From Streptomyces sp. HUAS 15-9 (GTDB lineage: Bacteria; Actinomycetota; Actinomycetes; Streptomycetales; Streptomycetaceae), in NCBI RefSeq assembly GCF_025642155.1, contig NZ_CP106798.1, forward strand, positions 3,844,001 through 3,908,000: 64,000 bases of DNA. Direction: 5' to 3'. Below the pieces are notes generated by a model. That model saw only the letters and a list, made by a program, of their open reading frames with translations. It made no database searches and was not told the DNA's origin. This document shows, in pieces, positions 1 through 64,000 of the stretch; position 1 is the stretch's first letter; every line of letters starts with the position of its first letter. A program made the position numbers and the translations under genes.

Positions 1-1
1 C

Positions 2-922
2 GCGGCCGGCTGGCATCCGCGTCGGCTCAGCCGGGCCCTCCGAGCCGAGGGGTGGACCCAGCTCCAGAACGGCACCTGGATCGAGCCGGGGCGCTCCCCG
101 GACCTGATCACCCGGCTCCGGGCTGCACAGTTAGTCAGGCCACGGCTCGTCGTGAGCCACAGGTCGGCGGCCGCCCTCTGGCGGATCGAGACCCTCGCCC
201 CGGCTGCCGAGGGACCGCTCGAGTGCACCGATCCGTCTCTCACCCTCCGCCGGGGAGGGGCGGGCGTGCGCGTGCACCGCATCCCCATCGCCGCGACCGA
301 GGTGGTCGAACGGCAGGGCCTACGGGTCACCGTTCCCGGCCGTACCCTCATCGACCTGCTCCGGGACGGGCCCAGGGACGACGCGATCGTCGCCGTGGAC
401 TCCGCTCTCGCCTACCGCACAGTCGGACGTGTCCGCCGCGCCCCGTTCATGAGGCTCGACTCGATCACCGCCGCGCTCGAAGTCCCTTCACGCGGTACGG
501 TCAGGGCCCTCGAGTGGCTGGCGTTGTGCGACCCCCGCGCGGGCTCACCGGCCGAGACCATCGCCCGTCTACGGATGTACGACGCCGGGCTCCACCCCGA
601 GAGCCAAGCCGAGGTACACACCCCGGACGGCTGCCGCCTCTTCGTCGACTTCCTCTTCCGGGCGGCAGGCCTTGCGGTGGAGATCGAGGGGTACGCCTAT
701 CACGGCACCCGCGACTCCCACCGACGGGACATCGCCCGCTTCAACCAACTCCACCAGTGCCCGGGGATCAGAAGGCTCCTCCGCTACAGCGCCGAGGATG
801 TCTTCCACCGCCCCGCGCACATGATCGGGGAGATCCGGAGCGTTCTGGCGACGCTGACCGCACGGGAAGAGCGGCACGCCCTTGCCGGGCTGGCTCAGCG
901 ACTTGCGGCCGGTGGTGGGTAA
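2..922 (+). CDS. AbiEi-like/DUF559-type protein, 5' end outside the window
   Basis: The frame is already open at base 2, so the N-terminus lies outside the window; about 306 codons are visible. The first part (GWTQLQNGTWIEPG, then VVSHRSAA near codon 50) matches the winged-helix and linker region of AbiEi-type 'antitoxin domain' proteins of actinobacteria. The C-terminal part has a DUF559/Vsr-like nuclease core: VDFLF about 15 residues before VEIEGYAYHG, a D...ExE arrangement. An in-frame ATG at 152 would cut off the first domain and is unlikely to be the start. No partner toxin (AbiEii) follows. It stops at TAA 920-922. The family call is sound, but the function in phage defence or DNA cleavage is not established. 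Confidence 0.75.
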   Translation, partial: AAGWHPRRLSRALRAEGWTQLQNGTWIEPGRSPDLITRLRAAQLVRPRLVVSHRSAAALWRIETLAPAAEGPLECTDPSLTLRRGGAGVRVHRIPIAATEVVERQGLRVTVPGRTLIDLLRDGPRDDAIVAVDSALAYRTVGRVRRAPFMRLDSITAALEVPSRGTVRALEWLALCDPRAGSPAETIARLRMYDAGLHPESQAEVHTPDGCRLFVDFLFRAAGLAVEIEGYAYHGTRDSHRRDIARFNQLHQCPGIRRLLRYSAEDVFHRPAHMIGEIRSVLATLTAREERHALAGLAQRLAAGGG

Positions 923-1266
923 CCGGGGCGCGGAAGCCGAGTGGTGGCAAGCCGGGCGACTTACGAGTCGGTGCGAAGGCTCAAGCAGACCTCAGATATT
1001 CGACCGTCAATGCGCATTCACGCCTACTTCACTTGCGTCACAAGATCGGAAGCATGTACACATAACGAGGTCGCGCCGCCCAGCTTGTAACAAGAGCTGC
1101 GTGTGCGCGCATGCAGCTCCCTGACCAGGAGCCGCTCAATCTGTTCACGGGGATTTTCGCGACCTCTGCTCCGGTGCCGCCTGTCCAGCGCTCCGTAAGG
1201 AATGAGGCCGCGCTGACGTCTGCCTGTCTGACCAACGGCAGACGAAAAGAACTAAGGGGAAACAAC
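923..1266. other. Intergenic region, presumed promoter of the bacteriocin-like gene
   Basis: I see no convincing gene here; frames across it are short and lack Streptomyces codon bias. It is less GC-rich than its surroundings, notably 1000-1090 and 1240-1266, and ends in a purine-rich AAGGGGA Shine-Dalgarno at 1254-1260 for the gene at 1267. A promoter is expected but I cannot place it with confidence. Confidence 0.4.
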
Positions 1267-1857
1267 ATGAGACTGTCTATAGCCAGGCTGCGTCCGACTT
1301 TGACGACCGGCCGCGCACGCGGACTGCGTGCAGCCGCCGTGACGGCCACCGTGGCCGTGGCGCTGGGGGCTGCGGCTCCGCTCGCGGAGGCAGCGGAGTC
1401 ACAGGACGCGAATCCGGCAGTGTCTCAGGCCGCTTCAGCAGGAGGCGTGGCGAATTCGCAAGACCTGGACTTCAGCGCAGCCGACGTGCGCGATCTCATC
1501 AAGCAGATGAAGGCCAACGGCGGTGCGAACTCGGCGGATATCGCGCAGTTCGAGGCTTACGCCAATTCTCTGGAATCCGGGGCCCACGGCAGTGCGTTCC
1601 TCGGCCAGGGAACCATCATGCGGAAGCTGATCGTGGCCGGCATCAGGCACGGCGGCGTATGGGCCAGCAAGATCCTCAAGCGCCTCTCGCCGAAGGCAGC
1701 CAAGTTCCTGGGCAAGCACTCGTCCAAGGTTGCCGACGCCATCGAGGGCGTGGAGGGGTGGGGCGAGCATGCACTGATCATCGCTCTGGTCAGGGCAGGT
1801 GTTCCAACTGACGTGGCGAAGGACCTCGCCACCGCCATTATGCTCGTTGCGTTCTAG
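1267..1857 (+). CDS. Secreted small protein with a cationic amphipathic C-terminus, bacteriocin-like
   Basis: 196 residues. I chose ATG 1267 for the AAGGGGA ribosome site a few bases upstream; longer readings from 1111 lack one. Residues 1-44 form a signal peptide: Arg-rich start, hydrophobic AAAVTATVAVALGAAAPLA, likely cut after AEA. The mature N-terminal half is acidic and polar. The last 75 residues, from IMRKLIVAGIRHGG to the final IMLVAF, alternate Lys/Arg/His-rich amphipathic and hydrophobic segments, as in helical pore-forming bacteriocins. There is no Cys for lanthionine or disulfide bonds. A strong hairpin and a small multi-pass membrane protein follow, an arrangement that suits a bacteriocin and its immunity protein. 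That role is inferred from features and context; I do not recognise the family. Confidence 0.7.
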   Translation: MRLSIARLRPTLTTGRARGLRAAAVTATVAVALGAAAPLAEAAESQDANPAVSQAASAGGVANSQDLDFSAADVRDLIKQMKANGGANSADIAQFEAYANSLESGAHGSAFLGQGTIMRKLIVAGIRHGGVWASKILKRLSPKAAKFLGKHSSKVADAIEGVEGWGEHALIIALVRAGVPTDVAKDLATAIMLVAF

Positions 1858-1869
1858 CGCGTACAGGGC

Positions 1870-1904
1870 CTGGGAGATGGCCGTGCGCTATGGCCATCTC
1901 CCAG
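1870..1904. terminator. Perfect 13-bp hairpin between the bacteriocin-like gene and its neighbour
   Basis: CTGGGAGATGGCC at 1870-1882 pairs without mismatch with GGCCATCTCCCAG at 1892-1904 around the 9-nt loop GTGCGCTAT. It starts 12 bases after the stop of the upstream gene and there is no T tract. It could end most transcripts after the first gene and let a minority continue into the membrane-protein gene, or protect the 3' end. Confidence 0.75.
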
Positions 1905-1929
1905 CCCGGCACCCATGGAGAATACGGAA

Positions 1930-2436
1930 GTGGAATCCTGCATGGAAAAGCGATCCGTACCTGCGGATGACACCGGTGACGACGAGTCGATGACCTCCGG
2001 CGAGAAGCTTCTGGCCCGAGCCGCCCTCGGTGGGGTGCTTCTGTTGGCGGTTGTACCCGTCGGCCTGATATTCCTCCTGATATTGCTCGTCACCGCTGCC
2101 ATCTTCCCCAGGGCAATCGAACTCGACGGCATCGCCCCCATATTCTGGGCGCTGCTGCTCCTGGCTCCCTGCTCGGCCATCGCCATGGCAATCACGGTGC
2201 CGGTGCGACACCTGGTGCGTGGCGCATTCAACACTTCGCCCGCCGTCGGCAAGGGAGCAGAGGCTGCTTTCAGTTGGGTGACGTACCTTCTCGTCGGTCT
2301 GATGCTGTTGGCCTGGACACCGGGAGTACACGCCCACTCGATGACCCCGGCACTTGCCGTGGCCACGGCCGGCCTTGTATTCGGCTTGCTTGCCGAACGA
2401 CTGGGCATCGGCAGCGGCAAGGACGTTCACAAATAG
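1930..2436 (+). CDS. Small multi-pass membrane protein, candidate immunity or partner protein
   Basis: About 168 residues. I prefer GTG 1930, which has GGAG at 1917-1920 at good spacing; ATG 1942 is almost as good, while ATG 1915 has no ribosome site. After an acidic N-terminus come four hydrophobic segments: GGVLLLAVVPVGLIFLLILL, the stretch from IFWALLLLAPC, VTYLLVGLMLLAW, and the ALAVATAGLVFGLL segment. It ends with the charged GSGKDVHK. It sits 72 bases after the secreted bacteriocin-like protein in the same direction and uses ATA and other AT-ending codons more than most genes here, hinting at transfer. No family recognised; immunity to the upstream peptide is an inference from position. 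Confidence 0.65.
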   Translation: MESCMEKRSVPADDTGDDESMTSGEKLLARAALGGVLLLAVVPVGLIFLLILLVTAAIFPRAIELDGIAPIFWALLLLAPCSAIAMAITVPVRHLVRGAFNTSPAVGKGAEAAFSWVTYLLVGLMLLAWTPGVHAHSMTPALAVATAGLVFGLLAERLGIGSGKDVHK

Positions 2437-2589
2437 CGAGCGAAACAGCTCACTTGGAAGATCCGGGCCACCCCCATCAGCCCTACCTGAGCTTTCTCCC
2501 CTCCCTCTGACCCAAATCCTCCAAGTGATTCACCAAGCGTAAGCAGTGGGACTGGTGTGACCAGTGAGGTGCCCGTGCCCTCCAGCCCC

Positions 2590-3011
2590 CGGCCCACCGC
2601 CCACCTGCAAGCCGCTCAACCGGCCCGGCGTGCAGGCGAAACGCGACCGCGCCCCACCCACCGGCCGCAAGCCGCCGACCCCATCCGGCGCGCCACCACC
2701 CAGCCGATGCGCGCCCCACCGCCCACCGGCCCCAAGCCGCTAAACCCACCCGGCATACCACCACCCAGCCCCCGCGCTCCACCGCCCACCACCCGCAAGC
2801 CGCCGACCCCACCCGGCATACCACCACCCAGCCGATGCGCACCACCGCCCACCGGCCCCAAGCCGCTAAACCCACCCGGCATACCACCACCCAGCCGATG
2901 CGCGCCCCACCGCCCACCGGCCGCAAGCCGCTAAACCCACCCGGCGTGCCACCACCCAGCCGATGCGCCCCCGCTCCCCACCACCCGCAAGCCGCTAAAC
3001 CCACCCGGCGT
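2590..3011. repeat. Tandem array of seven 60-65-bp units (composite repeat copy 1)
   Basis: The core CAAGCCGC recurs at 2608, 2668, 2733, 2796, 2859, 2924 and 2988, followed each time by a version of ACCCACCCGGCGTGCCACC and CAGCCGATGCGC. Open frames through it are Pro/Arg-rich in several phases at once, so it is not coding. The array runs directly into the conserved module at 3012. The whole 2437-3273 stretch holds no gene. Just before the array, ACTGGTGTGACCAGT at 2551-2565 is a short perfect hairpin. Confidence 0.9.
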
Positions 3012-3266
3012 GCAGGCGAGGCGCGACCGCGCCCCCTCACCCCGGCCCCGAACCCAGCCCACCCAAGGGCCCAAGCCACCCAAGCCGGCCACTTTCCCCA
3101 GGCTGCCCGCTCGCTTCCAACCCGTGCTGGAACGCCCCTAGTCAAGGGTGGCCCGCAGGGCCATCGCCGAAGGCGACGCGGAGCGGAACGCAGTGGAGCG
3201 GAGCGCCCTTTACTCGGGGTGTGGAAGCACGACACTGGCAAAGAAGTGGGCGGCCCCACGGTCACT
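3012..3266 (+). repeat. Conserved 250-bp module of composite repeat, copy 1
   Basis: This segment recurs almost unchanged at 20881-21135 (same strand) and, inverted, at 18814-19068. It contains the 85-nt core at 3135-3219: outer arms CCCCTAGTCAAGGG and CCCTTTACTCGGGG pair at 12 of 14 positions and enclose the hairpins TGGCCC-GCA-GGGCCA and TCGCC-GAA-GGCGA. It ends just before the stop codon of the ligase gene at 3274, so it lies in that gene's 3' flank. Confidence 0.9.
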
Positions 3267-3273
3267 TCCCAAG

Positions 3274-4896
3274 TCACGGCCCCCGCAATTCCCCCTTGAC
3301 CACCTTCCCGCTCGCGTTCCGAGGCAGCTCCGCCACGAACTCCACTGCTCTCGGGACCTTGTAGTTGGCCATCTCGCGGCGGGCCCAGGCGATCAGGTCG
3401 TCCCCGGTGAGTACGGACCCCGCCCTCCGCACCACGAACGCCTTGCCGACCTCGCCCAGGCGGGGGTCCGGGGTGCCGATCACCGCCACGTCGGCCACAT
3501 CCGGGTGCAGGCCCAGGAGTTGCTCTATCTCCGCCGGGTACGCGTTGAAGCCGCCGACTATGAACATGTCCTTGATGCGGTCCGTGATGCGCAGGTTCCC
3601 CGCCTCGTCCAGGACGCCCACGTCACCCGTGCGCAGCCAGCCGTCCGGCGTCATCGTCTTCGCCGTCGCCGCCTCGTCCTCGTAGTAGCCCCGCATGACG
3701 TTGAAGCCCCGGACCAAGACCTCCCCGGGTGTGCCGGGAGGCACCGACGTGCACGTGCCCTCGGCCTCCACGACCTTCACCTCAGTTCCCGGTATCGCCC
3801 GGCCCGACGTCGACGCGATCACCGTCGGGTCGTCTCCTCGGCGGCACATGGTCACGATGCCGCTCGACTCAGACAAGCCGTACGCCGTCAGCACCGTGTC
3901 CACGCCCAGTTCGCCCCGCAGCCGCTCCACCAGCCGCAACGGCACCACCGCCGCGCCCGTCACCACCAGGCGCAGCGCCGACAGGTCATGGGCGTCCCGG
4001 GCCGGGTGGTCCAGGAGGGACTGGTGCAGGGTCGGTGGGCCGGGCAGGACCGACACCCGTTCCGCCGCTATGTTCGCCAGCACCGTGTCCACGTTGAACA
4101 CCGGCTGCGGGATCATCGTCGCGCCCCGCATCAGGCACGCGATCACGCCCGCCTTGTAGCCGAAGGTGTGGAAGAAGGGGTTCACGATGAGGTAGCGGTC
4201 ACCGCGGATCAGACCCGCCAGGTCGGCCCACACCTCGTACGCCCGCAGGGTCTGCGCATGCGTGATCATCGCGCCCTTCGGGCGACCCGTCGTACCCGAC
4301 GTGAAGATGATGTCCGAGAGCGACGAGCCGTCCAGCCGACCCGCCCGGACCCGGACCTCCCTCCCGCCCACGCCCTCCCCCGACGCCAGGAAGTCCTTCC
4401 ACGTCCGGAAGTCGGACGGCGCGTCGTCCGAGAGGACCACCACCTGTTCCAGGGCCGGCAGCCCCGGCAACGGTCCGGCAACACCAGGACCCTCCTCCGC
4501 CGCCCGCCTCAGCGAAGCCACGTACGACGTCCCCAGGAACGTTCCCGTCACGAACAGGAGCCGGGTGCCGCTGCGCCGCAGTACGTCCGCCGCCTCTGTT
4601 CCCTTGAAGCGGGTGTTGAGGGGGACCAGGACCGCGCCCGCCGACACCGCGCCGAGTGCCGAGACGATCCAGTCGAGGGAGTTGGGGGCCCAGACGGCCA
4701 CCCGGTCGCCCACCTCCAGCCCACTCGCGATGCAGGCCGCCGCCGCGCGTTCCACCCGCGCGCCCAACTCCGCGTACGTGATCCTCGTACGACCGTCCAC
4801 CACCGCCTCGGCGTCGGCGTGCTGCTCCGCCGCCGACCGCACCAGTCCCGGGATGCTGCCCCATTCCACGTCACCGCGCACAACCGCCCTCCCCAC
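3274..4896 (-). CDS. FadD3-like acyl-CoA synthetase (AMP-forming)
   Basis: 540 residues, the usual length for ANL-family acyl-CoA ligases, which adenylate a carboxylate with ATP and transfer it to CoA in the cytoplasm. The P-loop motif FTSGTTGRPKG, the hinge region GWLRTGDVG, the GGFNAYPAEIEQ motif and the C-terminal catalytic Lys in NASGKVVKGELR are all present. The GGFNxYPAEIE wording is characteristic of FadD3, the mycobacterial ligase for the sterol-derived indanedione propionate HIP. It is divergent from the thiolase operon at 4977 and shares two palindromic operators with it; the nearer one ends 6 bases upstream of the start. Substrate is inferred by resemblance only. Confidence 0.85.
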   Translation of the reverse strand: MGRAVVRGDVEWGSIPGLVRSAAEQHADAEAVVDGRTRITYAELGARVERAAAACIASGLEVGDRVAVWAPNSLDWIVSALGAVSAGAVLVPLNTRFKGTEAADVLRRSGTRLLFVTGTFLGTSYVASLRRAAEEGPGVAGPLPGLPALEQVVVLSDDAPSDFRTWKDFLASGEGVGGREVRVRAGRLDGSSLSDIIFTSGTTGRPKGAMITHAQTLRAYEVWADLAGLIRGDRYLIVNPFFHTFGYKAGVIACLMRGATMIPQPVFNVDTVLANIAAERVSVLPGPPTLHQSLLDHPARDAHDLSALRLVVTGAAVVPLRLVERLRGELGVDTVLTAYGLSESSGIVTMCRRGDDPTVIASTSGRAIPGTEVKVVEAEGTCTSVPPGTPGEVLVRGFNVMRGYYEDEAATAKTMTPDGWLRTGDVGVLDEAGNLRITDRIKDMFIVGGFNAYPAEIEQLLGLHPDVADVAVIGTPDPRLGEVGKAFVVRRAGSVLTGDDLIAWARREMANYKVPRAVEFVAELPRNASGKVVKGELRGP

Positions 4897-4902
4897 GCAT
4901 AG

Positions 4903-4944
4903 CTGACTGTCCGTCAGATTAGCTGTAGCCTGACGCCCTGTCAG
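4903..4944. promoter_or_regulatory. Two operator palindromes between the ligase and thiolase genes
   Basis: CTGACTGTCCGTCAG at 4903-4917 and CTGACGCCCTGTCAG at 4930-4944 fit CTGAC-N5-GTCAG. They lie in the 80-bp divergent intergenic region, one next to each start. The same palindrome stands before seven other catabolic promoters in this window. Confidence 0.75.
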
Positions 4945-4976
4945 CAGACAGTGACCGCCCCGGAGGTGTACACAGC

Positions 4977-6179
4977 ATGGCTGGAGGATCGGGAGGGTCT
5001 GGGGGATCGAGAGGGTCCAGAGGATCTGGAGCAGCCGGCATCAAGGACGCCACCGCCATCGTCGGCATCGGGCAGACGGCCTTCGCCAAGCGCCTCCCCG
5101 AGGACGAGCGGACCCTCGCCTGTCGTGCCGTCCTCGCCGCCCTCGACGACGCCGGGATCGACCCCGGAGAGGTCGACGCGCTCGCCTCCTTCACCATGGA
5201 GGAGACGGACGAGGTCGAGCTCGCCAAGGCCCTCGGGCTCGGGGATCTCACCTTCTTCAGCAAGGTCGGCTACGGAGGGGGCGGCTCCTGTGCCACCGTC
5301 GCGCACCTCGCCGCCGCCATCGCCGCCGGGCAGGCCACCGTCGGCGTCGCCTGGCGCTCACGCAAGCGCGGGAGCGGGCCTCGGCCGTGGACCAACACCG
5401 CCGTGCAACTGCCCACGCCCGCCCAGTGGACCCGGCCCTTCGGGCTTCTGAGGCCTGCCGACGAGATCGCCATGCTCGCCCGCCGTTACATGCACGAGTA
5501 CGGCGCGACCCGGGACCATCTCTTCAACGTCGCCCTCGCCTGCCGCAACCGCGCCAACCAGAACCCCGCGGCGATCATGTACGAGCGGCCCCTGACCCGC
5601 GAGATGTACATGACCGCCCGCTGGATCAGCGAGCCGCTCTGCCTCTACGACAACTGTCTGGAGACGGACGGGGCGTTGGCATGCGTGGTCGTCTCCGCCG
5701 AGCGGGCGCGGGACTGCCGGCGGGCGCCCGTGTACGTCCACTCCGCCGCCCAGGGGCTGCCCGCCCAGCACCACGGCATGGTCAACTACTGGAACGACGA
5801 CCCCCTCACCGGCCCCGCCTGGACCGCCGCCCGCCACCTGTGGAAGCACGCCGACCTCACCCCCGAGGACGTGGACGTCGCCCAGATATACGACGCGTTC
5901 ACTCCGCTCATACCGCTGTCGCTGGAGGGCTACGGCTTCTGCGGGAAGGGAGAGGGCGGGGCGTTCACCGAAGGGGGCGCCCTGGAGATCGGTGGACGGT
6001 TGCCCCTCAACACGGGGGGAGGCGGGCTCTCCGAGGCGTACATCCACGGCTTCAACCTCATCAACGAAGGCGTGAAGCAACTGCGCGGGACCAGCACCGC
6101 CCAGGTCCCGGGCGCCTCCACCTGCCTGGTCACGGCAGGCGAGGGAGTTCCCACGTCCGCTCTCCTGCTGAGGAGTTGA
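4977..6179 (+). CDS. Ltp2-like thiolase-superfamily protein (lipid-transfer type)
   Basis: 400 residues. ATG 4977 has GGAGGTG at 4961-4967. After an unusual Gly/Ser/Arg-rich leader of about 20 residues, the thiolase fold begins at DATAIVGIGQTAF. Diagnostic segments include YDNCLETDGALACVV, QIYDAFTP, GFCGKGEGGAF and LNTGGGGLSEAYIHGFN. This is the SCP-2 thiolase/Ltp branch, in which Ltp2 acts as a retro-aldolase that removes a side chain from a steroid CoA thioester together with a DUF35 partner. The next gene, 6 bases downstream, encodes exactly such a DUF35 protein. Role by family and neighbour; substrate unknown. Confidence 0.85.
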   Translation: MAGGSGGSGGSRGSRGSGAAGIKDATAIVGIGQTAFAKRLPEDERTLACRAVLAALDDAGIDPGEVDALASFTMEETDEVELAKALGLGDLTFFSKVGYGGGGSCATVAHLAAAIAAGQATVGVAWRSRKRGSGPRPWTNTAVQLPTPAQWTRPFGLLRPADEIAMLARRYMHEYGATRDHLFNVALACRNRANQNPAAIMYERPLTREMYMTARWISEPLCLYDNCLETDGALACVVVSAERARDCRRAPVYVHSAAQGLPAQHHGMVNYWNDDPLTGPAWTAARHLWKHADLTPEDVDVAQIYDAFTPLIPLSLEGYGFCGKGEGGAFTEGGALEIGGRLPLNTGGGGLSEAYIHGFNLINEGVKQLRGTSTAQVPGASTCLVTAGEGVPTSALLLRS

Positions 6180-6185
6180 CCTCCC

Positions 6186-6605
6186 ATGCTCTCTCCCGTC
6201 ACCGATGCCGACGGCGCCCCCTTCTGGGAGTACGCCGCCCGAGGCGAGCTGCGCGTCCAGGCGTGCGCCGACTGCGGCGAGCCCCGCTTCCCGCCCCGCC
6301 CCTGCTGCCCGCACTGCCGGTCCTTCGCCTGCGAGTGGCGGCCGACGAGCGGGCGGGGGCGCATCTGGTCGTACGTCCGTCCTCATCCACCACTGCTGGC
6401 CGGCTACGCGGAGCTGGCGCCGTACAACGTCATCCTCGTCGAGCTCGACGAGCTGCCCCGGATACGGATCGTCGGGAACCTCGTCAGTGGAGCCGGCGCC
6501 TCGATCAACTCCGTTCCGGAGAGCCGGATCCGGGTCGGGGCCCGGGTGCAGGTCGTCTTCGATCCCGGCAGCGGGCTCCCCCAGTGGGTCCTGGAGCGGC
6601 CATGA
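6186..6605 (+). CDS. DUF35 OB-fold zinc-ribbon protein (ChsH2 C-terminal-like)
   Basis: 139 residues. An N-terminal helix is followed by a rubredoxin-like zinc ribbon, CADCGEPRFPPRPCCPHC around residues 30-47, then an OB fold with GRIWSYVRPHPP and a beta-rich tail. Such proteins bind Ltp-type thiolases; in mycobacterial sterol degradation the equivalent domain of ChsH2 holds Ltp2 in an aldolase complex. It lies directly after the thiolase and overlaps the next gene (ATGA at 6602-6605), which implies co-translation. Confidence 0.85.
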   Translation: MLSPVTDADGAPFWEYAARGELRVQACADCGEPRFPPRPCCPHCRSFACEWRPTSGRGRIWSYVRPHPPLLAGYAELAPYNVILVELDELPRIRIVGNLVSGAGASINSVPESRIRVGARVQVVFDPGSGLPQWVLERP

Positions 6606-7384
6606 GCGGCGGCACCCTCCGGGTCAGCACCGACAAGGACACCGGCGTCGCCGTCGTCACCCTCGACCGGCCCCGCAAGCTCAATGCCATCGACCTCACC
6701 ATGGCCGCCGAACTCAGCGAAACATGGCGGGCGTTGCGGTTCGACGACTCCGTGCGGGCGGTCGTGCTCACCGGTGCCGGGGAGCGGGCCTTCAGTACGG
6801 GGCTGGACCGGGACGCCGTCGTGCCGCAGCCCTCGTCGCCGTACATGCAGGACGATCCGTTGATCGGCATCGGACCGAAGGCCAACGACCTGTGGAAGCC
6901 CGTCATCGCCGCCGTGAGCGGGATGGCCTGTGGGGGTGCCTTCTATCTGCTCGGGGAGTCGGACTTCGTCGTCGCCGACACCACTGCCAACTTCTTCGAT
7001 CCGCATACGACCTACGGCATGGTCAGCGCGTACGAGTCCGTGCTGATAGCACAGCGCATGCCGTACGGGGACGTCGCCCGGATGGTGCTGATGGGCAACG
7101 CGGAGCGGATCGGGGCCGAGCGGGCGCATGCCGTCGGGCTCGTGTCCGAACTCACCGAGCCGGGCGGGGCATTGGCCGCCGCCGTGCGCTGCGCGACCGT
7201 CATCGCCAGGTATCCCACCGAGGCCGTGCAGGGGTCGGTGCGGGCGCTGTGGGCCGCCAAGGAGGCGGCCCGGGAACGTGGGTTCGCGCAGGCGCCGCAT
7301 CTGATCGCGCTGGGGAATCTGCCGGGCGAGCGGCAGGCGGAACTGTTCACCGCCCGGCGGCCGGGCGGTTTCCGGACGCGGTGA
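6602..7384 (+). CDS. Enoyl-CoA hydratase/isomerase (crotonase family)
   Basis: 260 residues starting at the ATG that overlaps the previous stop. Crotonase hallmarks: VVTLDRPRKLNAID, VVLTGAGERAFSTGLD in place of the usual GxxFSAGxD, and the oxyanion-hole segment AAVSGMACGGAFYLLGESD. The second catalytic region reads ANFFDPHTTYGMVSA rather than the Glu-containing motif of classical hydratases, so hydratase activity is not assured and isomerase or lyase chemistry is possible. It is the third gene of the thiolase/DUF35 operon and probably acts on the same CoA ester. Confidence 0.8.
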   Translation: MSGGTLRVSTDKDTGVAVVTLDRPRKLNAIDLTMAAELSETWRALRFDDSVRAVVLTGAGERAFSTGLDRDAVVPQPSSPYMQDDPLIGIGPKANDLWKPVIAAVSGMACGGAFYLLGESDFVVADTTANFFDPHTTYGMVSAYESVLIAQRMPYGDVARMVLMGNAERIGAERAHAVGLVSELTEPGGALAAAVRCATVIARYPTEAVQGSVRALWAAKEAARERGFAQAPHLIALGNLPGERQAELFTARRPGGFRTR

Positions 7385-7396
7385 CGCGCGAGCCGG

Positions 7397-7999
7397 TCAG
7401 CTGACGGCCGGTGCGGCCGCTTCCAGGTCGCAGTGGTCGACGCGGGCGGCACGGGCATCGTCGTAGCCGACGTCGACCTGCGCGGTCTCCTTGCCGTTCG
7501 CGGGCACGTCGACCTCCTCCACCCGGGAGATGACCTCGGCGTTCCGGGAGTCCCTGAAGCTGATGGTGACGGCGAACGTGCCCTCGTCGGCGTTGGGGTT
7601 GGTGACCTCGACGGTCGCGTACGGCTTCTTCGGCGTCGCGCAGCTCAGCAGCTTCACCGTCGCGTCGTCCAGGGCCGGCGCGGTGGTACTGGTGCTGCCG
7701 CCGCTGCCGTAGTCGTCATCCGAGTCGTCGTCGTACGGATCCGAGTCCCGGTAGGAGCCGGAGCCGCCGCCCGAGCTGCCGTAGTCGCCGTCGTCCTTGT
7801 ACGCCCCGCCGCCGGACGTGGACGACGACGTGTCGTCGTGGTCCTGGCTGGAGCTGCTGCAGCCGCCTCCGCCGCCGCTCCCGGAATGGTGGTACCCGTG
7901 TCCATGCCCGTGCCCGCGTCCCGATGTGAAACCGGTCAGCGAGAGAACCACCAACGTCGACACCGCTGTGAACCTGAGTATGCGCCCCCGTGATTGCAT
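7397..7999 (-). CDS. Secreted low-complexity protein with a beta-sandwich C-terminus
   Basis: 200 residues. Residues 1-26 look like a signal peptide (RILRFTAVSTLVVLSLTGF). The middle, about residues 27-105, is low complexity: GHGHGHGYHH, poly-Gly, poly-Ser and Asp-rich runs. The last 90 residues form a regular beta-rich domain with ATVEVTNPNADEGTFAVTISF and two Cys (SCATP and DHCDL) that could form a disulfide outside the cell. The end pattern resembles FxLYD-type extracellular domains. It converges on the crotonase gene with a 12-base gap. Function unknown; the His/Asp-rich stretch could bind metal. Confidence 0.7.
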   Translation of the reverse strand: MQSRGRILRFTAVSTLVVLSLTGFTSGRGHGHGHGYHHSGSGGGGGCSSSSQDHDDTSSSTSGGGAYKDDGDYGSSGGGSGSYRDSDPYDDDSDDDYGSGGSTSTTAPALDDATVKLLSCATPKKPYATVEVTNPNADEGTFAVTISFRDSRNAEVISRVEEVDVPANGKETAQVDVGYDDARAARVDHCDLEAAAPAVS

Positions 8000-8023
8000 G
8001 CCGTCACCCTACCGACAGGGGGC

Positions 8024-10402
8024 CTACGTCGTACGGGCGGTGCCCGTCCCCTTCTCGGCGTCCAGGGCGTAGACACAGCGGTCCTTGCTGCACGCGTACA
8101 CGACCCCGTCCTTCACGACGGGCGATCCGGTGATCTCGCCGCCGGTCGCCAGCTTCCAGCGCAGGCGGCCGTCGTCGGCCTTGAGGGTGTAGAGCAGGTG
8201 GTCGGTGGAGCCGAAGTGGATACGGCCCTCGGCGACCGCGGGGGCGCCGACGATGTCGCCGCCCGACTGGAAGCGCCACTTGGGCGTGCCCGTGACCGCG
8301 TCGAGCGTGTACAGGCCCTTGCCGCTGCCGACGTGGACATGGCCCGCGGCCACCAGGACCGGCTCGATGGAGGCGCGGGACTCGGTGGCGATGCGCCAGC
8401 GGTCGCGGCCGTCGGTGGCGTCGAGGGCGTACACGGTGCCGAGGTAGTCGGCGAGGTAGATGCCGCCGCCGGTGACCGCGGGGCCGGGGACGAAGGTGGG
8501 CGCGCAGAGGAAGACCGCGGGGGCCTCGAAGTGCCAGCGCACCATGCCGCTCGCCACCTCGATGGCCAGGACTCTGGAACCGGCCGAGACATAGAGGTAG
8601 CCGTCGGACGCCTGGGTGAGCCGGACCGGGACCCCGCCGCAGGACGCGGCGTCGCCGATCGGGTACGACCAGCGCTCCTCGCCGGTGCGGGCCTCCAGGG
8701 CGCGCAGCCGGGCGTCCTGCCAGACGTAGACCGTGCCTTCGTGGACGGCGGGTCCGGCCTCGGGGGACTCGAAGTCGGTCTGGCAGCCGGTGATCTCCCA
8801 GAGCTTCTGCCCGTTGGAGGCCTCCCATGCCTGCACGCCGCCGCCGCGGGTGCCGGTGACGACCGTGCCCCGGTCGGCGTGCAGGGAGTACACCCAGGCC
8901 TCGGTGGACAGCCGCCACAGATCGGCACCCTCGCGGGCCTCCAGGGCGAACAGGGTGGGGCCGTCGGAGGCGTGGATACGGCCGTCCGCGACCGCCATCG
9001 ACCAGGCCACGTCGCGGGTCTTGAAGCGGCGCCGGCCGGTGGCCACGTCCAGGGCGTGCACCTCGAAGGAGGTGACGTAGACGAGGTCGCCGTCGACGGA
9101 CGGGGTGCCCCAGACGTCGTTGGACATGCGGAAGCGCCAGGGGCGCCAGCCGGACGCCGTCTCTGGGGGTACAGCCGGGGGCGCCGGTACGGCCGGGCCT
9201 ACGGCAGGGTCTGTGCCGTTGACGCCGGGGCGGGGGCGGGACCAGTTGGCGACCAGGCCGGCCTCCGGCGGGGTGCCTTGACGGCGGCGGCGCGGGCGTC
9301 GGCGACGCGCGGGCCGGGGCCGATGGGCACCTTGGCGCGTAGCCAGCTGGACGGGACCGGCGTCGGGGCCGCCGGCGGGCGCGCCGACCGGCACGGGCGG
9401 GGCCGCGATCAGCGGGTCGTGCGGCGGGGGGCGGCACCCCGGGCCCGTGTGCGGGTGCCGCGCCCCGGCCGCCGCTGCGCGGCCGGCGGGCGCGGGCTTG
9501 GCCGCCGGGCGGCCGCCGCGGCGGGACTCGATCAGGGCGACGGCCTTCTCGGGCAGCCACGCCGACGCCGTACCGCTGTCGTCGGAGCCGGAGCCGAAGA
9601 GGTGGGGGGCGAGCTGGGCCTGGAGGTCGGCGGGGTTGGGCCGGCCGGTGGCCTCCATCTGCATCAGGGACTCGATCAGCGGGCGCAGCTCGTCCGGGAG
9701 GCCCTCCAGGTCGGGGCCCTCGCGCAGCAGCATGAAGACGGTCTCGACGGGGTTGGCGCCGTGGAAGGGCGGGTGTCCGGTGGCGGCGAACACCAGCATC
9801 GAGCCGAGCGAGAAGACATCGCTCGCGCCGGTGACGCTGCGGGAGTCCTTCGCCTGCTCGGGAGACATATAGGCGGGTGTACCGACGGCCACGTTCGTCA
9901 TCGTCAAACGGGTGTTCGAGACGCCGGACGCGATACCGAAGTCGATGACGCGGGGACCGTCCTCGACGACGAGCACATTGGAGGGTTTGAGGTCCCGGTG
10001 GACCAGCCCGGCGCCGTGGATGGACTGCAGGGCCTCCGCCACGCCCGCCGCCAGCCAGCGCACCGCCTGGGCCGGGAGCGGCCCGCAGTCGTTCACTATT
10101 TCCTCGAGGGAGGGCGCGGGCACGTACGCGGTGGCCAGCCAGGGCACGGCGGCGCGCGGGTCGGCGTCCACGACCGCGGCCGTGTAGAAGCCGGAGACCG
10201 CGCGGGCCGCCTCCACCTCACGTGTGAAGCGGACGCGGAACAGCTGGTCCTCGGCGAGCTCGGTCCGGACCGTCTTGATCGCCACGCGCCGGCCGGACGC
10301 CGAGCGCGCGAGATAGACGAGCCCCATACCGCCGGCACCCAGCCGTCCCAGCACCTCGAACGGCCCGATCCGCCGCGGGTCGTGCTGCGTCAGCTGATCC
10401 AC
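8024..10402 (-). CDS. Ser/Thr protein kinase with C-terminal PQQ-type beta-propeller
   Basis: About 792 residues from GTG 10402, which has GGGGAGGTGG upstream. The Hanks-type kinase domain spans residues 10-270: LGRLGAGGMGLVYLA, VAIKTV, catalytic HRDLKPSNVLV, DFGIA and GTPAYMSPEQ. A Pro/Arg-rich linker follows, then from about residue 420 seven or so PQQ-like blades (VYALDATDGRDRWR, LYTLDAVTGTPKWRF, CVYALDAEKG). I see no transmembrane segment, so the propeller is probably cytoplasmic, unlike PknD-type receptors. In the linker, 9274-9333 reads better in another frame (see findings). Targets and ligand unknown. Confidence 0.9.
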   Translation of the reverse strand: MDQLTQHDPRRIGPFEVLGRLGAGGMGLVYLARSASGRRVAIKTVRTELAEDQLFRVRFTREVEAARAVSGFYTAAVVDADPRAAVPWLATAYVPAPSLEEIVNDCGPLPAQAVRWLAAGVAEALQSIHGAGLVHRDLKPSNVLVVEDGPRVIDFGIASGVSNTRLTMTNVAVGTPAYMSPEQAKDSRSVTGASDVFSLGSMLVFAATGHPPFHGANPVETVFMLLREGPDLEGLPDELRPLIESLMQMEATGRPNPADLQAQLAPHLFGSGSDDSGTASAWLPEKAVALIESRRGGRPAAKPAPAGRAAAAGARHPHTGPGCRPPPHDPLIAAPPVPVGAPAGGPDAGPVQLATRQGAHRPRPARRRRPRRRRQGTPPEAGLVANWSRPRPGVNGTDPAVGPAVPAPPAVPPETASGWRPWRFRMSNDVWGTPSVDGDLVYVTSFEVHALDVATGRRRFKTRDVAWSMAVADGRIHASDGPTLFALEAREGADLWRLSTEAWVYSLHADRGTVVTGTRGGGVQAWEASNGQKLWEITGCQTDFESPEAGPAVHEGTVYVWQDARLRALEARTGEERWSYPIGDAASCGGVPVRLTQASDGYLYVSAGSRVLAIEVASGMVRWHFEAPAVFLCAPTFVPGPAVTGGGIYLADYLGTVYALDATDGRDRWRIATESRASIEPVLVAAGHVHVGSGKGLYTLDAVTGTPKWRFQSGGDIVGAPAVAEGRIHFGSTDHLLYTLKADDGRLRWKLATGGEITGSPVVKDGVVYACSKDRCVYALDAEKGTGTARTT

Positions 10403-10550
10403 CACTTGCCTGCCACCTCCCCGTACGGGCCACGTCACCCACATATGTACGCGACCCCGTGCAGCGTCTCACCACCGCACCGCCGTGGCGGCACGCACCC
10501 CGATTCTTCCTGGCCCGGACGCAGGTTGCGAACCCGGTGATAAATCGGGG

Positions 10551-10571
10551 TGTCTCGTGATAAGCGAGACA
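10551..10571. terminator. 7-bp hairpin downstream of the VOC gene
   Basis: TGTCTCG at 10551-10557 pairs with CGAGACA at 10565-10571 around TGATAAG, two bases beyond the stop of the leftward gene at 10574. Position suggests a weak terminator between two co-directional genes, the VOC gene and the kinase. Confidence 0.5.
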
Positions 10572-10573
10572 TT

Positions 10574-11305
10574 TCAGCGCCGCAACAGCGCGAACGACGC
10601 CCCCTGATTGTCCGTGACGACAGTCACTGTGCCGTACGACGTCTCGAATGGCGGAGCCTGCACCCGCCCGCCGAGCCGCCGCACCGCCTCCACCGAGTCC
10701 TCCATGTCCTCCACCCCGAAGTGGACGAGGAAGTGCGGCGGCATCTCGGCCGGGAAGACGTCGGAGACGGGGGCGCGGCCGAAGTCGGCCTCGGTGTCCG
10801 AGCCGAACAGGGCGTCGTGGAAGAGGTCGGCGTAGAAGTCGTTGGCCGCCTCGGTGTCACGGGTGTACAGCTGGGCCCAGCCGAAGGTGCCCGGCGTGTG
10901 CCGCTCCCCGAAGCCGTTGTGGCTGCCCGGCTGCCACAGCCCGAAGACGGCGCCCTCGGGGTCGGTGGCGAGGGCGGCCGTGCCCAGGTCGTCGACCGGC
11001 GTCGGCGCCGTGACCACCTGGCCGCCGGCCGCGAGGATCCGCCGGCACAGCGCCCGCGCGTTCGGCGTCGCGAAGTACACCGTCCAGACGGTGGGCATAC
11101 GGCCGTCCGTCTTGTGCGCGAGCGCGGCGACGGGCGAGCCGTCCTTGCGGGCCCATACGGCGGAGTCGTACTCCGTGGCGTCCTCCTCGAAGGTCCACCC
11201 GAAGAGCTCACCGTAGAACCGCTTCCCCGCCTCCACGTCGGGAAGCTGCGCGTCCAGCCAGCACGGGACGCCCTCTCCGTACACCGATGCCCTGTTTTCG
11301 GCCAT
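10574..11305 (-). CDS. Two-domain VOC (glyoxalase/bleomycin-resistance fold) protein
   Basis: 243 residues made of two vicinal-oxygen-chelate modules. The first runs from VPCWLDAQLPDVEAGKRFYG to PEGAVFGLWQPG, the second from FGWAQLYTRDTEAANDFYAD to DNQGASFALLRR. The motifs RFYGELFGW and DFYADLFH are typical of the start of each module. Proteins of this type bind metal or small hydrophobic ligands and include hydroxylases and resistance proteins; the Glu/His metal ligands are not fully conserved here. It is divergent from the TetR gene at 11428 with a 122-bp gap, so the regulator might control it. Confidence 0.8.
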   Translation of the reverse strand: MAENRASVYGEGVPCWLDAQLPDVEAGKRFYGELFGWTFEEDATEYDSAVWARKDGSPVAALAHKTDGRMPTVWTVYFATPNARALCRRILAAGGQVVTAPTPVDDLGTAALATDPEGAVFGLWQPGSHNGFGERHTPGTFGWAQLYTRDTEAANDFYADLFHDALFGSDTEADFGRAPVSDVFPAEMPPHFLVHFGVEDMEDSVEAVRRLGGRVQAPPFETSYGTVTVVTDNQGASFALLRR

Positions 11306-11427
11306 GCCGCCAAAGTAGCGGCGCCGCGCGCACCCCGCAGACCAGGCACACCACTCTCCGTACCCCCATGCACCCCATTTGCAGTCGGCCGAATCGCGCT
11401 CCCATCACCCCTCGGTAAGCTGACGGC

Positions 11428-12075
11428 ATGACAGGACAAGTGCGTACCGTCGACGGCCGCGTGGCCGGTCGACGTGGGCAGGCGACCCGGCAGAAGCTGC
11501 TCGACTGCCTCAGCGAGATGCTCAGCTCCTCCCCCTACCGGGACGTCAAGGTCATCGATGTCGCCCGGAAGGCGGGCACTTCGCCCGCGACCTTCTACCA
11601 GTACTTCCCGGACGTCGAGGGCGCCGTCCTGGAGATCGCCGAGCATATGGCCGCCGAGGGCGCCGGGTTGACCGCGCTGCTCGAAGGGCGTTCCTGGGTC
11701 GGCAAGGCAGGCTGGCAGACCGCCCAGGAACTGGTCGACGGATTCCTGGAGTTCTGGCGCAGGAACGACGCGATCCTGCGCGTCGTCGACCTCGGCGCGG
11801 CCGAAGGGGACAAGCGGTTCTACAAGATCCGCATGAAGATCCTGAATTCGGTGAACAACTCCCTTTCGGACTCCATTGCCGAACTCCAGTCCAAGGGCAG
11901 GATCGACAAGGACGTGAACCCGGCGGCGGTCGCGGGCTCGCTGGTCGCGATGCTCGCGGCGGTGGCCGCGCACCAGAAGGGCTTCCAGACCTGGGGCGTC
12001 AAACAGGCCGAACTAAAGCCGAATCTGGCGCTGTTGGTGCACCTGGGCGTGACCGGCAAGAAGCCGACGAAGTAG
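11428..12075 (+). CDS. TetR-family transcriptional regulator
   Basis: 215 residues. The N-terminal helix-turn-helix at residues 15-60 is clear: RQKLLDCLSEML, VKVIDVARKAGTSPATFYQYFPDVEGAVLEI. The long C-terminal ligand-binding domain is helical (ELVDGFLEFWRRNDAILRVVDLG) and ends in a Lys-rich tail. It stands alone, divergent from the VOC gene. None of the CTGAC-N5-GTCAG palindromes lies in its own promoter region, so it is not the obvious repressor of the catabolic regulon in this window, though that cannot be excluded. Confidence 0.9.
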   Translation: MTGQVRTVDGRVAGRRGQATRQKLLDCLSEMLSSSPYRDVKVIDVARKAGTSPATFYQYFPDVEGAVLEIAEHMAAEGAGLTALLEGRSWVGKAGWQTAQELVDGFLEFWRRNDAILRVVDLGAAEGDKRFYKIRMKILNSVNNSLSDSIAELQSKGRIDKDVNPAAVAGSLVAMLAAVAAHQKGFQTWGVKQAELKPNLALLVHLGVTGKKPTK

Positions 12076-12121
12076 CCCCGCACACCAGCGGACCACATTC
12101 CACGGCCCCACGTCCTGTCTG

Positions 12122-12157
12122 GCGGGCGGCAGTTCACACCGGTGAGCTGCCGCCCGC
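12122..12157. terminator. Bidirectional terminator hairpin
   Basis: GCGGGCGGCAG at 12122-12132 pairs perfectly with CTGCCGCCCGC at 12147-12157, and the 14-nt loop has a further TCAC/GTGA stem. It sits between the convergent TetR and Lrp genes. Confidence 0.8.
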
Positions 12158-12171
12158 GCCGCTAGGCCCTT

Positions 12172-12624
12172 CTAAGCGGGCAGCGGCCGGTCACGCACCA
12201 CGTGCTTCATCACCAGCGTGGACGTCAGCCGCTGCACGCCCGGCAGCGTCGCCAGCCGCTCGTCGTACAGCCGCTGGAAGGCGGCGAGGTCGGCGGTGGC
12301 CACCCGCAGCAGATAGTCCGGCTCGCCGAACAGCCGCTGTGCGTCGAGCACGTACTCCACCTCGCTCACCGCCCGCTCGAACTCGGCGACCGTGTCCCGG
12401 TCCTCCTGCCGCATGGACACGAAGACCAGCGCCTCGAAGTTCAGCCCGAGGGCGGCCGGGTCCACGACCGCCCGGTACCCCTGGATGGCCCCCGACCGCT
12501 CCAGCTCACGCAGCCGCCGATGGCACGGCGAGACGCTCAGCCGCACCCGCGCGGCCAGCTCGGTCACGGTCAGCCGCCCGTCCTGCTGGAGCTCGGCAAG
12601 GATTTTCTGGTCCACGTCATCCAT
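12172..12624 (-). CDS. Lrp/AsnC-family transcriptional regulator
   Basis: 150 residues from ATG 12624; longer upstream readings have no ribosome site and pass through the promoter region. The N-terminal winged helix begins MDDVDQKILAELQQDGR and includes TELAARVRLSVSPCHRRLREL. The C-terminal RAM (amino-acid-binding) domain follows, with GYRAVVDPAALG and GEPDYLLRVATADLAAFQRL. It is divergent from a LysE-type exporter at 12707, the classical Lrp/LysE pairing in which the regulator senses an amino acid and induces its export. Confidence 0.92.
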   Translation of the reverse strand: MDDVDQKILAELQQDGRLTVTELAARVRLSVSPCHRRLRELERSGAIQGYRAVVDPAALGLNFEALVFVSMRQEDRDTVAEFERAVSEVEYVLDAQRLFGEPDYLLRVATADLAAFQRLYDERLATLPGVQRLTSTLVMKHVVRDRPLPA

Positions 12625-12633
12625 GAAGAAGAT

Positions 12634-12647
12634 ATTTGCGCAGAAAT
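12634..12647. promoter_or_regulatory. AT-rich near-palindrome in the lrp/lysE intergenic region
   Basis: ATTTGCGCAGAAAT lies between the divergent Lrp and LysE starts, 60 bases before the latter. Its composition (A/T flanks, TGCGCA centre) is typical of Lrp/AsnC sites. Inferred from position and symmetry only. Confidence 0.4.
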
Positions 12648-12706
12648 CGCGATCATGAGCAAACTTCGGCAACACTTTCGGGCCATTCACGCCTAATGTC
12701 CCTACC

Positions 12707-13333
12707 ATGGATGCGGGAGCGTTGATTTCTTTCCTGGCCCTGGACCTGCTGCTGGTCTGCGTGCCGGGCGCCGACTGGGCCTATGTGATCGCGGCGGGCC
12801 TGCGCGGCCGCTCGGTGCTGAGCGCGGTGTCCGGCCTGGTCGCCGGGTACGCGCTGCACACGACACTGGCCGCGGCGGGCCTCGCCGTCCTGGTCGCGGG
12901 CTCGCCCCAGCTGCTCACGGCACTCACGGTGGCCGGCGCCGGATACCTGGTCCGGCTGGGCTGGAACGTACTGCGCAGGCCGGCGGCGCCCGAAGCGGCG
13001 ACAACGAACGGGCCGGACACCCGCACCTCCCGCGTCTTCCTGCGCGGCACCACGATCAGCGGCCTCAACCCCAAGGGCCTGCTGCTCTACCTCTCCGTCC
13101 TCCCCCAGTTCCTCACCCTCAGGGGCGCCCACCTGCCCGTACCCGTTCAGACGGCCACCCTGGGCCTCCTCCACATGGCCTGCTGCGCCGTCGTGTACCT
13201 GACCGTCGGCACCCTGTCCCGCGCCCTGCTCTCCGCCCGCCCCACGGCCGCCCGCGCGGTGACCCGCACCTCGGGGGCGGCAATGCTCGGAATCGGCGCG
13301 TTCCTGCTGGTCGAGCGGCTGGCGACGCTGTGA
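12707..13333 (+). CDS. LysE/RhtB-family amino-acid exporter
   Basis: 208 residues with about six hydrophobic segments. The LysE hallmark PGADWAYVIAAGLRGR appears near residue 20, as does GLNPKGLLLYLSVLPQF near residue 122, the conserved NPK motif in the third to fourth helix region. It exports amino acids or their derivatives across the cytoplasmic membrane. Divergent from an Lrp-type regulator, which probably activates it. The substrate cannot be told from the sequence. Confidence 0.92.
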   Translation: MDAGALISFLALDLLLVCVPGADWAYVIAAGLRGRSVLSAVSGLVAGYALHTTLAAAGLAVLVAGSPQLLTALTVAGAGYLVRLGWNVLRRPAAPEAATTNGPDTRTSRVFLRGTTISGLNPKGLLLYLSVLPQFLTLRGAHLPVPVQTATLGLLHMACCAVVYLTVGTLSRALLSARPTAARAVTRTSGAAMLGIGAFLLVERLATL

Positions 13334-13345
13334 AAGCTGTGAGGA

Positions 13346-13822
13346 CTACCTCCGTACGATCCTGAAGATCCGGATCTCCCGCTCCACCCGTGCCTGGTAC
13401 GTCGCATACGGCGGCCAGAACACCAGCAGCGCCTTCCAGACCGCCGCCCGCTCCTCACCCCCGAGGAGCCGGGCCGTGACGGGGATGTCCTCACCCTTCC
13501 AGCTCACCGTGGCATCGGGATGCGCGAGCAGGTTGTGGGTCCAGGCGGGATGGTCGGTCCGCCCGAAGTTGGACCCGACGAGGATCCAGCCGCGCCCGCC
13601 CTCCTCCGGCATACAGGCCAGCGGAGTACGGCGCGGCAGCCCACTGCGGGCACCGGTGGACGTCAGCACCACACCGGGCAGCAACTGTGCGCTGAGCAGC
13701 ACCTTGCCCCGGGTGACCCGGTGGACGGCCCGGTCGAGCACGGGAATGACATGCGGGGCGACTTTCGCGAAGCCCCGCGTGGAGGACACCTTCTGCACCA
13801 GACGCACACCCGGACCGGCCAT
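13346..13822 (-). CDS. F420-dependent nitroreductase-family (Ddn/FDOR-type) protein
   Basis: 158 residues. A split beta-barrel of the deazaflavin-dependent nitroreductase family is indicated by LLTSTGARSG-like VVLTSTGARSGLPRRTPLA, then WILVGSNFGRTDHPAWTHNLLAHPDATV and VTARLLGGEER. These proteins use reduced coenzyme F420 to reduce quinones, enones or nitro compounds. Its start codon overlaps the stop of the acyl-CoA dehydrogenase (ATGA), so the two are co-translated from a promoter with a regulon operator. A role in reducing a double bond of the CoA substrate or in recycling electrons is an inference. Confidence 0.88.
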   Translation of the reverse strand: MAGPGVRLVQKVSSTRGFAKVAPHVIPVLDRAVHRVTRGKVLLSAQLLPGVVLTSTGARSGLPRRTPLACMPEEGGRGWILVGSNFGRTDHPAWTHNLLAHPDATVSWKGEDIPVTARLLGGEERAAVWKALLVFWPPYATYQARVEREIRIFRIVRR

Positions 13823-15012
13823 CAGACTGCCACCTCCCCCCGCTCGAAGAGCCGCGCCGAGTCGGCCGCGCGGGCACGCAGCCGGTGGACCGACCCGAAC
13901 AGCAGCTCGTCCCCGGCGGCCCGCTTGAAGTACAGATGAGCCTCGTGCTCCCAGGTGAACCCGATCCCGCCGTGCAGCTGGATCCCCTCACCGGCGGCCG
14001 TCCGGAGCGCCTCCAGGGCCTGCGCGAGAGCGAGCCCGCCCACCCGCTCACCGCCCCGGACGGCCGTGGCCCAGGCCGCGTAGTAGGCCGCCGAGCGCGC
14101 CGCCTGCACCTGCACATACACATCGGCCAACCGGTGCTTCACGGCCTGGAAGGACCCGATCAGCCGCCCGAACTGCTCCCGCTGCTTCACGTGATCGACG
14201 GTCCGCTCCAGGGCCCGGTCGGCGGCCCCGACGGCCTCGGCGGCAAGCACCGCGGCGGCGGTGTCACCGAGGGCGGAAAGGGCACCGAGCACGTCGGAAT
14301 CGGCCGACCCGAGCAACCGGGCGTCGACGTCGCGCAGTTGTACGCGCCCCTGCGGCCGGGTGGCGTCAAGCGCGGTCTGCCGTACCCGCACCACCCCCGC
14401 CGCGTCCCCGTCCACCAGGAAGAGCAGGGTCCGCGACCGGGCGAACCCCCCGGTGTGGGCGGCCACGACCAACAGGCCGGCACTGTGCCCGTCGAGCACC
14501 TGCCCCACTTCCCCGTACAGCCGCCACCCATCCCCCGCCGGGCCGGCCTGCACACCCCCCGCACGGCCACCGCCGGCCCACTCCCCTCCGTTGTCGCCGG
14601 TCAAAGTCAGTACGGAGGCAAGGGCGTTGCCGGGCACGGCGAGGGTGGCGGTGAGCGCACCCGAGGCGAGCCGGGGCAGCAGGTCGGCGCGCTGGGCATC
14701 GGTCCCGAGGGCGAGGATCAGCGGCGCGGCGAGCACGGAGGTGGCGAGCAGCGGGGTCGGGGCCAGCGCGCGCCCCGTCTCCTCGCAGGCGAGGGCGAGC
14801 TCGGTGACCGAGCAGCCGACCCCGCCGTACGCCTCCGGGAGGGCCAGCCCCGGCAGGCCGAGCTGGTCGGCGAGGGCCGTCCACAGGACAGGGTCGTGCC
14901 CGGCGCCGGTGTCGAGGGCGGTGCGCAGTTCCTCCGGGCCGCAGCGTTTGTGGAGCAGTTCGCGCAGGGTGCGGCGGATCTCGTCCTGCTCGGCGGTGAG
15001 GCGCGTGTCCAT
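13822..15012 (-). CDS. Acyl-CoA dehydrogenase (FadE type, probable heteromer subunit)
   Basis: 396 residues. ACAD fold: N-terminal helices (TAEQDEIRRTLRELL), LPEAYGGVGCSVTELALACEE, C-terminal FAD-binding part REQFGRLIGSFQAVKHRLAD and LHGGIGFTWEHEAHLYFKRA. The middle strand region is divergent and lacks the CQGFSEPxAGSDL motif of the partner type, as in the beta subunits of mycobacterial alpha2beta2 sterol ACADs (ChsE family). No alpha-type gene is adjacent; candidates are at 47258 and 52626. It is the first gene of a leftward pair with the nitroreductase-like gene and has a regulon operator 34 bases upstream. Confidence 0.87.
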   Translation of the reverse strand: MDTRLTAEQDEIRRTLRELLHKRCGPEELRTALDTGAGHDPVLWTALADQLGLPGLALPEAYGGVGCSVTELALACEETGRALAPTPLLATSVLAAPLILALGTDAQRADLLPRLASGALTATLAVPGNALASVLTLTGDNGGEWAGGGRAGGVQAGPAGDGWRLYGEVGQVLDGHSAGLLVVAAHTGGFARSRTLLFLVDGDAAGVVRVRQTALDATRPQGRVQLRDVDARLLGSADSDVLGALSALGDTAAAVLAAEAVGAADRALERTVDHVKQREQFGRLIGSFQAVKHRLADVYVQVQAARSAAYYAAWATAVRGGERVGGLALAQALEALRTAAGEGIQLHGGIGFTWEHEAHLYFKRAAGDELLFGSVHRLRARAADSARLFERGEVAV

Positions 15013-15046
15013 GGCTGTTCCCTCCGGCCCGATCTGACCGCCCGAT

Positions 15047-15134
15047 CTGACGGGCCGTCATGTTAGGGCGAGGAGGCCGGGATGCCCAGAGAGACGACAC
15101 CTGCCACGCCGGACCGAATCTGATGTACCGTCAG
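15047..15134. promoter_or_regulatory. Two operator palindromes between acyl-CoA dehydrogenase and thiolase
   Basis: CTGACGGGCCGTCAT at 15047-15061 and CTGATGTACCGTCAG at 15120-15134. The second ends 4 bases before the ATG at 15139. Both fit the CTGAC-N5-GTCAG palindrome with one mismatch each and serve the divergent pair. Confidence 0.75.
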
Positions 15135-15138
15135 ATCC

Positions 15139-16314
15139 ATGTCACCAGGGAGCAGCAGGAAAGTGGCCGTGGTGGGCGTAGCCCTCTCCGACTGCGGCCG
15201 AGTGGACGAGGCCACCCCCTACGCCCTGCACGCCCAGGCGGCCCGCCGGGCCCTGGCGGACGCGGGCCTGGACCGCGCCCACGTGGACGGCTTCGCCTCG
15301 GCGGGACTGGGCACCCTGGCACCGGTGGAGGTGGCCGAGTACCTGGGCCTGCGCCCCACCTGGGTCGACTCCACCTCCGTAGGCGGCTCGACCTGGGAGG
15401 TCATGGCGGCGCACGCGGTGGACGCGATAGCGGCGGGCCACGCGAACGCCGTCCTGCTGGCCTACGGCTCGACGGCCCGCGCGGACATCCGGGCGGGCAG
15501 ACGCACGGGAAACCTGTCCTTCGGCGCCCGTGGACCACTCCAGTTCGAGGTCCCGTACGGCCACACGCTGATCGCGAAGTACGCGATGGCGGCCCGCCGC
15601 CACATGATCGAGTACGGCACGACGATCGAGCAGCTCGCGGAGGTGGCGGTACAGGCCAGGGCCAACGCGGCCCTGAACCCGAACGCCATGTTCCGCGCCC
15701 CCATCACCCCCGACGACGTCCTCACCGGCCCGCTGATCGCCGACCCCTTCACCAAGCTGCACTGCTGCATACGCTCCGACGGAGGCGCGGCGGTACTGCT
15801 GGCGGCGGAGGAATACGTACGGGACTGCAGAACCCCGCCGGTGTGGGTGCTCGGCACCGGAGAGCACGTCTCCCACGCGGCGATGTCCGAGTGGCCCGAC
15901 TTCACGGTGACACCGGCGGCGGTGAGCGGCCGGCTCGCCTTCGAGCGGGCGGGGGTGAACCCCGGGGAGATCGACTTCGCGGAGATCTACGACGCCTTCA
16001 CGTACATGACCCTGGTGACCCTGGAGGACCTGGGCTTCTGCGGAAAGGGAGAGGGCGGGGCGTTCGTGGAGAAGGGCCGGCTGCTGGTGCGGGGAGGGGA
16101 ACTGCCGGTGAACACGGACGGGGGTGGCCTGTCGGCCCAGCACCCAGGGATGCGGGGCCTGTTCCTGCTGGTGGAGGCGGTACGACAGCTGCGGGGGGAG
16201 GCCGGGGAGCGGCAAGTGCGGCGGGCGGGCGGCGAGTTGCCACGGCTCGGGGTGGCTTCGGGTACCGGAGGCTGGTTCTGCTCGTCGGGGACGGTGGTGC
16301 TGGGGCGGGGATGA
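15139..16314 (+). CDS. Thiolase-superfamily protein, lipid-transfer (Ltp) type
   Basis: 391 residues from ATG 15139; GTG 15163 with GGGAG upstream is an alternative that would start at VAVVGVALSDCG. Same family as the thiolase at 4977: QFEVPYGHTLIAKYAMAARR, LHCCIRSDGGAAVLL, EIYDAFTYMTLVTLEDLGF, GFCGKGEGGAF and VNTDGGGLSAQHPGMRG. No DUF35 gene follows, although most relatives need one; the orphan DUF35 gene at 22818 is regulated by the same palindrome and could supply it. Divergent from the acyl-CoA dehydrogenase at 13822. Confidence 0.85.
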   Translation: MSPGSSRKVAVVGVALSDCGRVDEATPYALHAQAARRALADAGLDRAHVDGFASAGLGTLAPVEVAEYLGLRPTWVDSTSVGGSTWEVMAAHAVDAIAAGHANAVLLAYGSTARADIRAGRRTGNLSFGARGPLQFEVPYGHTLIAKYAMAARRHMIEYGTTIEQLAEVAVQARANAALNPNAMFRAPITPDDVLTGPLIADPFTKLHCCIRSDGGAAVLLAAEEYVRDCRTPPVWVLGTGEHVSHAAMSEWPDFTVTPAAVSGRLAFERAGVNPGEIDFAEIYDAFTYMTLVTLEDLGFCGKGEGGAFVEKGRLLVRGGELPVNTDGGGLSAQHPGMRGLFLLVEAVRQLRGEAGERQVRRAGGELPRLGVASGTGGWFCSSGTVVLGRG

Positions 16315-16362
16315 GGCCGTGGGTACGGTTGATGGGCGGCCTGGTTCAGGGAGCGGCTCGGC

Positions 16363-17901
16363 TCACGGAGCTTGCACGAGGATGCGACCTTCAGCGGTGC
16401 CGATCATCACGAGACCGCTTCCCGAGACCGCCAGGCACAGGGGCGTGAAGACGTGGCCGCCGACGGCGGTCGGGGTGTGACGGATCTGCTCGCCGTCGCC
16501 GATGCGCAGGGTGAGCAGCTCGCGTGCCCGGGTCACGGCATGCACCAGCCCCTCAGTCACATCGAGCCCCACGACCTCCGCATCGGCCCGGTACGCCCAC
16601 AGCACCTCGCCGCCGGGAAGGGCCCGCAGCAGCACATGCGGCCCCGTCGGGCCGTGGCAGGCGTGGAGGAGGCCGGGACCGTGGAGCCCTGCGTCGCCGT
16701 CCACGTACACAGCGGGCCCACTGCGCAGATACCCCGTGACGGATGAGTCCCAGGCAAGCGGAAAGAGGGACTCGACACCGTCCGGCGTAACCCGCGAGAC
16801 CCACTTGTCGAGAAGCTCCCGGCGAGGGCTGTCACCGAGCCCCCGCAGCAAGAGCAGATACGGCGACCTGCGCACACGAAAGCCGTACGAGCTGTCGCAC
16901 TCCCCCAGCGGGACCTCGGCCAGCCGTCTGCCCGAGGGTGTGAAGACGACACTGTCGTACGGCGGCCACTGCGGACCGGGGAACAAGTCCCGGGAATCAC
17001 GGGCGATCCAGGCACCATCCGCCCTGTCGACGATGTCGACGGGAAAGTCCAGTTCACGGTTGCCGATCAGAGCCCCGTCGGTGAGGGAGAGACGCAGCAG
17101 CCGCGTACGGCGGTCGGCGCTGTCCCCCACGAAGTAGGGGACCCAGGCGGACTCCTGGTCCGGAGCCACGTACACCTGCCGGCCGACATGACCGTGCTCG
17201 TCGGGCACGGACACGGACCAGAGCAGCTCCCCGTCCCGGGACCAGCACTCCAGAAGGGTGCGGGAGCGCAGGACGGCGAGGACGCGTCCGTCACACAGGG
17301 GTTCCAGGACGGTGACTCCGTCGCGCGGGGCCCAGGCACGGCCGCGGCCGGCGGCCAGCTCGGCGAGGTGGGCGCGAGCGTCGGGGATACGGGGAAGTCG
17401 CTCGGGGGCGTTCCAGTCGACCTCGACGGGTGAACGGGGACCCGGGGTCAGGGTCTCGGCGTCGACGACACAGGCGAGGTAGTGATCGAGCCCGTCGCGC
17501 TCTCCCTCCGTGTCCGGCACGGAGAGGGTGAGCTCAAGGCTCTCCCCGTCATCGGACCAACGGTGCGCGGTGACACCGACGTCGTCGAAAGCCAGGGTCG
17601 CGCGGACGCGGGTCTCCGGCTCGTAGAGGATCAGCTGTCCCTGGCGCTCGTACTCGTCGTCCCCTTCCTCCGTGCCGAGGGCCAGGACCGGGCGGCTCGG
17701 ATGGAAGGCCAGGCACTCCACACCGTGCTCGAACTCCAGCTGCTCCCACAGGCCGAGGTCGCTCAGCCGGTACACGACGACGCGGCCACCGCCCGAGCCG
17801 CTGGCGTGACAGCTGACGGCAAGCCAGCGACCGTCGGCACTTTCGGTGACCTGGAAGGGGAAACCGAGTTCCGGGAAGGGGGTGTCGGGGATCAGGTGCA
17901 C
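16363..17901 (-). CDS. Predicted beta-propeller protein of unknown function
   Basis: 512 residues from GTG 17901. Repeated strand patterns such as DGRWLAVSCHAS, VECLAFHPSRPVLALG, VLAVLRSRTLLECWSRDGELLWSV and VVFTPSGRRLAEVPLG indicate a WD40/YVTN-like propeller. No signal peptide or membrane segment, so it is probably cytoplasmic. It is monocistronic and converges on the thiolase gene. I do not recognise a specific family and can assign no function. Confidence 0.75.
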   Translation of the reverse strand: MHLIPDTPFPELGFPFQVTESADGRWLAVSCHASGSGGGRVVVYRLSDLGLWEQLEFEHGVECLAFHPSRPVLALGTEEGDDEYERQGQLILYEPETRVRATLAFDDVGVTAHRWSDDGESLELTLSVPDTEGERDGLDHYLACVVDAETLTPGPRSPVEVDWNAPERLPRIPDARAHLAELAAGRGRAWAPRDGVTVLEPLCDGRVLAVLRSRTLLECWSRDGELLWSVSVPDEHGHVGRQVYVAPDQESAWVPYFVGDSADRRTRLLRLSLTDGALIGNRELDFPVDIVDRADGAWIARDSRDLFPGPQWPPYDSVVFTPSGRRLAEVPLGECDSSYGFRVRRSPYLLLLRGLGDSPRRELLDKWVSRVTPDGVESLFPLAWDSSVTGYLRSGPAVYVDGDAGLHGPGLLHACHGPTGPHVLLRALPGGEVLWAYRADAEVVGLDVTEGLVHAVTRARELLTLRIGDGEQIRHTPTAVGGHVFTPLCLAVSGSGLVMIGTAEGRILVQAP

Positions 17902-18130
17902 TTGCCCTCTGCGTTGCTGTAGCTCGACTTGAACCAGGCCAGTTCAACTTACCGGGCGCTCTCCCGTGTACAGGGCCGGCGCAAACCACCTTCCTCCCCG
18001 TGAACGGCGATGTGGCCGCGTCCGTCTGGGGCCTGCGCCGGAGGGCAACACGTATCCGCTGAGTTGCTGCACGGGGTACTGATGGCCCAGCTTGTACGGC
18101 CGTGTGCGGCACCGGAGTGATACTCACCCC

Positions 18131-18799
18131 ATGGCAGCAACGGATCTCCACGAACTCCTGAAGTCACTACGGGTATGGGCGCCCGGTGTCACGGAGCTAC
18201 CCCCTTTCGACCCGGACACAGCGCCCCCGACACCCGTCCCGCTCTTCACGAGTTGGTTCGCGGAGGCGGTGGCGGCGGGCCAGTACGAGCCGCACACCAT
18301 GTCGCTGGCGACGACGGACGAGGAGGGCCACCCGGACGTACGGATCGTGATGCTGCACGGCGCCGATGAGGACGGCTGGGCCTTCGCGACGCACGCGACG
18401 AGCCGCAAGGGCGGCCACCTGAGGGCCCACCCGTATGCGGCCCTGGCGTTCTACTGGCCGGTGCTGGGCCGCCAGGTCCGCGTCCGGGGCTCGGTCACCT
18501 CGGCGCCGTCGGAGGAGAGCCAGGCGGACCTCCACGCCCGTTCGACGGGAGCACTGGCAGCGGCACTGACGGGACGCCAGAGCGAAGTCCTGGGGTCGGT
18601 GGAGGAGCTGAGGCAGGCATCGGAGGCCGCGTGGGACCGGGCCCGCAACAACCCGACGGCCCCGTCGCCGACGTGGACGCTCTACCGACTCCACCCGAAG
18701 GAGGTCGAGTTCTTCCAGGGAGACCCGGACCGGAGACACGTACGCCTGCTGTACCGCCGCGGGACGGAGGGCTGGAACAGGGAACTACTGTGGCCGTGA
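18131..18799 (+). CDS. Pyridoxamine 5'-phosphate oxidase-family protein
   Basis: 222 residues from ATG 18131. PNPOx fold with the FMN-binding segments TMSLATTDEEGHPDVRIVML, SRKGGHLRAHPYAALAFYWP and RQVRVRGSV, and the C-terminal dimerisation domain ending WNRELLWP. Length and order match PdxH/PhzG-type FMN oxidases, which oxidise pyridoxamine or pyridoxine phosphate to PLP. It is divergent enough from standard PdxH that another substrate is possible. Monocistronic; the next feature downstream is the inverted-repeat element, which begins 15 bases after the stop. Confidence 0.8.
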   Translation: MAATDLHELLKSLRVWAPGVTELPPFDPDTAPPTPVPLFTSWFAEAVAAGQYEPHTMSLATTDEEGHPDVRIVMLHGADEDGWAFATHATSRKGGHLRAHPYAALAFYWPVLGRQVRVRGSVTSAPSEESQADLHARSTGALAAALTGRQSEVLGSVEELRQASEAAWDRARNNPTAPSPTWTLYRLHPKEVEFFQGDPDRRHVRLLYRRGTEGWNRELLWP

Positions 18800-18813
18800 G
18801 CCACGGGGGGTCA

Positions 18814-19139
18814 CCGTGGGGCCGCCCGCTTCTTTGTCAGTGTCGTGCTTCCACGCCCCGAGTAAAGGGCGCTCCGCTCCACTGCGTTCCGCTCCGCGTC
18901 GCCTTCGGCGATGGCCCTGCGGGCCACCCTTGACTAGGGGCGTTCCAGCACGGGTGAGAAGCGAGCGGGCGGCCCGGGGAAAGTGGCCGGCTTGGGCGCG
19001 CCGGGCCCTTGGGTGGGCTGCGTTCTGGGCCGGGGTGACGGGGGGCGCGGTCTCGCCTCGCCAGCACGCCGGGCGGGCTTAGCGGCTTGCGGCCGGTGGG
19101 GAGCGGGGCCGCAATCGGCTGGGTGGTGGCACGCCGGGT
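18814..19139 (-). repeat. Left arm of a 326-bp inverted repeat (composite repeat copy 2)
   Basis: This segment is the reverse complement of 20810-21135 with, by eye, a single mismatch. It comprises the 255-bp conserved module (18814-19068) and the first tandem unit. The 85-nt hairpin core is at 18856-18940. Its module also recurs at 3012-3261. Confidence 0.92.
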
Positions 19140-19800
19140 CGGCTAGCGGCTTGCGGCCGGTGGGGAGTGGCGCGCGGGGGCTGAGTGGCGGCACGCCGGG
19201 TCGGCTAGCGGCTTGCGGCCGGTGGGGAGTGGAGCGCGGGGGCTGGGCGGCGGCACGCCGGGTCGGCTAGCGGCTTGCGGCCGGTGGGGAGCTGGGCACG
19301 CATCAGCCGGGTGAAGGCACGCCGGGAGGGCTTGGCGACTTGCGGCCGGTGGGACGGGAGCGCATCAGCCGGGCGGCGGCACACTGGCTCGGCTTGGCGA
19401 CTTGCGGCCGGTGGGCGGTGAGCGCGGGGAGGCGGGCGGCGGCACGCCGAGTCGGCATAGCGGCGAGCGGCCGGTGGGCGGTGAGCGCGGGGGCGGGCGG
19501 GGCGGCACGCCGAGTCGGCATAGCGGCGAGCGGCCGGTGGGCGGTGAGCGCGGGGAGGCGGGCGGCGGCACGCCGAGTCGGCATAGCGGCGAGCGGCCAG
19601 TGGGCGGTGAGCGCGGGGAGGCGGGCGGCGGCACGCCGAGTCGGCATAGCGGCGAGCGGCCAGTGGGCGGTGAGCGCGGGGAGGCGGGCGGCGGCACGCC
19701 GAGTCGGCATAGCGGCGAGCGGCCGGTGGGGGCGGGGTGCGCATCGGCCAAGTGATGGCAGGCACCCTGGGTGGGGTTGGCGGCTTACGGCTTAAGGGTG
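19069..19800. repeat. Tandem array of about eleven 60-64-bp units (copy 2)
   Basis: GGCCGGTGGG or GGCCAGTGGG recurs about every 62 bases from 19091 to about 19720. Two subtypes are visible: units with AGCGGCTTGCGG (19080-19400) and units with ATAGCGGCGAGCGG (19455-19720). The second subtype has expanded locally, with five nearly identical units. No coding frame has normal codon bias, and no gene lies between 18800 and 19873. Confidence 0.9.
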
Positions 19801-19873
19801 TAGGCGCTCGGAGATGACCTGTAGGCAAACCACCTGATGGTCGGTGGGAGAGTACGGGGCGGGGTGGTGGGTC

Positions 19874-20359
19874 GTGACCGTTGGCTGGCGCAAGGACAGG
19901 ATTGGGAGCGCGCTGCGGGGTGAGAACCCTTCGGTGCTTGCGCGGTTGGAGTCGGGGTTCGCGGTGATCGGGGACGTTCAGTTTCTGCCGGGGTACTCGC
20001 TGCTCCTGGTGGACGACCCGTCGGTGCAGCGGCTGTCGGAGCTTCCGCAGATCAGACGACTGGCGTTCCTCTCCGACATGGACAAGCTGGGCGAGGCCGT
20101 CGAGCGCGCCTGCAAGCGCCTGGACCCGGCCTTCCGTCGGGTCAACCTGGAGATCCTGGGAAACACCGACCCGTTCCTGCACGTCCACGTGTGGCCGCGA
20201 TACGACTGGGAGCCACCCGACCTCGTGGGCCGCCCGGTCTGGCTGTACCCAAGGGGGAGTTGGGGCAACGAACGGCACGCGCTGGGCCCCCAGCACAACG
20301 CCGTCCGCAAGGCGATCACCGACGAACTGACCCAGGGAAGGCGCCGGGAGACCCCCTGA
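19874..20359 (+). CDS. HIT-family (histidine triad) protein
   Basis: About 161 residues from GTG 19874; relatives begin MTVxWRKDRIG. The fold is indicated by GFAVIGDVQFLPGYSLLLVDD and by the triad-like LHVHVWPRY near residue 105, which gives H-x-H but not the full HxHxH signature, so hydrolase activity is uncertain. Proteins of this group hydrolyse or transfer nucleotides from phosphoramidates and dinucleotides. It is the only gene between the two 326-bp inverted repeats, but its codon use is that of the host and nothing marks it as a mobile cargo gene. Confidence 0.82.
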   Translation: MTVGWRKDRIGSALRGENPSVLARLESGFAVIGDVQFLPGYSLLLVDDPSVQRLSELPQIRRLAFLSDMDKLGEAVERACKRLDPAFRRVNLEILGNTDPFLHVHVWPRYDWEPPDLVGRPVWLYPRGSWGNERHALGPQHNAVRKAITDELTQGRRRETP

Positions 20360-20594
20360 AGCAGGCCCCGGGACAGCAATTGGAACCTTCGGGCCACCCA
20401 AGTCCCGACGACCTGCTGATTCCGCCCCCTCACTGTCCCATTCCTTCCAACAACGCCCGCCAACACAACTGGTGTGACGGAAGCGATCGATGAGACACGG
20501 CTAGGCACCGGTGCGACCACGCGGAGGTACCCGGAGTCACCCCCACCCGCCCACTCACCCAGCCAACCATCGGTCCGCCCGGCCACGCCCCTCC

Positions 20595-20880
20595 GGCCGC
20601 AAGACGCTGAGCCGACCCGGCGTGCCATCTCTCCGCCGATGCGGCCCCGCCACCCACCACCCGCAAGCCGCCAACCCCACCCGGCGTGCCACCACCCAGC
20701 CGATTGCCCCCCCGCCACCCACCACCCGCAAGCCGCCAACCCCACCCGGCGTGCCACCACCCAGCCGATTGCCCCCCCCGCCACCCACCACCCGCAAGCC
20801 GCCAACCCCACCCGGCGTGCCACCACCCAGCCGATTGCGGCCCCGCTCCCCACCGGCCGCAAGCCGCTAAGCCCGCCCGG
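20595..20880. repeat. Tandem array of five 63-bp units (copy 3)
   Basis: CAAGCCGC-type cores recur near 20601, 20664, 20727, 20791 and 20858. Three consecutive units are virtually identical, differing mainly in the length of a C run after CCGATTGC. It is the counterpart of the array at 2590 and, inverted, of the one at 19069. The bases from 20360 to 20594 hold no gene. Confidence 0.9.
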
Positions 20881-21135
20881 CGTGCTGGCGAGGCGAGACC
20901 GCGCCCCCCGTCACCCCGGCCCAGAACGCAGCCCACCCAAGGGCCCGGCGCGCCCAAGCCGGCCACTTTCCCCGGGCCGCCCGCTCGCTTCTCACCCGTG
21001 CTGGAACGCCCCTAGTCAAGGGTGGCCCGCAGGGCCATCGCCGAAGGCGACGCGGAGCGGAACGCAGTGGAGCGGAGCGCCCTTTACTCGGGGCGCGGAA
21101 GCACGACACTGACAAAGAAGCGGGCGGCCCCACGG
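20810..21135 (+). repeat. Right arm of the 326-bp inverted repeat (composite repeat copy 3)
   Basis: Reverse complement of 18814-19139 with one mismatch seen. The 85-nt core lies at 21009-21093: arms 21009-21022 and 21080-21093, hairpins 21023-21037 and 21038-21050. The gene-free stretch continues to 21204 with nothing further recognisable. Confidence 0.92.
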
Positions 21136-21204
21136 CCACTCGTCAGCACCGGGGCACTGCACCCACCCCACCCCACCTCACGCCCGCTCAACCCCCACGC
21201 CCGC

Positions 21205-22080
21205 TCAACCCCCCTCCCCCCGAAACCTGTACGCCGCGAAATCGGCAACCTCCCGGTATCCGATCCGCCGGTACAGCGCGTTGCTCGTTGGGTTTGCCAG
21301 GTCGGTGAAGAGGAGTACCTCCTTCGCCCCGGCCGCCCGCGCGGCGCGGCTCGCCTCGGCTGTCGCGGCGCCCGCGTATCCGCGTCCGCGGAGGTGTGCG
21401 GGGGTGTAGACGGGGCCGATCCTGATCTGCCCGGCGACCTGGCGGGTCACCCCGGCCAGGGAAACGGGCGTGCCGTCGGGGGTTTCCCAGAGGGTGGTGC
21501 CGCCGTAGGCGATGCGCGCGTCGGCCCACTCGTCGGGGGCGATGAAGCCGGGTTCTCCGACCGCCTCGGAGAACTCCACGACCCAGCGCCTCAGCAGGTT
21601 CCGGTCGGCGGGGCCGACGGACCTCGCCCGTCCCTCCGGCACCGGCTCCGGTACCGCCAGCTCCCCCAGCCTGTAGAGCCGTTGGCGCATACGCAGTTCG
21701 CCGGACGCGCCCGATCGCCGCTGCCAGGCTTCCACGAATGCCTCTGCCGACGCCCGCTCGGCGGCGACCGCGGGGACGGGGTGGCCGGTGTCGAGCAGCC
21801 TGGCCGCGAGGGCGTCGGCCTCCTCGGCCGTGAGCGCGGTGAAGCTCAGCTGGTGCGGAGGCGTGTGCAGCAGGGTCGCCCGGACCGTGCCGTTCTCATC
21901 CGTCAGCGTGCCGAACAGCGGTGACCCCTCGCCATAGACATTGAGTCCACGCGTCCGGAGCACATCCGTCACCGTCAGCTGCACCGTGTGCAGAGCCGGC
22001 CGGGAGCGCAGGAAGGCGCCCGCTCGGGAGAGGAAGGCGTCCAGGTCTTCGGTGAGCTGCCAGTCGTATGCAGGGGCCAT
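21205..22080 (-). CDS. GNAT-family N-acetyltransferase
   Basis: 291 residues. The C-terminal GNAT domain is clear: VAGQIRIGPVYTPAHLRGRGYAG with the acetyl-CoA-binding RGRGYA motif, EVLLFTDLANPTSNALYRRIGY, and a final FAAYRF. The N-terminal 130 residues are a degenerate second GNAT-like half (PHQLSFTALTAEEADALAARL), as in two-domain actinobacterial members. Substrate unknown. It lies 46 bases downstream of the next acetyltransferase gene in the same direction, so the two may share a transcript. Confidence 0.87.
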   Translation of the reverse strand: MAPAYDWQLTEDLDAFLSRAGAFLRSRPALHTVQLTVTDVLRTRGLNVYGEGSPLFGTLTDENGTVRATLLHTPPHQLSFTALTAEEADALAARLLDTGHPVPAVAAERASAEAFVEAWQRRSGASGELRMRQRLYRLGELAVPEPVPEGRARSVGPADRNLLRRWVVEFSEAVGEPGFIAPDEWADARIAYGGTTLWETPDGTPVSLAGVTRQVAGQIRIGPVYTPAHLRGRGYAGAATAEASRAARAAGAKEVLLFTDLANPTSNALYRRIGYREVADFAAYRFRGEGG

Positions 22081-22126
22081 ACCTCATGATCCCGGCACAA
22101 CGTGCGCCACGCCCGCAATTGACCCT

Positions 22127-22729
22127 CTAGCCCTCGTGCGCCTCGGGATCCGTGGCTATCCGTGCGTGCAGATGCACATCCCGGAACGCGTCGAGCCGCC
22201 CCGCCTCGAACATCGCCCCGCGCAGTGTCCCCTCGTACAAGAACCCGCACTTCCGCGCGATCCGGCACGAAGCGTCATGCCCTACAGCGTGCCCCAACTC
22301 CAGCCGGTGCAGCCCCAGTTCCGTGAATGCCCAGGATGAGGCGAGGGTCAGCGCCCGCGTGGCCACGCGTCGGCCGCGCGCCTCCGGGAGGACCCAGTAG
22401 CCGACACGGGCGGTACGCATGACGCGGTCGATCATGTTGAGGCCGATGTGCCCCAGCGCCGTACCGCTGTCCGCGTCCGTGACGCAGAAGTGCGCGCAGT
22501 TGCCGTTCGCCTCGTTCTCCGCCTGCTTGTGCAGGGACGCCCGTGCTCCGTCGAGGTCGGTGACCGCCAGCAGGGGTGTGTTCCAGCGCTGGAATTCGGG
22601 ATCGGACCTGCCGCGCAGCCAAGTCGCCGCGTCGAGGTCCGCGGTCGCGTCCCATCGGCGAAGACACAGACCGTGGCCATCGAGCTCGGGACACTGCCGT
22701 TCGGGGATGCGTTCATGAGCGGTAGCCAT
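22127..22729 (-). CDS. GNAT acetyltransferase, RimJ/RimL type
   Basis: 200 residues from ATG 22729. Motifs of RimJ/L-type N-acetyltransferases: GLCLRRWDATADLDA, GHIGLNMIDRVMRTARVGYW, VLPEARGRRVATRALTLASSWAF and LGHAVGHDASCRIARKCGF with EGTLRG. These enzymes acetylate protein N-termini or small amines. A 46-base gap separates it from the second GNAT gene downstream. Confidence 0.87.
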   Translation of the reverse strand: MATAHERIPERQCPELDGHGLCLRRWDATADLDAATWLRGRSDPEFQRWNTPLLAVTDLDGARASLHKQAENEANGNCAHFCVTDADSGTALGHIGLNMIDRVMRTARVGYWVLPEARGRRVATRALTLASSWAFTELGLHRLELGHAVGHDASCRIARKCGFLYEGTLRGAMFEAGRLDAFRDVHLHARIATDPEAHEG

Positions 22730-22817
22730 GGGCCCATTGAATCCCCTCGGCACTGAATCCCCCAGCCCATCTCAGTCGCCCGCGGGCCGGAACCCCACTC
22801 GCCCGCGGGTCGAAACC

Positions 22818-23231
22818 TCAGTCGCCCTCAGGCCGGAACACCGCGATCCCCTCCCGGAACACGACGGCCAGTTCGGCCCCCGCCCGCAGTTCCTCCGCCT
22901 CGCACCCCACCACCTCGGTCATCATCCGTGGTCCCTCCGCCAGGTCGACCACGGCGGCGACGTACGGTGTGCGGTCCCCGAACGGCGGAAGGTCGTTCCG
23001 GTAAACCACCGACCAGGTGTAGAGAGTCGCCCGGCCGCTCGCCTCCTCCCAGGTCACGTCCTCGCCCCAGCAGAACGGGCAGAACTCGCGGGGGTAGTGG
23101 TGGGCGCGTCCGCAGCCGGGGGCCCGGCAGCGGCGTATCAGCAGCCGGCCCTCCTTGGCTGCCTCCCAGTACGTCCTGGTGAAGGCGTCCACCTCCGGCA
23201 CGTCGAATCCGGGCGATACCATCAGAGCCAT
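22818..23231 (-). CDS. DUF35 OB-fold zinc-ribbon protein without adjacent thiolase
   Basis: 137 residues. N-terminal FTRTYWEAAKEGRLLIRRC, zinc ribbon CRAPGCGRAHHYPREFCPFC at about residues 35-54, then the OB fold with GRATLYTWSVVYR and YVAAVVDLAEGPRMMTEVVG. Acyl-CoA-associated partner of Ltp-type thiolases or MaoC hydratases. No thiolase or hydratase is adjacent; the thiolase at 15139 lacks a DUF35 neighbour and is under the same operator type. It is downstream of the DoxX-like gene in the same direction with a 62-base gap. Confidence 0.85.
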   Translation of the reverse strand: MALMVSPGFDVPEVDAFTRTYWEAAKEGRLLIRRCRAPGCGRAHHYPREFCPFCWGEDVTWEEASGRATLYTWSVVYRNDLPPFGDRTPYVAAVVDLAEGPRMMTEVVGCEAEELRAGAELAVVFREGIAVFRPEGD

Positions 23232-23245
23232 CCCACCTCACCCTT

Positions 23246-23310
23246 CAGAACCACCTTGCCTCCCCTCCATCAGAACCACCCTGCCTCCCCCCATCAGAAC
23301 CACCCCAGCG
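23246..23310. repeat. Short direct repeat spanning the 3' end of the DoxX-like gene
   Basis: CAGAACCACC followed by a C-rich stretch occurs at 23246, 23271 and 23295 (period 24-25). The first two copies are non-coding; the third contains the stop codon and last codons of the leftward gene. It looks like a local duplication of that gene's end. Confidence 0.7.
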
Positions 23311-23740
23311 CCGCATCCACCGACCACGTCTGCCACGCCATCCCGAACAGCCCCACCACCGAGATGAGCGCCATCATCGAGTTCTGCCCCTGCTCCGCCC
23401 AGTCGTGGATCATGAGGACGAAGTAGAGGAGGTTCAGGAGCAGGCCGCCGACCAGGGCCACCGGGGTCAGGAAGCCCGCGATCAGGCCCAGTCCCAGGGC
23501 CAGCTCCGCGTACGCGACGACGTACGCCATCGTCTTCGGGCGCGGCTTGACCACGGCCTCGAAACCGGAGCGCACCGCGTTCCAGCGGTGCTTCTCGGCC
23601 ATGTCCGCCGCCCAGGCGATCCCGCTCCCCGTGAACCAGGTCTTCTTGTCCTTGTGCCGCCAGCTCTCCAGCCACCACAGGCCGAGGCCGACACGCAGCA
23701 CCGCCAGCCACTGCGCGCCACTGAGCCAGATCGCATCCAT
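23294..23740 (-). CDS. DoxX-like small integral membrane protein
   Basis: 148 residues with four membrane segments: QWLAVLRVGLGLWWLESW, MAYVVAYAELALGLGLIAGF, TPVALVGGLLLNLLYFVLMI and MMALISVVGLFGMAW. The pattern and the AELALGLGLIxGxxTxxA region fit the DoxX/DoxD family, whose members link thiosulfate or other oxidation to the quinone pool. It starts at ATG 23740, 4 bases from a regulon palindrome, and may carry electrons from a flavoenzyme of the catabolic regulon; that link is an inference. Confidence 0.75.
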   Translation of the reverse strand: MDAIWLSGAQWLAVLRVGLGLWWLESWRHKDKKTWFTGSGIAWAADMAEKHRWNAVRSGFEAVVKPRPKTMAYVVAYAELALGLGLIAGFLTPVALVGGLLLNLLYFVLMIHDWAEQGQNSMMALISVVGLFGMAWQTWSVDAALGWF

Positions 23741-23744
23741 GAAT

Positions 23745-23759
23745 CTGACGGTACGTCAG
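23745..23759. promoter_or_regulatory. Operator palindrome upstream of the DoxX-like gene
   Basis: CTGACGGTACGTCAG, the most perfect copy in the window: the symmetry extends to ATCTGACGGTACGTCAGAT. It ends 4 bases before the start codon at 23740 and probably controls the DoxX-like and DUF35 genes. Confidence 0.85.
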
Positions 23760-23958
23760 ATCTGGAGGAAAGCCGAGACCTCGTCGAGAATTGGCCGGGC
23801 GGCTACAACCGCGCGCCCACAACCCCGCCGACCCCGCCCACAACCAGGTCGCCTACGTCACCGGTTCCCCCCACTCCTCCTACAGGCGTGATCAATCCGC
23901 AACCAATTCCGACCTTGACCGAGACCCATCAACGTGGGACGTGGTTACGCTCGCGCTC

Positions 23959-25179
23959 ATGGCCGACTCCAGCGACTCCAGCACCCCCGCGAGATCCCTC
24001 GCTCAGCCCACCGCCCACCCCACCGCCCACCCCGTCTACGTCATAGGCGGCGGCCCCGGTGGCCTGGCGGTCGCCCACTCGCTGCGGGCCCGGGGCATAC
24101 GGGCCGTCGTCCTGGAGAAGTCCGACCGGGTGGGCGCCTCGTGGCGGCGCCACTACGACCGGCTCCGGCTGCACACCACCCGGCGACTGTCGGGCCTGCC
24201 GGGGCTGCCGATGCCGCGGCGGTTCGGGCGCTGGGTGTCGCGGGACGACGTGGTGCGGTACCTGGAGAAGTACTCCGAGCACCATGAGCTGGAGATCGTC
24301 ACCGGCGTCGAGGTCTCGCGCGTGGAGCGCTCGGCCGACGGCACCGGATGGCTGCTGCACGCCTCCGGCGGGCGCGAGCTGACCGGGGGCGCGGTGGTCG
24401 TCGCCACCGGCTTCAATCACACCCCGCGTGTGCCCGACTGGCCGGGGCGGGACGCGTACGCCGGGGAGTTCCTGCACGCCGGCGAGTACCGGAACGCCAA
24501 ACCTTACGCCGGTCGGGACGTGCTGGTCGTCGGGGTGGGCAACACGGGTGCCGAGATCGCCGTGGACCTGGTCGAGGGGGGCGCGTCGCGGGTGCGGCTG
24601 AGCATCCGTACCGCTCCGCACATCGTGCGCCGGTCGACCGCCGGGTGGGCCGCGCAGTACTCGTCCGTGCTGATCCGGCGCCTGCCCGTGGGGCTCGTCG
24701 ACCGGCTGGCCAGGCCGATGGCCCGGCTCAGTGTGCCGGACCTGTCGGCGCAGGGACTGCCGCGCCCGGACACGGGGTTGTACTCCCGGGCGAAGGAGGG
24801 AGCGGTGCCTGTCCTGGACGTAGGGCTCATCGACGCCGTGCGTAAGGGCCAGGTCGAGGTCGTGGCCGCAGTCGAGGCGTTCGAGGACGGGAAGGTCGTC
24901 CTGGCCGACGGCAGCCGGGTCTCCCCGGACGCGGTCGTCGCGGCCACCGGGTACGCCCGCGGCCTGGAAGGGCTCGTCGGCCACCTCGATGTGCTCGACG
25001 AGCGGGGCCGGCCGGTCGTCCACGGCGGCGCCACCCCGAAGAACGCCCCCGGTCTCTACTTCACCGGCTTCACCAACCCCATCAGCGGCATGTTCCGCGA
25101 GATGGCGATCGACGCGGAGAAGATCGCGAAGGCCGTCGCCAGGACCGCCGCGGGACAGCTGTCCCGGATCTCGAGCTGA
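23959..25179 (+). CDS. FAD/NADPH flavin monooxygenase, YUCCA/FMO-like
   Basis: 406 residues from ATG 23959; upstream in-frame starts lack ribosome sites. FAD Rossmann motif VIGGGPGGLAVAHSLRARGI at residues 26-45, a segment like the FMO signature (FLHAGEYRNAKPYAG) and the NADPH motif VVGVGNTGAEIAVDL. The conserved ATGFNHTPRVPDWPG and a late ATGYARGL are also present. Such enzymes hydroxylate or N-oxidise small molecules, for example indole-3-pyruvate in YUCCA. It is not preceded by a regulon palindrome on its own side; the one at 23745 is 200 bases away. Confidence 0.87.
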   Translation: MADSSDSSTPARSLAQPTAHPTAHPVYVIGGGPGGLAVAHSLRARGIRAVVLEKSDRVGASWRRHYDRLRLHTTRRLSGLPGLPMPRRFGRWVSRDDVVRYLEKYSEHHELEIVTGVEVSRVERSADGTGWLLHASGGRELTGGAVVVATGFNHTPRVPDWPGRDAYAGEFLHAGEYRNAKPYAGRDVLVVGVGNTGAEIAVDLVEGGASRVRLSIRTAPHIVRRSTAGWAAQYSSVLIRRLPVGLVDRLARPMARLSVPDLSAQGLPRPDTGLYSRAKEGAVPVLDVGLIDAVRKGQVEVVAAVEAFEDGKVVLADGSRVSPDAVVAATGYARGLEGLVGHLDVLDERGRPVVHGGATPKNAPGLYFTGFTNPISGMFREMAIDAEKIAKAVARTAAGQLSRISS

Positions 25180-25336
25180 CGTAGGGGTCTTCAACTCACT
25201 TACGTATGCGCCTCGTTACTTGAGAGTCAGATGTGACGGGAGAGCTGTACGTCGCCACCGCACGGGGTCAGAATGTGAGCACTGCTCAACTTTCCGGCTC
25301 CACTCCACTCCCTCTCGCCCCTGACGGAGGATGCAC

Positions 25337-26857
25337 GTGGCACGCGAAAGACAGCTCTCCCGGCACTCCCAGCGCTCCCAGCTCCCCCAGCTCTCCCGGC
25401 GCTCACTGCTCGGCGGTGCGGCCGCCGGGGCCGTCGGACTCACCGCCGCCACCGCCGGTACGGCGTCCGCGGCGTCCACCCGTACCGTCGACGTGGTCGT
25501 CGTCGGCGGCGGGCTCGCGGGGCTCACCGCGGCCCGTGATCTGGTGGCGGGCGGGCGGTCCGTGGTCGTCCTCGAAGCCCGGGACCGGGTCGGCGGGCGG
25601 CTGGTGAACCTGAAGCTGGCGAACGGCAGCTTCACCGAGGGCGGCGGCGAGTTCGTCGGCCCCACCCAGGACCGCATCAAGGCCCTCGCCGACTCCCTCG
25701 GCGTGGCGACCTTCGCCACCTACAACGCCGGGAACAACCTCCTCTACAAGGACGGCAAGAGGACCCCGTACGACACCAGCGGACTGCTCGGTTCCGTCCC
25801 GCCGGTGGACGCGGCCGGGCTCGCCAACGCCGCGATCGTGCAGTCAGAGCTCGACAGCATGGCCAAGCAGGTGCCGGTCGACGCGCCGTGGACCGCGGCC
25901 AGGGCCGCCGAGTGGGACAGGCAGACCTTCGAGAGCTGGCTGAACGCCCACGCCGTCATCCCCTCGGCCAAGTTCCTCCTCGACGTGGCGTGTACGTCGG
26001 TGTTCTCGGCGCAGCCGCGCGAGCTCTCCCTGCTGTACGTGCTGTACTACATCGGCGCCGCCGGCAACGCCTCCACCGCCGGCACCCTGGAGCGTCTGAC
26101 CGACACCGCGAACGGCGCCCAGGACTCCCGCTTCGTGGGCGGCTCCCAGCAGGTGCCGCTCAAGCTGGCGGCGACGCTCGGGGACCGGGTGGTGCTGGGC
26201 GCGCCGGTGCGCTCGATCGCGCAATCGGGCGGCCGGTACGTGGTCACCGCGGACGGGATCACGGTCACCGCGACCAGGGTGGTCGTGGCGGTGCCGCCGC
26301 CGCTGGCCGCGCGCATCTCGTACGACCCGCTGCTGCCCGCCGAGCGCGACCAGCTGTGCCAGCGGATGCCGATGGGGTCGATCGGGAAGGCGATCGCCGT
26401 CTACGACACCCCGTTCTGGCGGGCCGACGGGCTGAACGGACAGGCGGTCAGCGACTCCGGGGTCGTACGGTCGACGTTCGACAACTCGCCGCCCGACGCT
26501 TCGTACGGCGCGCTGATGGGCTTCATCGAGGCCGACGAGATGCGGGCGTACGACGCGGCGAGCGTGGACGACGTCAGGGCGGCCGTACTGAAGGACTACG
26601 CGAACTACTTCGGGGACAAGGCGAAGTCCCCGACCTCTTTCGTTCTGCAGCGGTGGGACAACGAGGGGTTCTCGCGGGGCGGACCGGTCGCCTACGCTCC
26701 GCCCGGGGTGCTGACCGAGTACGGCGCCGCGCTGCGCAAGCCGGTGGGTGGCATCCACTGGGCCGGGACCGAGACCTCCACGTACTGGAACGGGTACATG
26801 GACGGAGCGGTGCGCTCGGGCGAGCGGGCGGCCAAGGAGGTGCTGGAGGCGCTGTAG
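25337..26857 (+). CDS. Tat-exported flavin-containing amine oxidase
   Basis: 506 residues. GTG 25337 has GGAGG at 25326-25330 at normal spacing, whereas ATG 25331 abuts it. Tat signal: SRRSLLGGAAAGAVGLTAA, processed near ASAAS. Then the FAD motif VVVVGGGLAGLTAARDL, LEARDRVGGRLVN, the substrate domain and the FAD-binding end GGIHWAGTETSTYWNGYMDGAVRSGERAA. This is the monoamine oxidase family, which oxidises amines to aldehydes with H2O2 release; here it acts outside the membrane. It converges on the kinase gene at 26883. Confidence 0.92.
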   Translation: MARERQLSRHSQRSQLPQLSRRSLLGGAAAGAVGLTAATAGTASAASTRTVDVVVVGGGLAGLTAARDLVAGGRSVVVLEARDRVGGRLVNLKLANGSFTEGGGEFVGPTQDRIKALADSLGVATFATYNAGNNLLYKDGKRTPYDTSGLLGSVPPVDAAGLANAAIVQSELDSMAKQVPVDAPWTAARAAEWDRQTFESWLNAHAVIPSAKFLLDVACTSVFSAQPRELSLLYVLYYIGAAGNASTAGTLERLTDTANGAQDSRFVGGSQQVPLKLAATLGDRVVLGAPVRSIAQSGGRYVVTADGITVTATRVVVAVPPPLAARISYDPLLPAERDQLCQRMPMGSIGKAIAVYDTPFWRADGLNGQAVSDSGVVRSTFDNSPPDASYGALMGFIEADEMRAYDAASVDDVRAAVLKDYANYFGDKAKSPTSFVLQRWDNEGFSRGGPVAYAPPGVLTEYGAALRKPVGGIHWAGTETSTYWNGYMDGAVRSGERAAKEVLEAL

Positions 26858-26882
26858 GTCGGGTGCGCAGGCCCGGGGCCGG

Positions 26883-28301
26883 TCATGACGCCGTCGCGGC
26901 TGCCGGTGCCGATCGGGGCGAGCCGCTTCCGCCGCGTGACCGGCCGCCCGGCGCCGGGCGCAGCCGCACGGCGGCGTCCAGGCCGGTGCCCGGCGCCGGG
27001 TGGAGGGTGATCTCGCCGCCGGAGGCGTTCACCAGATGGCGGACGATGGGCAGGCCGAGGCCGGTGCCGTCGTGGTGGGAGTCGGAGGCGCGCCAGAAGC
27101 GGTCGAAGGCGCGGCCGCGGTCGGCCTCGGACATGCCGGGGCCCTGGTCGACGACGTGGAGTTCGACGCCGGCCGGGGTGCCCGGCGACCGGTGGAGCGT
27201 GATGGTCGTGCCGGGCGGTGAGACCCGCAGGGCGTTGGCGACCAGGTTGTCGATGACCTGCTCCAGCGCCCCCGGGATCGCCCAGACCCGGCCGGCGGGG
27301 CGGCCGGTGACGGCGAGCGCGACGTACTGTTCGGCGGCCAGCGACTCCCACATGGCGACGCGGTCGGCGATGACGGTGTCCAGGTCGACCGGTTCCGGGG
27401 TGGTGGCGGAGTTCTCCAGGCGGGCCAGGGCGAGCAGGCCCTGCACCATGCGGCTGAGGCGTTCGACCTCGCCGACGGATTCCTCCAGGCTGCCGTGGGC
27501 GCGTGGGTCGAGGTAGGGCTCGAAGTTCTCCAGGCGCAGGCGCAGTGCGGTCAGTGGGGTCTTCAGCTGGTGGGAGGCTTCGGAGGCGAACGCCTGCTGG
27601 GCCTTGAGGAGTTGTTGCAGCCGGGTCGCCGTGTGGGTGAAGGAGGCGGCGAGGCTGCGGAGTTCGGGCGGGCCGGTGGTGGCGTCCGGCGGGTCGGTGA
27701 GCCGGCCGTCGGCCAGTTGGGCGGTGGCGGCCTCCAGGGTGCGCAGGGGGCGGGTGATCCAGCGGGCGAGGGTGAAGGCGACGATGGCCACGGCGGCCAG
27801 GATGCAGGCTCCGGCCAGGGCGAGGGCGCCCCAGATGCGGTGCACGCGGGAGTTGACCTCGGCCATGGGGTAGGTCAGGCGCAGGGTGCCCCGGATGGTG
27901 GTGCCGGAGGAGCCCGGCATGGTGGCCGACAGCAGGTCGTCTCCGGTGGCCACGGTCGGCCGGTTGCGCAGGGCACGGGCGATGTCCGGCTGGGCGGCGA
28001 TGCTGATGCCCGTACGGCCCGACGGGTCGGAGTCGGCCAGGACGATGCCCTGCTTGTCGGTGACGAGGACGTGTCCGCCGGTGCGGGTGGCGTAGTCGCC
28101 GACGACGTCGGGCAGGGCGTCGAGGTTGCCCTTCTCGATGTTCTCCTCGGTGACCTCGGCGAGCATCGAGGCGTCGCGTTCGACGCTTTGGGAGGCGCGG
28201 GAGATCTCGCCTCGGGCGTAGATCCAGCCGAGCGGTATCTCGAGGCCGGCCAGCACGAGGATCGCCAGGCCGAGGTAGCTGAGCAGCAGACGTCGGGTCA
28301 T
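26883..28301 (-). CDS. Sensor histidine kinase (system 1)
   Basis: 472 residues from ATG 28301, overlapping the regulator's stop (ATGA). N-terminal membrane segment LLLSYLGLAILVLAGLEIPLGW, an extracytoplasmic region of about 120 residues, a second segment ALALAGACILAAVAIVAFTLA, HAMP (RWITRPLRTLEAATAQLADG), the phospho-acceptor FASEASHQLKTPLTALRLRL, and the ATPase motifs DNLVANALR, DQGPGM and GTGLGLPIV. It senses an unknown cell-surface signal and phosphorylates the adjacent regulator. Closely paralogous to the kinase at 37663. Confidence 0.93.
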   Translation of the reverse strand: MTRRLLLSYLGLAILVLAGLEIPLGWIYARGEISRASQSVERDASMLAEVTEENIEKGNLDALPDVVGDYATRTGGHVLVTDKQGIVLADSDPSGRTGISIAAQPDIARALRNRPTVATGDDLLSATMPGSSGTTIRGTLRLTYPMAEVNSRVHRIWGALALAGACILAAVAIVAFTLARWITRPLRTLEAATAQLADGRLTDPPDATTGPPELRSLAASFTHTATRLQQLLKAQQAFASEASHQLKTPLTALRLRLENFEPYLDPRAHGSLEESVGEVERLSRMVQGLLALARLENSATTPEPVDLDTVIADRVAMWESLAAEQYVALAVTGRPAGRVWAIPGALEQVIDNLVANALRVSPPGTTITLHRSPGTPAGVELHVVDQGPGMSEADRGRAFDRFWRASDSHHDGTGLGLPIVRHLVNASGGEITLHPAPGTGLDAAVRLRPAPGGRSRGGSGSPRSAPAAATAS

Positions 28302-29050
28302 CCGGCCGCCCCGGTCTCCACCCCAGGCTCCGGCCCGGACTCCGCGTCGTGGCCGGGGACGGTGAGGCGGAAGCCGACACCGCGGGCCGTGGTGATCCAG
28401 GCCGGGTCTCCGAGCTTGCGGCGCAGCGCGGCGACGTGGGCGTCGAGGGTCTTGGTGGGGCCGAAGAAGTGCGGGTCCCACACCGAGTCCATGATCTGCT
28501 GCCGGGAGTGGACCGTGCCGGGGTCCTCGGCGAGGTAGGCGAGCAGGTCGAACTCACGGGGTGTGAGCGAGATTTCGGCTCCGCTCAGGTGGACCTGGCG
28601 GGTGCGGCGGTTGAGTTCCAGGGTGCCGAGCAGCTGCGGTCCGGGAGCCTCGGGCTGCGCCGTCTGTTGCGTGGGCGCGGGGAAGGGCAGCGCGCCACTG
28701 GTGCGGCGGGTGACCGCTCGGATACGGGCCACCAGTTCCCGTACGCCGAAGGGCTTGGCGAGGTAGTCGTCGGCACCCAGTTCCAGGCCGACGATGCGGT
28801 CGGCCTCCTCTCCCCTCGCGGTGATCATGATGATCGGGACGGCGGAGCGGGCGCGCAGGCTGCGGCAGACGTCGAGGCCGTCCATGTCGGGCAGGCCGAG
28901 GTCGAGCAGGACCAGGTCCGGGGAGTCGTCGGTACCGGCGAGTCCGGCGGCACCGGTGCGGACATGGTCCACGGTGAATCCGTACCGGCCGAGCCCTTCG
29001 GTGAGCGGGCTGGCGATTCTGTCGTCGTCTTCGATGAGCAGGAGCCGCAT
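28298..29050 (-). CDS. OmpR/PhoB-type response regulator (system 1)
   Basis: 250 residues from ATG 29050. Receiver domain MRLLLIEDDDRIASPLTEGL with phospho-Asp in VLLDLGLPDMDG, Thr/Lys switch residues in MITARG and YLAKPFG. A Pro/Gln-rich linker precedes the winged helix (LTPREFDLLAYLAEDPG, FFGPTKTLDAHVAALRRKLG, GVGFRLTVPG). Paired with the kinase at 26883. Nearly the same sequence recurs at 36896 and 39318. Confidence 0.93.
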   Translation of the reverse strand: MRLLLIEDDDRIASPLTEGLGRYGFTVDHVRTGAAGLAGTDDSPDLVLLDLGLPDMDGLDVCRSLRARSAVPIIMITARGEEADRIVGLELGADDYLAKPFGVRELVARIRAVTRRTSGALPFPAPTQQTAQPEAPGPQLLGTLELNRRTRQVHLSGAEISLTPREFDLLAYLAEDPGTVHSRQQIMDSVWDPHFFGPTKTLDAHVAALRRKLGDPAWITTARGVGFRLTVPGHDAESGPEPGVETGAAG

Positions 29051-29228
29051 GGCGCAAGGCTCGCACAGCTGTGCCAGGAGAGTTGGGCTGTTCACGGGAA
29101 GCCGCCTGGGACCTGGGAGGTGTACGGGGCGGTGAGCGGGCGCGGGGTGCCGCCCGGCCGGTCTGCACGGGAAGGTGGGAGCGGCCGGGCGGCGGGAGCG
29201 GGGCGGGGACGACGCCGACCGTGGGGAG

Positions 29229-29822
29229 TCAGTCGTCGGCGTGGTCTCCGTCCTCGCGTCCCTGCTCCTGCTCCCCGTGGTCGTCGTCACCGTGGTCACC
29301 GTGGTCACCGGTGACAGGCGGCAGAGCGGTCTGCGTGGGCGGGGTTGCCGTGTTCACAGCGCCGCCGGGCGGTTCGGCGGGGAGCGTCGCGTCCGGCGGG
29401 AGGGACGGTGAGCCGGGTGACTTGGGCGCGGACACCTGGGCGGTGCCGCCGGGGTTCGGGTCGGAGGTGACCGTGTCGCTGACCGTGGACAGCGCGAGGC
29501 CGAAGCCGCCGAGGAGGGCGAGTGCGGCGACGGCCGTCACGGCCGACCGGTGCCGTACCGCCGTCTCCCGCCACCGGCTCCCGGTCACCTCGGCCCCCGG
29601 CTCCGCCTCCGACTCGGCAACCGTGACTTCGGCGGAGCCGACCACGCTGTCGTCGGAGGAGGACCAGGAGTGGGAGGGAGAGGGCGAGGGGTAGTCGAAG
29701 GCATCCTCCTCGAAGCGGTTCCCGTAGCCTCCCTGTGCGGAGTCGGGGGCCGAAGGCCCCAGGATCGCCGTCACCTGTGCGTCCGGCAGTGGCGCGGTGG
29801 CGTTCTCGTGCTCGCTCGACAC
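29229..29822 (-). CDS. Single-pass membrane protein, Pro/Asp-rich
   Basis: 197 residues from GTG 29822, preceded by GGAGGAGGGAG. The N-terminal 90 residues are cytoplasmic and acidic, with a Ser/Pro-rich stretch. One membrane segment, AVTAVAALALLGGFGLALSTV, lies near residue 95. The outer part is Pro/Thr-rich and ends in His/Asp/Glu-rich repeats (GDHGDHGDDDHGEQ) that may bind divalent metal. It lies between a PepSY lipoprotein and a two-component system in one direction, so it may belong to the sensing apparatus. Family not recognised. Confidence 0.75.
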   Translation of the reverse strand: MSSEHENATAPLPDAQVTAILGPSAPDSAQGGYGNRFEEDAFDYPSPSPSHSWSSSDDSVVGSAEVTVAESEAEPGAEVTGSRWRETAVRHRSAVTAVAALALLGGFGLALSTVSDTVTSDPNPGGTAQVSAPKSPGSPSLPPDATLPAEPPGGAVNTATPPTQTALPPVTGDHGDHGDDDHGEQEQGREDGDHADD

Positions 29823-29863
29823 CTGTTTCTCCCTCCTCCTTCCGGCCGGTCGACCCGTGCGTC

Positions 29864-30277
29864 TCAGCCGTCGTTCTCGGTCTCCTCGGTGCCTTCCTGC
29901 TTGGTGCCGGTCACCTTGAAGGACTTGTCCAGGTACACCTCGACCGAGGTGCCGTCCGCCTTCTTCACCTCCACCGCGTACATGCCGGGCTTCTCCGCGT
30001 CCTCCTCGGACTTGATCACCGTGCCCGGGTGGGCCGCGACGGCCGCCGCCTCGGCCTTCTGCTTGATGTCGCCGGTCAGCGGCGGTTCCTTCTTGTCGTC
30101 GGTGTCACCGGCGGCCTCGCCCGCCGCGTCGGCACCGCCCGTGCCCTGGGCGGCCTGCTGGGTGTCGGACTTCGAACTGCCGGAGCCGGAGTCGGAACCG
30201 CCACCGCAGGCGGTGAGGGCGAACATCAGCACGGCGGCGGGAGCGGCGAGGAGGGCACGGCGGGGCAAGGCACGCAT
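29864..30277 (-). CDS. PepSY-domain lipoprotein
   Basis: 137 residues from ATG 30277. Lipoprotein signal with lipobox LTAC at residues 21-24, a Ser/Gly/Asp linker, then one PepSY domain: IKQKAEAAAVAAHPGTVIKS and MYAVEVKKADGTSVEVYLD. PepSY domains are thought to inhibit peptidases or buffer signals at the cell surface. It is first in a leftward run with a membrane protein and a two-component system; PepSY proteins next to such systems often modulate the sensor, which is an inference here. Confidence 0.88.
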   Translation of the reverse strand: MRALPRRALLAAPAAVLMFALTACGGGSDSGSGSSKSDTQQAAQGTGGADAAGEAAGDTDDKKEPPLTGDIKQKAEAAAVAAHPGTVIKSEEDAEKPGMYAVEVKKADGTSVEVYLDKSFKVTGTKQEGTEETENDG

Positions 30278-30471
30278 GAAGGGACTCCAGATTTCGGGGA
30301 TGCGGTGATCCGGGAGCCGGACCACCGGGGGATGTCAACGACCCTAGGAAGACGCTGTCGAGAGCCGGCCCAGCAGACGGAGAGCGGAAGCCCAGCAGAT
30401 GTCCAAAGTTTCGCCACCGATGCCAGAGAGTGCACCGATGCCAGAGGGTGTGCCGCCGGATCCGTCTCGCA

Positions 30472-31941
30472 TCAGGCCGCCGGTCGGCGGGCCACGGACT
30501 GTGGGGTGGATTCGGGGTGGAAGCGGCCGTCGATGGATATCGGCGGCGGTGATGCGACCGCGGTGAGCGGGGTGCGCTCCCGGGTGGTGCGGGAGCGTGC
30601 GGTGATCACGGCCGACAGGACGATGGCGGCCACGGCGGAGATCGCGCCGCCGAGGACGAGGCTGAAGCGGGCGCCGAGGGAGTCGGAGACCAGGCCGACC
30701 AGAGGGGCGCCGACCGGGGTGCCGCCGAGCAGGACGAGGAGATAGACGGAGACGACGCGGCCGCGCATGCTCGGGTCGGCGTTCAGCTGGGTCATGGCGT
30801 TGGCCGTGGTCATCACGGTCACCGAGGCCAGCCCCGTGGGCAGGAGTACGAGCAGGAAGGTGACGTAGCCGGGCATGAGGCCGGCCAGGGCCTCCAGGGT
30901 TCCGAAGACGACCGTGGCGGTGACCAGGCGGCGGGCGGTGGGAGGTTTTCGTCTGCCGGCTCCTCTTAGTGCGCCGACGAGGCTGCCGATGGCGTAAGCC
31001 GCGGAGAGGTAACCGTAGGCGGCGGAGCCCGAGTTGAAGACGGTCAGGGCGATCAGGGAGATGGTGACCTGGAAGTTGAAGCCGAAGGTGCCGACGAAGG
31101 CGATGACCGTGATCGGCAGCAGCAGTTCGGGGTTGGCGCGGATGGCGCGGAACGCGTCCGACATGCGGGTGTTCGCCGGGTTCTTCTCCTTGGGTGCGTG
31201 GAGTGCGTCGGCGCGGATGGCGATCAGGCCGTAGAGGACGGCGAGGTACGAGGCCGCGTTGACCAGGAAGACGGGTCCGGTACCCGCGGCGGCGACCGCC
31301 AGGCCCGCCACGGCCGGGCCGATCGCGCGGGCGGCATTGAACTGCGCGGAGTTCAGGCTGACGGCGTTGGCCAGGCGTTCCTTGCCGACGAGTTCGGGGA
31401 CGAAGGCGTTGCGGGCCGGGCTGTCCAGCGCCGTGGCCGTGCCCAGCAGGAAGGCCAGCAGGTATACGGCCCACAGGTTCACCGCGCCGGTGACGGTCAG
31501 GACGCCCAGGACCAGCGACTGCACTCCCATGGCGGACTGCGTGACGATCAGCAGGCGGCGTTTGGCGAACCGGTCGGCGAAGACGCCCCCGGAAAGACCG
31601 AAGAGGGTCTGCGGCAGGAACTGCAGGGCGGTGAGTATGCCGACGGCGCTGCCGCTGTTGCCGGTGAGCTGGAGGACCAGCAGGTCCTGGGCGGCGCGCT
31701 GCATCCAGGTGCCGATGTTGGAGACGAGCTGCCCGATCAGGTAGCGGCGGAAGTTGCGGGCCCCGAGGGTGGCGAGTGCTTCGCTCGGGGCCCGTCGCCT
31801 TCCGCCCTTGCGGACCCTGCGGTGCCTGCCGCCCATGTCGAGGCTGGCGAGTCGGGCGCGGAGGGCCTGAGTCCTGTCGAAGCTGCGGGCGCGGAGGGCC
31901 CGCGTCCTGTCACTGCTGCGGACACGGCGGTGCTTGCTCAT
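30472..31941 (-). CDS. MFS transporter, probable siderophore exporter
   Basis: 489 residues with 12 predicted membrane segments. EntS-like features: LGARNFRRYLIGQLVSNIGTW, RAAQDLLVLQLTGNSGSAVG, FADRFAKRRLL and LDSPARNAFVPELVG. About 55 N-terminal residues are extra and basic and contain a duplicated RALRAR element; ATG 31836 is an alternative shorter start, but AAGG at 31944-31947 favours ATG 31941. It starts 6 bases after the decarboxylase stop and is the last gene of the siderophore operon, so it probably exports the product. Confidence 0.88.
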   Translation of the reverse strand: MSKHRRVRSSDRTRALRARSFDRTQALRARLASLDMGGRHRRVRKGGRRRAPSEALATLGARNFRRYLIGQLVSNIGTWMQRAAQDLLVLQLTGNSGSAVGILTALQFLPQTLFGLSGGVFADRFAKRRLLIVTQSAMGVQSLVLGVLTVTGAVNLWAVYLLAFLLGTATALDSPARNAFVPELVGKERLANAVSLNSAQFNAARAIGPAVAGLAVAAAGTGPVFLVNAASYLAVLYGLIAIRADALHAPKEKNPANTRMSDAFRAIRANPELLLPITVIAFVGTFGFNFQVTISLIALTVFNSGSAAYGYLSAAYAIGSLVGALRGAGRRKPPTARRLVTATVVFGTLEALAGLMPGYVTFLLVLLPTGLASVTVMTTANAMTQLNADPSMRGRVVSVYLLVLLGGTPVGAPLVGLVSDSLGARFSLVLGGAISAVAAIVLSAVITARSRTTRERTPLTAVASPPPISIDGRFHPESTPQSVARRPAA

Positions 31942-31947
31942 GGCCTT

Positions 31948-33144
31948 CTACGGGAGGGGTCCGGTGGGGACGGGAGCGTGGTCGAGGTGATGGAACTGCG
32001 GCGCGGGGTGCATCAGGAACTCGTGGTGGGAGATGTTCCAGGCGTACGCCCCGGCCAGGGCGAAGGCGATCTTGTCGCCGACGCGCAGCCGCCCTACGTG
32101 CACATTGCGGGCCAGGACATCCTTGGGCGTGCACAACTGCCCCACCAGCGTGATGAGTTCATCCTCGGCTTCGGGGCGCTCCCAGGGCCGGTCCCAGCTG
32201 TCGGCGGGGATGACGGTGAACGGCTGGTTGTGCTGTTTGGTGGCCGGCGTGCGCAGATGGTGGGTGCCGCCGCGCAGGACGGCGAAGGCGCGGCCGTGGC
32301 TGCGTTTGATGTCGAGGACCTCGGTGACGTACCAGCCGCAGTACACGGTGACCGAGCGGCCCGGTTCGATGCGCAGGGTGAGGCCGGGATGGCCCTCCAG
32401 CAGGCGGCGCAGGCCGGCGCCGAAGGCCGCCCAGTCGAAGCGCCGGTCGGGGTCGGCGTAGTCGACCTCCATGCCGCCGCCGAGGTTGACCTCGGTCAGC
32501 TCCACGCCGTGCCGGTCCGACCGTTCCGTCACCCAGGTCAGGACCTGCCGGGCGAGGTCGAGGTGTGCGGCGGCGTCGAGGCCGCTGGCGAGATGGACGT
32601 GGATGCCGCGCAGCCGGATGCGGGGGTCGTCGGCAATGAGGGCGAGGCAGCGGTCGAGGTGGCTCGGGTCGAGGCCGAAGGGGCTGGGCCGGCCGCCCAT
32701 GGCGAGGGCCACCGGGCCGAGGGCGATGGGGAGGTTGACCCGTAGCAGAACGTCCACGGTGCGCTCACCGAGCCTGCCGGTGAGCAGATGGAGCTCTTGT
32801 TCGCTCTCGATGTGCAGGCGCTCCACTCCGGCCTGGAGGGCGTGTTCGAGTTCGGCTGGGGTCTTGCCGGGGCCGCCGAAGGCGATCGGCGTATCGGGGC
32901 AGGTGAAGTGGACGTGGTGGAGTTCGCCGCCGGAGGCGACCTCGAAGCCGTCGACGTGGTCGCGCAGGACGTCCAGGAGCCGGGGGTCGGCGTTGGCCTT
33001 GGCGGCGTAGAAGAGCTGGACGCGTTCGGGCAGGGCGGCGCGGACGGCGGCCGCGTGCTCGCGCAGGTCCCCCAGGTCGTAGACGTAGGCGGGGAGGTCT
33101 TCCGCGGCCGACTCGGCGACGTACTGGAGAAGTTGCTGCCTCAC
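31948..33144 (-). CDS. Type III PLP-dependent decarboxylase of siderophore synthesis
   Basis: 398 residues. Alanine-racemase-fold decarboxylase: the PLP lysine in FYAAKANADPRLL near residue 49, the phosphate-binding RGIHVHLASGL and LGGGMEVDY, EPGRSVTVYCGWYV, and the cross-domain catalytic Cys in GQLCTPKDVL. SbnH of staphyloferrin B and PvsE of vibrioferrin belong here; they decarboxylate an amino-acid intermediate to make an amine building block. The start overlaps the stop of an IucA/IucC gene, so it serves the same pathway. The amino-acid substrate cannot be told. Confidence 0.88.
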   Translation of the reverse strand: MRQQLLQYVAESAAEDLPAYVYDLGDLREHAAAVRAALPERVQLFYAAKANADPRLLDVLRDHVDGFEVASGGELHHVHFTCPDTPIAFGGPGKTPAELEHALQAGVERLHIESEQELHLLTGRLGERTVDVLLRVNLPIALGPVALAMGGRPSPFGLDPSHLDRCLALIADDPRIRLRGIHVHLASGLDAAAHLDLARQVLTWVTERSDRHGVELTEVNLGGGMEVDYADPDRRFDWAAFGAGLRRLLEGHPGLTLRIEPGRSVTVYCGWYVTEVLDIKRSHGRAFAVLRGGTHHLRTPATKQHNQPFTVIPADSWDRPWERPEAEDELITLVGQLCTPKDVLARNVHVGRLRVGDKIAFALAGAYAWNISHHEFLMHPAPQFHHLDHAPVPTGPLP

Positions 33145-34835
33145 CGGGTCACCTCGCGGGGGAAGCCCTCGCCCAGCGGGCTGGGCAGCGGGACGTAGTC
33201 GGCGTGCCGGTCGGCCTGCCGGGACCAGCGCAGCAGCAGGTTGGCCTTGGCGGGCAGCGGGACGCCCGAGAGCAGGGCGCGCAGCCGGGGCGGCTCACCT
33301 GCACCGCGGGAGTAGGCGTCCAGGTGGTCGCGGACCAGGCCCCACAGGGCGGGTTCCAGGGCGGGGTCGGTGTCGGCGAGGGCGGCGAGGACTTCGGCGG
33401 TGTGGTTGACCAGGAGGCAGTAGGCCACCCGGTTCCAGCCGCGCTCGGCGTCGTACGTCATCGGAGTGCGCACGTCCTCGGGCAGGGCGGCGAGGAACTG
33501 GCGGTGGTGTTCGGGGACGAGCTTGGTTCCCTCCAGGTCACGGAAGATCACCTGGGTCGGGATGCCATCGTTGTCGACTCCCACGACGACGTTCTGGAGG
33601 TGGGGTTCGAGGACGATGCCGTGCTCGAAGTAGGCGGTCAGGACGGGGGGCAGCAGCAGGCCGAGATAGGCGTCCCACCAGGCGAGCGCATCGCCGTCGC
33701 CGCGGGCCAGGAGGCGGGAGACGTGGGCCGAGCTGGTGGGGTGCTCGTCGGCGATCGCGGCGGCCAGCAGTGGGGTCACGCCGGGGCGCAGGTGTTCGCG
33801 CAGGCCGGTGCGGACGATGACGCCGAAGCCCTCCACGAGGCAGAGGTCGTCGTCGAGGGCGAGGGTGCGGTAGCCCGGCTCGGCGAGCAGGGAAGTTCCG
33901 GCATGGGCCTGCCCGATCGCGGTGAAGACGGGGTGGAGGAGCCGGTTGAGGGCCACGGCACCGGACAGCTCGTAAGCGGCGTTCTTGCGGACGCAGTTGG
34001 TCAGGCGGACGTTGAGGCTGAACTTCAGGAAGGTGTCGGCGTCCGGCTGGTACAGGGTGCGCACCGAGGCGGTGGGGGCGAAGTCCGGGCCGACGACGCC
34101 CGTGTCGACGATCGAGCCCGCGGCCAGGGCCCGGCGCAGGGCGGGGTGGTCGCCGAGCAGCCGGTACTGCCATGGGTGCACCGGCAGGGTCACGTAGTCC
34201 CTTCGCCCGTACGGATGCAGCGCGTCGAGCCTGCTCAGGTCGCCTTCCTCGCGCACCAGACGCCGGTGGACGGCGAGGTGGCGCAGCGGGAAGCGGCTGC
34301 CTGTCTCGGGGCCGTAGTCCAACCAGTCCTCGGGGTCGCCGGTGCGCGACTTGGGCGCGGGGTGGAAGCGGTGGCCGAAGACCAGGGACTGCTCGGACTC
34401 CAGGTACGGGTCCTGCGGCAGGGCCGCGGTGGCACGCTGCTCCAGGACGGTGTGGACGGTGTTGCGACTGTCGGCGACCTGGGCCAGGAACTCGTCGTTG
34501 GCCACGCCGGTGCGCAGTTGCAGTTCGTCCTGGATGTATCCGGCGAGCTCGCGCCATCCGATCGCGGACCAGTCCCCGTCGTCGTGCCGCTCGATCGGGC
34601 CGTCGAAGCGGTGCGCGCCGATCAGGGAGATACGGCGCAGGGGGACGCGGAGCAGGATGTCGCGGCGGGGCAGCGACAGCAGCAGGTGGTCGTGGTCGAC
34701 GGTGACCTGGCGCTCGGGCGCGGAGACCTCGCGGATCAGGCAGTTGAGCAGGGTGTGGGCGGTGACGGCGTCGGCGGCCTGGGCGGGACTGTCGGTGGTG
34801 GCGAGAGCGGCGCCGGTGGTACTGGGGAGGGTCAT
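33141..34835 (-). CDS. IucA/IucC-family NIS siderophore synthetase (second)
   Basis: 564 residues from ATG 34835 with GGAG upstream. NIS synthetases adenylate a carboxylic acid such as citrate and condense it with an amine or alcohol. Motifs: FGHRFHPAPKSRTG (ATP-binding region), LPVHPWQYRLL, FLKFSLNVRLTNCVRKNA, EHGIVLEPHLQNVVV and IFRDLEGTKL. It ends inside the decarboxylase start (ATGA overlap) and follows the other NIS gene by 72 bases. Confidence 0.92.
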   Translation of the reverse strand: MTLPSTTGAALATTDSPAQAADAVTAHTLLNCLIREVSAPERQVTVDHDHLLLSLPRRDILLRVPLRRISLIGAHRFDGPIERHDDGDWSAIGWRELAGYIQDELQLRTGVANDEFLAQVADSRNTVHTVLEQRATAALPQDPYLESEQSLVFGHRFHPAPKSRTGDPEDWLDYGPETGSRFPLRHLAVHRRLVREEGDLSRLDALHPYGRRDYVTLPVHPWQYRLLGDHPALRRALAAGSIVDTGVVGPDFAPTASVRTLYQPDADTFLKFSLNVRLTNCVRKNAAYELSGAVALNRLLHPVFTAIGQAHAGTSLLAEPGYRTLALDDDLCLVEGFGVIVRTGLREHLRPGVTPLLAAAIADEHPTSSAHVSRLLARGDGDALAWWDAYLGLLLPPVLTAYFEHGIVLEPHLQNVVVGVDNDGIPTQVIFRDLEGTKLVPEHHRQFLAALPEDVRTPMTYDAERGWNRVAYCLLVNHTAEVLAALADTDPALEPALWGLVRDHLDAYSRGAGEPPRLRALLSGVPLPAKANLLLRWSRQADRHADYVPLPSPLGEGFPREVTR

Positions 34836-34907
34836 GCGGAAGGACTCCAGTCGGTGCAAGGAGAGGTGCGGGGAGGCCGGCCGGGCCCGGCGGGCGGAAG
34901 CGGGGTG

Positions 34908-36494
34908 TCAGCGGTGGCGGGCCAGGGGGTTGGGGACGGGAGTCCACTGGGCGACACCGGAGGCTTCGGCCAGGCGCATCGCGATGGTCGCCTTCAGCGG
35001 CAGGGTGTCGCCGAAGAACACCTCCCGGTCCGCGCCCGTGTCGGGAAGGTCTGCGTAGACGCGGCGGCCGACGGCGGCCACGGCTGCCCACAACTGCTCG
35101 GGGTCGGCGCCGTGCGTGCGCGACAGCACGGAGACGAGTTCGCTGAAGACGCCGCTGAGCAGGCCGCCGAACAGCTTGGTGCGCAGTGCGGTCTCGTCGT
35201 TCCCGGCCCGGGTGCCGTGCAGCGGCGGGAGCGAGAAGCCGTGGCGGGCGAGTCGGCCCGGATGGATGCGTACGCCGTCCAGGTCGCGGTAGAGCACCCG
35301 CACCGGACGTCCGTCGCGCAGCGCGACGAGGGTGTTCTGGCCGTGGGCCTCCAGGGCGACGCCCATGGACAACAGCGTCAGCGCGGGCGGCAGGACGAGT
35401 GCGGCGAACTCCGCCAGCCAGGTGACCGGGTCGCCGCTGATCATGCTGGCTCCGGTGGCGTGGACGGCGGTGAGCGGGACGGCGATCTCGTCCGGTCCGA
35501 GGTGCCGTTCGCCGGCCTCACGGATCATCGCCGCGAGGCTGGACGAGGGCTCGCCGTTCACGAGGATGGCGCCGCCTGCGAGTTCGCGCAGGATGCGCAG
35601 GTTCTCGCCGTGGCCCGTCTTGTCGACGACGGCGGTGACCAGCTCGGACAGCGGGGCTCCGTCGGCCACCTCGGCCGGGGAGATGGTGCGCCGGTAGTTG
35701 GTGACCTGCACGTCCAGCGCCGTCTTGATGTGGCAGCCGGGCAGGGTGTCGAGGGGGGACATGGTCCGCATCGACAGCAGCGGGCGGGCGGCGATCGTAC
35801 GGTCCACGACCGTGAGGCCGGGCTGGTGGGCGAGGACGTGGTCGCGCTGCCAGGGGTGGATCGGCATCAGGACGGTGTCGCCGTCGCGCAGTTCCCGAGG
35901 CCAGTCGCCGGTGGCCTGCCAGCGGTCGGCCGGTACGGCGACGAGCGCCAGCTCCATGACGGGGTGGTGCTCGGGCGCGTAGGCGAGGACTTCGGCGACG
36001 GACAGTCCGGTGCGCGTACGGCAGCAGGGGTGCTGCGGGTGGCCGTCGACCACGGCCTGTTCGGCGTCGGCGGAGTCCCGTACCTCGTGCGGCTCGTGGT
36101 TCGCCGCGCGCGCCAGGGCCAGGTTGGTGATGCTGTTGTCGAGTTCGGCGGCCAGCCGTGACGCGGCCTGCGTGGGGGCTCCGAGGGCGGACAGGAGCCG
36201 GGTCGGCTCGTCGATCCGGCCGTCGGGGCCCCGCACGGTGAAGTCGGCGGGGACCGGGGCGAATCGTTCCGCCACTGAGGCCGGGCCCGTGAGCTGCCCG
36301 CCGCCCGTGAGGCGGATGCTGAGGGTGCCCGCGTCGTGCTCGCGGCCGGCGACACCCGGGAGGGGTTCGCGGGCGAGTGCGCCCCAGAGCCGGCCGAGCA
36401 CCGTGGCACGCGCGCCGGGGAGCGCGGCCATGAAGGGCTCGACCAGATCAGGGCGCACTTGGCGCAGTTCGGCGGTCGTGCTGCTGTACGGCAT
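34908..36494 (-). CDS. IucA/IucC-family NIS siderophore synthetase (first)
   Basis: 528 residues from ATG 36494. Same family as the next gene but clearly a different subtype: MPIHPWQRDHVL, LPGCHIKTALDVQVTNYRRT, GVALEAHGQNTLVALRDGRP and LYRDLDGVRIHPGRL. The GHPxHP segment reads VDGHPQHPCCRTRTG. It is the first gene of the operon NIS-NIS-decarboxylase-MFS. Two synthetases of different type suggest two successive amide or ester bonds on a citrate-like core, as in staphyloferrin B or vibrioferrin. Confidence 0.92.
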   Translation of the reverse strand: MPYSSTTAELRQVRPDLVEPFMAALPGARATVLGRLWGALAREPLPGVAGREHDAGTLSIRLTGGGQLTGPASVAERFAPVPADFTVRGPDGRIDEPTRLLSALGAPTQAASRLAAELDNSITNLALARAANHEPHEVRDSADAEQAVVDGHPQHPCCRTRTGLSVAEVLAYAPEHHPVMELALVAVPADRWQATGDWPRELRDGDTVLMPIHPWQRDHVLAHQPGLTVVDRTIAARPLLSMRTMSPLDTLPGCHIKTALDVQVTNYRRTISPAEVADGAPLSELVTAVVDKTGHGENLRILRELAGGAILVNGEPSSSLAAMIREAGERHLGPDEIAVPLTAVHATGASMISGDPVTWLAEFAALVLPPALTLLSMGVALEAHGQNTLVALRDGRPVRVLYRDLDGVRIHPGRLARHGFSLPPLHGTRAGNDETALRTKLFGGLLSGVFSELVSVLSRTHGADPEQLWAAVAAVGRRVYADLPDTGADREVFFGDTLPLKATIAMRLAEASGVAQWTPVPNPLARHR

Positions 36495-36895
36495 GGTTCA
36501 CCGTCCCGTGGCATAGAAAGCAAGGGAGAGGCTGCGGAGGCGAAAAGAGAGCGCAAATGCGAGCGCCGTCCGCGTTCAGCCGCCGACAACGTTACGGGAT
36601 CGTTAGTTAACCGATTGCCAGCGCAAAGGAAGGCCGGCATCAGAATCGATCCAGCATTCCGTCCCCTTGAATCGGAAACGATTCGGGGCGATGAAGCCCG
36701 CGCTGTACTTTCTTAACAGTCTGCTGGCCTGCCGCTGTCATTTCATTGACGTTGTGCTGTAGCAGGGTCCGTAGGGTCGATCGACAGACAGGAGACGGTA
36801 AAGGAATACGGTTGTTCAGGTTTGCCGAGAGTAATCCACGCGACATTCAGCGGCTTTCCCGACGCGGCGGACCGCCGGCTTGTGATTCTGTCGGC
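36495..36895. promoter_or_regulatory. Divergent promoter region of siderophore operon and second two-component system
   Basis: About 400 bases without a convincing gene and clearly richer in A/T than the neighbours (36590-36850). GAATCG-GAAA-CGATTC at 36669-36684 is a perfect hairpin with a GNRA-type loop, extended by CCCC/GGGG across a TT bulge (36663-36688). GTTAGTTAACC at 36603-36613 resembles part of the iron-box consensus but does not complete the 19-bp palindrome, so iron control is expected from function rather than shown. Confidence 0.5.
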
Positions 36896-37666
36896 ATGCG
36901 TCTCTTACTGATCGAGGACGATGACCGGGTCGCCGGCCCGCTGATGGAAGGCTTGAGCCGTTTCGGGTTCACCGTCGAGCACGCCCGTACCGGCGCCGAC
37001 GGACTCGCGGCGGCGGAAGCGGAGATGGTGCTGCTGGATCTGGGACTGCCCGACATGGACGGCATCGATGTCTGCCGGACACTGCGACTGCGCTCCCAGG
37101 TGCCCATCATCATGATCAGCGCGAGAAGCGACGAGGTCGACCGGGTTCTCGGTCTGGAGCTGGGGGCGGACGACTATCTGTCCAAACCGTTCGGAATCCG
37201 GGAACTGGTCGCACGGATCCGCGCCGTCTTCCGGCGTGCCGGACCCGCCGCGACCGGGCCGGTTGCGGCCCTTCCCCCCGCGGCCGGTCCCGCTTCAGGA
37301 GGCGACCGTCCCGATCCGGTGGCCCGTGCCCAGCGGATCGGCCCGCTGGCCATCGACCGGCGGGGCCGCCAGGTCCATCTGCACCGGACCTCCGTCGCCC
37401 TCGCGCCCAAGGAGTTCGATCTGCTCGCCTACCTCGCCGACGATCCCGGCGCCGTCCGCACACGACAGCAGATCCTGGACGCCGTGTGGGAACCGAACTA
37501 CTTCGGCCCCACCAAGACCCTGGACGTGCATGTCGCCGCACTGCGCCGCAAGCTCGGTGATCCTGCCTGGATCGACAACATCCGCGGCGTAGGATTCCGG
37601 CTCACGCCACCCGCCGGCCCCGCCACCAGGCAGGTTGAAGAAAATGTCCGAGGAGGTGAGGGGTGA
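36896..37666 (+). CDS. OmpR/PhoB-type response regulator (system 2)
   Basis: 256 residues from ATG 36896, chosen by alignment with paralogues starting MRLLLIEDDDR; no good ribosome site precedes it. Receiver with phospho-Asp in VLLDLGLPDMDG and Lys in YLSKPFG, a Pro/Ala-rich linker, and a winged helix (LAPKEFDLLAYLADDPG, FGPTKTLDVHVAALRRKLG). GTGA overlap with the kinase gene. Paralogue of the regulators at 28298 and 39318. Confidence 0.92.
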   Translation: MRLLLIEDDDRVAGPLMEGLSRFGFTVEHARTGADGLAAAEAEMVLLDLGLPDMDGIDVCRTLRLRSQVPIIMISARSDEVDRVLGLELGADDYLSKPFGIRELVARIRAVFRRAGPAATGPVAALPPAAGPASGGDRPDPVARAQRIGPLAIDRRGRQVHLHRTSVALAPKEFDLLAYLADDPGAVRTRQQILDAVWEPNYFGPTKTLDVHVAALRRKLGDPAWIDNIRGVGFRLTPPAGPATRQVEENVRGGEG

Positions 37667-39150
37667 CCCGCCGCCTCCTGCTCAGCTATCTCAGTCTCAC
37701 GCTGCTGGTGCTGCTGTGCCTGGAAGTGCCGTTCGGCTACGTCTACGCGCGTGGGGAGATGTCCCGGTTCACCGGCAACGGGCAGCAGGCCGCGGTCATG
37801 CTCGCGGAGGTGCTGGAGGAGAAGGTCGAGCAGCGGGGCACCGACATCCCCGAAGTGGTGGCGAGCTTCGCGCGGCGCACCCGCGGCCATGTCGTCGTCG
37901 TGGACACCCAAGGAAAGCTGCTCACCGACTCACGCAACACGATGGCCACCGGTACGGACCTGTCCACGCAGCCGGACATCGCGGCCGCTCTCGCCAACAG
38001 GTCCGATTCCGGCACCCGGCAGGATCCGGCCCTGGACGAGGACGTCTTCTTCGCGACGGTGCCGGGCGCCTCGGGCAGCACGGTCCGCTGCGTCGTACGG
38101 GCGTCCTTTCCCCTGACCTCGGTGGCGGCCAAGGTGCATGACGCCTGGCTGGCGTTGGCGGCCGTGGGGCTGGGGGTGCTGGCGGCCGTCGCGCTGATAG
38201 CTCTCGCGCTGGCCCGCTGGATCACCTGCCCGGTGCGGGCGCTGGAGCACGCCACGACACAGCTCGCCGACGGCACCCTGAAGGACCTGCCCGCCACCGA
38301 CCTCGGGCCGCCCGAGCTGCGGCGCCTGGCCGCCAGCTTCGTCCGCACCGCGACCCGGCTGCAGCATCTGCTCAAGGCCCAGCACGCCTTCGCCTCGGAG
38401 GCGTCCCACCAGCTGAAGACCCCGCTGACCGCACTGCGGCTGCGACTGGAGAACTTCGAGCCCCATCTCGACCCACGGGCACAACCCGGCCTCGACGCGG
38501 CGGTGGGCGAGGTGGAGCGGCTCAGCCGCATGGTGCACGGTCTGCTCGCCCTGGCCCGGCTGGAGAACGCGGCGACCACGGCGGAGGCCACCGACCTGGA
38601 CTCCGTCATCGCCGACCGCGCGGCCGTGTGGGCCGCCTTCGCCGGCGAGCACTACGTGGACATGGTCGTGGCCGGGCCGAGGATCGGCCGGGTGTGGGCC
38701 ATCCCCGACGCCCTGGAGCAGATCATCGACAATCTGCTCTCCAACGCGCTGCGGGTCTCACCGCCCCACACCACGATCACCCTGGCCACCGCCTGGGCGA
38801 ACGGTGCACCGGCAACGGTCGAACTGCATGTGATCGACCAGGGGCCGGGCATGACCGAGAACCAGCGGCGACGCGCCTTCGACCGCTTCTGGCGGGCGAA
38901 CGACGCCGACCACGAGGGCACCGGGCTCGGCCTGCCCATCGTGAAGCAGCTGGCCCGTGCCTCAGGCGGCGAGGTGTCCTTGCGGGCCGCTCCCGGCGGG
39001 GGGCTCGATGCCGTCGTACGCCTCAGGACCGCCGACGCACACCGCACGGCGCACCCGCGCCGTGCCCGCTCGGCGATGTGGGGCAGACAGGACGGGGTGC
39101 CGCCCGTCCCCACCGGACGCCCGCTTGCCGTATCCGACTGGCAGCAGTGA
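37663..39150 (+). CDS. Sensor histidine kinase (system 2)
   Basis: 495 residues from GTG 37663, which overlaps the regulator's stop. Layout as in the system 1 kinase: membrane segment LLLSYLSLTLLVLLCLEVPF, an outer region of about 120 residues, second segment ALAAVGLGVLAAVALIALALA, HAMP (RWITCPVRALEH), FASEASHQLKTPLTALRLRL, DNLLSNALR, DQGPGM and GTGLGLPIV. It has a C-terminal extension of about 40 basic, Pro-rich residues. The outer domain differs most from its paralogue, so the two kinases probably sense different signals. Confidence 0.92.
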   Translation: MTRRLLLSYLSLTLLVLLCLEVPFGYVYARGEMSRFTGNGQQAAVMLAEVLEEKVEQRGTDIPEVVASFARRTRGHVVVVDTQGKLLTDSRNTMATGTDLSTQPDIAAALANRSDSGTRQDPALDEDVFFATVPGASGSTVRCVVRASFPLTSVAAKVHDAWLALAAVGLGVLAAVALIALALARWITCPVRALEHATTQLADGTLKDLPATDLGPPELRRLAASFVRTATRLQHLLKAQHAFASEASHQLKTPLTALRLRLENFEPHLDPRAQPGLDAAVGEVERLSRMVHGLLALARLENAATTAEATDLDSVIADRAAVWAAFAGEHYVDMVVAGPRIGRVWAIPDALEQIIDNLLSNALRVSPPHTTITLATAWANGAPATVELHVIDQGPGMTENQRRRAFDRFWRANDADHEGTGLGLPIVKQLARASGGEVSLRAAPGGGLDAVVRLRTADAHRTAHPRRARSAMWGRQDGVPPVPTGRPLAVSDWQQ

Positions 39151-39317
39151 GGCGGCGAAGCATGAGTGTGCCGCTCGCCGCGCTCCAGGCCCGGATGCAC
39201 CACCCCCCTCCCCGCACCACACAGACATTCACGGACACGCCCATGACGACGAACACCGATCCCTCGTGTACCGCAGGGGGCGAGCAGGTCGTACCGGCCG
39301 ACCCCGCACCGGAGACC

Positions 39318-40064
39318 ATGCGACTCCTCCTCGTCGAGGACGACGACCGGATCGCCGGCCCCATCATGGAGGGGCTGGACCGCTACGGCTTCGCCGTCGA
39401 CCATGTGAGATCCGGGGGGTCGGCGCTGTCGGCCTCCCCCGCCGATCTCGTCCTGCTGGACCTCGGGCTGCCCGACATGGACGGCATCGACGTCTGCCGG
39501 GCCCTGCGCGCCCGCTCCGCGGTGCCCATCATCATGATCACCGCACGGAGCGAGGAGACGGACCGCGTCGTCGGCCTGGAAGTCGGGGCGGACGACTACC
39601 TGTCCAAGCCCTTCGGCGTACGGGAGCTGGTGGCCCGTATCCGAGCCGTCACCCGCCGCACCCACCCCGAGCGACACGCCCCACCACACACCGGCACCGC
39701 CACGACCGGAGTGCCCCCTCAAGGCTCCCTGCACGCGCAACTCCCCGAGGGGCGAGGCATCCAGCACCTCGGCCCGCTGACCATCGACCGGCGGACCAGG
39801 GGCGTCACCATCGACAGCCGCCCGCTCACCCTCACTCCGAAGGAATTCGATCTCCTGGCCCAACTGGCCGGCGATCCCGGCGCCGTGCACTCCCGTCAGC
39901 AGATCCTCGACGCGGTGTGGGACCCGAACTACTTCGGCCCCACTCGCACACTCGACGTGCATGTATCGGCGCTGCGCCGCAAGCTCGGCGACCCGGCCTG
40001 GATCGCCACGGTCCGCGGCATCGGCTTCCGGCTGACGGTCCCCGGGGACGGCACGTACGCCTGA
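39318..40064 (+). CDS. Orphan OmpR/PhoB-type response regulator, third paralogue
   Basis: 248 residues from ATG 39318 (GGAG at 39311-39314 is very close); ATG 39243 in the same frame would add 25 residues. Receiver MRLLLVEDDDRIAGPIMEGL, phospho-Asp in VLLDLGLPDMDG, Lys in YLSKPFG; winged helix LTPKEFDLLAQLAGDPG and FGPTRTLDVHVSALRRKLG. It follows the system 2 kinase by about 170 bases with no kinase of its own, so it may be phosphorylated by the neighbouring kinases. Confidence 0.9.
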   Translation: MRLLLVEDDDRIAGPIMEGLDRYGFAVDHVRSGGSALSASPADLVLLDLGLPDMDGIDVCRALRARSAVPIIMITARSEETDRVVGLEVGADDYLSKPFGVRELVARIRAVTRRTHPERHAPPHTGTATTGVPPQGSLHAQLPEGRGIQHLGPLTIDRRTRGVTIDSRPLTLTPKEFDLLAQLAGDPGAVHSRQQILDAVWDPNYFGPTRTLDVHVSALRRKLGDPAWIATVRGIGFRLTVPGDGTYA

Positions 40065-40110
40065 ACAAACTCGTCGTACCACTCGTCAACCTTTGCGTGC
40101 AGGACCGTTC

Positions 40111-40149
40111 CTGACGTTGCGTCAATTCAGTAATCTGACACTGCGTCAG
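40111..40149. promoter_or_regulatory. Two operator palindromes upstream of the ADP-forming ligase gene
   Basis: CTGACGTTGCGTCAA at 40111-40125 (last base deviates) and CTGACACTGCGTCAG at 40135-40149, centre to centre 24 bases. They lie 34-72 bases upstream of ATG 40184. Confidence 0.78.
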
Positions 40150-40183
40150 TTAATCGTGCTGTCACACAGGAGCGGGCGGACCG

Positions 40184-42412
40184 ATGCTTGGATCAACCCA
40201 CGGCACCCTCACCACCGACTCCCGCCGGGCCCGGGTCATCGCCTGCGGTGAGCCGCGTCCCGGGCCCGCAGTCCACGGCCGGGCCGCCGACGTCGACGAC
40301 CTCGATGTGAGCGGGCGACCGCTGTATGCGGACGTACCGGATCTGGACCGGTTCTTCCGGCCCGGGTCCGTCGCCGTGATCGGTGCCTCGGACACCGAGG
40401 GACGGCCGAACACCGGGATCACCCGACAACTGCTGGCCTGGGCCGAGCGGGTCGGGGCACGGGTGCACCCGGTGCATCCCACCCGGCCCTCGGTCTTCGG
40501 CATCCCCTGCGTCGCCTCCGTCGCCGACCTGCCCGAGCAGGTCGACCTCGGCGTGCTGCTGGTCGCCGATCCGCTCCCGGTGGTCGAGGAACTCGCCGAG
40601 GCCAAGGTGAAGTTCGCCGTCGCCTTCGCCTCCGGGTTCGCGGAGACGGGCGAGGAGGGGGCCAAGGCCCAGGAGCGTCTCGCCGCCGCCGTCCGGCGCT
40701 CGGGGCTGAGGCTGCTCGGGCCGAACACCAACCTCAACGCGTTTGAGCGGTTCCGCCAGGACCTGGAGGGACCGGCGATCGCCCTGATCACCCAGTCCGG
40801 GCACCAGGGCCGACCGGTCTTCGCCCTCCAGGAGCTCGGCATCCGGCTCTCCCACTGGGCCCCGACCGGCAACGAGGCCGACCTGGAGACCGCCGACTTC
40901 ATCTCCTACTTCGCCGAGCGGCCCGAGGTCGGCGCCATCGCCTGCTACGTGGAGGGCCTCAAGGACGGCCGCGCCTTCCTGCTCGCCGCCGACCGCGCCG
41001 CCCGCCGCAAGGTGCCGGTCGTCGCCGTCAAGGTGGGGCGCACGGAGGCCGGGGCCCGTACCGCCGCCTCGCACACCGGCAAGCTCACCGGGGCCGACGA
41101 CGTCGTGGACGCGGCCATGCGGCAGTTCGGGGTCGTCCGGGTCGACGGGCTCGACGAACTCCAGGACACCGCCGCCCTGCTGGCCCGCGCGCGGGCACCG
41201 CTCGCCGACGGGGTCGTCGTCTACTCCATCTCGGGCGGCACCGGCGCGCACGTCGCCGACCTGGCCGCCGGGGCCGGGCTCAGCCTTCCCGTGCTGTCCG
41301 AGGCGCGGCAGGCCGAGCTGCACCAGTGGATACCCGAGTACCTGAGCGTGGCCAACCCGGTGGACAACGGCGGGCATCCGGTCGGCGACCGGCGCGGCCG
41401 GAAGATCATCGACTCGATCCTCGACGACCCGGACGTGGGCGTGCTGATCTGCCCGGTCACCGGGCCCTTCCCACCGCTGAGCGACCGGCTCGTACGGGAC
41501 CTGGTCGACGCGGCCGAGGCGAGCGACAAGCTGGTGTGCGTGGTGTGGGGTTCGCCGGTCGGCACCGAAGCGGCGTACCGCGAGGTCCTGCTCGGCTCCT
41601 CCCGCGTGGCCACCTTCCGCACCGTCGGCAACTGCCTCACCGCCGTCCGCGCCTACCTCGACCACCACCGCTTCGTCCGCTCCTACCGCTCCCCCTTCGA
41701 CGAGGCCCCTCGCACCCCCTCCCCGTCCTTCAAGAAGGCACGGGCCCTGATGCAGCCGGGGCAGCAGCTGAGCGAGCACGCGGCGAAGCAGCTGCTGCGG
41801 GCGTACGGCATCCGGGTGCCGCGCGAGCAGCTGGTGACCAGCGCGGCGGCCGCCGTACGCGCCGCCGGGCAGGTCGGCTACCCCGTGGTCATGAAGGCGT
41901 CCGGCGCGCAGATCGCCCACAAGACCGAGCTGGGCCTGGTGAAGATCGGTCTGACCTCCGCCAGCCAGGTCCGCGACGCCTACCGCGAGCTGACCGACAT
42001 CGCCCGCTACGAGGGCGTCTCGCTGGATGGCGTCCTGGTGTGCCAGATGGTCGAGCGGGGCGTGGAGATGGTCGTCGGCGTCACGCACGACGCGCTGTTC
42101 GGGCCGACGGTGACGGTCGGTCTCGGCGGGGTGCTGGTGGAGGTGCTGCGGGACGCGGCCGTACGCGTGCCGCCCTTCGGCGAGGAGCAGGCCCAGGACA
42201 TGATCGCGGAACTGCGCGGGCGGGCACTGCTGGACGGGGTGCGGGGGCGGCCACCCGCCGATGTCGACGGGCTCGTCGAGGTCGTGCTGCGGGTGCAGCG
42301 CATGGCCCTTGAACTCGGAAACGAACTCGCCGAGCTCGACATCAACCCGCTGATGGTGCTGCCCCGCGGGCAGGGCGCGGTGGCGCTGGACGCGCTGGCG
42401 GTGTGCCGATGA
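40184..42412 (+). CDS. ADP-forming acyl-CoA synthetase (acetate-CoA ligase family)
   Basis: 742 residues in the fused alpha-beta layout of nucleoside-diphosphate-forming acyl-CoA ligases. Residues 50-170: CoA-binding Rossmann domain (FRPGSVAVIGASDTEG). Residues 190-490: succinyl-CoA-ligase-like domains (ALITQSGHQGRPVFALQELG, GNEADLETADFISYF, SISGGTGAHVADLA). Residues 520-740: ATP-grasp domain (VPREQLVTSAAAAV, VVMKASGAQIAHKTELGLV, LAELDINPLMVLP). It makes acyl-CoA from acid, ATP and CoA with ADP and Pi as products. First gene of an operon with a crotonase (ATGA overlap) behind two regulon palindromes. Confidence 0.88.
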   Translation: MLGSTHGTLTTDSRRARVIACGEPRPGPAVHGRAADVDDLDVSGRPLYADVPDLDRFFRPGSVAVIGASDTEGRPNTGITRQLLAWAERVGARVHPVHPTRPSVFGIPCVASVADLPEQVDLGVLLVADPLPVVEELAEAKVKFAVAFASGFAETGEEGAKAQERLAAAVRRSGLRLLGPNTNLNAFERFRQDLEGPAIALITQSGHQGRPVFALQELGIRLSHWAPTGNEADLETADFISYFAERPEVGAIACYVEGLKDGRAFLLAADRAARRKVPVVAVKVGRTEAGARTAASHTGKLTGADDVVDAAMRQFGVVRVDGLDELQDTAALLARARAPLADGVVVYSISGGTGAHVADLAAGAGLSLPVLSEARQAELHQWIPEYLSVANPVDNGGHPVGDRRGRKIIDSILDDPDVGVLICPVTGPFPPLSDRLVRDLVDAAEASDKLVCVVWGSPVGTEAAYREVLLGSSRVATFRTVGNCLTAVRAYLDHHRFVRSYRSPFDEAPRTPSPSFKKARALMQPGQQLSEHAAKQLLRAYGIRVPREQLVTSAAAAVRAAGQVGYPVVMKASGAQIAHKTELGLVKIGLTSASQVRDAYRELTDIARYEGVSLDGVLVCQMVERGVEMVVGVTHDALFGPTVTVGLGGVLVEVLRDAAVRVPPFGEEQAQDMIAELRGRALLDGVRGRPPADVDGLVEVVLRVQRMALELGNELAELDINPLMVLPRGQGAVALDALAVCR

Positions 42413-43200
42413 GCGGCGACGCGGTACGCCATGAAGCCCACGGCCAGGTCTCGTACGTCACCCTCGACCGCCCCGAGACCCTGAACGCCCTGACGCCCGA
42501 AGACCGGAACCGCCTGATCGGCCTGCTGGGGGAGGCGTCGGCGGACCCGGGCGTACGGGCTGTGGTCCTCACCGGCACCGGCCGCGGCTTCTGCGCGGGC
42601 GCGGACCTGCGCGGCGATGCGCCCGGCGGGGAGCGCGTCCCGGGCGACGTGTCCCGCACGCTCCGCCTCGGCGCGCAGCGGCTCGTCTCCGCCGTACTGG
42701 ACTGCGAGAAGCCGGTGATCGCCGCCGTGAACGGCACGGCAGCCGGTCTCGGCGCCCATCTCGCGCTCGCCTGCGATCTCGTGCTCGCCGCCGAGTCCGC
42801 GCGGTTCATCGAGGTGTTCGTGCGGCGCGGACTCGTGCCGGACGCCGGCGGCGCCTATCTCCTGCCCCGGCTGATCGGCCCGCAGCGCGCCAAGGAACTG
42901 ATGTTCTTCGGCGACGCGCTCTCCGCGCCGGACGCCGAGCGGCTCGGCCTGGTCAACCGGGTCGTGCCGGACGGGGAGTTGGACAAGACGGCCAGGGAGT
43001 GGGCGGCACGGCTGGCCGCCGGTCCCACCCGGGCGCTCGCCCTGACCAAGCAGATGGTGAACGCCTCCCTCGACGCCGGCCGCGCCTCGGCCTTCGCCGC
43101 CGAGGCTGCCGCGCAGGAGATCAACATGACGACGGAGGACGCCCGGGAGGGGCTCAGGGCCTTCGTGGAACGCAGAAGCCCGAAGTTCCGAGGGCGGTGA
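42409..43200 (+). CDS. Enoyl-CoA hydratase/isomerase (crotonase family)
   Basis: 263 residues starting at the ATG that overlaps the ligase stop. Crotonase signature complete: VTLDRPETLNALTPEDR, TGTGRGFCAGADLRGD, KPVIAAVNGTAAGLGAHLALACDLVLA, and ARFIEVFVRRGLVPDAGGAYLLPRL. The catalytic position after RRGLVP is Asp rather than Glu, as in PaaG/isomerase-type members. Probably acts on the CoA ester made by the preceding ligase. Confidence 0.88.
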   Translation: MSGDAVRHEAHGQVSYVTLDRPETLNALTPEDRNRLIGLLGEASADPGVRAVVLTGTGRGFCAGADLRGDAPGGERVPGDVSRTLRLGAQRLVSAVLDCEKPVIAAVNGTAAGLGAHLALACDLVLAAESARFIEVFVRRGLVPDAGGAYLLPRLIGPQRAKELMFFGDALSAPDAERLGLVNRVVPDGELDKTAREWAARLAAGPTRALALTKQMVNASLDAGRASAFAAEAAAQEINMTTEDAREGLRAFVERRSPKFRGR

Positions 43201-43203
43201 GGG

Positions 43204-44088
43204 TCAGCCGGCCGCCGCTCGCTCGAGGATCCACAGCTCGCCCGCGTCCGGGTCGCCGAAGAGCACGAACAGCTCGGGGGCGTCCTCGGTGCCGCTGACC
43301 GACCAGTGGGTGTCCTCACCGCAGTCGCCGTCGAGCCGCAGGAGCACCCCGTCGCGCCCTGTGTCGTCCGGGTCGGAGTCGGGCTCCCAGGTGCCGGAAC
43401 CGCCACACGTGACGAAGTCCTTGGTGGCGAACTCTTCGAAGGTGGCCTCGGTCGGCAGCCTGGTGACCTCGGCCCGCCCACCGGGACGCAGCCGCAGCTC
43501 CGCCCCGCTCGGGCCGCGCCAGACTCCGGCGAGCTGGGCGGCGGTCAGCTTCGGGGGCTTGTACTCAGGGGCCAGGCCCATGACGGTGGCCAGAACCCCG
43601 CCGCCGAAGGCCAGGACGAACAGGGGCACGGAGGCGAGTGCCGAGCGCCACCAGACGCCCCACGGCCGCCACGCGCGCGTGCGGACGTAGCCGACCCCGA
43701 GGGCGGGCAGGACACCCACGGCCGTCAGGGACGCGACCGTGGTGACCGGGGACCAGTCCCAGAGCAGCGCGGTCGGTCCGCCCCACGCGGCCGCCGGTGC
43801 CACGGGCGCCGCCAGATGCCAGGCCCAGCCGGGTCCGCCGAACCGGCGGGCCGCGAGGCGGGCGAGGGCCACCGAGGGCAAGGTGAGGGTGAACGCCTGC
43901 ACCAGCCCCAGGAACGGCAGCAGCAGCGGCGCGAAGAGGAGCAGACAGAGCACGCCGAAGGCGCCGCCGTAGCCGACGCCGTAGTCGTCGTGGCCGAAGC
44001 TGGCGATCCACGCCAGCAGACCGGCCGCCGGAAGCTGCGCCGCGCAGAGCGACGCGGCCGTGTTCAGGTCGCCGAACCACCTGGTCAT
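43204..44088 (-). CDS. Membrane protein with C-terminal lipocalin-like outer domain
   Basis: 294 residues from ATG 44088. Residues 1-175 contain about five membrane segments (LLAWIASF, GVLCLLLFAPLLLPFLGLVQ, VASLTAVGVLPALGVGYV, VPLFVLAFGGGVLATVMGLA). The remaining 110 residues form a soluble beta-rich domain beginning LAGVWRGPSGAELRLRPGGRAEVTRL with two Cys (TCGGSG, DGDCG). The wording 'LAGxWxGxxGxxLxLxxGG' recalls lipocalin-like domains of Streptomyces membrane proteins. Converges on the crotonase gene. No function known to me. Confidence 0.7.
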   Translation of the reverse strand: MTRWFGDLNTAASLCAAQLPAAGLLAWIASFGHDDYGVGYGGAFGVLCLLLFAPLLLPFLGLVQAFTLTLPSVALARLAARRFGGPGWAWHLAAPVAPAAAWGGPTALLWDWSPVTTVASLTAVGVLPALGVGYVRTRAWRPWGVWWRSALASVPLFVLAFGGGVLATVMGLAPEYKPPKLTAAQLAGVWRGPSGAELRLRPGGRAEVTRLPTEATFEEFATKDFVTCGGSGTWEPDSDPDDTGRDGVLLRLDGDCGEDTHWSVSGTEDAPELFVLFGDPDAGELWILERAAAG

Positions 44089-44171
44089 ACGGCCTTCTGT
44101 GCGTGTCGTTCCCCACCCCATGGGGGCAGCGTACGGGCGGCCTTCCCGGCACCCGCCGTACCCCTTCCCAT

Positions 44172-44186
44172 CTGACGCATCGTCAG
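44172..44186. promoter_or_regulatory. Operator palindrome upstream of the flavin reductase gene
   Basis: CTGACGCATCGTCAG, preceded by AT and followed by CTTC. It ends 5 bases before ATG 44192. Confidence 0.8.
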
Positions 44187-44191
44187 CTTCA

Positions 44192-44812
44192 ATGGGCGGT
44201 GTGATGGGACACGCAGGGATGGCGGCCGCCGCCGTCCGCTACCTCAGGTCGGTCGACGCCCCGCCCCCGGGGCCCGTCGAGGCACTGCCGCGCCCGGAGC
44301 TCAGGTGCGTCGGGGAGGACGAGCGGGCACCGGTCGACCAGGGCGAGTTCCGGCGCGTGCTGGGGCACTTCGCGACCGGCGTGACCGTGGTCACGGCCCC
44401 CGCCGTCGACGGCGAGGACGGCCCCGCGGGCTTCGCCTGCCAGTCCTTCTCCTCCCTCTCCCTCGACCCGCCGCTCGTCGTCTTCATGGTGGGCCGCACG
44501 TCGACGACCTGGCCGAGGATCGCCCGCACGGGCGTCTTCTGCGTGAACGTCCTCGGCGCCCACCAGGGCGAGCTGTGCCGCGGCTTCGCGGTACGCGGCG
44601 CGGACAAGTTCGCGGGCGTCGCATACGGCGCGGCCCCCGTCTCCGGCTCCCCGCGCCTGGCCGGCACACTCGCCTGGATCGACTGCACCGTCCACGCCGT
44701 GCACACCGGCGGCGACCATCTGATCGTCGTGGGCCGGGTGGACGCGCTCGGCACGGCCGACGTGGACACGGCTCCGGCTCCCCTGCTGTTCCACAAGGGG
44801 CGCTTCCTCTAA
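44192..44812 (+). CDS. HsaB-like flavin reductase
   Basis: 206 residues from ATG 44192; GTG 44201 and ATG 44204 or 44219 are in frame and also possible. Flavin-reductase-like FMN-binding fold: FRRVLGHFATGVTVVTAP, GFACQSFSSLSLDPPLVVFM, TWPRIARTGVFCVNVLG and IDCTVHAVHTGGDHLIVVGRV. The wording is close to HsaB, the NADH:flavin reductase that serves the HsaA steroid hydroxylase. No hydroxylase gene is adjacent. It is under a regulon palindrome, so its oxygenase partner may be encoded at another locus of the regulon. Confidence 0.85.
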   Translation: MGGVMGHAGMAAAAVRYLRSVDAPPPGPVEALPRPELRCVGEDERAPVDQGEFRRVLGHFATGVTVVTAPAVDGEDGPAGFACQSFSSLSLDPPLVVFMVGRTSTTWPRIARTGVFCVNVLGAHQGELCRGFAVRGADKFAGVAYGAAPVSGSPRLAGTLAWIDCTVHAVHTGGDHLIVVGRVDALGTADVDTAPAPLLFHKGRFL

Positions 44813-46116
44813 GCCGCGACCGCCACGGGGACCGCCGCCCGCCGCCGGATCACCAGCGCCATCAGGGCCGCCGCCGCGCACAGCGCTCCGGAGGCGTACC
44901 AGACCATGTCGTACGACCCGAAGACGTCCCGTGCCACACCGCCCAGGAAGGCGACGAGGGCCGCGCCGACCTGGTGGGAGGCGAGCACCCAGCCGAAGAC
45001 GATCGCGCTGTCCTCGCCGTACTGCTCCCGGCACAGGGCCAGGGTGGGCGGGACGGTGGCGACCCAGTCGAGGCCGTAGAAGACGATGAAGAAGATCATC
45101 GGCGGGTGCACCGACGGGGCGAGGAGCATGGGCAGGAACAGAAGCGAGATCCCGCGCAGCGCGTAGTACACGGCGAGCAGGCGGCGCGGTTCGAAGCGGT
45201 CGGTGAACCAGCCGGAGGCGATCGTGCCGGCCACGTCGAACACCCCGATGACCGCGAGCAGCGAGGCCGCCGCCGTGACCGGCATGCCGTGGTCGTGGGC
45301 CGCGGGCACGAAGTGCGTCTGGATCAGGCCGTTGGTGGAGGCCCCGCAGATCGCGAAGGTGCCCGCCAGCAGCCAGAAGGGGCCGGTGCGGACCGCGGAG
45401 AGAAGGACCGTGACGGTGCGGCGGGCGGCGCCGGTGACGGGCTCCGGCTTCGGTACGAACTCCTCGGCGCCGTACGGCTTCTGGCCCACGTCCGCCGGGT
45501 GGTCCCGCAGCAGCAGCCAGACGAACGGGACGACCGCGAGAGCGGTCAGGGAGACCGTGACGGCGGCCGGGCGCCAGTCGTACGTCTCGACCATCCAGGA
45601 CAGCAGCGGCAGGAAGATCAGCTGACCGGAGGCCGAGGCCGCGGTGAGGATGCCGCTCACCAGGCCGCGGCGCGTGGTGAACCAGCGGTTGGTGACCGTC
45701 GCGGCGAACGCGAGCGCCATCGAGCCGGAGCCCAGGCCGACCAGCAGACCCCAGCACAGCATCAGCTGCCAGGCCGCCGTCATCCACACCGTCAGGCCCG
45801 AGCCGACCGCGATCACGGTCAGCGCGACGGCGACCACCCGGCGGATGCCGAAGCGGTCCATCAGCGCGGCGGCGAAGGGCGCGGTGAGCCCGTACAGCGC
45901 GAGGTTGACGGAGACCGCGGCGCCGATCGTGCCGCGCGACCAGCCAAACTCCTGGTGCAGCGGGTCGATGAGCAGGCCGGGCAGGGAGCGGAAGGCGGCC
46001 GCGCCGGTGATCGTGACGAAGGTGACGGCGGCGACGAACCACGCCCGGTGGATGCGGGGCGATCGGCGGGACTTCGGTTCCTGTGCGGCTGCGATGGCCT
46101 CGGTTGTCTGGGTCAC
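44809..46116 (-). CDS. MFS transporter (oxalate/monocarboxylate-type OFA-like)
   Basis: 435 residues from GTG 46116. Twelve membrane segments; MFS motifs PLHQEFGWSRGTIGAAVSV, ALMDRFGIRRV, NRWFTTRRGLVSGILTAASASGQ and WFTDRFEPRRLLAVYY. The RG(L/M)xxGxxxAxxxxG pattern is typical of monocarboxylate and oxalate/formate-type carriers. It ends within the last codon of the flavin reductase (4-base tail overlap) and lies among catabolic genes, so uptake of a carboxylate substrate is plausible but not shown. Confidence 0.85.
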   Translation of the reverse strand: MTQTTEAIAAAQEPKSRRSPRIHRAWFVAAVTFVTITGAAAFRSLPGLLIDPLHQEFGWSRGTIGAAVSVNLALYGLTAPFAAALMDRFGIRRVVAVALTVIAVGSGLTVWMTAAWQLMLCWGLLVGLGSGSMALAFAATVTNRWFTTRRGLVSGILTAASASGQLIFLPLLSWMVETYDWRPAAVTVSLTALAVVPFVWLLLRDHPADVGQKPYGAEEFVPKPEPVTGAARRTVTVLLSAVRTGPFWLLAGTFAICGASTNGLIQTHFVPAAHDHGMPVTAAASLLAVIGVFDVAGTIASGWFTDRFEPRRLLAVYYALRGISLLFLPMLLAPSVHPPMIFFIVFYGLDWVATVPPTLALCREQYGEDSAIVFGWVLASHQVGAALVAFLGGVARDVFGSYDMVWYASGALCAAAALMALVIRRRAAVPVAVAA

Positions 46117-46208
46117 GCCATAAAGGGTCCATTCCGCGCGCCCTACCATCGAGTGGCCCGAAGGACAGCATTCATTAGGATCGGGCCACACGGGTCGGAA
46201 TCCACGTG

Positions 46209-47258
46209 TCAGAAGGTGAGCACTCCCCTGGCCACCCTCCCCGCCTCCGCGTCCGCCCGTGCCTTCTCGAAGTCCTCGACCGGGTACGTCTCCGTCACCA
46301 GTTCGTCCAGCAGCAGCCGCCCCTGCCGGTACAGCTCGGCATACAGGGCGATGTCGCGCTGGGGGCGGGAGGAGCCGTAACGGCAGCCCAGGATGGACTT
46401 GTCCAGGTACATGGAGGAGACCAGGAAGGACGCCTCCGCCGAGGCCGGCGGGACCCCCAGCAGGATCGCCTGGCCGTGCCGGTCGAGGAGGTCGACGGCC
46501 TGGCGGATCAGCTCGGTCCGGCCCACGCACTCGAAGGCGTGGTCGGCGCCGGTGGGCAGGATGTCCCGCACGCCCTCCGCCGAGGTCAGGAAGTCCGTGG
46601 CACCGAACTGCCGGGCCACCGGTTCCTTCGCGGGGTTGGCGTCCACCGCCACGATCCGCCGCGCGCCCGCGATCCGCGCGCCCTGGATGACGTTCAGGCC
46701 GATCCCGCCGGTCCCGATGACCAGGACGGTGTCTCCGAGGCCCACCCGGGCCCGGTTGAGCACGGCTCCCACACCGGTCAGCACACCGCAGCCCATCAGC
46801 GCGGCGGACGGCATCGGGATGTCCTCGGGAATCCGCACCGCCTGCACGGCCTTGACGACCGTACGTTCCGCGAACGCGGAGTTGGAGGCGAACTGATGGA
46901 CCGGCTGCCCGCCCCTGCTGAACGGCTTGCCCGGGCGGCCGATCGCCTTCCGGCACATGGTCGGGCGCCCCCGGTCGCAGTCCGCGCACGCACCGCAGTT
47001 CGCGAGGGTGGAAAGCGCCACATGGTCCCCCGGCGACACATGACGGACACCCTCACCGACCGCCTCCACCACCCCGGCCCCCTCGTGCCCCAGCACCACG
47101 GGAACGGGGAAGGGTATGGTCCCGTCCACCACGGACAGGTCGCTGTGGCACAGCCCCGCCGCCGAGATGGAGACCAGCACCTCACCAGGCCCGGGATCCC
47201 GCACCTTCAGGTCGTCGACGACCTGGACCTGCCTGCCGTCGAACATCACACCGCGCAT
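46209..47258 (-). CDS. Zn-dependent alcohol dehydrogenase (MDR, AdhD/NDMA-type)
   Basis: 349 residues from ATG 47258, overlapping the acyl-CoA dehydrogenase stop. GroES-like domain with catalytic zinc ligands in GLCHSD and GHEGAGVVEAVG, the structural zinc loop CGACADCDRGRPTMC, NAD Rossmann motif VIGTGGIGLNVIQGA. Relatives include mycobacterial and actinobacterial AdhD/AdhE2-type enzymes that oxidise primary alcohols. Third gene in an apparent SDR-acyl-CoA dehydrogenase-alcohol dehydrogenase operon. Confidence 0.9.
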   Translation of the reverse strand: MRGVMFDGRQVQVVDDLKVRDPGPGEVLVSISAAGLCHSDLSVVDGTIPFPVPVVLGHEGAGVVEAVGEGVRHVSPGDHVALSTLANCGACADCDRGRPTMCRKAIGRPGKPFSRGGQPVHQFASNSAFAERTVVKAVQAVRIPEDIPMPSAALMGCGVLTGVGAVLNRARVGLGDTVLVIGTGGIGLNVIQGARIAGARRIVAVDANPAKEPVARQFGATDFLTSAEGVRDILPTGADHAFECVGRTELIRQAVDLLDRHGQAILLGVPPASAEASFLVSSMYLDKSILGCRYGSSRPQRDIALYAELYRQGRLLLDELVTETYPVEDFEKARADAEAGRVARGVLTF

Positions 47259-48412
47259 CACACGACCCCCTTGGGTTCTCTCGGCAGACCGAGCACGCGC
47301 TCGGCGATGATCGTGCGCTGTACCTGGTCCGAGCCGCCGTAGATGGTGTCGGCCCGGGAGAACAGGAACAGGTGCTGCGCCGCGTCGAGTTCGTACGGCG
47401 CCGAGGGCGACCAGTCCACGGGCCCCACGCCCGCCGCCGCGCCGCGCACCCGCACCGCCAGCTCCCCGAGCCGCTGGTGCCAGCCCGCCCACAGCAGCTT
47501 GGCCACGCTGGGCGTGCCGGGGTCGCCCGAACCGCCCAGGGTGCGCAGGGCGTTCCAGCGCATGGCGCGCAGCTCGGCCCACTGGCGCACGAGCCGGTCG
47601 CGGACGACCGGATCGGCCGCGGCGCCGGTCTCGACGGCCGTGCGCAGGACACGCTCCAGTTCCTGGGCGAACCCGATCTGCTGGGCGAGGGTGGACACGC
47701 CCCGCTCGAAGCCGAGCAGGCTCATCGCGACCTGCCAGCCCTCACCCTCTCCGCCCACGACGTGCTCCACGTGCGCGCGCGCACCGTCGAAGAAGACCTC
47801 GTTGAAGTCGCTGGTGCCGGTCATCTGGCGGATGGGCCGCACCTCGATACGGCCCGGCTGGTCCATCGGCACCAGCAGGAAGCTCAGCCCGTGGTGCCGG
47901 CGCGAGTCCGGGTCGGTGCGCGCGAGTACGAAGCACCAGTCGGCCTCATGGGCGAGCGAGGTCCAGATCTTCTGACCGCTGATCCGGTAGTACGGCTCCC
48001 GCGGTTCGCGTACGGCGGAGGTACGCACCCCGGCCAGGTCCGAACCGGCGCCGGGTTCGCTGTAGCCCTGGCACCACAGTTCCGCACCGGCGGCGATCGG
48101 CGGCAGGAACCGGGACTTCTGGGCGTCGGTGCCATGGGCGATGAGCGTGGGCGCGAGCAGATTCTCCCCGATGTGCCCGGACCGCGGCGGGGCAGCCGAC
48201 CGCGCATACTCCTCGGACCAGACGACCTGCTGGGTGAGGCCGACGGTCCGGTTGCCGTAACCGCCCTCAGGCCACCCGAGCCCAATCCATCCGGCCGCGC
48301 CGAGGGTACGTTCCCAGGAGCGGCGGTCCTGGACTGGTTCGGCGTGTTCAGCGAGCCAGGCACGCGCCTCGATGCGGAACGCCTCGTCGGCTGCCGTAAA
48401 CCCGAAGTCCAT
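47258..48412 (-). CDS. Acyl-CoA dehydrogenase, alpha (ChsE/FadE26) type
   Basis: 384 residues. ACAD motifs: GWIGLGWPEGGYG, CQGYSEPGAGSDLAGVRTSA (flavin and substrate loop), ISGQKIWTSLAHEADW and C-terminal DTIYGGSDQVQRTIIAERVLGLP. The CQGxSEPxAGSDLAxxRTxA wording is that of the FAD-binding alpha subunits of mycobacterial sterol ACADs, which pair with a beta-type protein. No beta-type gene is adjacent; 13822 is a candidate. It lies downstream of the SDR gene, whose promoter carries a regulon palindrome. Confidence 0.9.
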   Translation of the reverse strand: MDFGFTAADEAFRIEARAWLAEHAEPVQDRRSWERTLGAAGWIGLGWPEGGYGNRTVGLTQQVVWSEEYARSAAPPRSGHIGENLLAPTLIAHGTDAQKSRFLPPIAAGAELWCQGYSEPGAGSDLAGVRTSAVREPREPYYRISGQKIWTSLAHEADWCFVLARTDPDSRRHHGLSFLLVPMDQPGRIEVRPIRQMTGTSDFNEVFFDGARAHVEHVVGGEGEGWQVAMSLLGFERGVSTLAQQIGFAQELERVLRTAVETGAAADPVVRDRLVRQWAELRAMRWNALRTLGGSGDPGTPSVAKLLWAGWHQRLGELAVRVRGAAAGVGPVDWSPSAPYELDAAQHLFLFSRADTIYGGSDQVQRTIIAERVLGLPREPKGVV

Positions 48413-48453
48413 GGGGAGCCTCCCTTGTAATCACCGGCCAACACCCACTCCCC

Positions 48454-48502
48454 AAGGGGCGCGGGGAACTGCGCGACCAGCCACAACCAGCCCGCAGCCG
48501 CC
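48454..48502 (+). repeat. Dispersed Streptomyces-type intergenic repeat
   Basis: The 23 bases at 48454-48476 recur exactly as the reverse complement of 58801-58823, and the following CAGCC..CCGCAGCCGCC matches 58889-58913 in part. From general knowledge, such GGGGCGCGGGGAACTGCGCG stretches are frequent between Streptomyces genes. Here it lies in the 110-base gap between the SDR and acyl-CoA dehydrogenase genes. Confidence 0.75.
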
Positions 48503-48522
48503 AAACCACCACGCACCCCGAG

Positions 48523-49437
48523 CTATTGGGCGTTGGGCCGAGAGCCTGACTGCGCTGCCCTCTCCATCGCCTCCAGCTGGGACAGCATCGGCATGGGATC
48601 CACCCCCACCGACCCAGGCAGAAAGTCGGCAATCCGCTCCGGCGTCCACGCCCCCTCGCAATAGGCCGAACGCAGTTCCCTCGGCTGCGCCCACACCGCG
48701 ATCTTGGGCCCCGCAACGGTGTACACCTGCCCCGTCACCCCCGCCTCGCGGGCCCGCTCCGAGAGCAGATAGACCACCAGCGCGGCCACATCCTCCGGCT
48801 CCCCGATCTCCTTCAGCTCCATCGGAACCCCCGCCGACATCCGCGTACGAGCCACAGGGGCCACCGCATTCGCGCTCACCCCGTACTTGTTCAGGCCCAG
48901 CGCAGCGCTCCGCACCAGCGAGATGATCCCGCCCTTCGCCGCGCTGTAGTTGGCCTGCGACACCGAGCCCTGGTGGTTGCCGCTGGTGAAGCCGATGAGG
49001 GTGCCGGACTTCTGCTTGCGCATGACCGCGGAGGCCGCGCGGAACACCGTGAAGGTGCCCTTGAGGTGGGTGGCGACGACGGGGTCCCACTCCTCCTCAG
49101 TCATGTTGAACAGCATCCGCTCGCGCAGGATCCCGGCCACGCAGACGGCTCCGTCGAGGCGGCCGTACGACGACAGGGCGACGTCGACGACCCGCTGCCC
49201 GCCCGCCATCGTGGAGATGTCGTCGGCCACCGCGACCGCGCTGCCGCCCGCCGCCTCTATCTCCTTGACCACCGCCTCGGCGACCTCGCTGGTCGGTGCG
49301 GTGCCGTCGGTGGACACGCCGTAGTCGTTGACGACGACCCGGGCGCCCTCGGCCGCGGCCGCGAGGGCGACCGCCCGGCCGATGCCCCGTCCGGCGCCCG
49401 TCACGGCGACGACCTTGCCTGCCAAGAAGTTCCCCAC
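48523..49437 (-). CDS. Short-chain dehydrogenase, 17beta-HSD4/Hsd4A-like
   Basis: 304 residues from GTG 49437. NAD-binding TGAGRGIGRAVALAAAAEG, the insertion-rich NDYGVSTDGTAPTSEVAEAV typical of (3R)-hydroxyacyl-CoA dehydrogenases, NMTEEEWDPVVATHLKG, and the active site with Ser in FTSGNHQGSVSQ and YSAAKGGIISLV. Its C-terminus is about 50 residues longer than a minimal SDR. Likely oxidises a 3-hydroxyacyl-CoA in side-chain beta-oxidation. First gene of the leftward operon; a palindrome lies 22 bases upstream, shared with the divergent cyclase gene. Confidence 0.88.
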   Translation of the reverse strand: MGNFLAGKVVAVTGAGRGIGRAVALAAAAEGARVVVNDYGVSTDGTAPTSEVAEAVVKEIEAAGGSAVAVADDISTMAGGQRVVDVALSSYGRLDGAVCVAGILRERMLFNMTEEEWDPVVATHLKGTFTVFRAASAVMRKQKSGTLIGFTSGNHQGSVSQANYSAAKGGIISLVRSAALGLNKYGVSANAVAPVARTRMSAGVPMELKEIGEPEDVAALVVYLLSERAREAGVTGQVYTVAGPKIAVWAQPRELRSAYCEGAWTPERIADFLPGSVGVDPMPMLSQLEAMERAAQSGSRPNAQ

Positions 49438-49459
49438 GCCCGGCCCCTTCCCGCGGTTT

Positions 49460-49474
49460 CTGACGGACCGTTAG
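49460..49474. promoter_or_regulatory. Operator palindrome between SDR and cyclase genes
   Basis: CTGACGGACCGTTAG, one mismatch from CTGAC-N5-GTCAG; outer symmetry TCTGACG/CGTTAGA. It sits between the divergent SDR and cyclase starts. Confidence 0.75.
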
Positions 49475-49522
49475 ATTTTATGGCGCGTCGGACCGTGAAG
49501 GACAAGCCCCGGGGAGGCCCCG

Positions 49523-50449
49523 ATGTCACTGCCGGACGAGTTCCACGACATCGCCAAGCGTGTGAACAACTGGGGGCGTTGGGGAGCGGGCGACGAGATC
49601 GGCACCCTGAACCTGATCACCGACGAGGTGGTCCACGGGGCGGCGGCGGCGGTCCGTACCGGCCGCCGTGTGCCGCTCGCGCTGGCGCTGCGCGAGGACG
49701 GTGTGCAGACCGGGATGATCCCGGGGCGGGTCAATCCGCTGCACGCGATGGTGCAGATCAACCAGGAGATCTTCGGGCCGGGCACGGTGGCGTGCAGCGA
49801 CGACGTGGTGACGATGGGCCTTCAGGCGGCGACCCACTGGGACGCGCTGACCCATGTCTCGCACTCCGGGAAGCTCTACAACGGCCGCCCCGCGCACACC
49901 GTCACCGCGCACGGCGGCGCCGAGTTCAGCGGGATCGACAAGGCGCGGCACATCGTCTCGCGCGGGGTGCTGCTCGACGTGGCACGCGCGCGTGGCGTGG
50001 ACCGGCTCGACGGCGGGCACGCGGTCACCCCGGAGGATCTGGAGGCGGCCGAGGAGTTCGCGGGTACACGGGTGCGGGCCGGCGACATCGTGCTGGTGCG
50101 GACCGGACAGGTCCAGGTGTATCTCGCCGGGGACAAGCACGGGTACGGCTATCCGTCGCCGGGGCTTTCGGTGCGCACCCCGGAGTGGTTCCACGCGCGC
50201 GATGTCGCGGCCGTCGCGAACGACACGCTCACCTTTGAGATATTTCCGCCCGAGATGGAGAATCTGTGGCTGCCCGTGCACGCCCTGGATCTGGTGGAGA
50301 TGGGGATGCTCCAGGGCCAGAACTGGAATCTCGAAGAGTTGTCCACAGCCTGTGGAGAAGAAGGGCGGTACGCGTTCCTGCTGTCGGCGATGCCCGAGCC
50401 GTTCGTAGGGGCGACGGGAACTCCGGTGGCACCGGTGGCCGTTCTCTGA
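49523..50449 (+). CDS. Cyclase-family (KynB-like) metal-dependent hydrolase
   Basis: 308 residues from ATG 49523 with GGGGAGG upstream. Cyclase/KynB fold: NNWGRWGAGDEIGTLNLIT, the metal-binding segment THWDALTHVSHSGKLYNG in place of the classical HxGTHxDxPxH, GVLLDVARARGVDRLDGG, DIVLVRTG and FHARDVAAVANDT. Related enzymes hydrolyse formamides or cyclic substrates. Divergent from the SDR operon and under the same palindrome, so a ring-opening step in the pathway is possible. Confidence 0.85.
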   Translation: MSLPDEFHDIAKRVNNWGRWGAGDEIGTLNLITDEVVHGAAAAVRTGRRVPLALALREDGVQTGMIPGRVNPLHAMVQINQEIFGPGTVACSDDVVTMGLQAATHWDALTHVSHSGKLYNGRPAHTVTAHGGAEFSGIDKARHIVSRGVLLDVARARGVDRLDGGHAVTPEDLEAAEEFAGTRVRAGDIVLVRTGQVQVYLAGDKHGYGYPSPGLSVRTPEWFHARDVAAVANDTLTFEIFPPEMENLWLPVHALDLVEMGMLQGQNWNLEELSTACGEEGRYAFLLSAMPEPFVGATGTPVAPVAVL

Positions 50450-50508
50450 GCCACCCTCCGACAGCCGCTCTCCGACAGCCGCTCTCCGCGCCCCCGGTTG
50501 CTCCGGTT

Positions 50509-50538
50509 GGCGGCGCGGGCACCGTCTCACGCGCCGCC
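50509..50538. terminator. 9-bp GC hairpin after the cyclase gene
   Basis: GGCGGCGCG at 50509-50517 pairs perfectly with CGCGCCGCC at 50530-50538. It lies between convergent genes ending at 50449 and 50732. Confidence 0.75.
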
Positions 50539-50557
50539 ATCCGGTTCGACCCACACT

Positions 50558-50590
50558 CGGCGAGGGCTTCCGTCACCAAGGCCCTCGCCG
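50558..50590. terminator. Second hairpin after the cyclase gene
   Basis: CGGCGAGGGC at 50558-50567 pairs perfectly with GCCCTCGCCG at 50581-50590 around a 13-nt loop. With the hairpin at 50509 it forms a tandem bidirectional terminator. Confidence 0.75.
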
Positions 50591-50731
50591 TCCCCTCGCG
50601 GCGAATCGCTGAGCACAAGCGTGATCAAACGGTCACGAGGCGTCAACACCGGTACGGCGATTTATTACTCAACATCCTGTTTGGAACCGACGCGCACGGA
50701 TGCACACCCGGCGCATCACCGCGCACCGGAA

Positions 50732-51208
50732 CTACACGGCTTCGAAGGCCAGCCCCTCGAATTCGGCAACCCCGCCCCCGTACGCCGCCGTGCTCTCCCC
50801 GCGCTCGGAGCAGCGGTCCAGTTCGCACCAGATGCGCTTGCCCGCGCCGTCGGGGCTCCAGCCCCAGCGGTCGGCGAGGCCGTCGACGAGCGCCAGTCCG
50901 CGCCCCCCGGTCGCGTTCCCGTCCACACACCGCGGCACAGGGGCGCGCTTGCTGGTGTCGGCCACCTCCAGGCGCACCGTCGCCGACTCGACCTCCACCG
51001 AGGGCAGCGACAGCCGCAGCACGGCCGGGCAGCCGGTGTGCACCACGGCGTTGGTGACCAGTTCGGAGACGAGCAGGATCAGGATCTCCGCCAGCGGCTC
51101 GTCCGCCGCTATCCCGGACCCGGCGAGCCGCGAGCGGGCCCACCTCCTGGCCCGTCCCACCTCCGCGGGGTCGGGCCGGATCTCCAGCTGCACTTGAAGC
51201 ACCTGCAC
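50732..51208 (-). CDS. HATPase_c anti-sigma-type ATP-binding protein
   Basis: 158 residues from GTG 51208. A stand-alone GHKL ATPase domain as in SpoIIAB/RsbW-like Streptomyces proteins: RARRWARSRLAG, LLVSELVTNAVVHTG (N box), VRLEVADTSKRAP (G1-like) and GGRGLALVDGLADRWGW (G2). Proteins of this class bind sigma factors or anti-sigma antagonists, or serve as partners of DUF397/XRE pairs. No such partner is adjacent, and a STAS antagonist is encoded 5 kb away at 56059. Confidence 0.88.
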   Translation of the reverse strand: MQVLQVQLEIRPDPAEVGRARRWARSRLAGSGIAADEPLAEILILLVSELVTNAVVHTGCPAVLRLSLPSVEVESATVRLEVADTSKRAPVPRCVDGNATGGRGLALVDGLADRWGWSPDGAGKRIWCELDRCSERGESTAAYGGGVAEFEGLAFEAV

Positions 51209-51747
51209 CGCTCACACCATCCGAACCGGCGGACACATGACCCCACGCCACGCGAACGCCACGACGAGGGTCGCGACGAGCAGCACGACGAAGGCCACGA
51301 TCGTAGCCATTTTCTGCATGGCCAGAACAACGGCCAGAGCAAGGGTCACGGAACGTGATTCCCTTACGAGACAGCATGGTTGACGTACAGTCACCCCAAC
51401 AAGCGCTTCGGGCATATTCCAGCGCGAAGGAGTACGCGTGCGGCATACTGTGCGACGCTCGTTCAGGGGAGTCGAACAGGCGGGGGCGCAAGCCCTTACT
51501 GCCCGGCAAGCAGCGGCGCGCACCGCCGAACGCGGGGCCGCCCCAGGGGCGACACCGGCATGGCGCGTGCTCGGAACCACTCGCATCCCACAGAAGGTAC
51601 CGGAGCGGACAGCCGACTCCAGGCCGTGACGAGTCACGCGTTGGACACAACCCGGTATCAACGCTCCGTAGTTCCGGTATGCCACGATCCGCAACATCCG
51701 CCGCACCCGCCACACGGTCGCCGCAGCCCAGAGGCCGTCCGGGCCCC
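51209..51747. other. Gene-poor region upstream of the ATPase gene
   Basis: Apart from the possible 35-residue membrane peptide, the only candidate is a 63-codon frame at 51438-51629 (+) with AAGGAG at 51427-51432. Its third codon positions are much poorer in G/C than in real genes here, so I do not call it a gene. TTGACGTACAGTCACC around 51379 could be part of a promoter. Confidence 0.4.
51212..51319 (-). CDS. Possible small single-pass membrane protein
   Basis: 35 residues from ATG 51319 (32 from ATG 51310): a short polar start, the hydrophobic helix ATIVAFVVLLVATLVVAFAW and a basic tail. It ends 3 bases before the start of the ATPase gene, as a co-transcribed gene would. No ribosome site is visible, so it may be a chance frame. 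Confidence 0.3.
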   Translation of the reverse strand: MQKMATIVAFVVLLVATLVVAFAWRGVMCPPVRMV

Positions 51748-52617
51748 TCAGCCCACCAGATCCGCGGCGAGCAACTCCTCACTCTCCGTGATTTCTCCGC
51801 CACGCTGCGCCCGTACCCAGGCCCGCTTCAGATGCAGATGCACCTCGGACTCCCAGGTGAAGCCCATGCCGCCGTGCACCTGGAGGCAGTCGCGGGCGCC
51901 GCGTTCGGCGGCCTCGTCGGCGAGCAGCCGGGCCGCCGCGATGTCCACGGGGTCGGCGGTGACGGCGGCCGCGTAGACGGCCGCGCGGGCCGTCTCGGCG
52001 CGTACCAGCATCTCCGCGCACAGGTGTTTGACCGCCTGGAAGGCTCCGATCGGCTGCCCGAACTGCTCGCGCGTCCGGGCGTGGCGCACGGCGAGCTCGC
52101 ACGCGCGCGTGGCCGTACCGAGCTGTTCGGCGGCGGTGAGGAGCACGGCGACGGGGCCGGCGGTGGCCGGGAGGGCGTCCGGCACCCGGTGCAGCGGGGT
52201 CAGCGGATCCACCGACCGCAGCGGTACGGCCCCGGAGGCGTCCCCGAGCACCACGTCGGCCTCCGTCAGCCACTCCACCGGGCCACTGTCGACGGCGGTC
52301 ACGACCGTCTCCCCGGTCGCCGCGCCGGCCACGGTCCCGGCCGCGAGGTGCGTGGCCACCAGCGGTCCCGGCAGCAACGCCCGCCCGGCCTCCTCGAAGG
52401 CCAACACGGCCTCGGGCAGGCCGAGTCCGACCCCGCCGTCAGACTCCGGCAGCCGCAGCGCGAAGAAGCCCGCCTCGCCCAGCCCGCGCCACAGCGCACG
52501 GTCCAGACCCGGTTCGGCGACTGCGGCCCGCAGCGCGTCCGCGTCGAAGCGCCGGGCCAGCAGCTGCCGTACACCGTCGCGCAACGCGCGCTGGTCCTCG
52601 GTGAGTTGGAAGCGCAT
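51748..52617 (-). CDS. Acyl-CoA dehydrogenase, short beta (FadE27) type
   Basis: 289 residues from ATG 52617, shorter than a full ACAD. It keeps the N-terminal helices (TEDQRALRDGVRQLL), the FALRLPESDGGVGLGLPEAVLAFEE segment and the C-terminal REQFGQPIGAFQAVKHLCAEM and VHGGMGFTWESEVHLHLKRA, but has lost much of the middle beta domain. This suits the beta subunit of an alpha2beta2 enzyme like mycobacterial FadE26-FadE27 (ChsE4-ChsE5). The alpha-type gene is 8 bases upstream. Confidence 0.88.
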   Translation of the reverse strand: MRFQLTEDQRALRDGVRQLLARRFDADALRAAVAEPGLDRALWRGLGEAGFFALRLPESDGGVGLGLPEAVLAFEEAGRALLPGPLVATHLAAGTVAGAATGETVVTAVDSGPVEWLTEADVVLGDASGAVPLRSVDPLTPLHRVPDALPATAGPVAVLLTAAEQLGTATRACELAVRHARTREQFGQPIGAFQAVKHLCAEMLVRAETARAAVYAAAVTADPVDIAAARLLADEAAERGARDCLQVHGGMGFTWESEVHLHLKRAWVRAQRGGEITESEELLAADLVG

Positions 52618-52625
52618 GGTGCGTG

Positions 52626-53759
52626 TCACCGCCCCTTCGGCAGTCCGAGGATGCGTTCGGCCACGATGTTCCGCTGGATCTGCGAGGTGCCCGCGGCGAT
52701 GGTGTACGAGAGGGAGGAGAGGCGGTCGAGGACCCAGAGCCGGTCCAGGTCGAGGGACTGGGCGCCGAGTACGGCCGCCGCCGCGTCGTACAGCTCCTGG
52801 CGGGCGTGCGAGTACCTCAGCTTGAAGACGGAGCCGCCGATGCCCGGCACCCCGCCGCCGGCCTCCGCCTCGCTCACGTTCCACTGCGTCAGCCGCCACA
52901 GCGCCCGGAACTCGGCGTTCAGCCTGCCCAGCCGGCGCCGGAGCACCGGATCGTCCCAGCGGCCGTTCTTGCGGGCCTCACGGGCCAGTTCACCCAGGAC
53001 CCGGCGGCAGGCGACCACCTCGCCGACGAAGGCTGTGCCGCGCTCGAAGGACAGCGTCACCATGGTCACGCGCCAGCCGTCGTTCTCGGCGCCCACCCGG
53101 TTGGTCACCGGCACCTGCACCTCGTCCAGGAACACCTCCGCGAACTCCGCCGACCCGGCGAGGGTGCGCAGCGGTCGTACGGTGATGCCCGGCGCGTCCA
53201 TGGGCATGGCCAGCCAGGTGATGCCCCGGTGCTTGGGAGCCGCGGGATCGGTGCGTACCAACAGTTCGCACCAGTCGGCGACTTCCGCGTGGGAGGTCCA
53301 GATCTTGGACCCGCTCACCACGTAGTGGTCGCCGTCCCGCCACGCGCGCGTGCGCAGTGCGGCGAGATCGGAACCGGCGTCCGGCTCGCTGAACCCCTGG
53401 CACCACACCTCGTCGCCGCGCAGCACGGGCGGCAGCCAGCGGGCCCGCTGCTCGGGCGTCCCCTCGGAGGCGATCGTCGGCCCGGCGTGCAGCAGCCCGA
53501 CGAAGTTCGCCCCGACGTAGGGCGCGCCCGCCTGCTCCGTCTCCTCCAGGAAGATCAGCCGTACGGTGGGGGACGCATTCCAATAGACCTCCGCGTACCC
53601 GGCGTCGTACAGCATCCGCTGCCACCCGAGGTCGTACGCGCGCCGGGCCGGCCAGTCGTCGGGGGACGGCTTCGGCGGCAGGCCGGGCAGCACCTCGGCC
53701 AGCCACTCGCGCAGCCGCGCCCGGAAGTCCTCCTCCTCGGGCGTGTACGACAGGTCCAT
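52626..53759 (-). CDS. Acyl-CoA dehydrogenase, alpha (FadE26) type
   Basis: 377 residues from ATG 53759; GTG 53771 in the same frame lies only 4 bases from the operator and is an alternative. Motifs: LSYTPEEEDFRARLREWLA, CQGFSEPDAGSDLAALRTRA, VSGSKIWTSHAEVADWCELL and C-terminal YTIAAGTSQIQRNIVAERILGLP. Full-length FAD-binding subunit; the short beta-type ACAD follows 8 bases downstream and a FadD17-like ligase is divergent. The same trio occurs in mycobacteria as fadE26-fadE27-fadD17 of the sterol side-chain pathway. Confidence 0.9.
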   Translation of the reverse strand: MDLSYTPEEEDFRARLREWLAEVLPGLPPKPSPDDWPARRAYDLGWQRMLYDAGYAEVYWNASPTVRLIFLEETEQAGAPYVGANFVGLLHAGPTIASEGTPEQRARWLPPVLRGDEVWCQGFSEPDAGSDLAALRTRAWRDGDHYVVSGSKIWTSHAEVADWCELLVRTDPAAPKHRGITWLAMPMDAPGITVRPLRTLAGSAEFAEVFLDEVQVPVTNRVGAENDGWRVTMVTLSFERGTAFVGEVVACRRVLGELAREARKNGRWDDPVLRRRLGRLNAEFRALWRLTQWNVSEAEAGGGVPGIGGSVFKLRYSHARQELYDAAAAVLGAQSLDLDRLWVLDRLSSLSYTIAAGTSQIQRNIVAERILGLPKGR

Positions 53760-53775
53760 TCCGGCCCCCACTTAT

Positions 53776-53790
53776 CTGATGTTTCGTCAG
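53776..53790. promoter_or_regulatory. Operator palindrome upstream of the FadE26-like gene
   Basis: CTGATGTTTCGTCAG, one mismatch from consensus, with good outer symmetry (ATCTGATG/CGTCAGAT). It lies 16 bases from ATG 53759. Confidence 0.78.
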
Positions 53791-53860
53791 ATACTCCGGG
53801 TAGGCTAGCCCCGCACCTCTGGACCGACAAGGCGCCCGGCCCTACGCTCTGCCGCACGAT

Positions 53861-53875
53861 CTGACGTGACGTCAG
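53861..53875. promoter_or_regulatory. Operator palindrome upstream of the FadD17-like gene
   Basis: CTGACGTGACGTCAG, a perfect copy containing TGACGTCA. It lies 19 bases from ATG 53895 and 4 bases from an in-frame ATG at 53880. Confidence 0.8.
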
Positions 53876-53894
53876 CTTGATGGAGGCTGCCGGG

Positions 53895-55415
53895 ATGAAC
53901 GTCACCGCACACGAACTGAGCACGTCCCGCACGCTCTGGGACCTGGTCGTCCGCCGCGCCGAACTCACCCCCGACCGGCCGGTGTTCCTCCAGGACGACC
54001 GGGCGCTGACCTTCGGGGAGCTGCGCGGGCGCGCCGAGCGGGTGGCCGCGGGCCTGTACGGCATGGGGGTGCGGCCCGGCACGGTCGTCGCCTGGCAGCT
54101 GCCCACCCGGATCGAGACGGCCCTGCTGTCGTTCGCGCTGGCCCGGCTCGGCGCCGTGCAGTCCCCGGTCATCCCGTTCTACCGGGACCGGGAGGTCGGC
54201 TTCGCCCTGCGGGAGTCCAGGGCGGAGTTCTTCGCCGTACCGGGCACCTGGCGGGGCTTCGACCACACGGAGATGGCGCGGCGGCTGGGCGCGAAGGGTG
54301 TCTTCGAGGCGTACGACGACCTGCCCGACGGCGATCCCGGGGTGCTCCCCGCCCCGCCCGCCGAGGGCACCTCGGTCCGCTGGATCTACTGGACCTCGGG
54401 GACCACCTCCGACCCCAAGGGCGTCCTGCACACCGACCGCTCACTGATCGCGGGCGGCTCCTGCCTCGCCCACGCGCTGCATCTGTCGGCGGCGGACGTG
54501 GGCTCGATGGCGTTCCCGTACGCGCACATCGCCGGGCCCGACTACACGGTGATGCTCCTGCTCTACGGCTTCCCCGCGGTGATGTTCGAGCAGTTCGCGC
54601 TGGACCGGGCGCTGGAGGGGTACCGCAGGCACGGGGTGACGGTGGCGGGCGGGTCGACGGCGTTCTACTCGATGTTCCTCGCCGAGCAGCGCAAGCAGCC
54701 GGGCGAGAAGGTGATCCCGACGCTGCGGCTGCTCGCGGGCGGCGGGGCGCCGAAGCCGCCGGAGGTGTATCACGCGGTGGTCCGCGAGATGGGGGTGCAG
54801 CTCACGCACGGGTACGGCATGACGGAGGTCCCGATGATCACCATGGGGTCGCCGGACGACACGACCGAGAACCTCGCGACGACGGAGGGGCGGCCGCCGG
54901 AGGGGATGGAGATCCGGATCGTCGACGGGGAGGTGCGGCTGCGCGGGGAGGCGGTCTGCCAGGGGTATCTGGACCCGGTGCAGACGGCGGAGGCCTTCGA
55001 CGAGGAGGGCTTTCTGCGCACCGGCGATCTCGGGCAGCTGACCGGCAGCGGTCATCTGGTGCTGACGGGCCGGTCCAAGGACGTGATCATCCGCAAGGGC
55101 GAGAACATCTCCGCGAAGGAGATCGAGGACCTGCTGCACCGGCACCCGGCCGTCGGGGACGTGGCGGTGATCGGCCTGCCGGACGCCGAGCGCGGGGAGC
55201 GGGTGTGCGCGGTGATAGAGGCGGCGGCGCAGTCCCCTCAGGCCGTCGCCGGACTGACCCTGGAAGCGGTGACCTCGTACCTGCGCGCGCAAGGGCTGTC
55301 GGTGCACAAGCTGCCGGAGCAGTTGGAGGTGGTGGACGCCCTTCCGCGCAACGAGACCCTGCGCAAGGTACTCAAGTACAAGCTGCGGGAGCGCTATTCG
55401 GACACGGTGAAGTAG
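53895..55415 (+). CDS. FadD17-like acyl-CoA synthetase (AMP-forming)
   Basis: 506 residues from ATG 53895, with GGAGG at 53882-53886. ANL motifs: WTSGTTSDPKGVLHT, GYGMTEVPMITMG, EEGFLRTGDLGQL, IIRKGENISAKEIED and catalytic Lys in NETLRKVLKYKLRE. Relatives are cyclohexanecarboxylate-CoA ligases and mycobacterial FadD17, a ligase for shortened sterol side chains. It is divergent from the FadE26/FadE27-like pair. Its last 22 bases overlap the 3' end of the EF-hand gene on the other strand. Confidence 0.88.
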   Translation: MNVTAHELSTSRTLWDLVVRRAELTPDRPVFLQDDRALTFGELRGRAERVAAGLYGMGVRPGTVVAWQLPTRIETALLSFALARLGAVQSPVIPFYRDREVGFALRESRAEFFAVPGTWRGFDHTEMARRLGAKGVFEAYDDLPDGDPGVLPAPPAEGTSVRWIYWTSGTTSDPKGVLHTDRSLIAGGSCLAHALHLSAADVGSMAFPYAHIAGPDYTVMLLLYGFPAVMFEQFALDRALEGYRRHGVTVAGGSTAFYSMFLAEQRKQPGEKVIPTLRLLAGGGAPKPPEVYHAVVREMGVQLTHGYGMTEVPMITMGSPDDTTENLATTEGRPPEGMEIRIVDGEVRLRGEAVCQGYLDPVQTAEAFDEEGFLRTGDLGQLTGSGHLVLTGRSKDVIIRKGENISAKEIEDLLHRHPAVGDVAVIGLPDAERGERVCAVIEAAAQSPQAVAGLTLEAVTSYLRAQGLSVHKLPEQLEVVDALPRNETLRKVLKYKLRERYSDTVK

Positions 55416-55903
55416 CGGGCGACTGCGGGCACGATCTCCGCCTCGACCACCCTGCCGTCGCCGTCGGTGTCGAGTGTGCCGGCGGCCGACCGTGCGATGT
55501 CGTCCTGCACCCCGAGGGTCCTGAGCACACGCGCGGTGTCCTCCACGCTGGCCGTGCCGTCCGGGGCGGCCGCGAGGTCCAGGGCCGCGTGCAGGAAGGG
55601 GCGGGCGATCTCGGCGAACCGGTCGGGGCTGTCATGCAGCCGCTTGACCGCGCCGTTCACGAACTCCTCGCGGGTGATGCGCTGGTCGCCGTCGCGGTCC
55701 GCGATGCCCGCCATGCCCTGCCAGAACGCCTCCGCGCCCGCGTACAGGGCCTGCCCCTTGACGGATCTGGCCGCGGTCCGGAACTCGGCGAGCAGCGCCT
55801 TGGCCGCTCCGCTGAAGTCCTCGCGGTCGATCCAGCCGTTGCCGTCCTGGTCGAAGGTGGCGAACCGGGCGGCGATCCTTCGCTCGTACTCGCTGCTGAC
55901 CAT
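55394..55903 (-). CDS. EF-hand calcium-binding protein
   Basis: 169 residues. Three good EF-hand loops: DQDGNGWIDREDF near residue 18, DRDGDQRITREEF near residue 69 and DTDGDGRVVEAEI near residue 144. A fourth, near residue 113 (APDGTASVEDTARV), is degenerate. The layout matches the sarcoplasmic-type Streptomyces proteins such as CabC/calerythrin-like buffers. Cytoplasmic calcium storage or sensing is likely; CabC-type proteins affect aerial growth and germination. Confidence 0.92.
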   Translation of the reverse strand: MVSSEYERRIAARFATFDQDGNGWIDREDFSGAAKALLAEFRTAARSVKGQALYAGAEAFWQGMAGIADRDGDQRITREEFVNGAVKRLHDSPDRFAEIARPFLHAALDLAAAPDGTASVEDTARVLRTLGVQDDIARSAAGTLDTDGDGRVVEAEIVPAVARYFTVSE

Positions 55904-56058
55904 GTCTCTTCGGGCCGCCTCACGTCACGTCGGGGTACGTCTGACTCTGACGGGGAGCGTACGACGCTCCACCCCGCCTGTGGACGGGAAACCGACGGTT
56001 GTGCCAAGACCGGGGGAATTCTGGGACAACAGTGTGGCAGTGGCGGGATCGGGCGGCC

Positions 56059-56433
56059 TCAGGCCGACAGGGGTTCCGTGTCTTCCGTCGTCGCCGATTC
56101 CAGGTCCGGGTGGACGTCGAACAGGCGGCGGACGCCCAGTGCGGCGAAGACCCGGTTGACGTGGGAGCCGTCCGCCGTGCCCAGGGCCGGGAGGATCAGT
56201 CGTAGTCTGCCTCGGCAGGAGCGGATCAGGCGGCGGGCGGCGATCAGTACGCCGACGCCGCTGGAGTCGCAGAAGAAGACCTCCGAGAGGTCGAGGACCA
56301 GGGCGTGATGGCCCTCGGCCACCACGCCGTGCACCCGCTGCCGCAGCACCGGCGATGTCACCAGGTCCAGTTCGCCCGACACCCGGAGCACGGCCCAGTC
56401 GCCCCGCTCGATGCCGGTCACCTTGAATGCCAC
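56059..56433 (-). CDS. STAS-domain anti-sigma factor antagonist
   Basis: 124 residues from GTG 56433 with GGAGGG upstream. STAS fold with WAVLRVSGELDLVTSP and the phosphorylatable serine region LSEVFFCDSSGVGVLIAA. SpoIIAA/RsbV/BldG-type proteins bind anti-sigma kinases when the Ser is unphosphorylated and release the sigma factor. No kinase is adjacent; the ATPase at 50732 is a candidate partner. It is divergent from the sigma factor gene at 56756. Confidence 0.92.
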   Translation of the reverse strand: MAFKVTGIERGDWAVLRVSGELDLVTSPVLRQRVHGVVAEGHHALVLDLSEVFFCDSSGVGVLIAARRLIRSCRGRLRLILPALGTADGSHVNRVFAALGVRRLFDVHPDLESATTEDTEPLSA

Positions 56434-56755
56434 GGCCCAGCCCTCCGCTCGCCGGATCTCATGGAACCGCCCGGAAATGGAAGCAGCTCCTACGCTTCTT
56501 TCCGCGCGGCTGCCCAGCGGCCGTTCCCTGAAACCCCGGGTAACAAACCGAGGGCGATCGACAAGGGTCTTGTTTCGGTCACTATCGATCCTGTTCGATC
56601 GGAAGAGAATTGGGCAGCAGCACGACGACCCCTTACCACCCGCGGCCTCTCAGGGGGCGCACATTGGCACAAAGGGGCGTGCGCTCCCATAGGTGCCGAC
56701 TACATTCGAGGAGACGGTGGACACAGGCTGGACGCGGACATGGGGAGGAGGCCGG
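56434..56755. promoter_or_regulatory. Divergent promoter region of STAS and sigma factor genes
   Basis: 322 bases without a gene, A/T-richer than its surroundings around 56540-56610. GGGTAAC at 56538-56544 resembles the -10 of SigB-family promoters of Streptomyces, with GGCTG about 28 bases upstream, on the strand leading to the sigma factor gene; spacing is not convincing enough for a firm call. Confidence 0.35.
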
Positions 56756-57328
56756 ATGGCGAAGAAGGACGCACCGCCCCGCTGGGACCGCAAGATGCAG
56801 CAGCGGCTCGCCCGCGGCGAGGCGGCCGCCCTCGGTGAGCTCTACGACCGCTTCGCCTCGCTCGTGCACGGCCTCGCCCACCGCGTCCTCGGCGACGAAC
56901 GCGCCGCCGACGGCATCACCCGTGACGTCTTCGCGCACGTCTGGGAGCACCCGGACACCTACGACCCCAAGCAGGGCCCCCTGCGCTCCTGGGTCGCCGC
57001 GCTGACCCACCGGCTCGCCGTACAGCGGCTGCGCGCCACCGAGACAGCCGCGCTCACCCGCGGCGACACCGGCTCCATGGAGGCACTGGAGCGCAAAGTG
57101 CGCCACGCCTCGGTCGCCGCCCGCGCCGACTACATCGTCCACTCCATGCCCACCCCGCTGCGCGCCGCCCTGGAACTGGCCTACTTCCAGCGCCGCGACT
57201 ACCGCCAGACCGCCGTCGACCTCGGCGTCACCGAGGACGAGGCCCGCCGCCGGCTCCGCCTGGGCCTGCAGCTGCTGTCCACCGCCCACGACGCCGGCCG
57301 GCCGCGGGGATACGGGGGTGCGCTGTGA
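56756..57328 (+). CDS. ECF-type RNA polymerase sigma factor
   Basis: 190 residues from ATG 56756, which has GGAGGAG at good spacing; GTG 56717 is a possible earlier start. Sigma region 2 runs through ALGELYDRFASLVHGLAHRVLGDERAADGITRDVFAHVWEHP. Region 4 is in the last 60 residues: LRAALELAYFQRRDYRQTAVDLGVTEDEARRRLRLG. The next gene overlaps its stop by GTGA and encodes a zinc-finger anti-sigma protein, the usual pairing. Confidence 0.9.
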   Translation: MAKKDAPPRWDRKMQQRLARGEAAALGELYDRFASLVHGLAHRVLGDERAADGITRDVFAHVWEHPDTYDPKQGPLRSWVAALTHRLAVQRLRATETAALTRGDTGSMEALERKVRHASVAARADYIVHSMPTPLRAALELAYFQRRDYRQTAVDLGVTEDEARRRLRLGLQLLSTAHDAGRPRGYGGAL

Positions 57329-58755
57329 GCGGAGCGGGACGCTTCGAGGCGTACGACGAGGACGAGGGCTACGACGGCCCGTTCGACGGCCCCTTCGAGG
57401 ACGAGAACGAGGGTGAGAACGAGCGCGGCACGGAGTACGACGGTCAGGGCGCCGTGAGCGGCGACGCACGGCCGTCGGAGCCGGACGGCACCGGCGGCAC
57501 CGACGGTGGAAACGGCGGCGGCAACGGCGGGGACGGCGGCGGCAGGGACCCGAGCCGGCCGCCCCGCATACCGATGCCCCGGATCTCCGTCGAGGACAGC
57601 GGGCTGCCGCTGCCCGAGCCCTCCGGTATCACAGCGGCCCCACTGGTGCTGCCGCACGACGTCCTGAAGTCGCTGCTCGGAGCGTGGGCGCTGGCCGCCT
57701 GCTCGGCCGCGGAGGCGGCGGCCGTCGAGGAGCACCTCGGCGCGTGCGGCACATGCGCGGACGAGGCGCAGCGGCTGCGCGCGGCGGTCGGTCTGCTGCA
57801 CCAGCCGGAGAGCCTGGACCTGGATCCGACGCTGCGCAACCGGGTCCTGGAGAGCTGCCTGGAGCGCCGGCAACCTGCCATCCCGGTACCCGAGTGGACG
57901 GCACCGTACGACGCCGAGACCGCCCGTCTCTACGCGCTGCTCCAGGACATCGGCGACGCCGAGTGGCACGCCCCGGTGCGGCTGCGGTGGTTCGAGCGCG
58001 ACGTGGCGACGAGCCGCCGTACGACGGTCGCCGGGGTGATCGCGCACCTGATGTCGGTCGACGGGCTGGTCGCGGTCGCGCTGGGCCTCGAGGACCCGCT
58101 GGGCGAGGCGGAGGGAGAGACCCCGCTGGCCCCGGCCGCGCGCACCGAGGCGTGCTGGAAGGCCTCGCGCTTCCCGCCGACGCGCTCCGTGGGGGCGCCG
58201 TGGCGGGAGCAGAGCCACAGCATCGTAAGGACCGTGTCCTTCGCCGGCGGCGGCGGTCAACTGACCGTCCCGTACGGCGACTTCGAGCTGCCGCTGCGCG
58301 ACGCGATGCTCGACCGGGCCTTCGAGTGCTGGGTGCACGCGGACGACATCGCGGAGGCGGTGGACTACCCGTACGAGACGCCCTCGGCGCGCCATCTGAA
58401 CCAGATGGTCGACCTGGCGGCCCGCATGCTGCCGGCCGTTCTCGCGGCCAGACGCCGCGCGGGCCTGGCCTCGCCCGGCGCGGCCCGCCATCTGGTCACC
58501 GCGGGCGCGCCCGGCCGCAGCCTGCGCCTGGAGATCGAGGGTTCGGGCGGCGGCGAGTGGCTGATCCCGCTCGACGCCCCGGGAGCGGTGGGCTCCGCCG
58601 ATCACGAGGTGGCCCATGTCGCCCTGGACGGTGCCGAGTTCTGCCGCTTGGCCGCGGGCCATGTGCCTCCGGCGGAGGCTGCGGCGGGTCAGGTCGGCGA
58701 CCGGGAGGCGATCAGGGACGTCCTGTTCGCGGCGGCTTCGTTGAGCCGGATGTAG
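57325..58755 (+). CDS. Anti-sigma factor with zinc finger fused to a maleylpyruvate-isomerase-like domain
   Basis: 476 residues from GTG 57325, overlapping the sigma factor stop. Residues 1-95 are acidic, Gly-rich and disordered. Residues 105-160 hold the anti-sigma zinc finger: ALAACSAAEAAAVEEHLGACGTCADEA (His/Cys HxxxCxxC type). From about residue 190 comes a DinB/MDMPI-like mycothiol-dependent isomerase domain: VRLRWFERDVATSRRTTVAGVIAHLMSVDG, FECWVHADDIAEAVDYPYE and a final lipocalin-like part. It should bind the co-transcribed sigma factor and release it on a redox or mycothiol signal; the signal is inferred. Confidence 0.88.
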   Translation: MSGAGRFEAYDEDEGYDGPFDGPFEDENEGENERGTEYDGQGAVSGDARPSEPDGTGGTDGGNGGGNGGDGGGRDPSRPPRIPMPRISVEDSGLPLPEPSGITAAPLVLPHDVLKSLLGAWALAACSAAEAAAVEEHLGACGTCADEAQRLRAAVGLLHQPESLDLDPTLRNRVLESCLERRQPAIPVPEWTAPYDAETARLYALLQDIGDAEWHAPVRLRWFERDVATSRRTTVAGVIAHLMSVDGLVAVALGLEDPLGEAEGETPLAPAARTEACWKASRFPPTRSVGAPWREQSHSIVRTVSFAGGGGQLTVPYGDFELPLRDAMLDRAFECWVHADDIAEAVDYPYETPSARHLNQMVDLAARMLPAVLAARRRAGLASPGAARHLVTAGAPGRSLRLEIEGSGGGEWLIPLDAPGAVGSADHEVAHVALDGAEFCRLAAGHVPPAEAAAGQVGDREAIRDVLFAAASLSRM

Positions 58756-58800
58756 GGGGTGGTTGCTCCTTCGCGGGCGGCTGCGGTGCGTGGGGGCCGT

Positions 58801-58920
58801 TCGCGCAGTTCCCCGCGCCCCTTTGACGCCGCCGCACGTCGAGGGGCGCGGGGCTCCGTCGATATGCGGCTCCGCCCGTGGGCGCGATCAGCCACAGGCG
58901 ACCCGCAGCCGCCGACGAAA
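58801..58920. terminator. Repeat-derived bidirectional terminator
   Basis: CCCCGCGCCCCT at 58811-58822 pairs perfectly with AGGGGCGCGGGG at 58842-58853 across a 19-nt loop. Bases 58801-58823 are the exact inverse of 48454-48476, and the right arm continues as a second, direct copy of that repeat. It separates the convergent anti-sigma and purU genes. Confidence 0.8.
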
Positions 58921-58937
58921 CAGAACTCCCCGAGCTC

Positions 58938-59819
58938 TTAGGCGAACACGACCGTCCGGCGCCCGTTGAGCAGAATCCGTCGCTCCGCATGCCACTTGAC
59001 GGCCCGCGCCAGCGCCTGGCACTCCACGTCGCGGCCGATCGCGACCAGCTGGTCCGGAGTGACGTCGTGGCCGACGCGCTCGACCTCCTGCTCGATGATC
59101 GGGCCCTCGTCGAGGTCGGCGGTGACGTAGTGCGCCGTGGCGCCGATCAGCTTCACGCCCCGCGCATGCGCCTGGTGGTACGGCTTGGCGCCCTTGAAGC
59201 TCGGCAGGAAGGAGTGGTGGATGTTGATGATCCGGCCGCTGAGCTGCTTGCACAGGTCGTCCGAGAGCACCTGCATATAGCGGGCGAGGACGACCAGTTC
59301 GACGTTCTGCTCGCGGACGAGCTCCAGCAGCCGCGCCTCGGCCTGCGCCTTGGTGTCCTTGGTGACCGGAATGTGGTGGAAGGGAATGTTGTACGACCCC
59401 ACCAGCTCGGCAAAGTCCGTGTGGTTGGAGACCACGGCCGCGATCTCCACCGGAAGTGCACCGATACGGGCCCGGAACAGCAGGTCGTTCAGGCAGTGGC
59501 CGAACTTGCTGACCATCAGGACGATGCGCATCTTCTCGTCGGCGCGGTTGATCTGCCAGTCCATCTGGAAGGAGTCACCGATCGCCGCGAAGCTCGCCCG
59601 CAGCTTGTCCACCGTCACCGGCGGCTCCGCCGAGAAGTGGACGCGCATGAAGAACAGTCCCGTGTCGTGGTCGCCGAACTGCTGGCTGTCCTCGATGTTG
59701 CAGCCGGTCATGAACAGATAGCTCGACACGGCGTGCACGATGCCCTGCTTGTCCGGGCAGGAGAGGGTGAGGACGTACTGGTCGGCGGGGGCCGCGGCTC
59801 GGCCGGACTGCTCACTCAT
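58938..59819 (-). CDS. purU: Formyltetrahydrofolate deformylase
   Basis: 293 residues, full length. N-terminal ACT domain (YVLTLSCPDKQGIVHAVSSYL, residues 14-90) and C-terminal formyltransferase-type domain: MRIVLMVSKFGHCLNDLL, VVSNHTDFAELV, INIHHSFLPSFKGAKPYHQA with the catalytic Asn/His, and GATAHYVTADLDEGPIIEQ with the catalytic Asp. It hydrolyses 10-formyl-THF to THF and formate, supplying formate and balancing one-carbon units. Monocistronic, preceded on the same strand by a conserved hypothetical gene 46 bases upstream. Confidence 0.97.
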   Translation of the reverse strand: MSEQSGRAAAPADQYVLTLSCPDKQGIVHAVSSYLFMTGCNIEDSQQFGDHDTGLFFMRVHFSAEPPVTVDKLRASFAAIGDSFQMDWQINRADEKMRIVLMVSKFGHCLNDLLFRARIGALPVEIAAVVSNHTDFAELVGSYNIPFHHIPVTKDTKAQAEARLLELVREQNVELVVLARYMQVLSDDLCKQLSGRIINIHHSFLPSFKGAKPYHQAHARGVKLIGATAHYVTADLDEGPIIEQEVERVGHDVTPDQLVAIGRDVECQALARAVKWHAERRILLNGRRTVVFA

Positions 59820-59865
59820 GCAGCACAGGGTCCCATACCGGCCCTGCCCCGCGGACCGGGGTCCG

Positions 59866-60366
59866 CTACGCGGACCGCGTCATTATCCGCAGTACCTCAA
59901 GGCTCCGCGGCGGCGCGTCCGGGTCCTCCCCGTCGCTCGCCGACATCCGGACGTGCGCGTCCCGTGCCGCCCGCACCGCCTCCGGCCACGCGTGGTGCTC
60001 GACGTAGGCCTGGACCGGCGCGTCCGGCCCGACCTGGTGCATGATCCGCAGCACCCGCAGCACGGCGGTGTCGACGAGCGCCGCCTCCTGCGAGTCCCGG
60101 AAGATCGTGCCGACGTACTTCTCGGCGGACCAGCTGTCCAGCCAGGTGTCCTCCACCAGGCGGTACACGGCGTCGGTCACGTCGCCGTACCCGTCCGCGC
60201 CCGCCAGCCAGACGTCGCGCTGGAAGACCGGATCGGAGAGCATGTGCAGCGCGGAGCGCACATTGCTGCGCCAGCGCCACCACGGCATGTCGTTGAGTGG
60301 CATGCCGCCCATGGTGGATGAGCGACGGCCGCGACGGGAAGAGTTCTCCGAACCTTGCACGGTCAC
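59866..60366 (-). CDS. Conserved Streptomyces protein (SCO4402-like)
   Basis: 166 residues from GTG 60366; ATG 60312 (MGGMPLNDMPWW) is the start I would expect from relatives, and neither has a clear ribosome site. Conserved core: WWRWRSNVRSALHMLSDPVF, GDVTDAVYRLVEDTWLDSW and VLRVLRIMHQVGPDAPVQAY. I recall this family under a name derived from S. coelicolor SCO4402. Mostly helical, no membrane segment, no known activity. It lies upstream of purU in the same direction, as in other Streptomyces. Confidence 0.82.
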   Translation of the reverse strand: MTVQGSENSSRRGRRSSTMGGMPLNDMPWWRWRSNVRSALHMLSDPVFQRDVWLAGADGYGDVTDAVYRLVEDTWLDSWSAEKYVGTIFRDSQEAALVDTAVLRVLRIMHQVGPDAPVQAYVEHHAWPEAVRAARDAHVRMSASDGEDPDAPPRSLEVLRIMTRSA

Positions 60367-60483
60367 CGATCGTACGTTCTTCGTCCCAGGCGTCTCATCG
60401 GCCCCCGTAATTCACCTGGATGTCACCCTTCGTTGACCGAGGGTCACTCTCAGGTTAGCGATGTGGCGGAATCGTGCGTGTCC

Positions 60484-61800
60484 ATGACCGGCAGGCGATA
60501 CTCGCGCAGCACCTTCTTCCCCGTCTTCACCCGCCCCGTCAGAAGAGCATCCGCACTTTCCGCGGGCGCTCTGGCGGCGTGTGCCGCGCTGACCGCCGGA
60601 TGCGGGGTCATCCCCGGTGCCACGGGGGGCGCCGGGGACGGCCCGATCAAGGTCATGACCTGGGCGCCCGAGAACACCAACGCCACCAACAAGCCGGGCA
60701 TGCCCGCCATGGCCTCGGCGTACGCCCGCTGGATCAACGCCCACGGCGGCATCAACGGCCGCCGGCTCAAGGTCCTGTACTGCAACGACCACAACGACAG
60801 CGTCGACGCCGCGAAGTGCGCCCAGCGCGCGGTCGACGAGAACGTGGTCGCGGTCGTCGGCTCCTACAGCCAGTTCGGCGACACCTACCTGGCCCCGCTG
60901 GAGAGCGCGGGCATCCCGTACATCGGCGGGTACGGCGTCACGAACGACGAGTTCACCAGCGTCACGTCCTACCCGGTCAACGGCGGCCAGGCGACGCTCC
61001 TGGCCGGCCTCGGCACGGCGCTCGCCGCGAACTGCGGCCCGGTCACACTGGTCCGGCCCGACAGCATCGCGGGCGACGAGCTGCCCCCGCTGCTCGACTC
61101 GGGCCTGAAGTCGGGCCGGCACACGCCGGCGGACGATCTGCTCGCGGCCGAGGACTCCACCGAGTACGGCGTGCCCGCGGAGCGGGCCCTGCAGGCGTCG
61201 ACCAAGGACCCGGTGAAGAAGGGGTGCGTGGTCCCCGCGCTCGGGGAGCGCACGGACACCTTCATGGACTCCTTCCGGCGTGCCCGCGAGGGCTTCCCGT
61301 CGGTGCGGACCGCGACCGTCCTCGGCAGCGTCGACCAGACGGTGATCAACTCGACGGGCGGGGCGAACAGCCCGTACGAGGGGTCCTACATCACGGGCTG
61401 GTACCCGGTGACCTCCGACGCGCGCTGGAACCGGATGAAGAAGGTGATCAACGAGGAGGCCTTCGGCGACAACCGCATCGACCCCGCGGACGCCGGAGTG
61501 CAGACCACGTGGATCGCGTACACCGTCCTGAAGGCCGTCCTGGAGCAAATCGGCACCGGTGAGGTGAGCGCGGACTCCGTGCGCCGGACCCTCGACAACG
61601 GCCTCAAGGTCAACACGGGCGGCCTCACCCCGACGCTCCAGTGGCAGCGCTACACGGGCAAGCTCGCCGGCGTCGGCTTCGCCCGCCTGGTCAACGCCCA
61701 TGTGACCCTCCAGGTCGTACGGGAGGGCAGGCTGGTGTCGGCCCAGAAGAGCGGGGTCGTCGACGTGACGACGACGCTGGAGAACGCGGACCTCGACTAA
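60484..61800 (+). CDS. ABC-transporter substrate-binding lipoprotein, branched-chain amino acid type
   Basis: 438 residues from ATG 60484. Lipoprotein signal with Arg-rich start and lipobox LTAGC around residues 37-41. The mature part is a type 1 periplasmic-binding fold: ARWINAHGGINGRRLKVLYC, CAQRAVDENVVAVVGSYS, GIPYIGGYGVTNDEF and SYITGWYPVT. LivJ-like proteins bind amino acids, amides or short carboxylates outside the membrane. No permease or ATPase gene is next to it, so it either serves a distant transporter or acts as a sensor. Ends at a strong terminator. Confidence 0.88.
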   Translation: MTGRRYSRSTFFPVFTRPVRRASALSAGALAACAALTAGCGVIPGATGGAGDGPIKVMTWAPENTNATNKPGMPAMASAYARWINAHGGINGRRLKVLYCNDHNDSVDAAKCAQRAVDENVVAVVGSYSQFGDTYLAPLESAGIPYIGGYGVTNDEFTSVTSYPVNGGQATLLAGLGTALAANCGPVTLVRPDSIAGDELPPLLDSGLKSGRHTPADDLLAAEDSTEYGVPAERALQASTKDPVKKGCVVPALGERTDTFMDSFRRAREGFPSVRTATVLGSVDQTVINSTGGANSPYEGSYITGWYPVTSDARWNRMKKVINEEAFGDNRIDPADAGVQTTWIAYTVLKAVLEQIGTGEVSADSVRRTLDNGLKVNTGGLTPTLQWQRYTGKLAGVGFARLVNAHVTLQVVREGRLVSAQKSGVVDVTTTLENADLD

Positions 61801-61824
61801 GACCCTGCCTACGGGAGTCCGACG

Positions 61825-61851
61825 GCAGGGCCCGGGAGACCCGGGCCCTGC
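61825..61851. terminator. Perfect 12-bp bidirectional terminator hairpin
   Basis: GCAGGGCCCGGG at 61825-61836 pairs without mismatch with CCCGGGCCCTGC at 61840-61851 around AGA. It lies in the 54-base gap between convergent genes. Confidence 0.9.
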
Positions 61852-61854
61852 GGC

Positions 61855-63472
61855 TCAGAGCTGGGTCGGCTGGCGCTGGGTGAGGCCGTACTTCCCGGCG
61901 ATGGCGTTCCACAGCTGCGCCGCCGTGACCTTCTGGGTGCTGGCGGTGCCGCTCTCGCGGTTGCCCGCCTGGGTCTGGGGGGTGCTGCGGGCCTGGCCGT
62001 GCTTGCAGCCGTGTCTGCCGGAGATCTGGTCGGCCCAGGCCGCGTAGTGGTTGTCGGCCGCCGCGGACGCCTGCCAGGCCTTGTTGAGGGCGCCGGTCAG
62101 CGCGACGTTGTTCGGCAGCTTGTCGACGGTCAGCTTCGACAGCCGGGTGACCAGCTCGCCTCGCTGCTTGGCCGCGGCACGCAGGTCCGAGGCGGCCGTG
62201 CCCAGGTTGTTGCAGGCCTTCACATTGGCCACGGCCCTGATCACCGACGCCCGGCTGCTGCCGCTGTCGGCGAGCAGCTTGTCCAGCGCGACGGCCTGCT
62301 GCTGGGCCGGGTCTGCGGCCGCGGGCGAGGACCCCCCGGTCGCGGGGGCCGAGGCGGCCACGTTCGTGTTGGCGTCGCTCTGGCCGTCGCCGCCACCGCC
62401 GCTGAGCATCGCGCCCGCGCCGACACCGAGGACGGCGAGGCCGACGCCGATGGCCGCGATGAGCGGCACCTTCGAGCCGCTGCGGCCGCCGCGGACGCGA
62501 TCGTCGTCGTCATAGTCCGAGTAGTCCCCGCGCCGCCCGCCACCGAGCCCCGAGGCGTACGAGGGCTGCCCGGGGTAGCCGCCCGGGGCGTCCTGGACGC
62601 GTGGCAGCTGCTGCGTGGCCCCGGCCGGGGCGCCGCCACCGGGCCCGCTGCGGAAGAGGTTGTCGAAGTCGGACGGCGGCTGCCGGTCCCCGCCGCCGTA
62701 CGGATCGGTCACCGGCGCGATGTACTGCGTGGCCTCGGCATCGGGGTGAGCGGCGGGCTGCTGCGCGCGCCCCAGGAACCGGGTCTCCTCGGAGGTGGCC
62801 TCGGGCGGCATCGCCCCCGCCGCCACCGGGGGTATGTACTGGGTCGCTCCCTCGTCCGCGGGAGCGGGACCGGCCGCCGGGACCGGGGGTATGTACTGGG
62901 TGGCCCCCTCGTCGACGGGAGCGGCGGCCGGCGGGAACGCACCCGCTCCGGCGCCCTGCCCGGCGTACGGGTCGGGCACGGCGGGCGGCAGGGGCCGGGC
63001 GGCCTGGCCGTTCTGCGCGTACGGCTGCTGGTGCTGCTCGGAACCGTACTGCTGGTGCTGCTTTGAGCCGTACGACTGCTGGTGCTGCTCCGAGCCGTAG
63101 GGCTGCGCCGAGCCGTAGCCCTGGTCCTGGCCGCCGCCGTACGTCGCGGGCGCGCCCTCCGGGGGCAGCGGACCGGCGCCGGGCGTGGCCGGGGCGTCCT
63201 GCGGGTTCCACGGGGCGGGCTGCTCCAAGGTGCCCCACTCCTGGGCCGCCGCGGGGGCCAGCCCTCGCCGGGCTGGGGGCCTGCTGCGGGTCGGGACCCC
63301 AGGGCTGACCCCAGGCCTGGCCGCCGGTCGGGGCTGCGGCCGGGGGCGGGCCGGTCGGGGCTGCCGGACGCGGGGCGGGTCCGGCAGCCATTCCCGGCAG
63401 CACGGGATCGCCGCCGTCGGAGGGCAGCACGATGCCTTCGCGCGCGGGCTCGCCCTGTCCACTCTGCGTCAC
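61855..63472 (-). CDS. Membrane-anchored Pro/Gln-rich protein, frame disrupted near its N-terminus
   Basis: The start is GTG 63472 with AGGAG upstream (MTQSGQGEPAREGIVLPSDG). This frame holds to about 63270, but the rest of the protein (QEWGTLEQPAPWN onward) lies in another frame from about 63252 to the stop at 61855, so two single-base losses or equivalent changes separate the halves. The long N-terminal half is cytoplasmic with repeated GATQYIPPV motifs and YGSEQHQQ repeats. One membrane segment, VPLIAAIGVGLAVLGVGAGAML, lies about 210 residues from the end; the outer part is helical with paired Cys. Conserved in Streptomyces near this locus by my recollection; function unknown. Confidence 0.75.
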
Positions 63473-63684
63473 CGGGACTCCTACGAATGGGGGACTTTCG
63501 GAATCGTCGGCTCACGCTACCGGGTACCCCGAGCCGGGTGCCACGCAGCTCAATGCGCGATCTAGCTCTCTGTGACAGCAGTAACAAAACCGCCCCGTGG
63601 CGCGCTGTTAATGGCACCTCCTGTGTGCCCCCTGCGCATAAACGGGCCGTTTCCCGCATATTCACGCAGCCACAGGGCGCTTGT

Positions 63685-64000
63685 TCACGCGGCCTGCTGC
63701 ACGTCCAGCCGCGCTCCGAACTCCCGCACCACGGGCTCGTCCCGGTACGGCTCCAGCCGCTGCTGGAAGTCCTCCAGGTACTCCGCGCCCCGGTTGGAGC
63801 GGAGCGTCTCCAGGAGTTCGACCGCCTTCATGCCCGTACTGCACGCCTGTTCGATCTCGCGCTGCTGCACCTGTGCCGTGGCGAGCAACACATAACCGAT
63901 AGCCCGCCTGCGCGCCCGCTTCTCGGGATGCCCGGCCAGCGACTGCTCCGCGCACCGCGCCGCCGCCTCGGCCTGCCCGAGGTCACGGTGGCAGTGCGCC
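63685..64000 (-). CDS. C-terminal end of a TPR-type transcriptional regulator, 5' end outside the window
   Basis: The frame is open to the right edge; about 104 codons are visible. The sequence (CHRDLGQAEAAARCAEQSL, RARRAIGYVLLATAQVQQRE, IEQACSTGMKAVELLETL) has the alpha-helical repeat of tetratricopeptide domains found in large XRE/TPR regulators of Streptomyces, and ends EPVVREFGARLDVQQAA. The DNA-binding part lies outside. An ATG at 63891 is internal, not the start. Confidence 0.75.
   Translation of the reverse strand, partial: AHCHRDLGQAEAAARCAEQSLAGHPEKRARRRAIGYVLLATAQVQQREIEQACSTGMKAVELLETLRSNRGAEYLEDFQQRLEPYRDEPVVREFGARLDVQQAA

Follow-up and report, generated by a model that had tools for sequence, protein, structure and literature searches.

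The closest described systems are two TetR-family repressors of steroid catabolism. In the excerpts cited here, KstR is described as the repressor of cholesterol catabolism (PMC1995591) and KstR2 as that of the steroid C/D-ring genes, with an operator reading AnCAAGnnCTTGnT, a motif present three times in each mycobacterial genome (PMC3068626). KstR2-regulated genes include fadD3, acyl-CoA dehydrogenases, a thiolase and ipdAB, according to the portion of PMC5380842 available. A third point of reference is SCO4421, a TetR gene of S. coelicolor near afsK (SCO4423), which the relevant section of PMC3878966 describes as sporulation-induced and WhiA-dependent; a deletion strain was made, and the mutant is reported there as lacking a phenotype. 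That section names neither an operator nor a regulon, and it belongs to the one paper on SCO4421 found in the open-access literature searched.

Here we analyse a 64,000-nucleotide stretch of Streptomyces DNA (the window), in which a palindrome recurs before genes of acyl-CoA metabolism. We consider it reasonably probable that this palindrome, ATCTGACGNNNCGTCAGAT, is the operator of a TetR_C_38 repressor governing a dispersed regulon for the breakdown of a steroid or a ring compound resembling one. What we observe are the sites, their statistics and conservation, the co-occurrence of gene and sites, and sites at the regulator's own start; that the protein binds and represses there, and what its ligand and substrate are, is inferred.

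Probable operator sites and the promoters that carry them

A preliminary description had reported 11 palindromes in eight intergenic regions. All 11 are found at the positions given there; they occupy seven regions, six of which lie between divergent genes. The features concerned are as follows.

3274-4896, minus strand: FadD3-family acyl-CoA ligase, called start 4881 (NF005801, 796 bits, cut-off 657)
4901-4919: operator site 1, between the CoA ligase and a lipid-transfer thiolase; region kept in 6/6 other Streptomyces
4928-4946: operator site 2, weak (score 15.0), 27 bp away from site 1
4977-6179, plus strand: lipid-transfer-type thiolase, then ChsH2-like DUF35 (6186-6605) and enoyl-CoA hydratase (6602-7384)
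8024-10405, minus strand: PQQ-repeat Ser/Thr kinase, judged by the Pfam domains of its close relatives, which we take to be AfsK-like; the neighbour linking the TetR gene to SCO4421
11418-11436: weak site across the TetR start codon (AGCTGACGGCATGACAGGA)
11428-12075, plus strand: TetR-family protein with TetR_N and TetR_C_38 (PF19352) domains, which we propose controls the regulon
13822-15012, minus strand: acyl-CoA dehydrogenase; F420H2 quinone-reductase-like gene downstream (13346-13822)
15045-15063: operator site 3; region kept in 6/6 other Streptomyces
15118-15136: operator site 4, 73 bp from site 3
15139-16314, plus strand: lipid-transfer-type thiolase, called start 15163
23294-23740, minus strand: DoxX protein; DUF35 downstream (22818-23231)
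23743-23761: operator site 5, identical to the consensus; also present ahead of the DoxX orthologue in 4/4
23791-25179, plus strand: flavin monooxygenase-like protein, called start 23941; regulon membership uncertain
40109-40127: operator site 6
40133-40151: operator site 7, paired with site 6; the pair, spaced by 24-25 bp, is kept in 5/5 orthologues
40184-42412, plus strand: ADP-forming-type acyl-CoA synthetase, then enoyl-CoA hydratase (42403-43200)
44170-44188: operator site 8, kept in 5/5
44219-44812, plus strand: flavin reductase (HsaB-like in the preliminary description)
48523-49437, minus strand: short-chain dehydrogenase; acyl-CoA dehydrogenase downstream (47258-48412)
49458-49476: operator site 9, kept in 4/5
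49523-50449, plus strand: putative cyclase
52626-53771, minus strand: acyl-CoA dehydrogenase, a second one downstream (51748-52629)
53774-53792: operator site 10; sites before the ligase orthologue in 4/4
53859-53877: operator site 11
53877-55415, plus strand: acyl-CoA ligase, called start 53895

The consensus is palindromic, with three central bases that vary freely among sites. Its 19-bp form (up to three mismatches) occurs nine times in the window against 0.17 expected, and 100 shuffles never gave more than two; neither 4930 nor 40111 belongs to these nine matches. The 15-bp core (up to two mismatches) is weakly enriched, at 15 against 7.8 expected, a number reached by one shuffle in 100. 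Across the genome, the 19-mer matches 78 times with up to three mismatches and 27 times with up to two, against 5 and 3 for the reversed pattern, and the core with up to one mismatch 123 times against 34. Judged by these controls the operator stands far beyond chance, which answers the concern that it might be as common elsewhere. The operator motif spellings had no match in the printed open-access literature searched.

The scoring matrix was derived from the 11 window sites, so that their own scores (15.0 for weak site 4930, 23-34 for the other ten) are circular. A weak twelfth site at 11420 (score 14.9), absent from the preliminary description, overlaps the TetR gene start, and a core match at 18566 (one mismatch, score only 7.0) is intragenic. 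Among the 27 genome sites with up to two mismatches, 24 fall in the span that runs from 250 nt ahead of a called gene start to 25 nt inside the gene, starts being called here and in other genomes by a codon-usage caller trained on the window; one lies within the first 34 nt of a cholesterol oxidase gene, and those at 84817 and 4864645 do not fit gene-start placement. Outside this genome 64 of 66 sites lie near a gene start, a figure biased upwards by the choice of stretches for strong sites. The flanking stretches covered all 27 sites and some with three mismatches, so that the regulon list is a lower bound; a Pfam search of three site-adjacent proteins (L033, L034) gave no match.

These promoters are conserved. 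In the orthologous regions of six other Streptomyces, a site persists beside one or both of the flanking orthologues in 34 of 35 region-by-genome cases, and the distance from site to start codon is similar between species. Two assignments are weakened by gene-specific losses: the nearby site is missing from the flavin monooxygenase orthologue in four of five relatives and weak in the fifth, and the orthologue of the 52626 dehydrogenase has a site in only one of four.

A probable association with steroid breakdown

Several lines of evidence bear on the substrate, and the regulon is most likely tied to sterol or steroid breakdown. The cholesterol oxidase gene has paired operator sites, and a site is kept in all 20 copies of at least 72% identity, its own included. 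The protein falls far below the cut-off of its one matching NCBIfam cholesterol oxidase model (106 vs 850), although solved structures of the Streptomyces type match it at 795 bits. The window's FadD3-family ligase, whose score exceeds the cut-off of that family's model, also speaks for a steroid link. Site number also follows ipdA, with a median of 23.5 sites in the genus genomes that have it (n=44) vs 4 in those that do not (n=17; p 5e-7, kinship ignored). Three genus members without an ipdA match have 19-26 sites, one of these genomes being only 79% complete. A 2016 survey, in the excerpt cited here, rated steroid pathways as absent from 55 of 57 Streptomyces genomes (PMC4810484). In our set ipdA is present in 44 of 61 genus genomes and tracks site number, so many members of the genus may carry a steroid-associated regulon.

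The relation to the ipd genes themselves varies. The TetR_C_38 gene and its sites lie inside an ipd-type cluster in G086, G088, the Frankiales-type loci L086-L088 and Yinghuangia. KstR2 is present in 55 of 57 ipdA genomes (lists compared by eye), the exceptions being G086 and G088, and all 44 ipdA-bearing genus genomes have both TetR_C_38 and KstR2 genes. The Streptomyces ipd operon carries its own KstR2-like gene, and none of 28 loci has a site scoring above 15 within 1.5 kb; that the operator governs the ipd genes in Streptomyces is thus unsupported.

These observations also bear on a different substrate. The same regulator and operator could serve the breakdown of a non-steroid cyclic or isoprenoid acid, terpenoid or naphthenate-like, with cholesterol oxidase and ipd as shared downstream steps or side members. 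The siteless ipd operons of Streptomyces would fit such a scheme, as would the best NCBIfam match of the window's second ligase, a cyclohexanecarboxylate-CoA ligase model whose cut-off it does not reach, and the fact that the site-bearing families most widespread across lineages are SDR, acyl-CoA dehydrogenase and amidohydrolase. To our knowledge, the amidohydrolase, luciferase-like and DoxX targets belong to families not known as steroid enzymes, which also weighs against the steroid reading. However, the invariant cholesterol oxidase site and the presence of the regulator in the ipd-type cluster of both KstR2-less ipdA genomes argue against this scheme, which we regard as possible though somewhat unlikely.

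The TetR_C_38 gene and its sites in relatives

The preliminary description proposed looking for a TetR-family gene with the site in its own promoter, and did not report the one at 11428-12075, which lies in the window itself and has the weak site at its start; a TetR_C_38 gene accompanies the motif in this genome and in relatives. Its product combines a TetR_N helix-turn-helix with a helical ligand domain, the hallmark of the family, and it is the single PF19352 match in the genome. Compared with seven non-Streptomyces proteins, the arm and helix-turn-helix are 61-80% conserved and the C-terminal domain 34-56%. We found no paper on PF19352 or TetR_C_38 in the open-access literature searched. 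The operator is most likely read by the product of this gene, a view based on the comparative evidence that follows.

Gene and sites occur together well beyond Streptomyces. Among 100 relatives, genomes with TetR_C_38 have more sites than those without it (outside the genus, 18 vs 21 genomes, p 7e-7, kinship ignored). Across 296 genomes of the phylum, six or more sites were found in 17 of 25 with a strong PF19352 match vs 1 of 271 without (kinship ignored; 9 of the 271 have weak matches), and outside the genus in 9 of 13 with a strong match; both the six-site threshold and the definition of a strong match (E 1e-20 or better) were picked post hoc, with the tables already seen. Some genomes have the gene and few sites: G010, G029, G031 and G037 (2 each), G257 (1) and G096 (0).

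The palindrome also recurs near the regulator's own gene. All 30 genus loci (L036-L065, our own included) have the same or nearly the same weak site at the TetR start. A site at the start is also present in 15 of 24 distinct non-Streptomyces loci (near relatives included) vs 4.1% of 1,860 random stretches, with good sites in Frankiales, Actinomadura and other lineages. The remaining 9 of the 24 have no site at the start, three of them having one further upstream.

A different, unlinked regulator might read the site, the co-occurrence of TetR_C_38 then reflecting shared ancestry and neighbourhood. All 61 genus genomes examined have the gene whether their sites are many or few, and the own-start site is weak in Streptomyces, both of which would agree with such a regulator. 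Against it stand the co-occurrence in several families outside the genus, the own-start sites in several lineages, and the persistence of the gene-site pair while the genes around TetR_C_38 change between lineages; we consider it quite improbable. More improbable still is a reading in which the palindromes, instead of binding a protein, act as transcription terminators, are hairpins or form a dispersed repeat: the core occurs 687 times in G087, often within genes, but in this genome placement before gene starts, together with the free central bases and the similar site-to-start position between species, speaks against it. The G087 sites are not accounted for by the repressor model.

In the model that we favour, a TetR_C_38 dimer would occupy the palindrome at gene starts or a short way ahead of them and so keep the genes of a dispersed regulon from being transcribed. 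This regulon would comprise CoA ligases, acyl-CoA dehydrogenases, thiolases and their DUF35 partners, luciferase-like oxidoreductases and amidohydrolases, together with an SDR and a cholesterol oxidase. The repressor would also regulate its own gene through the site across its start codon, and it would be released by a pathway intermediate, probably a CoA thioester. The earlier proposal of scattered acyl-CoA-type catabolic operons answering to a single TetR-type regulator is thus supported by site statistics and gene-site co-occurrence. For a TetR family common to all 61 genus genomes, our work suggests which operator and regulon it has and what its metabolic role is likely to be. More tentatively, TetR_C_38 may be a phylum-wide regulator of steroid-type ring catabolism, acting alongside KstR2 in Streptomyces and replacing it in Frankiales-type lineages; most Streptomyces would then have a conserved, SCO4421-controlled, steroid-associated regulon, and the spread of sites to hundreds of copies in G087 would hint at a genome-wide role there.

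Comparison with known regulators

SCO4421 is probably the S. coelicolor counterpart of the window's TetR gene, to judge from gene order: its numbering implies the order kinase, one gene, TetR, which is also the order in the window. The regulon would give this orphan gene a candidate function.

The TetR_C_38 protein has a specific fold similarity to EthR, above that to other TetR proteins, at about 19% identity. The flavin monooxygenase gene at 23791-25179 adjoins a site, and the EthR system is one of EthA-type monooxygenase control.

The operator had been thought distinct from those of KstR and KstR2, and both the operators (TnnAACnnGTTnnA and AnCAAGnnCTTGnT) and the protein sequences bear this out; neither regulator is retained as a reader of the site. 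AccR of S. avermitilis, which emerged from a literature search, was also considered as a possible match. Like KstR, as far as the available portion of PMC1995591 describes it, TetR_C_38 would have a large dispersed regulon, an own-promoter motif and many sites between divergent genes, sometimes in two copies; unlike KstR, it is paired with an operator that differs, by inspection, from TnnAACnnGTTnnA, and the protein match is marginal (E 0.14).

The likeness to KstR2, within the excerpts cited above, lies in a TetR repressor with a palindrome in short divergent intergenic regions and a site in its own promoter, and in G086 and G088 the TetR_C_38 gene occupies the position expected of KstR2. In contrast, the palindrome, with 27 sites at up to two mismatches, differs by inspection from the KstR2 operator. 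The TetR_C_38 protein and the genome's KstR2-like protein, which matches 4w1u at 7e-57, share only chance matches of 8 residues or shorter, or gap-free ones, and no KstR2 entry appears among the 60 matches listed of 73 for TetR_C_38 (PDB, E ≤1). The regulator of the steroid C/D-ring operon thus appears to differ between lineages, and the best reading of TetR_C_38 is as a putative third steroid-associated TetR repressor of actinobacteria, besides KstR and KstR2.

Sites of the palindrome and the genes beside them

A search of the window recovered all eleven sites of the candidate operator listed in the preliminary description (4903 to 53861), each at its position; by our gene calls they occupy seven intergenic regions, six of them between divergent genes, rather than the eight first counted. 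The catabolic genes proposed as neighbors do border them: acyl-CoA ligases, thiolases (one with a DUF35 partner), acyl-CoA dehydrogenases, an SDR with a cyclase, a flavin reductase and DoxX/DUF35 genes, together with a flavin monooxygenase. The 15-bp core is modestly over-represented in the window, and the 19-bp palindrome, found nine times versus 0.17 expected, is no chance product. Over the whole genome of 9.6 Mb, in which the window spans C1:3844001-3908000, the 19-bp pattern occurs 78 times with ≤3 mismatches, versus 5 for the reversed pattern. On a matrix built from the eleven sites, ten score 23–34 and stand apart from the remaining window; 4930 scores 15.0, followed by a site at 11420 (14.9), and all others score 10.6 or less. 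A one-mismatch core match at 18566, within a pyridoxamine-oxidase-like gene, has a low matrix score and is probably due to chance.

For six other Streptomyces, a window region was scored as kept when at least one flanking orthologue has a site scoring >15. This holds for 34 of the 35 region-by-genome cases, usually with the site at a similar distance to the start, and the double site 40111/40135, 24–25 bp apart, is kept in 5/5. The sole miss is the SDR/cyclase region of G038, where a site scoring 29.5 falls inside a gene call that is probably over-long. Conservation is less even by gene than by region: the orthologue of the dehydrogenase at 52626 has a site in one of four genomes, and that of the flavin monooxygenase lacks a nearby site in four of five, the fifth being weak (15.9).

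Genome-wide, 24 of the 27 sites with ≤2 mismatches are near gene starts; for 19 of these, the closest called start is 12–64 nt away.

Genes with a site elsewhere in the genome (among others)
two luciferase-like oxidoreductases
two amidohydrolases
one nitronate monooxygenase
acyl-CoA dehydrogenase
thiolase
polyketide-cyclase/START-like protein
glyoxalase-like protein
metallo-beta-lactamase-fold protein
aldehyde-dehydrogenase-like protein (named from its sequence start only)

At its start, a cholesterol oxidase gene (795 bits to 1b4v) carries two sites that overlap. One or both are present in 20/20 copies of ≥72% identity, our own included; among ten more distant copies none has a site at the start, and one has a site 252 nt upstream. 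By number of lineages, the site-bearing families are led by SDR (9), acyl-CoA dehydrogenase (8), amidohydrolase (6) and the TetR gene itself (6), a tally biased by the way stretches were chosen. Secreted-looking proteins (L033:3427-5405 and L034:4335-5039; C1:2902-2904 kb and 3576 kb) have 3-mismatch sites near their starts; a Pfam search gave no match for them, and they are possibly sterol-handling surface proteins. No site scoring >13 was found in a 20-kb stretch (L018) with a CoA ligase (15247-16851) that we take to resemble the S. coelicolor cinnamate/4-coumarate CoA ligase. Between the regulon clusters, at window 26883-39150, the gene pairs 28298-29050/26883-28301 and 36896-37666/37663-39150 have translations with similar starts; each is apparently a response regulator with a sensor kinase, and together they look like a duplicated two-component system.

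The TetR_C_38 gene as candidate regulator

The probable regulator, absent from the preliminary description, is a TetR gene at 11428-12075 (+) that encodes TetR_N and TetR_C_38 (PF19352) domains and whose start codon is overlapped by site 11420. It is the one PF19352 gene found in the genome. Among the 120 listed out of 6,162 relatives of the protein, every one that carries an organism name comes from Streptomyces, at 87–97% identity, so we take the genome to be a Streptomyces; the annotations are TetR family regulator, AcrR family regulator or hypothetical protein. The predicted structure has the fold usual for TetR proteins and most resembles EthR, and the arm and helix-turn-helix are conserved more than the ligand domain.

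The start-codon site is present in 30/30 genus loci, our own included (scores 14.1–15.6), which is weak evidence alone because the site overlaps the coding start. In other lineages the own-start site is often better, scoring 19–23 in G088, G086, G224, Frankiales-type MAGs and Actinomadura xylanilytica. An own-start site (score ≥13 in the 160 nt preceding the conserved arm) was found in 15 of 24 distinct non-Streptomyces TetR loci, versus 4.1% of 1,860 random stretches from the same loci; five further loci, in which the arm was not recognized, were left out. By this measure nine loci lack one, and in three of them (L089, L090, L092) a site sits further upstream.

Site number also follows the gene. 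PF19352 is present in 79 of 100 relatives, and the 21 without it have 0–3 sites; outside the genus, the contrast in site counts between 18 genomes with and 21 without holds (p 7e-7). In an automatically drawn sample of 296 genomes of the phylum, at least six sites occur in 17 of 25 with a strong match versus 1 of 271 without a strong one, and that exception, G351, has a match below the cut-off. Outside the genus, 9 of 13 genomes with a strong match have six or more. Counter-cases, with the gene and few sites, are G010, G029, G031 and G037 (two each), G257 (one) and G096 (none).

Because sites lie close upstream of start codons, one of them at the regulator's own, simple repression with autoregulation would fit.

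G087 (stretches L068, L083-L085, L264-L283 and L304-L323), which encodes a TetR_C_38-like protein, contains CTGACGNNNCGTCAG with ≤1 mismatch 687 times; its reversed pattern is found 18 times. Of the 55 matches in a 400-kb sample, 37 lie entirely within called genes, and a 3-bp spacer is favored (7 perfect versus 0–1 for other spacers).

Steroid C/D-ring genes and known regulators

The TetR gene clusters with an IpdA-type CoA transferase in G086, G088, three Frankiales-type loci (L086-L088, where the calls rest on the sequence starts of the proteins) and Yinghuangia (L097), and candidate operator sites are present within the ipd-type cluster of these loci. The Yinghuangia protein matches 6co6, which we take to be IpdAB, with 327 bits, and those of G086 and G088 match it in turn. 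From the Mycobacterium gene order, ipdB, ipdC, echA20 and an SDR gene are presumably also in that cluster. A KstR2-like gene is present in 55 of 57 ipdA genomes, G086 and G088 being those without; a KstR2 match is also absent in the genomes of L087 and L088. Matches are weak in Yinghuangia (35–40% identity). There are two at 44% in Parafrankia, one at 50% and one at 28% in Pseudofrankia, and in Actinomadura a clear match at 61% and another at 44%.

Within the genus, 44 of 61 genomes have ipdA, and the median site count is 23.5 with it versus 4 without, with three exceptions. The Streptomyces ipd operon has its own KstR2, and no site was found there in 28/28 loci. In our genome, a separate ipd-type cluster (C1:2272-2284 kb; L244, L245) has its own KstR2-like regulator and lacks the candidate operator site. 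Our reading is that in Streptomyces KstR2 and the TetR_C_38 protein divide related pathways, and that in the Frankiales-type genomes one regulator covers both. A paper cited in PMC5380842 reports, by its title, that Streptomyces rubescens forms HIP metabolites. Steroid pathways were scored as absent from 55 of 57 Streptomyces genomes in a 2016 survey (PMC4810484). The window contains a gene for a FadD3-family ligase, the enzyme through which actinobacteria enter the pathway (PMC5380842); from the look of translations, no ligase is evident among the genes called in the part of the Streptomyces ipd region that was retrieved, though a second copy may lie elsewhere.

KstR2 has HIP-CoA as its effector (PMC5380842), and by analogy we would guess that the ligand of the TetR_C_38 protein is a steroid CoA thioester.

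Close relatives of the kinase encoded near the TetR gene have PQQ repeats, and we take this kinase to be AfsK. In an S. coelicolor study, SCO4421, a TetR gene near afsK (SCO4423), is sporulation-induced and WhiA-dependent, with no phenotype detected on deletion (PMC3878966). The window has the order kinase, one gene, TetR, and SCO4421 likewise lies near afsK (SCO4423).
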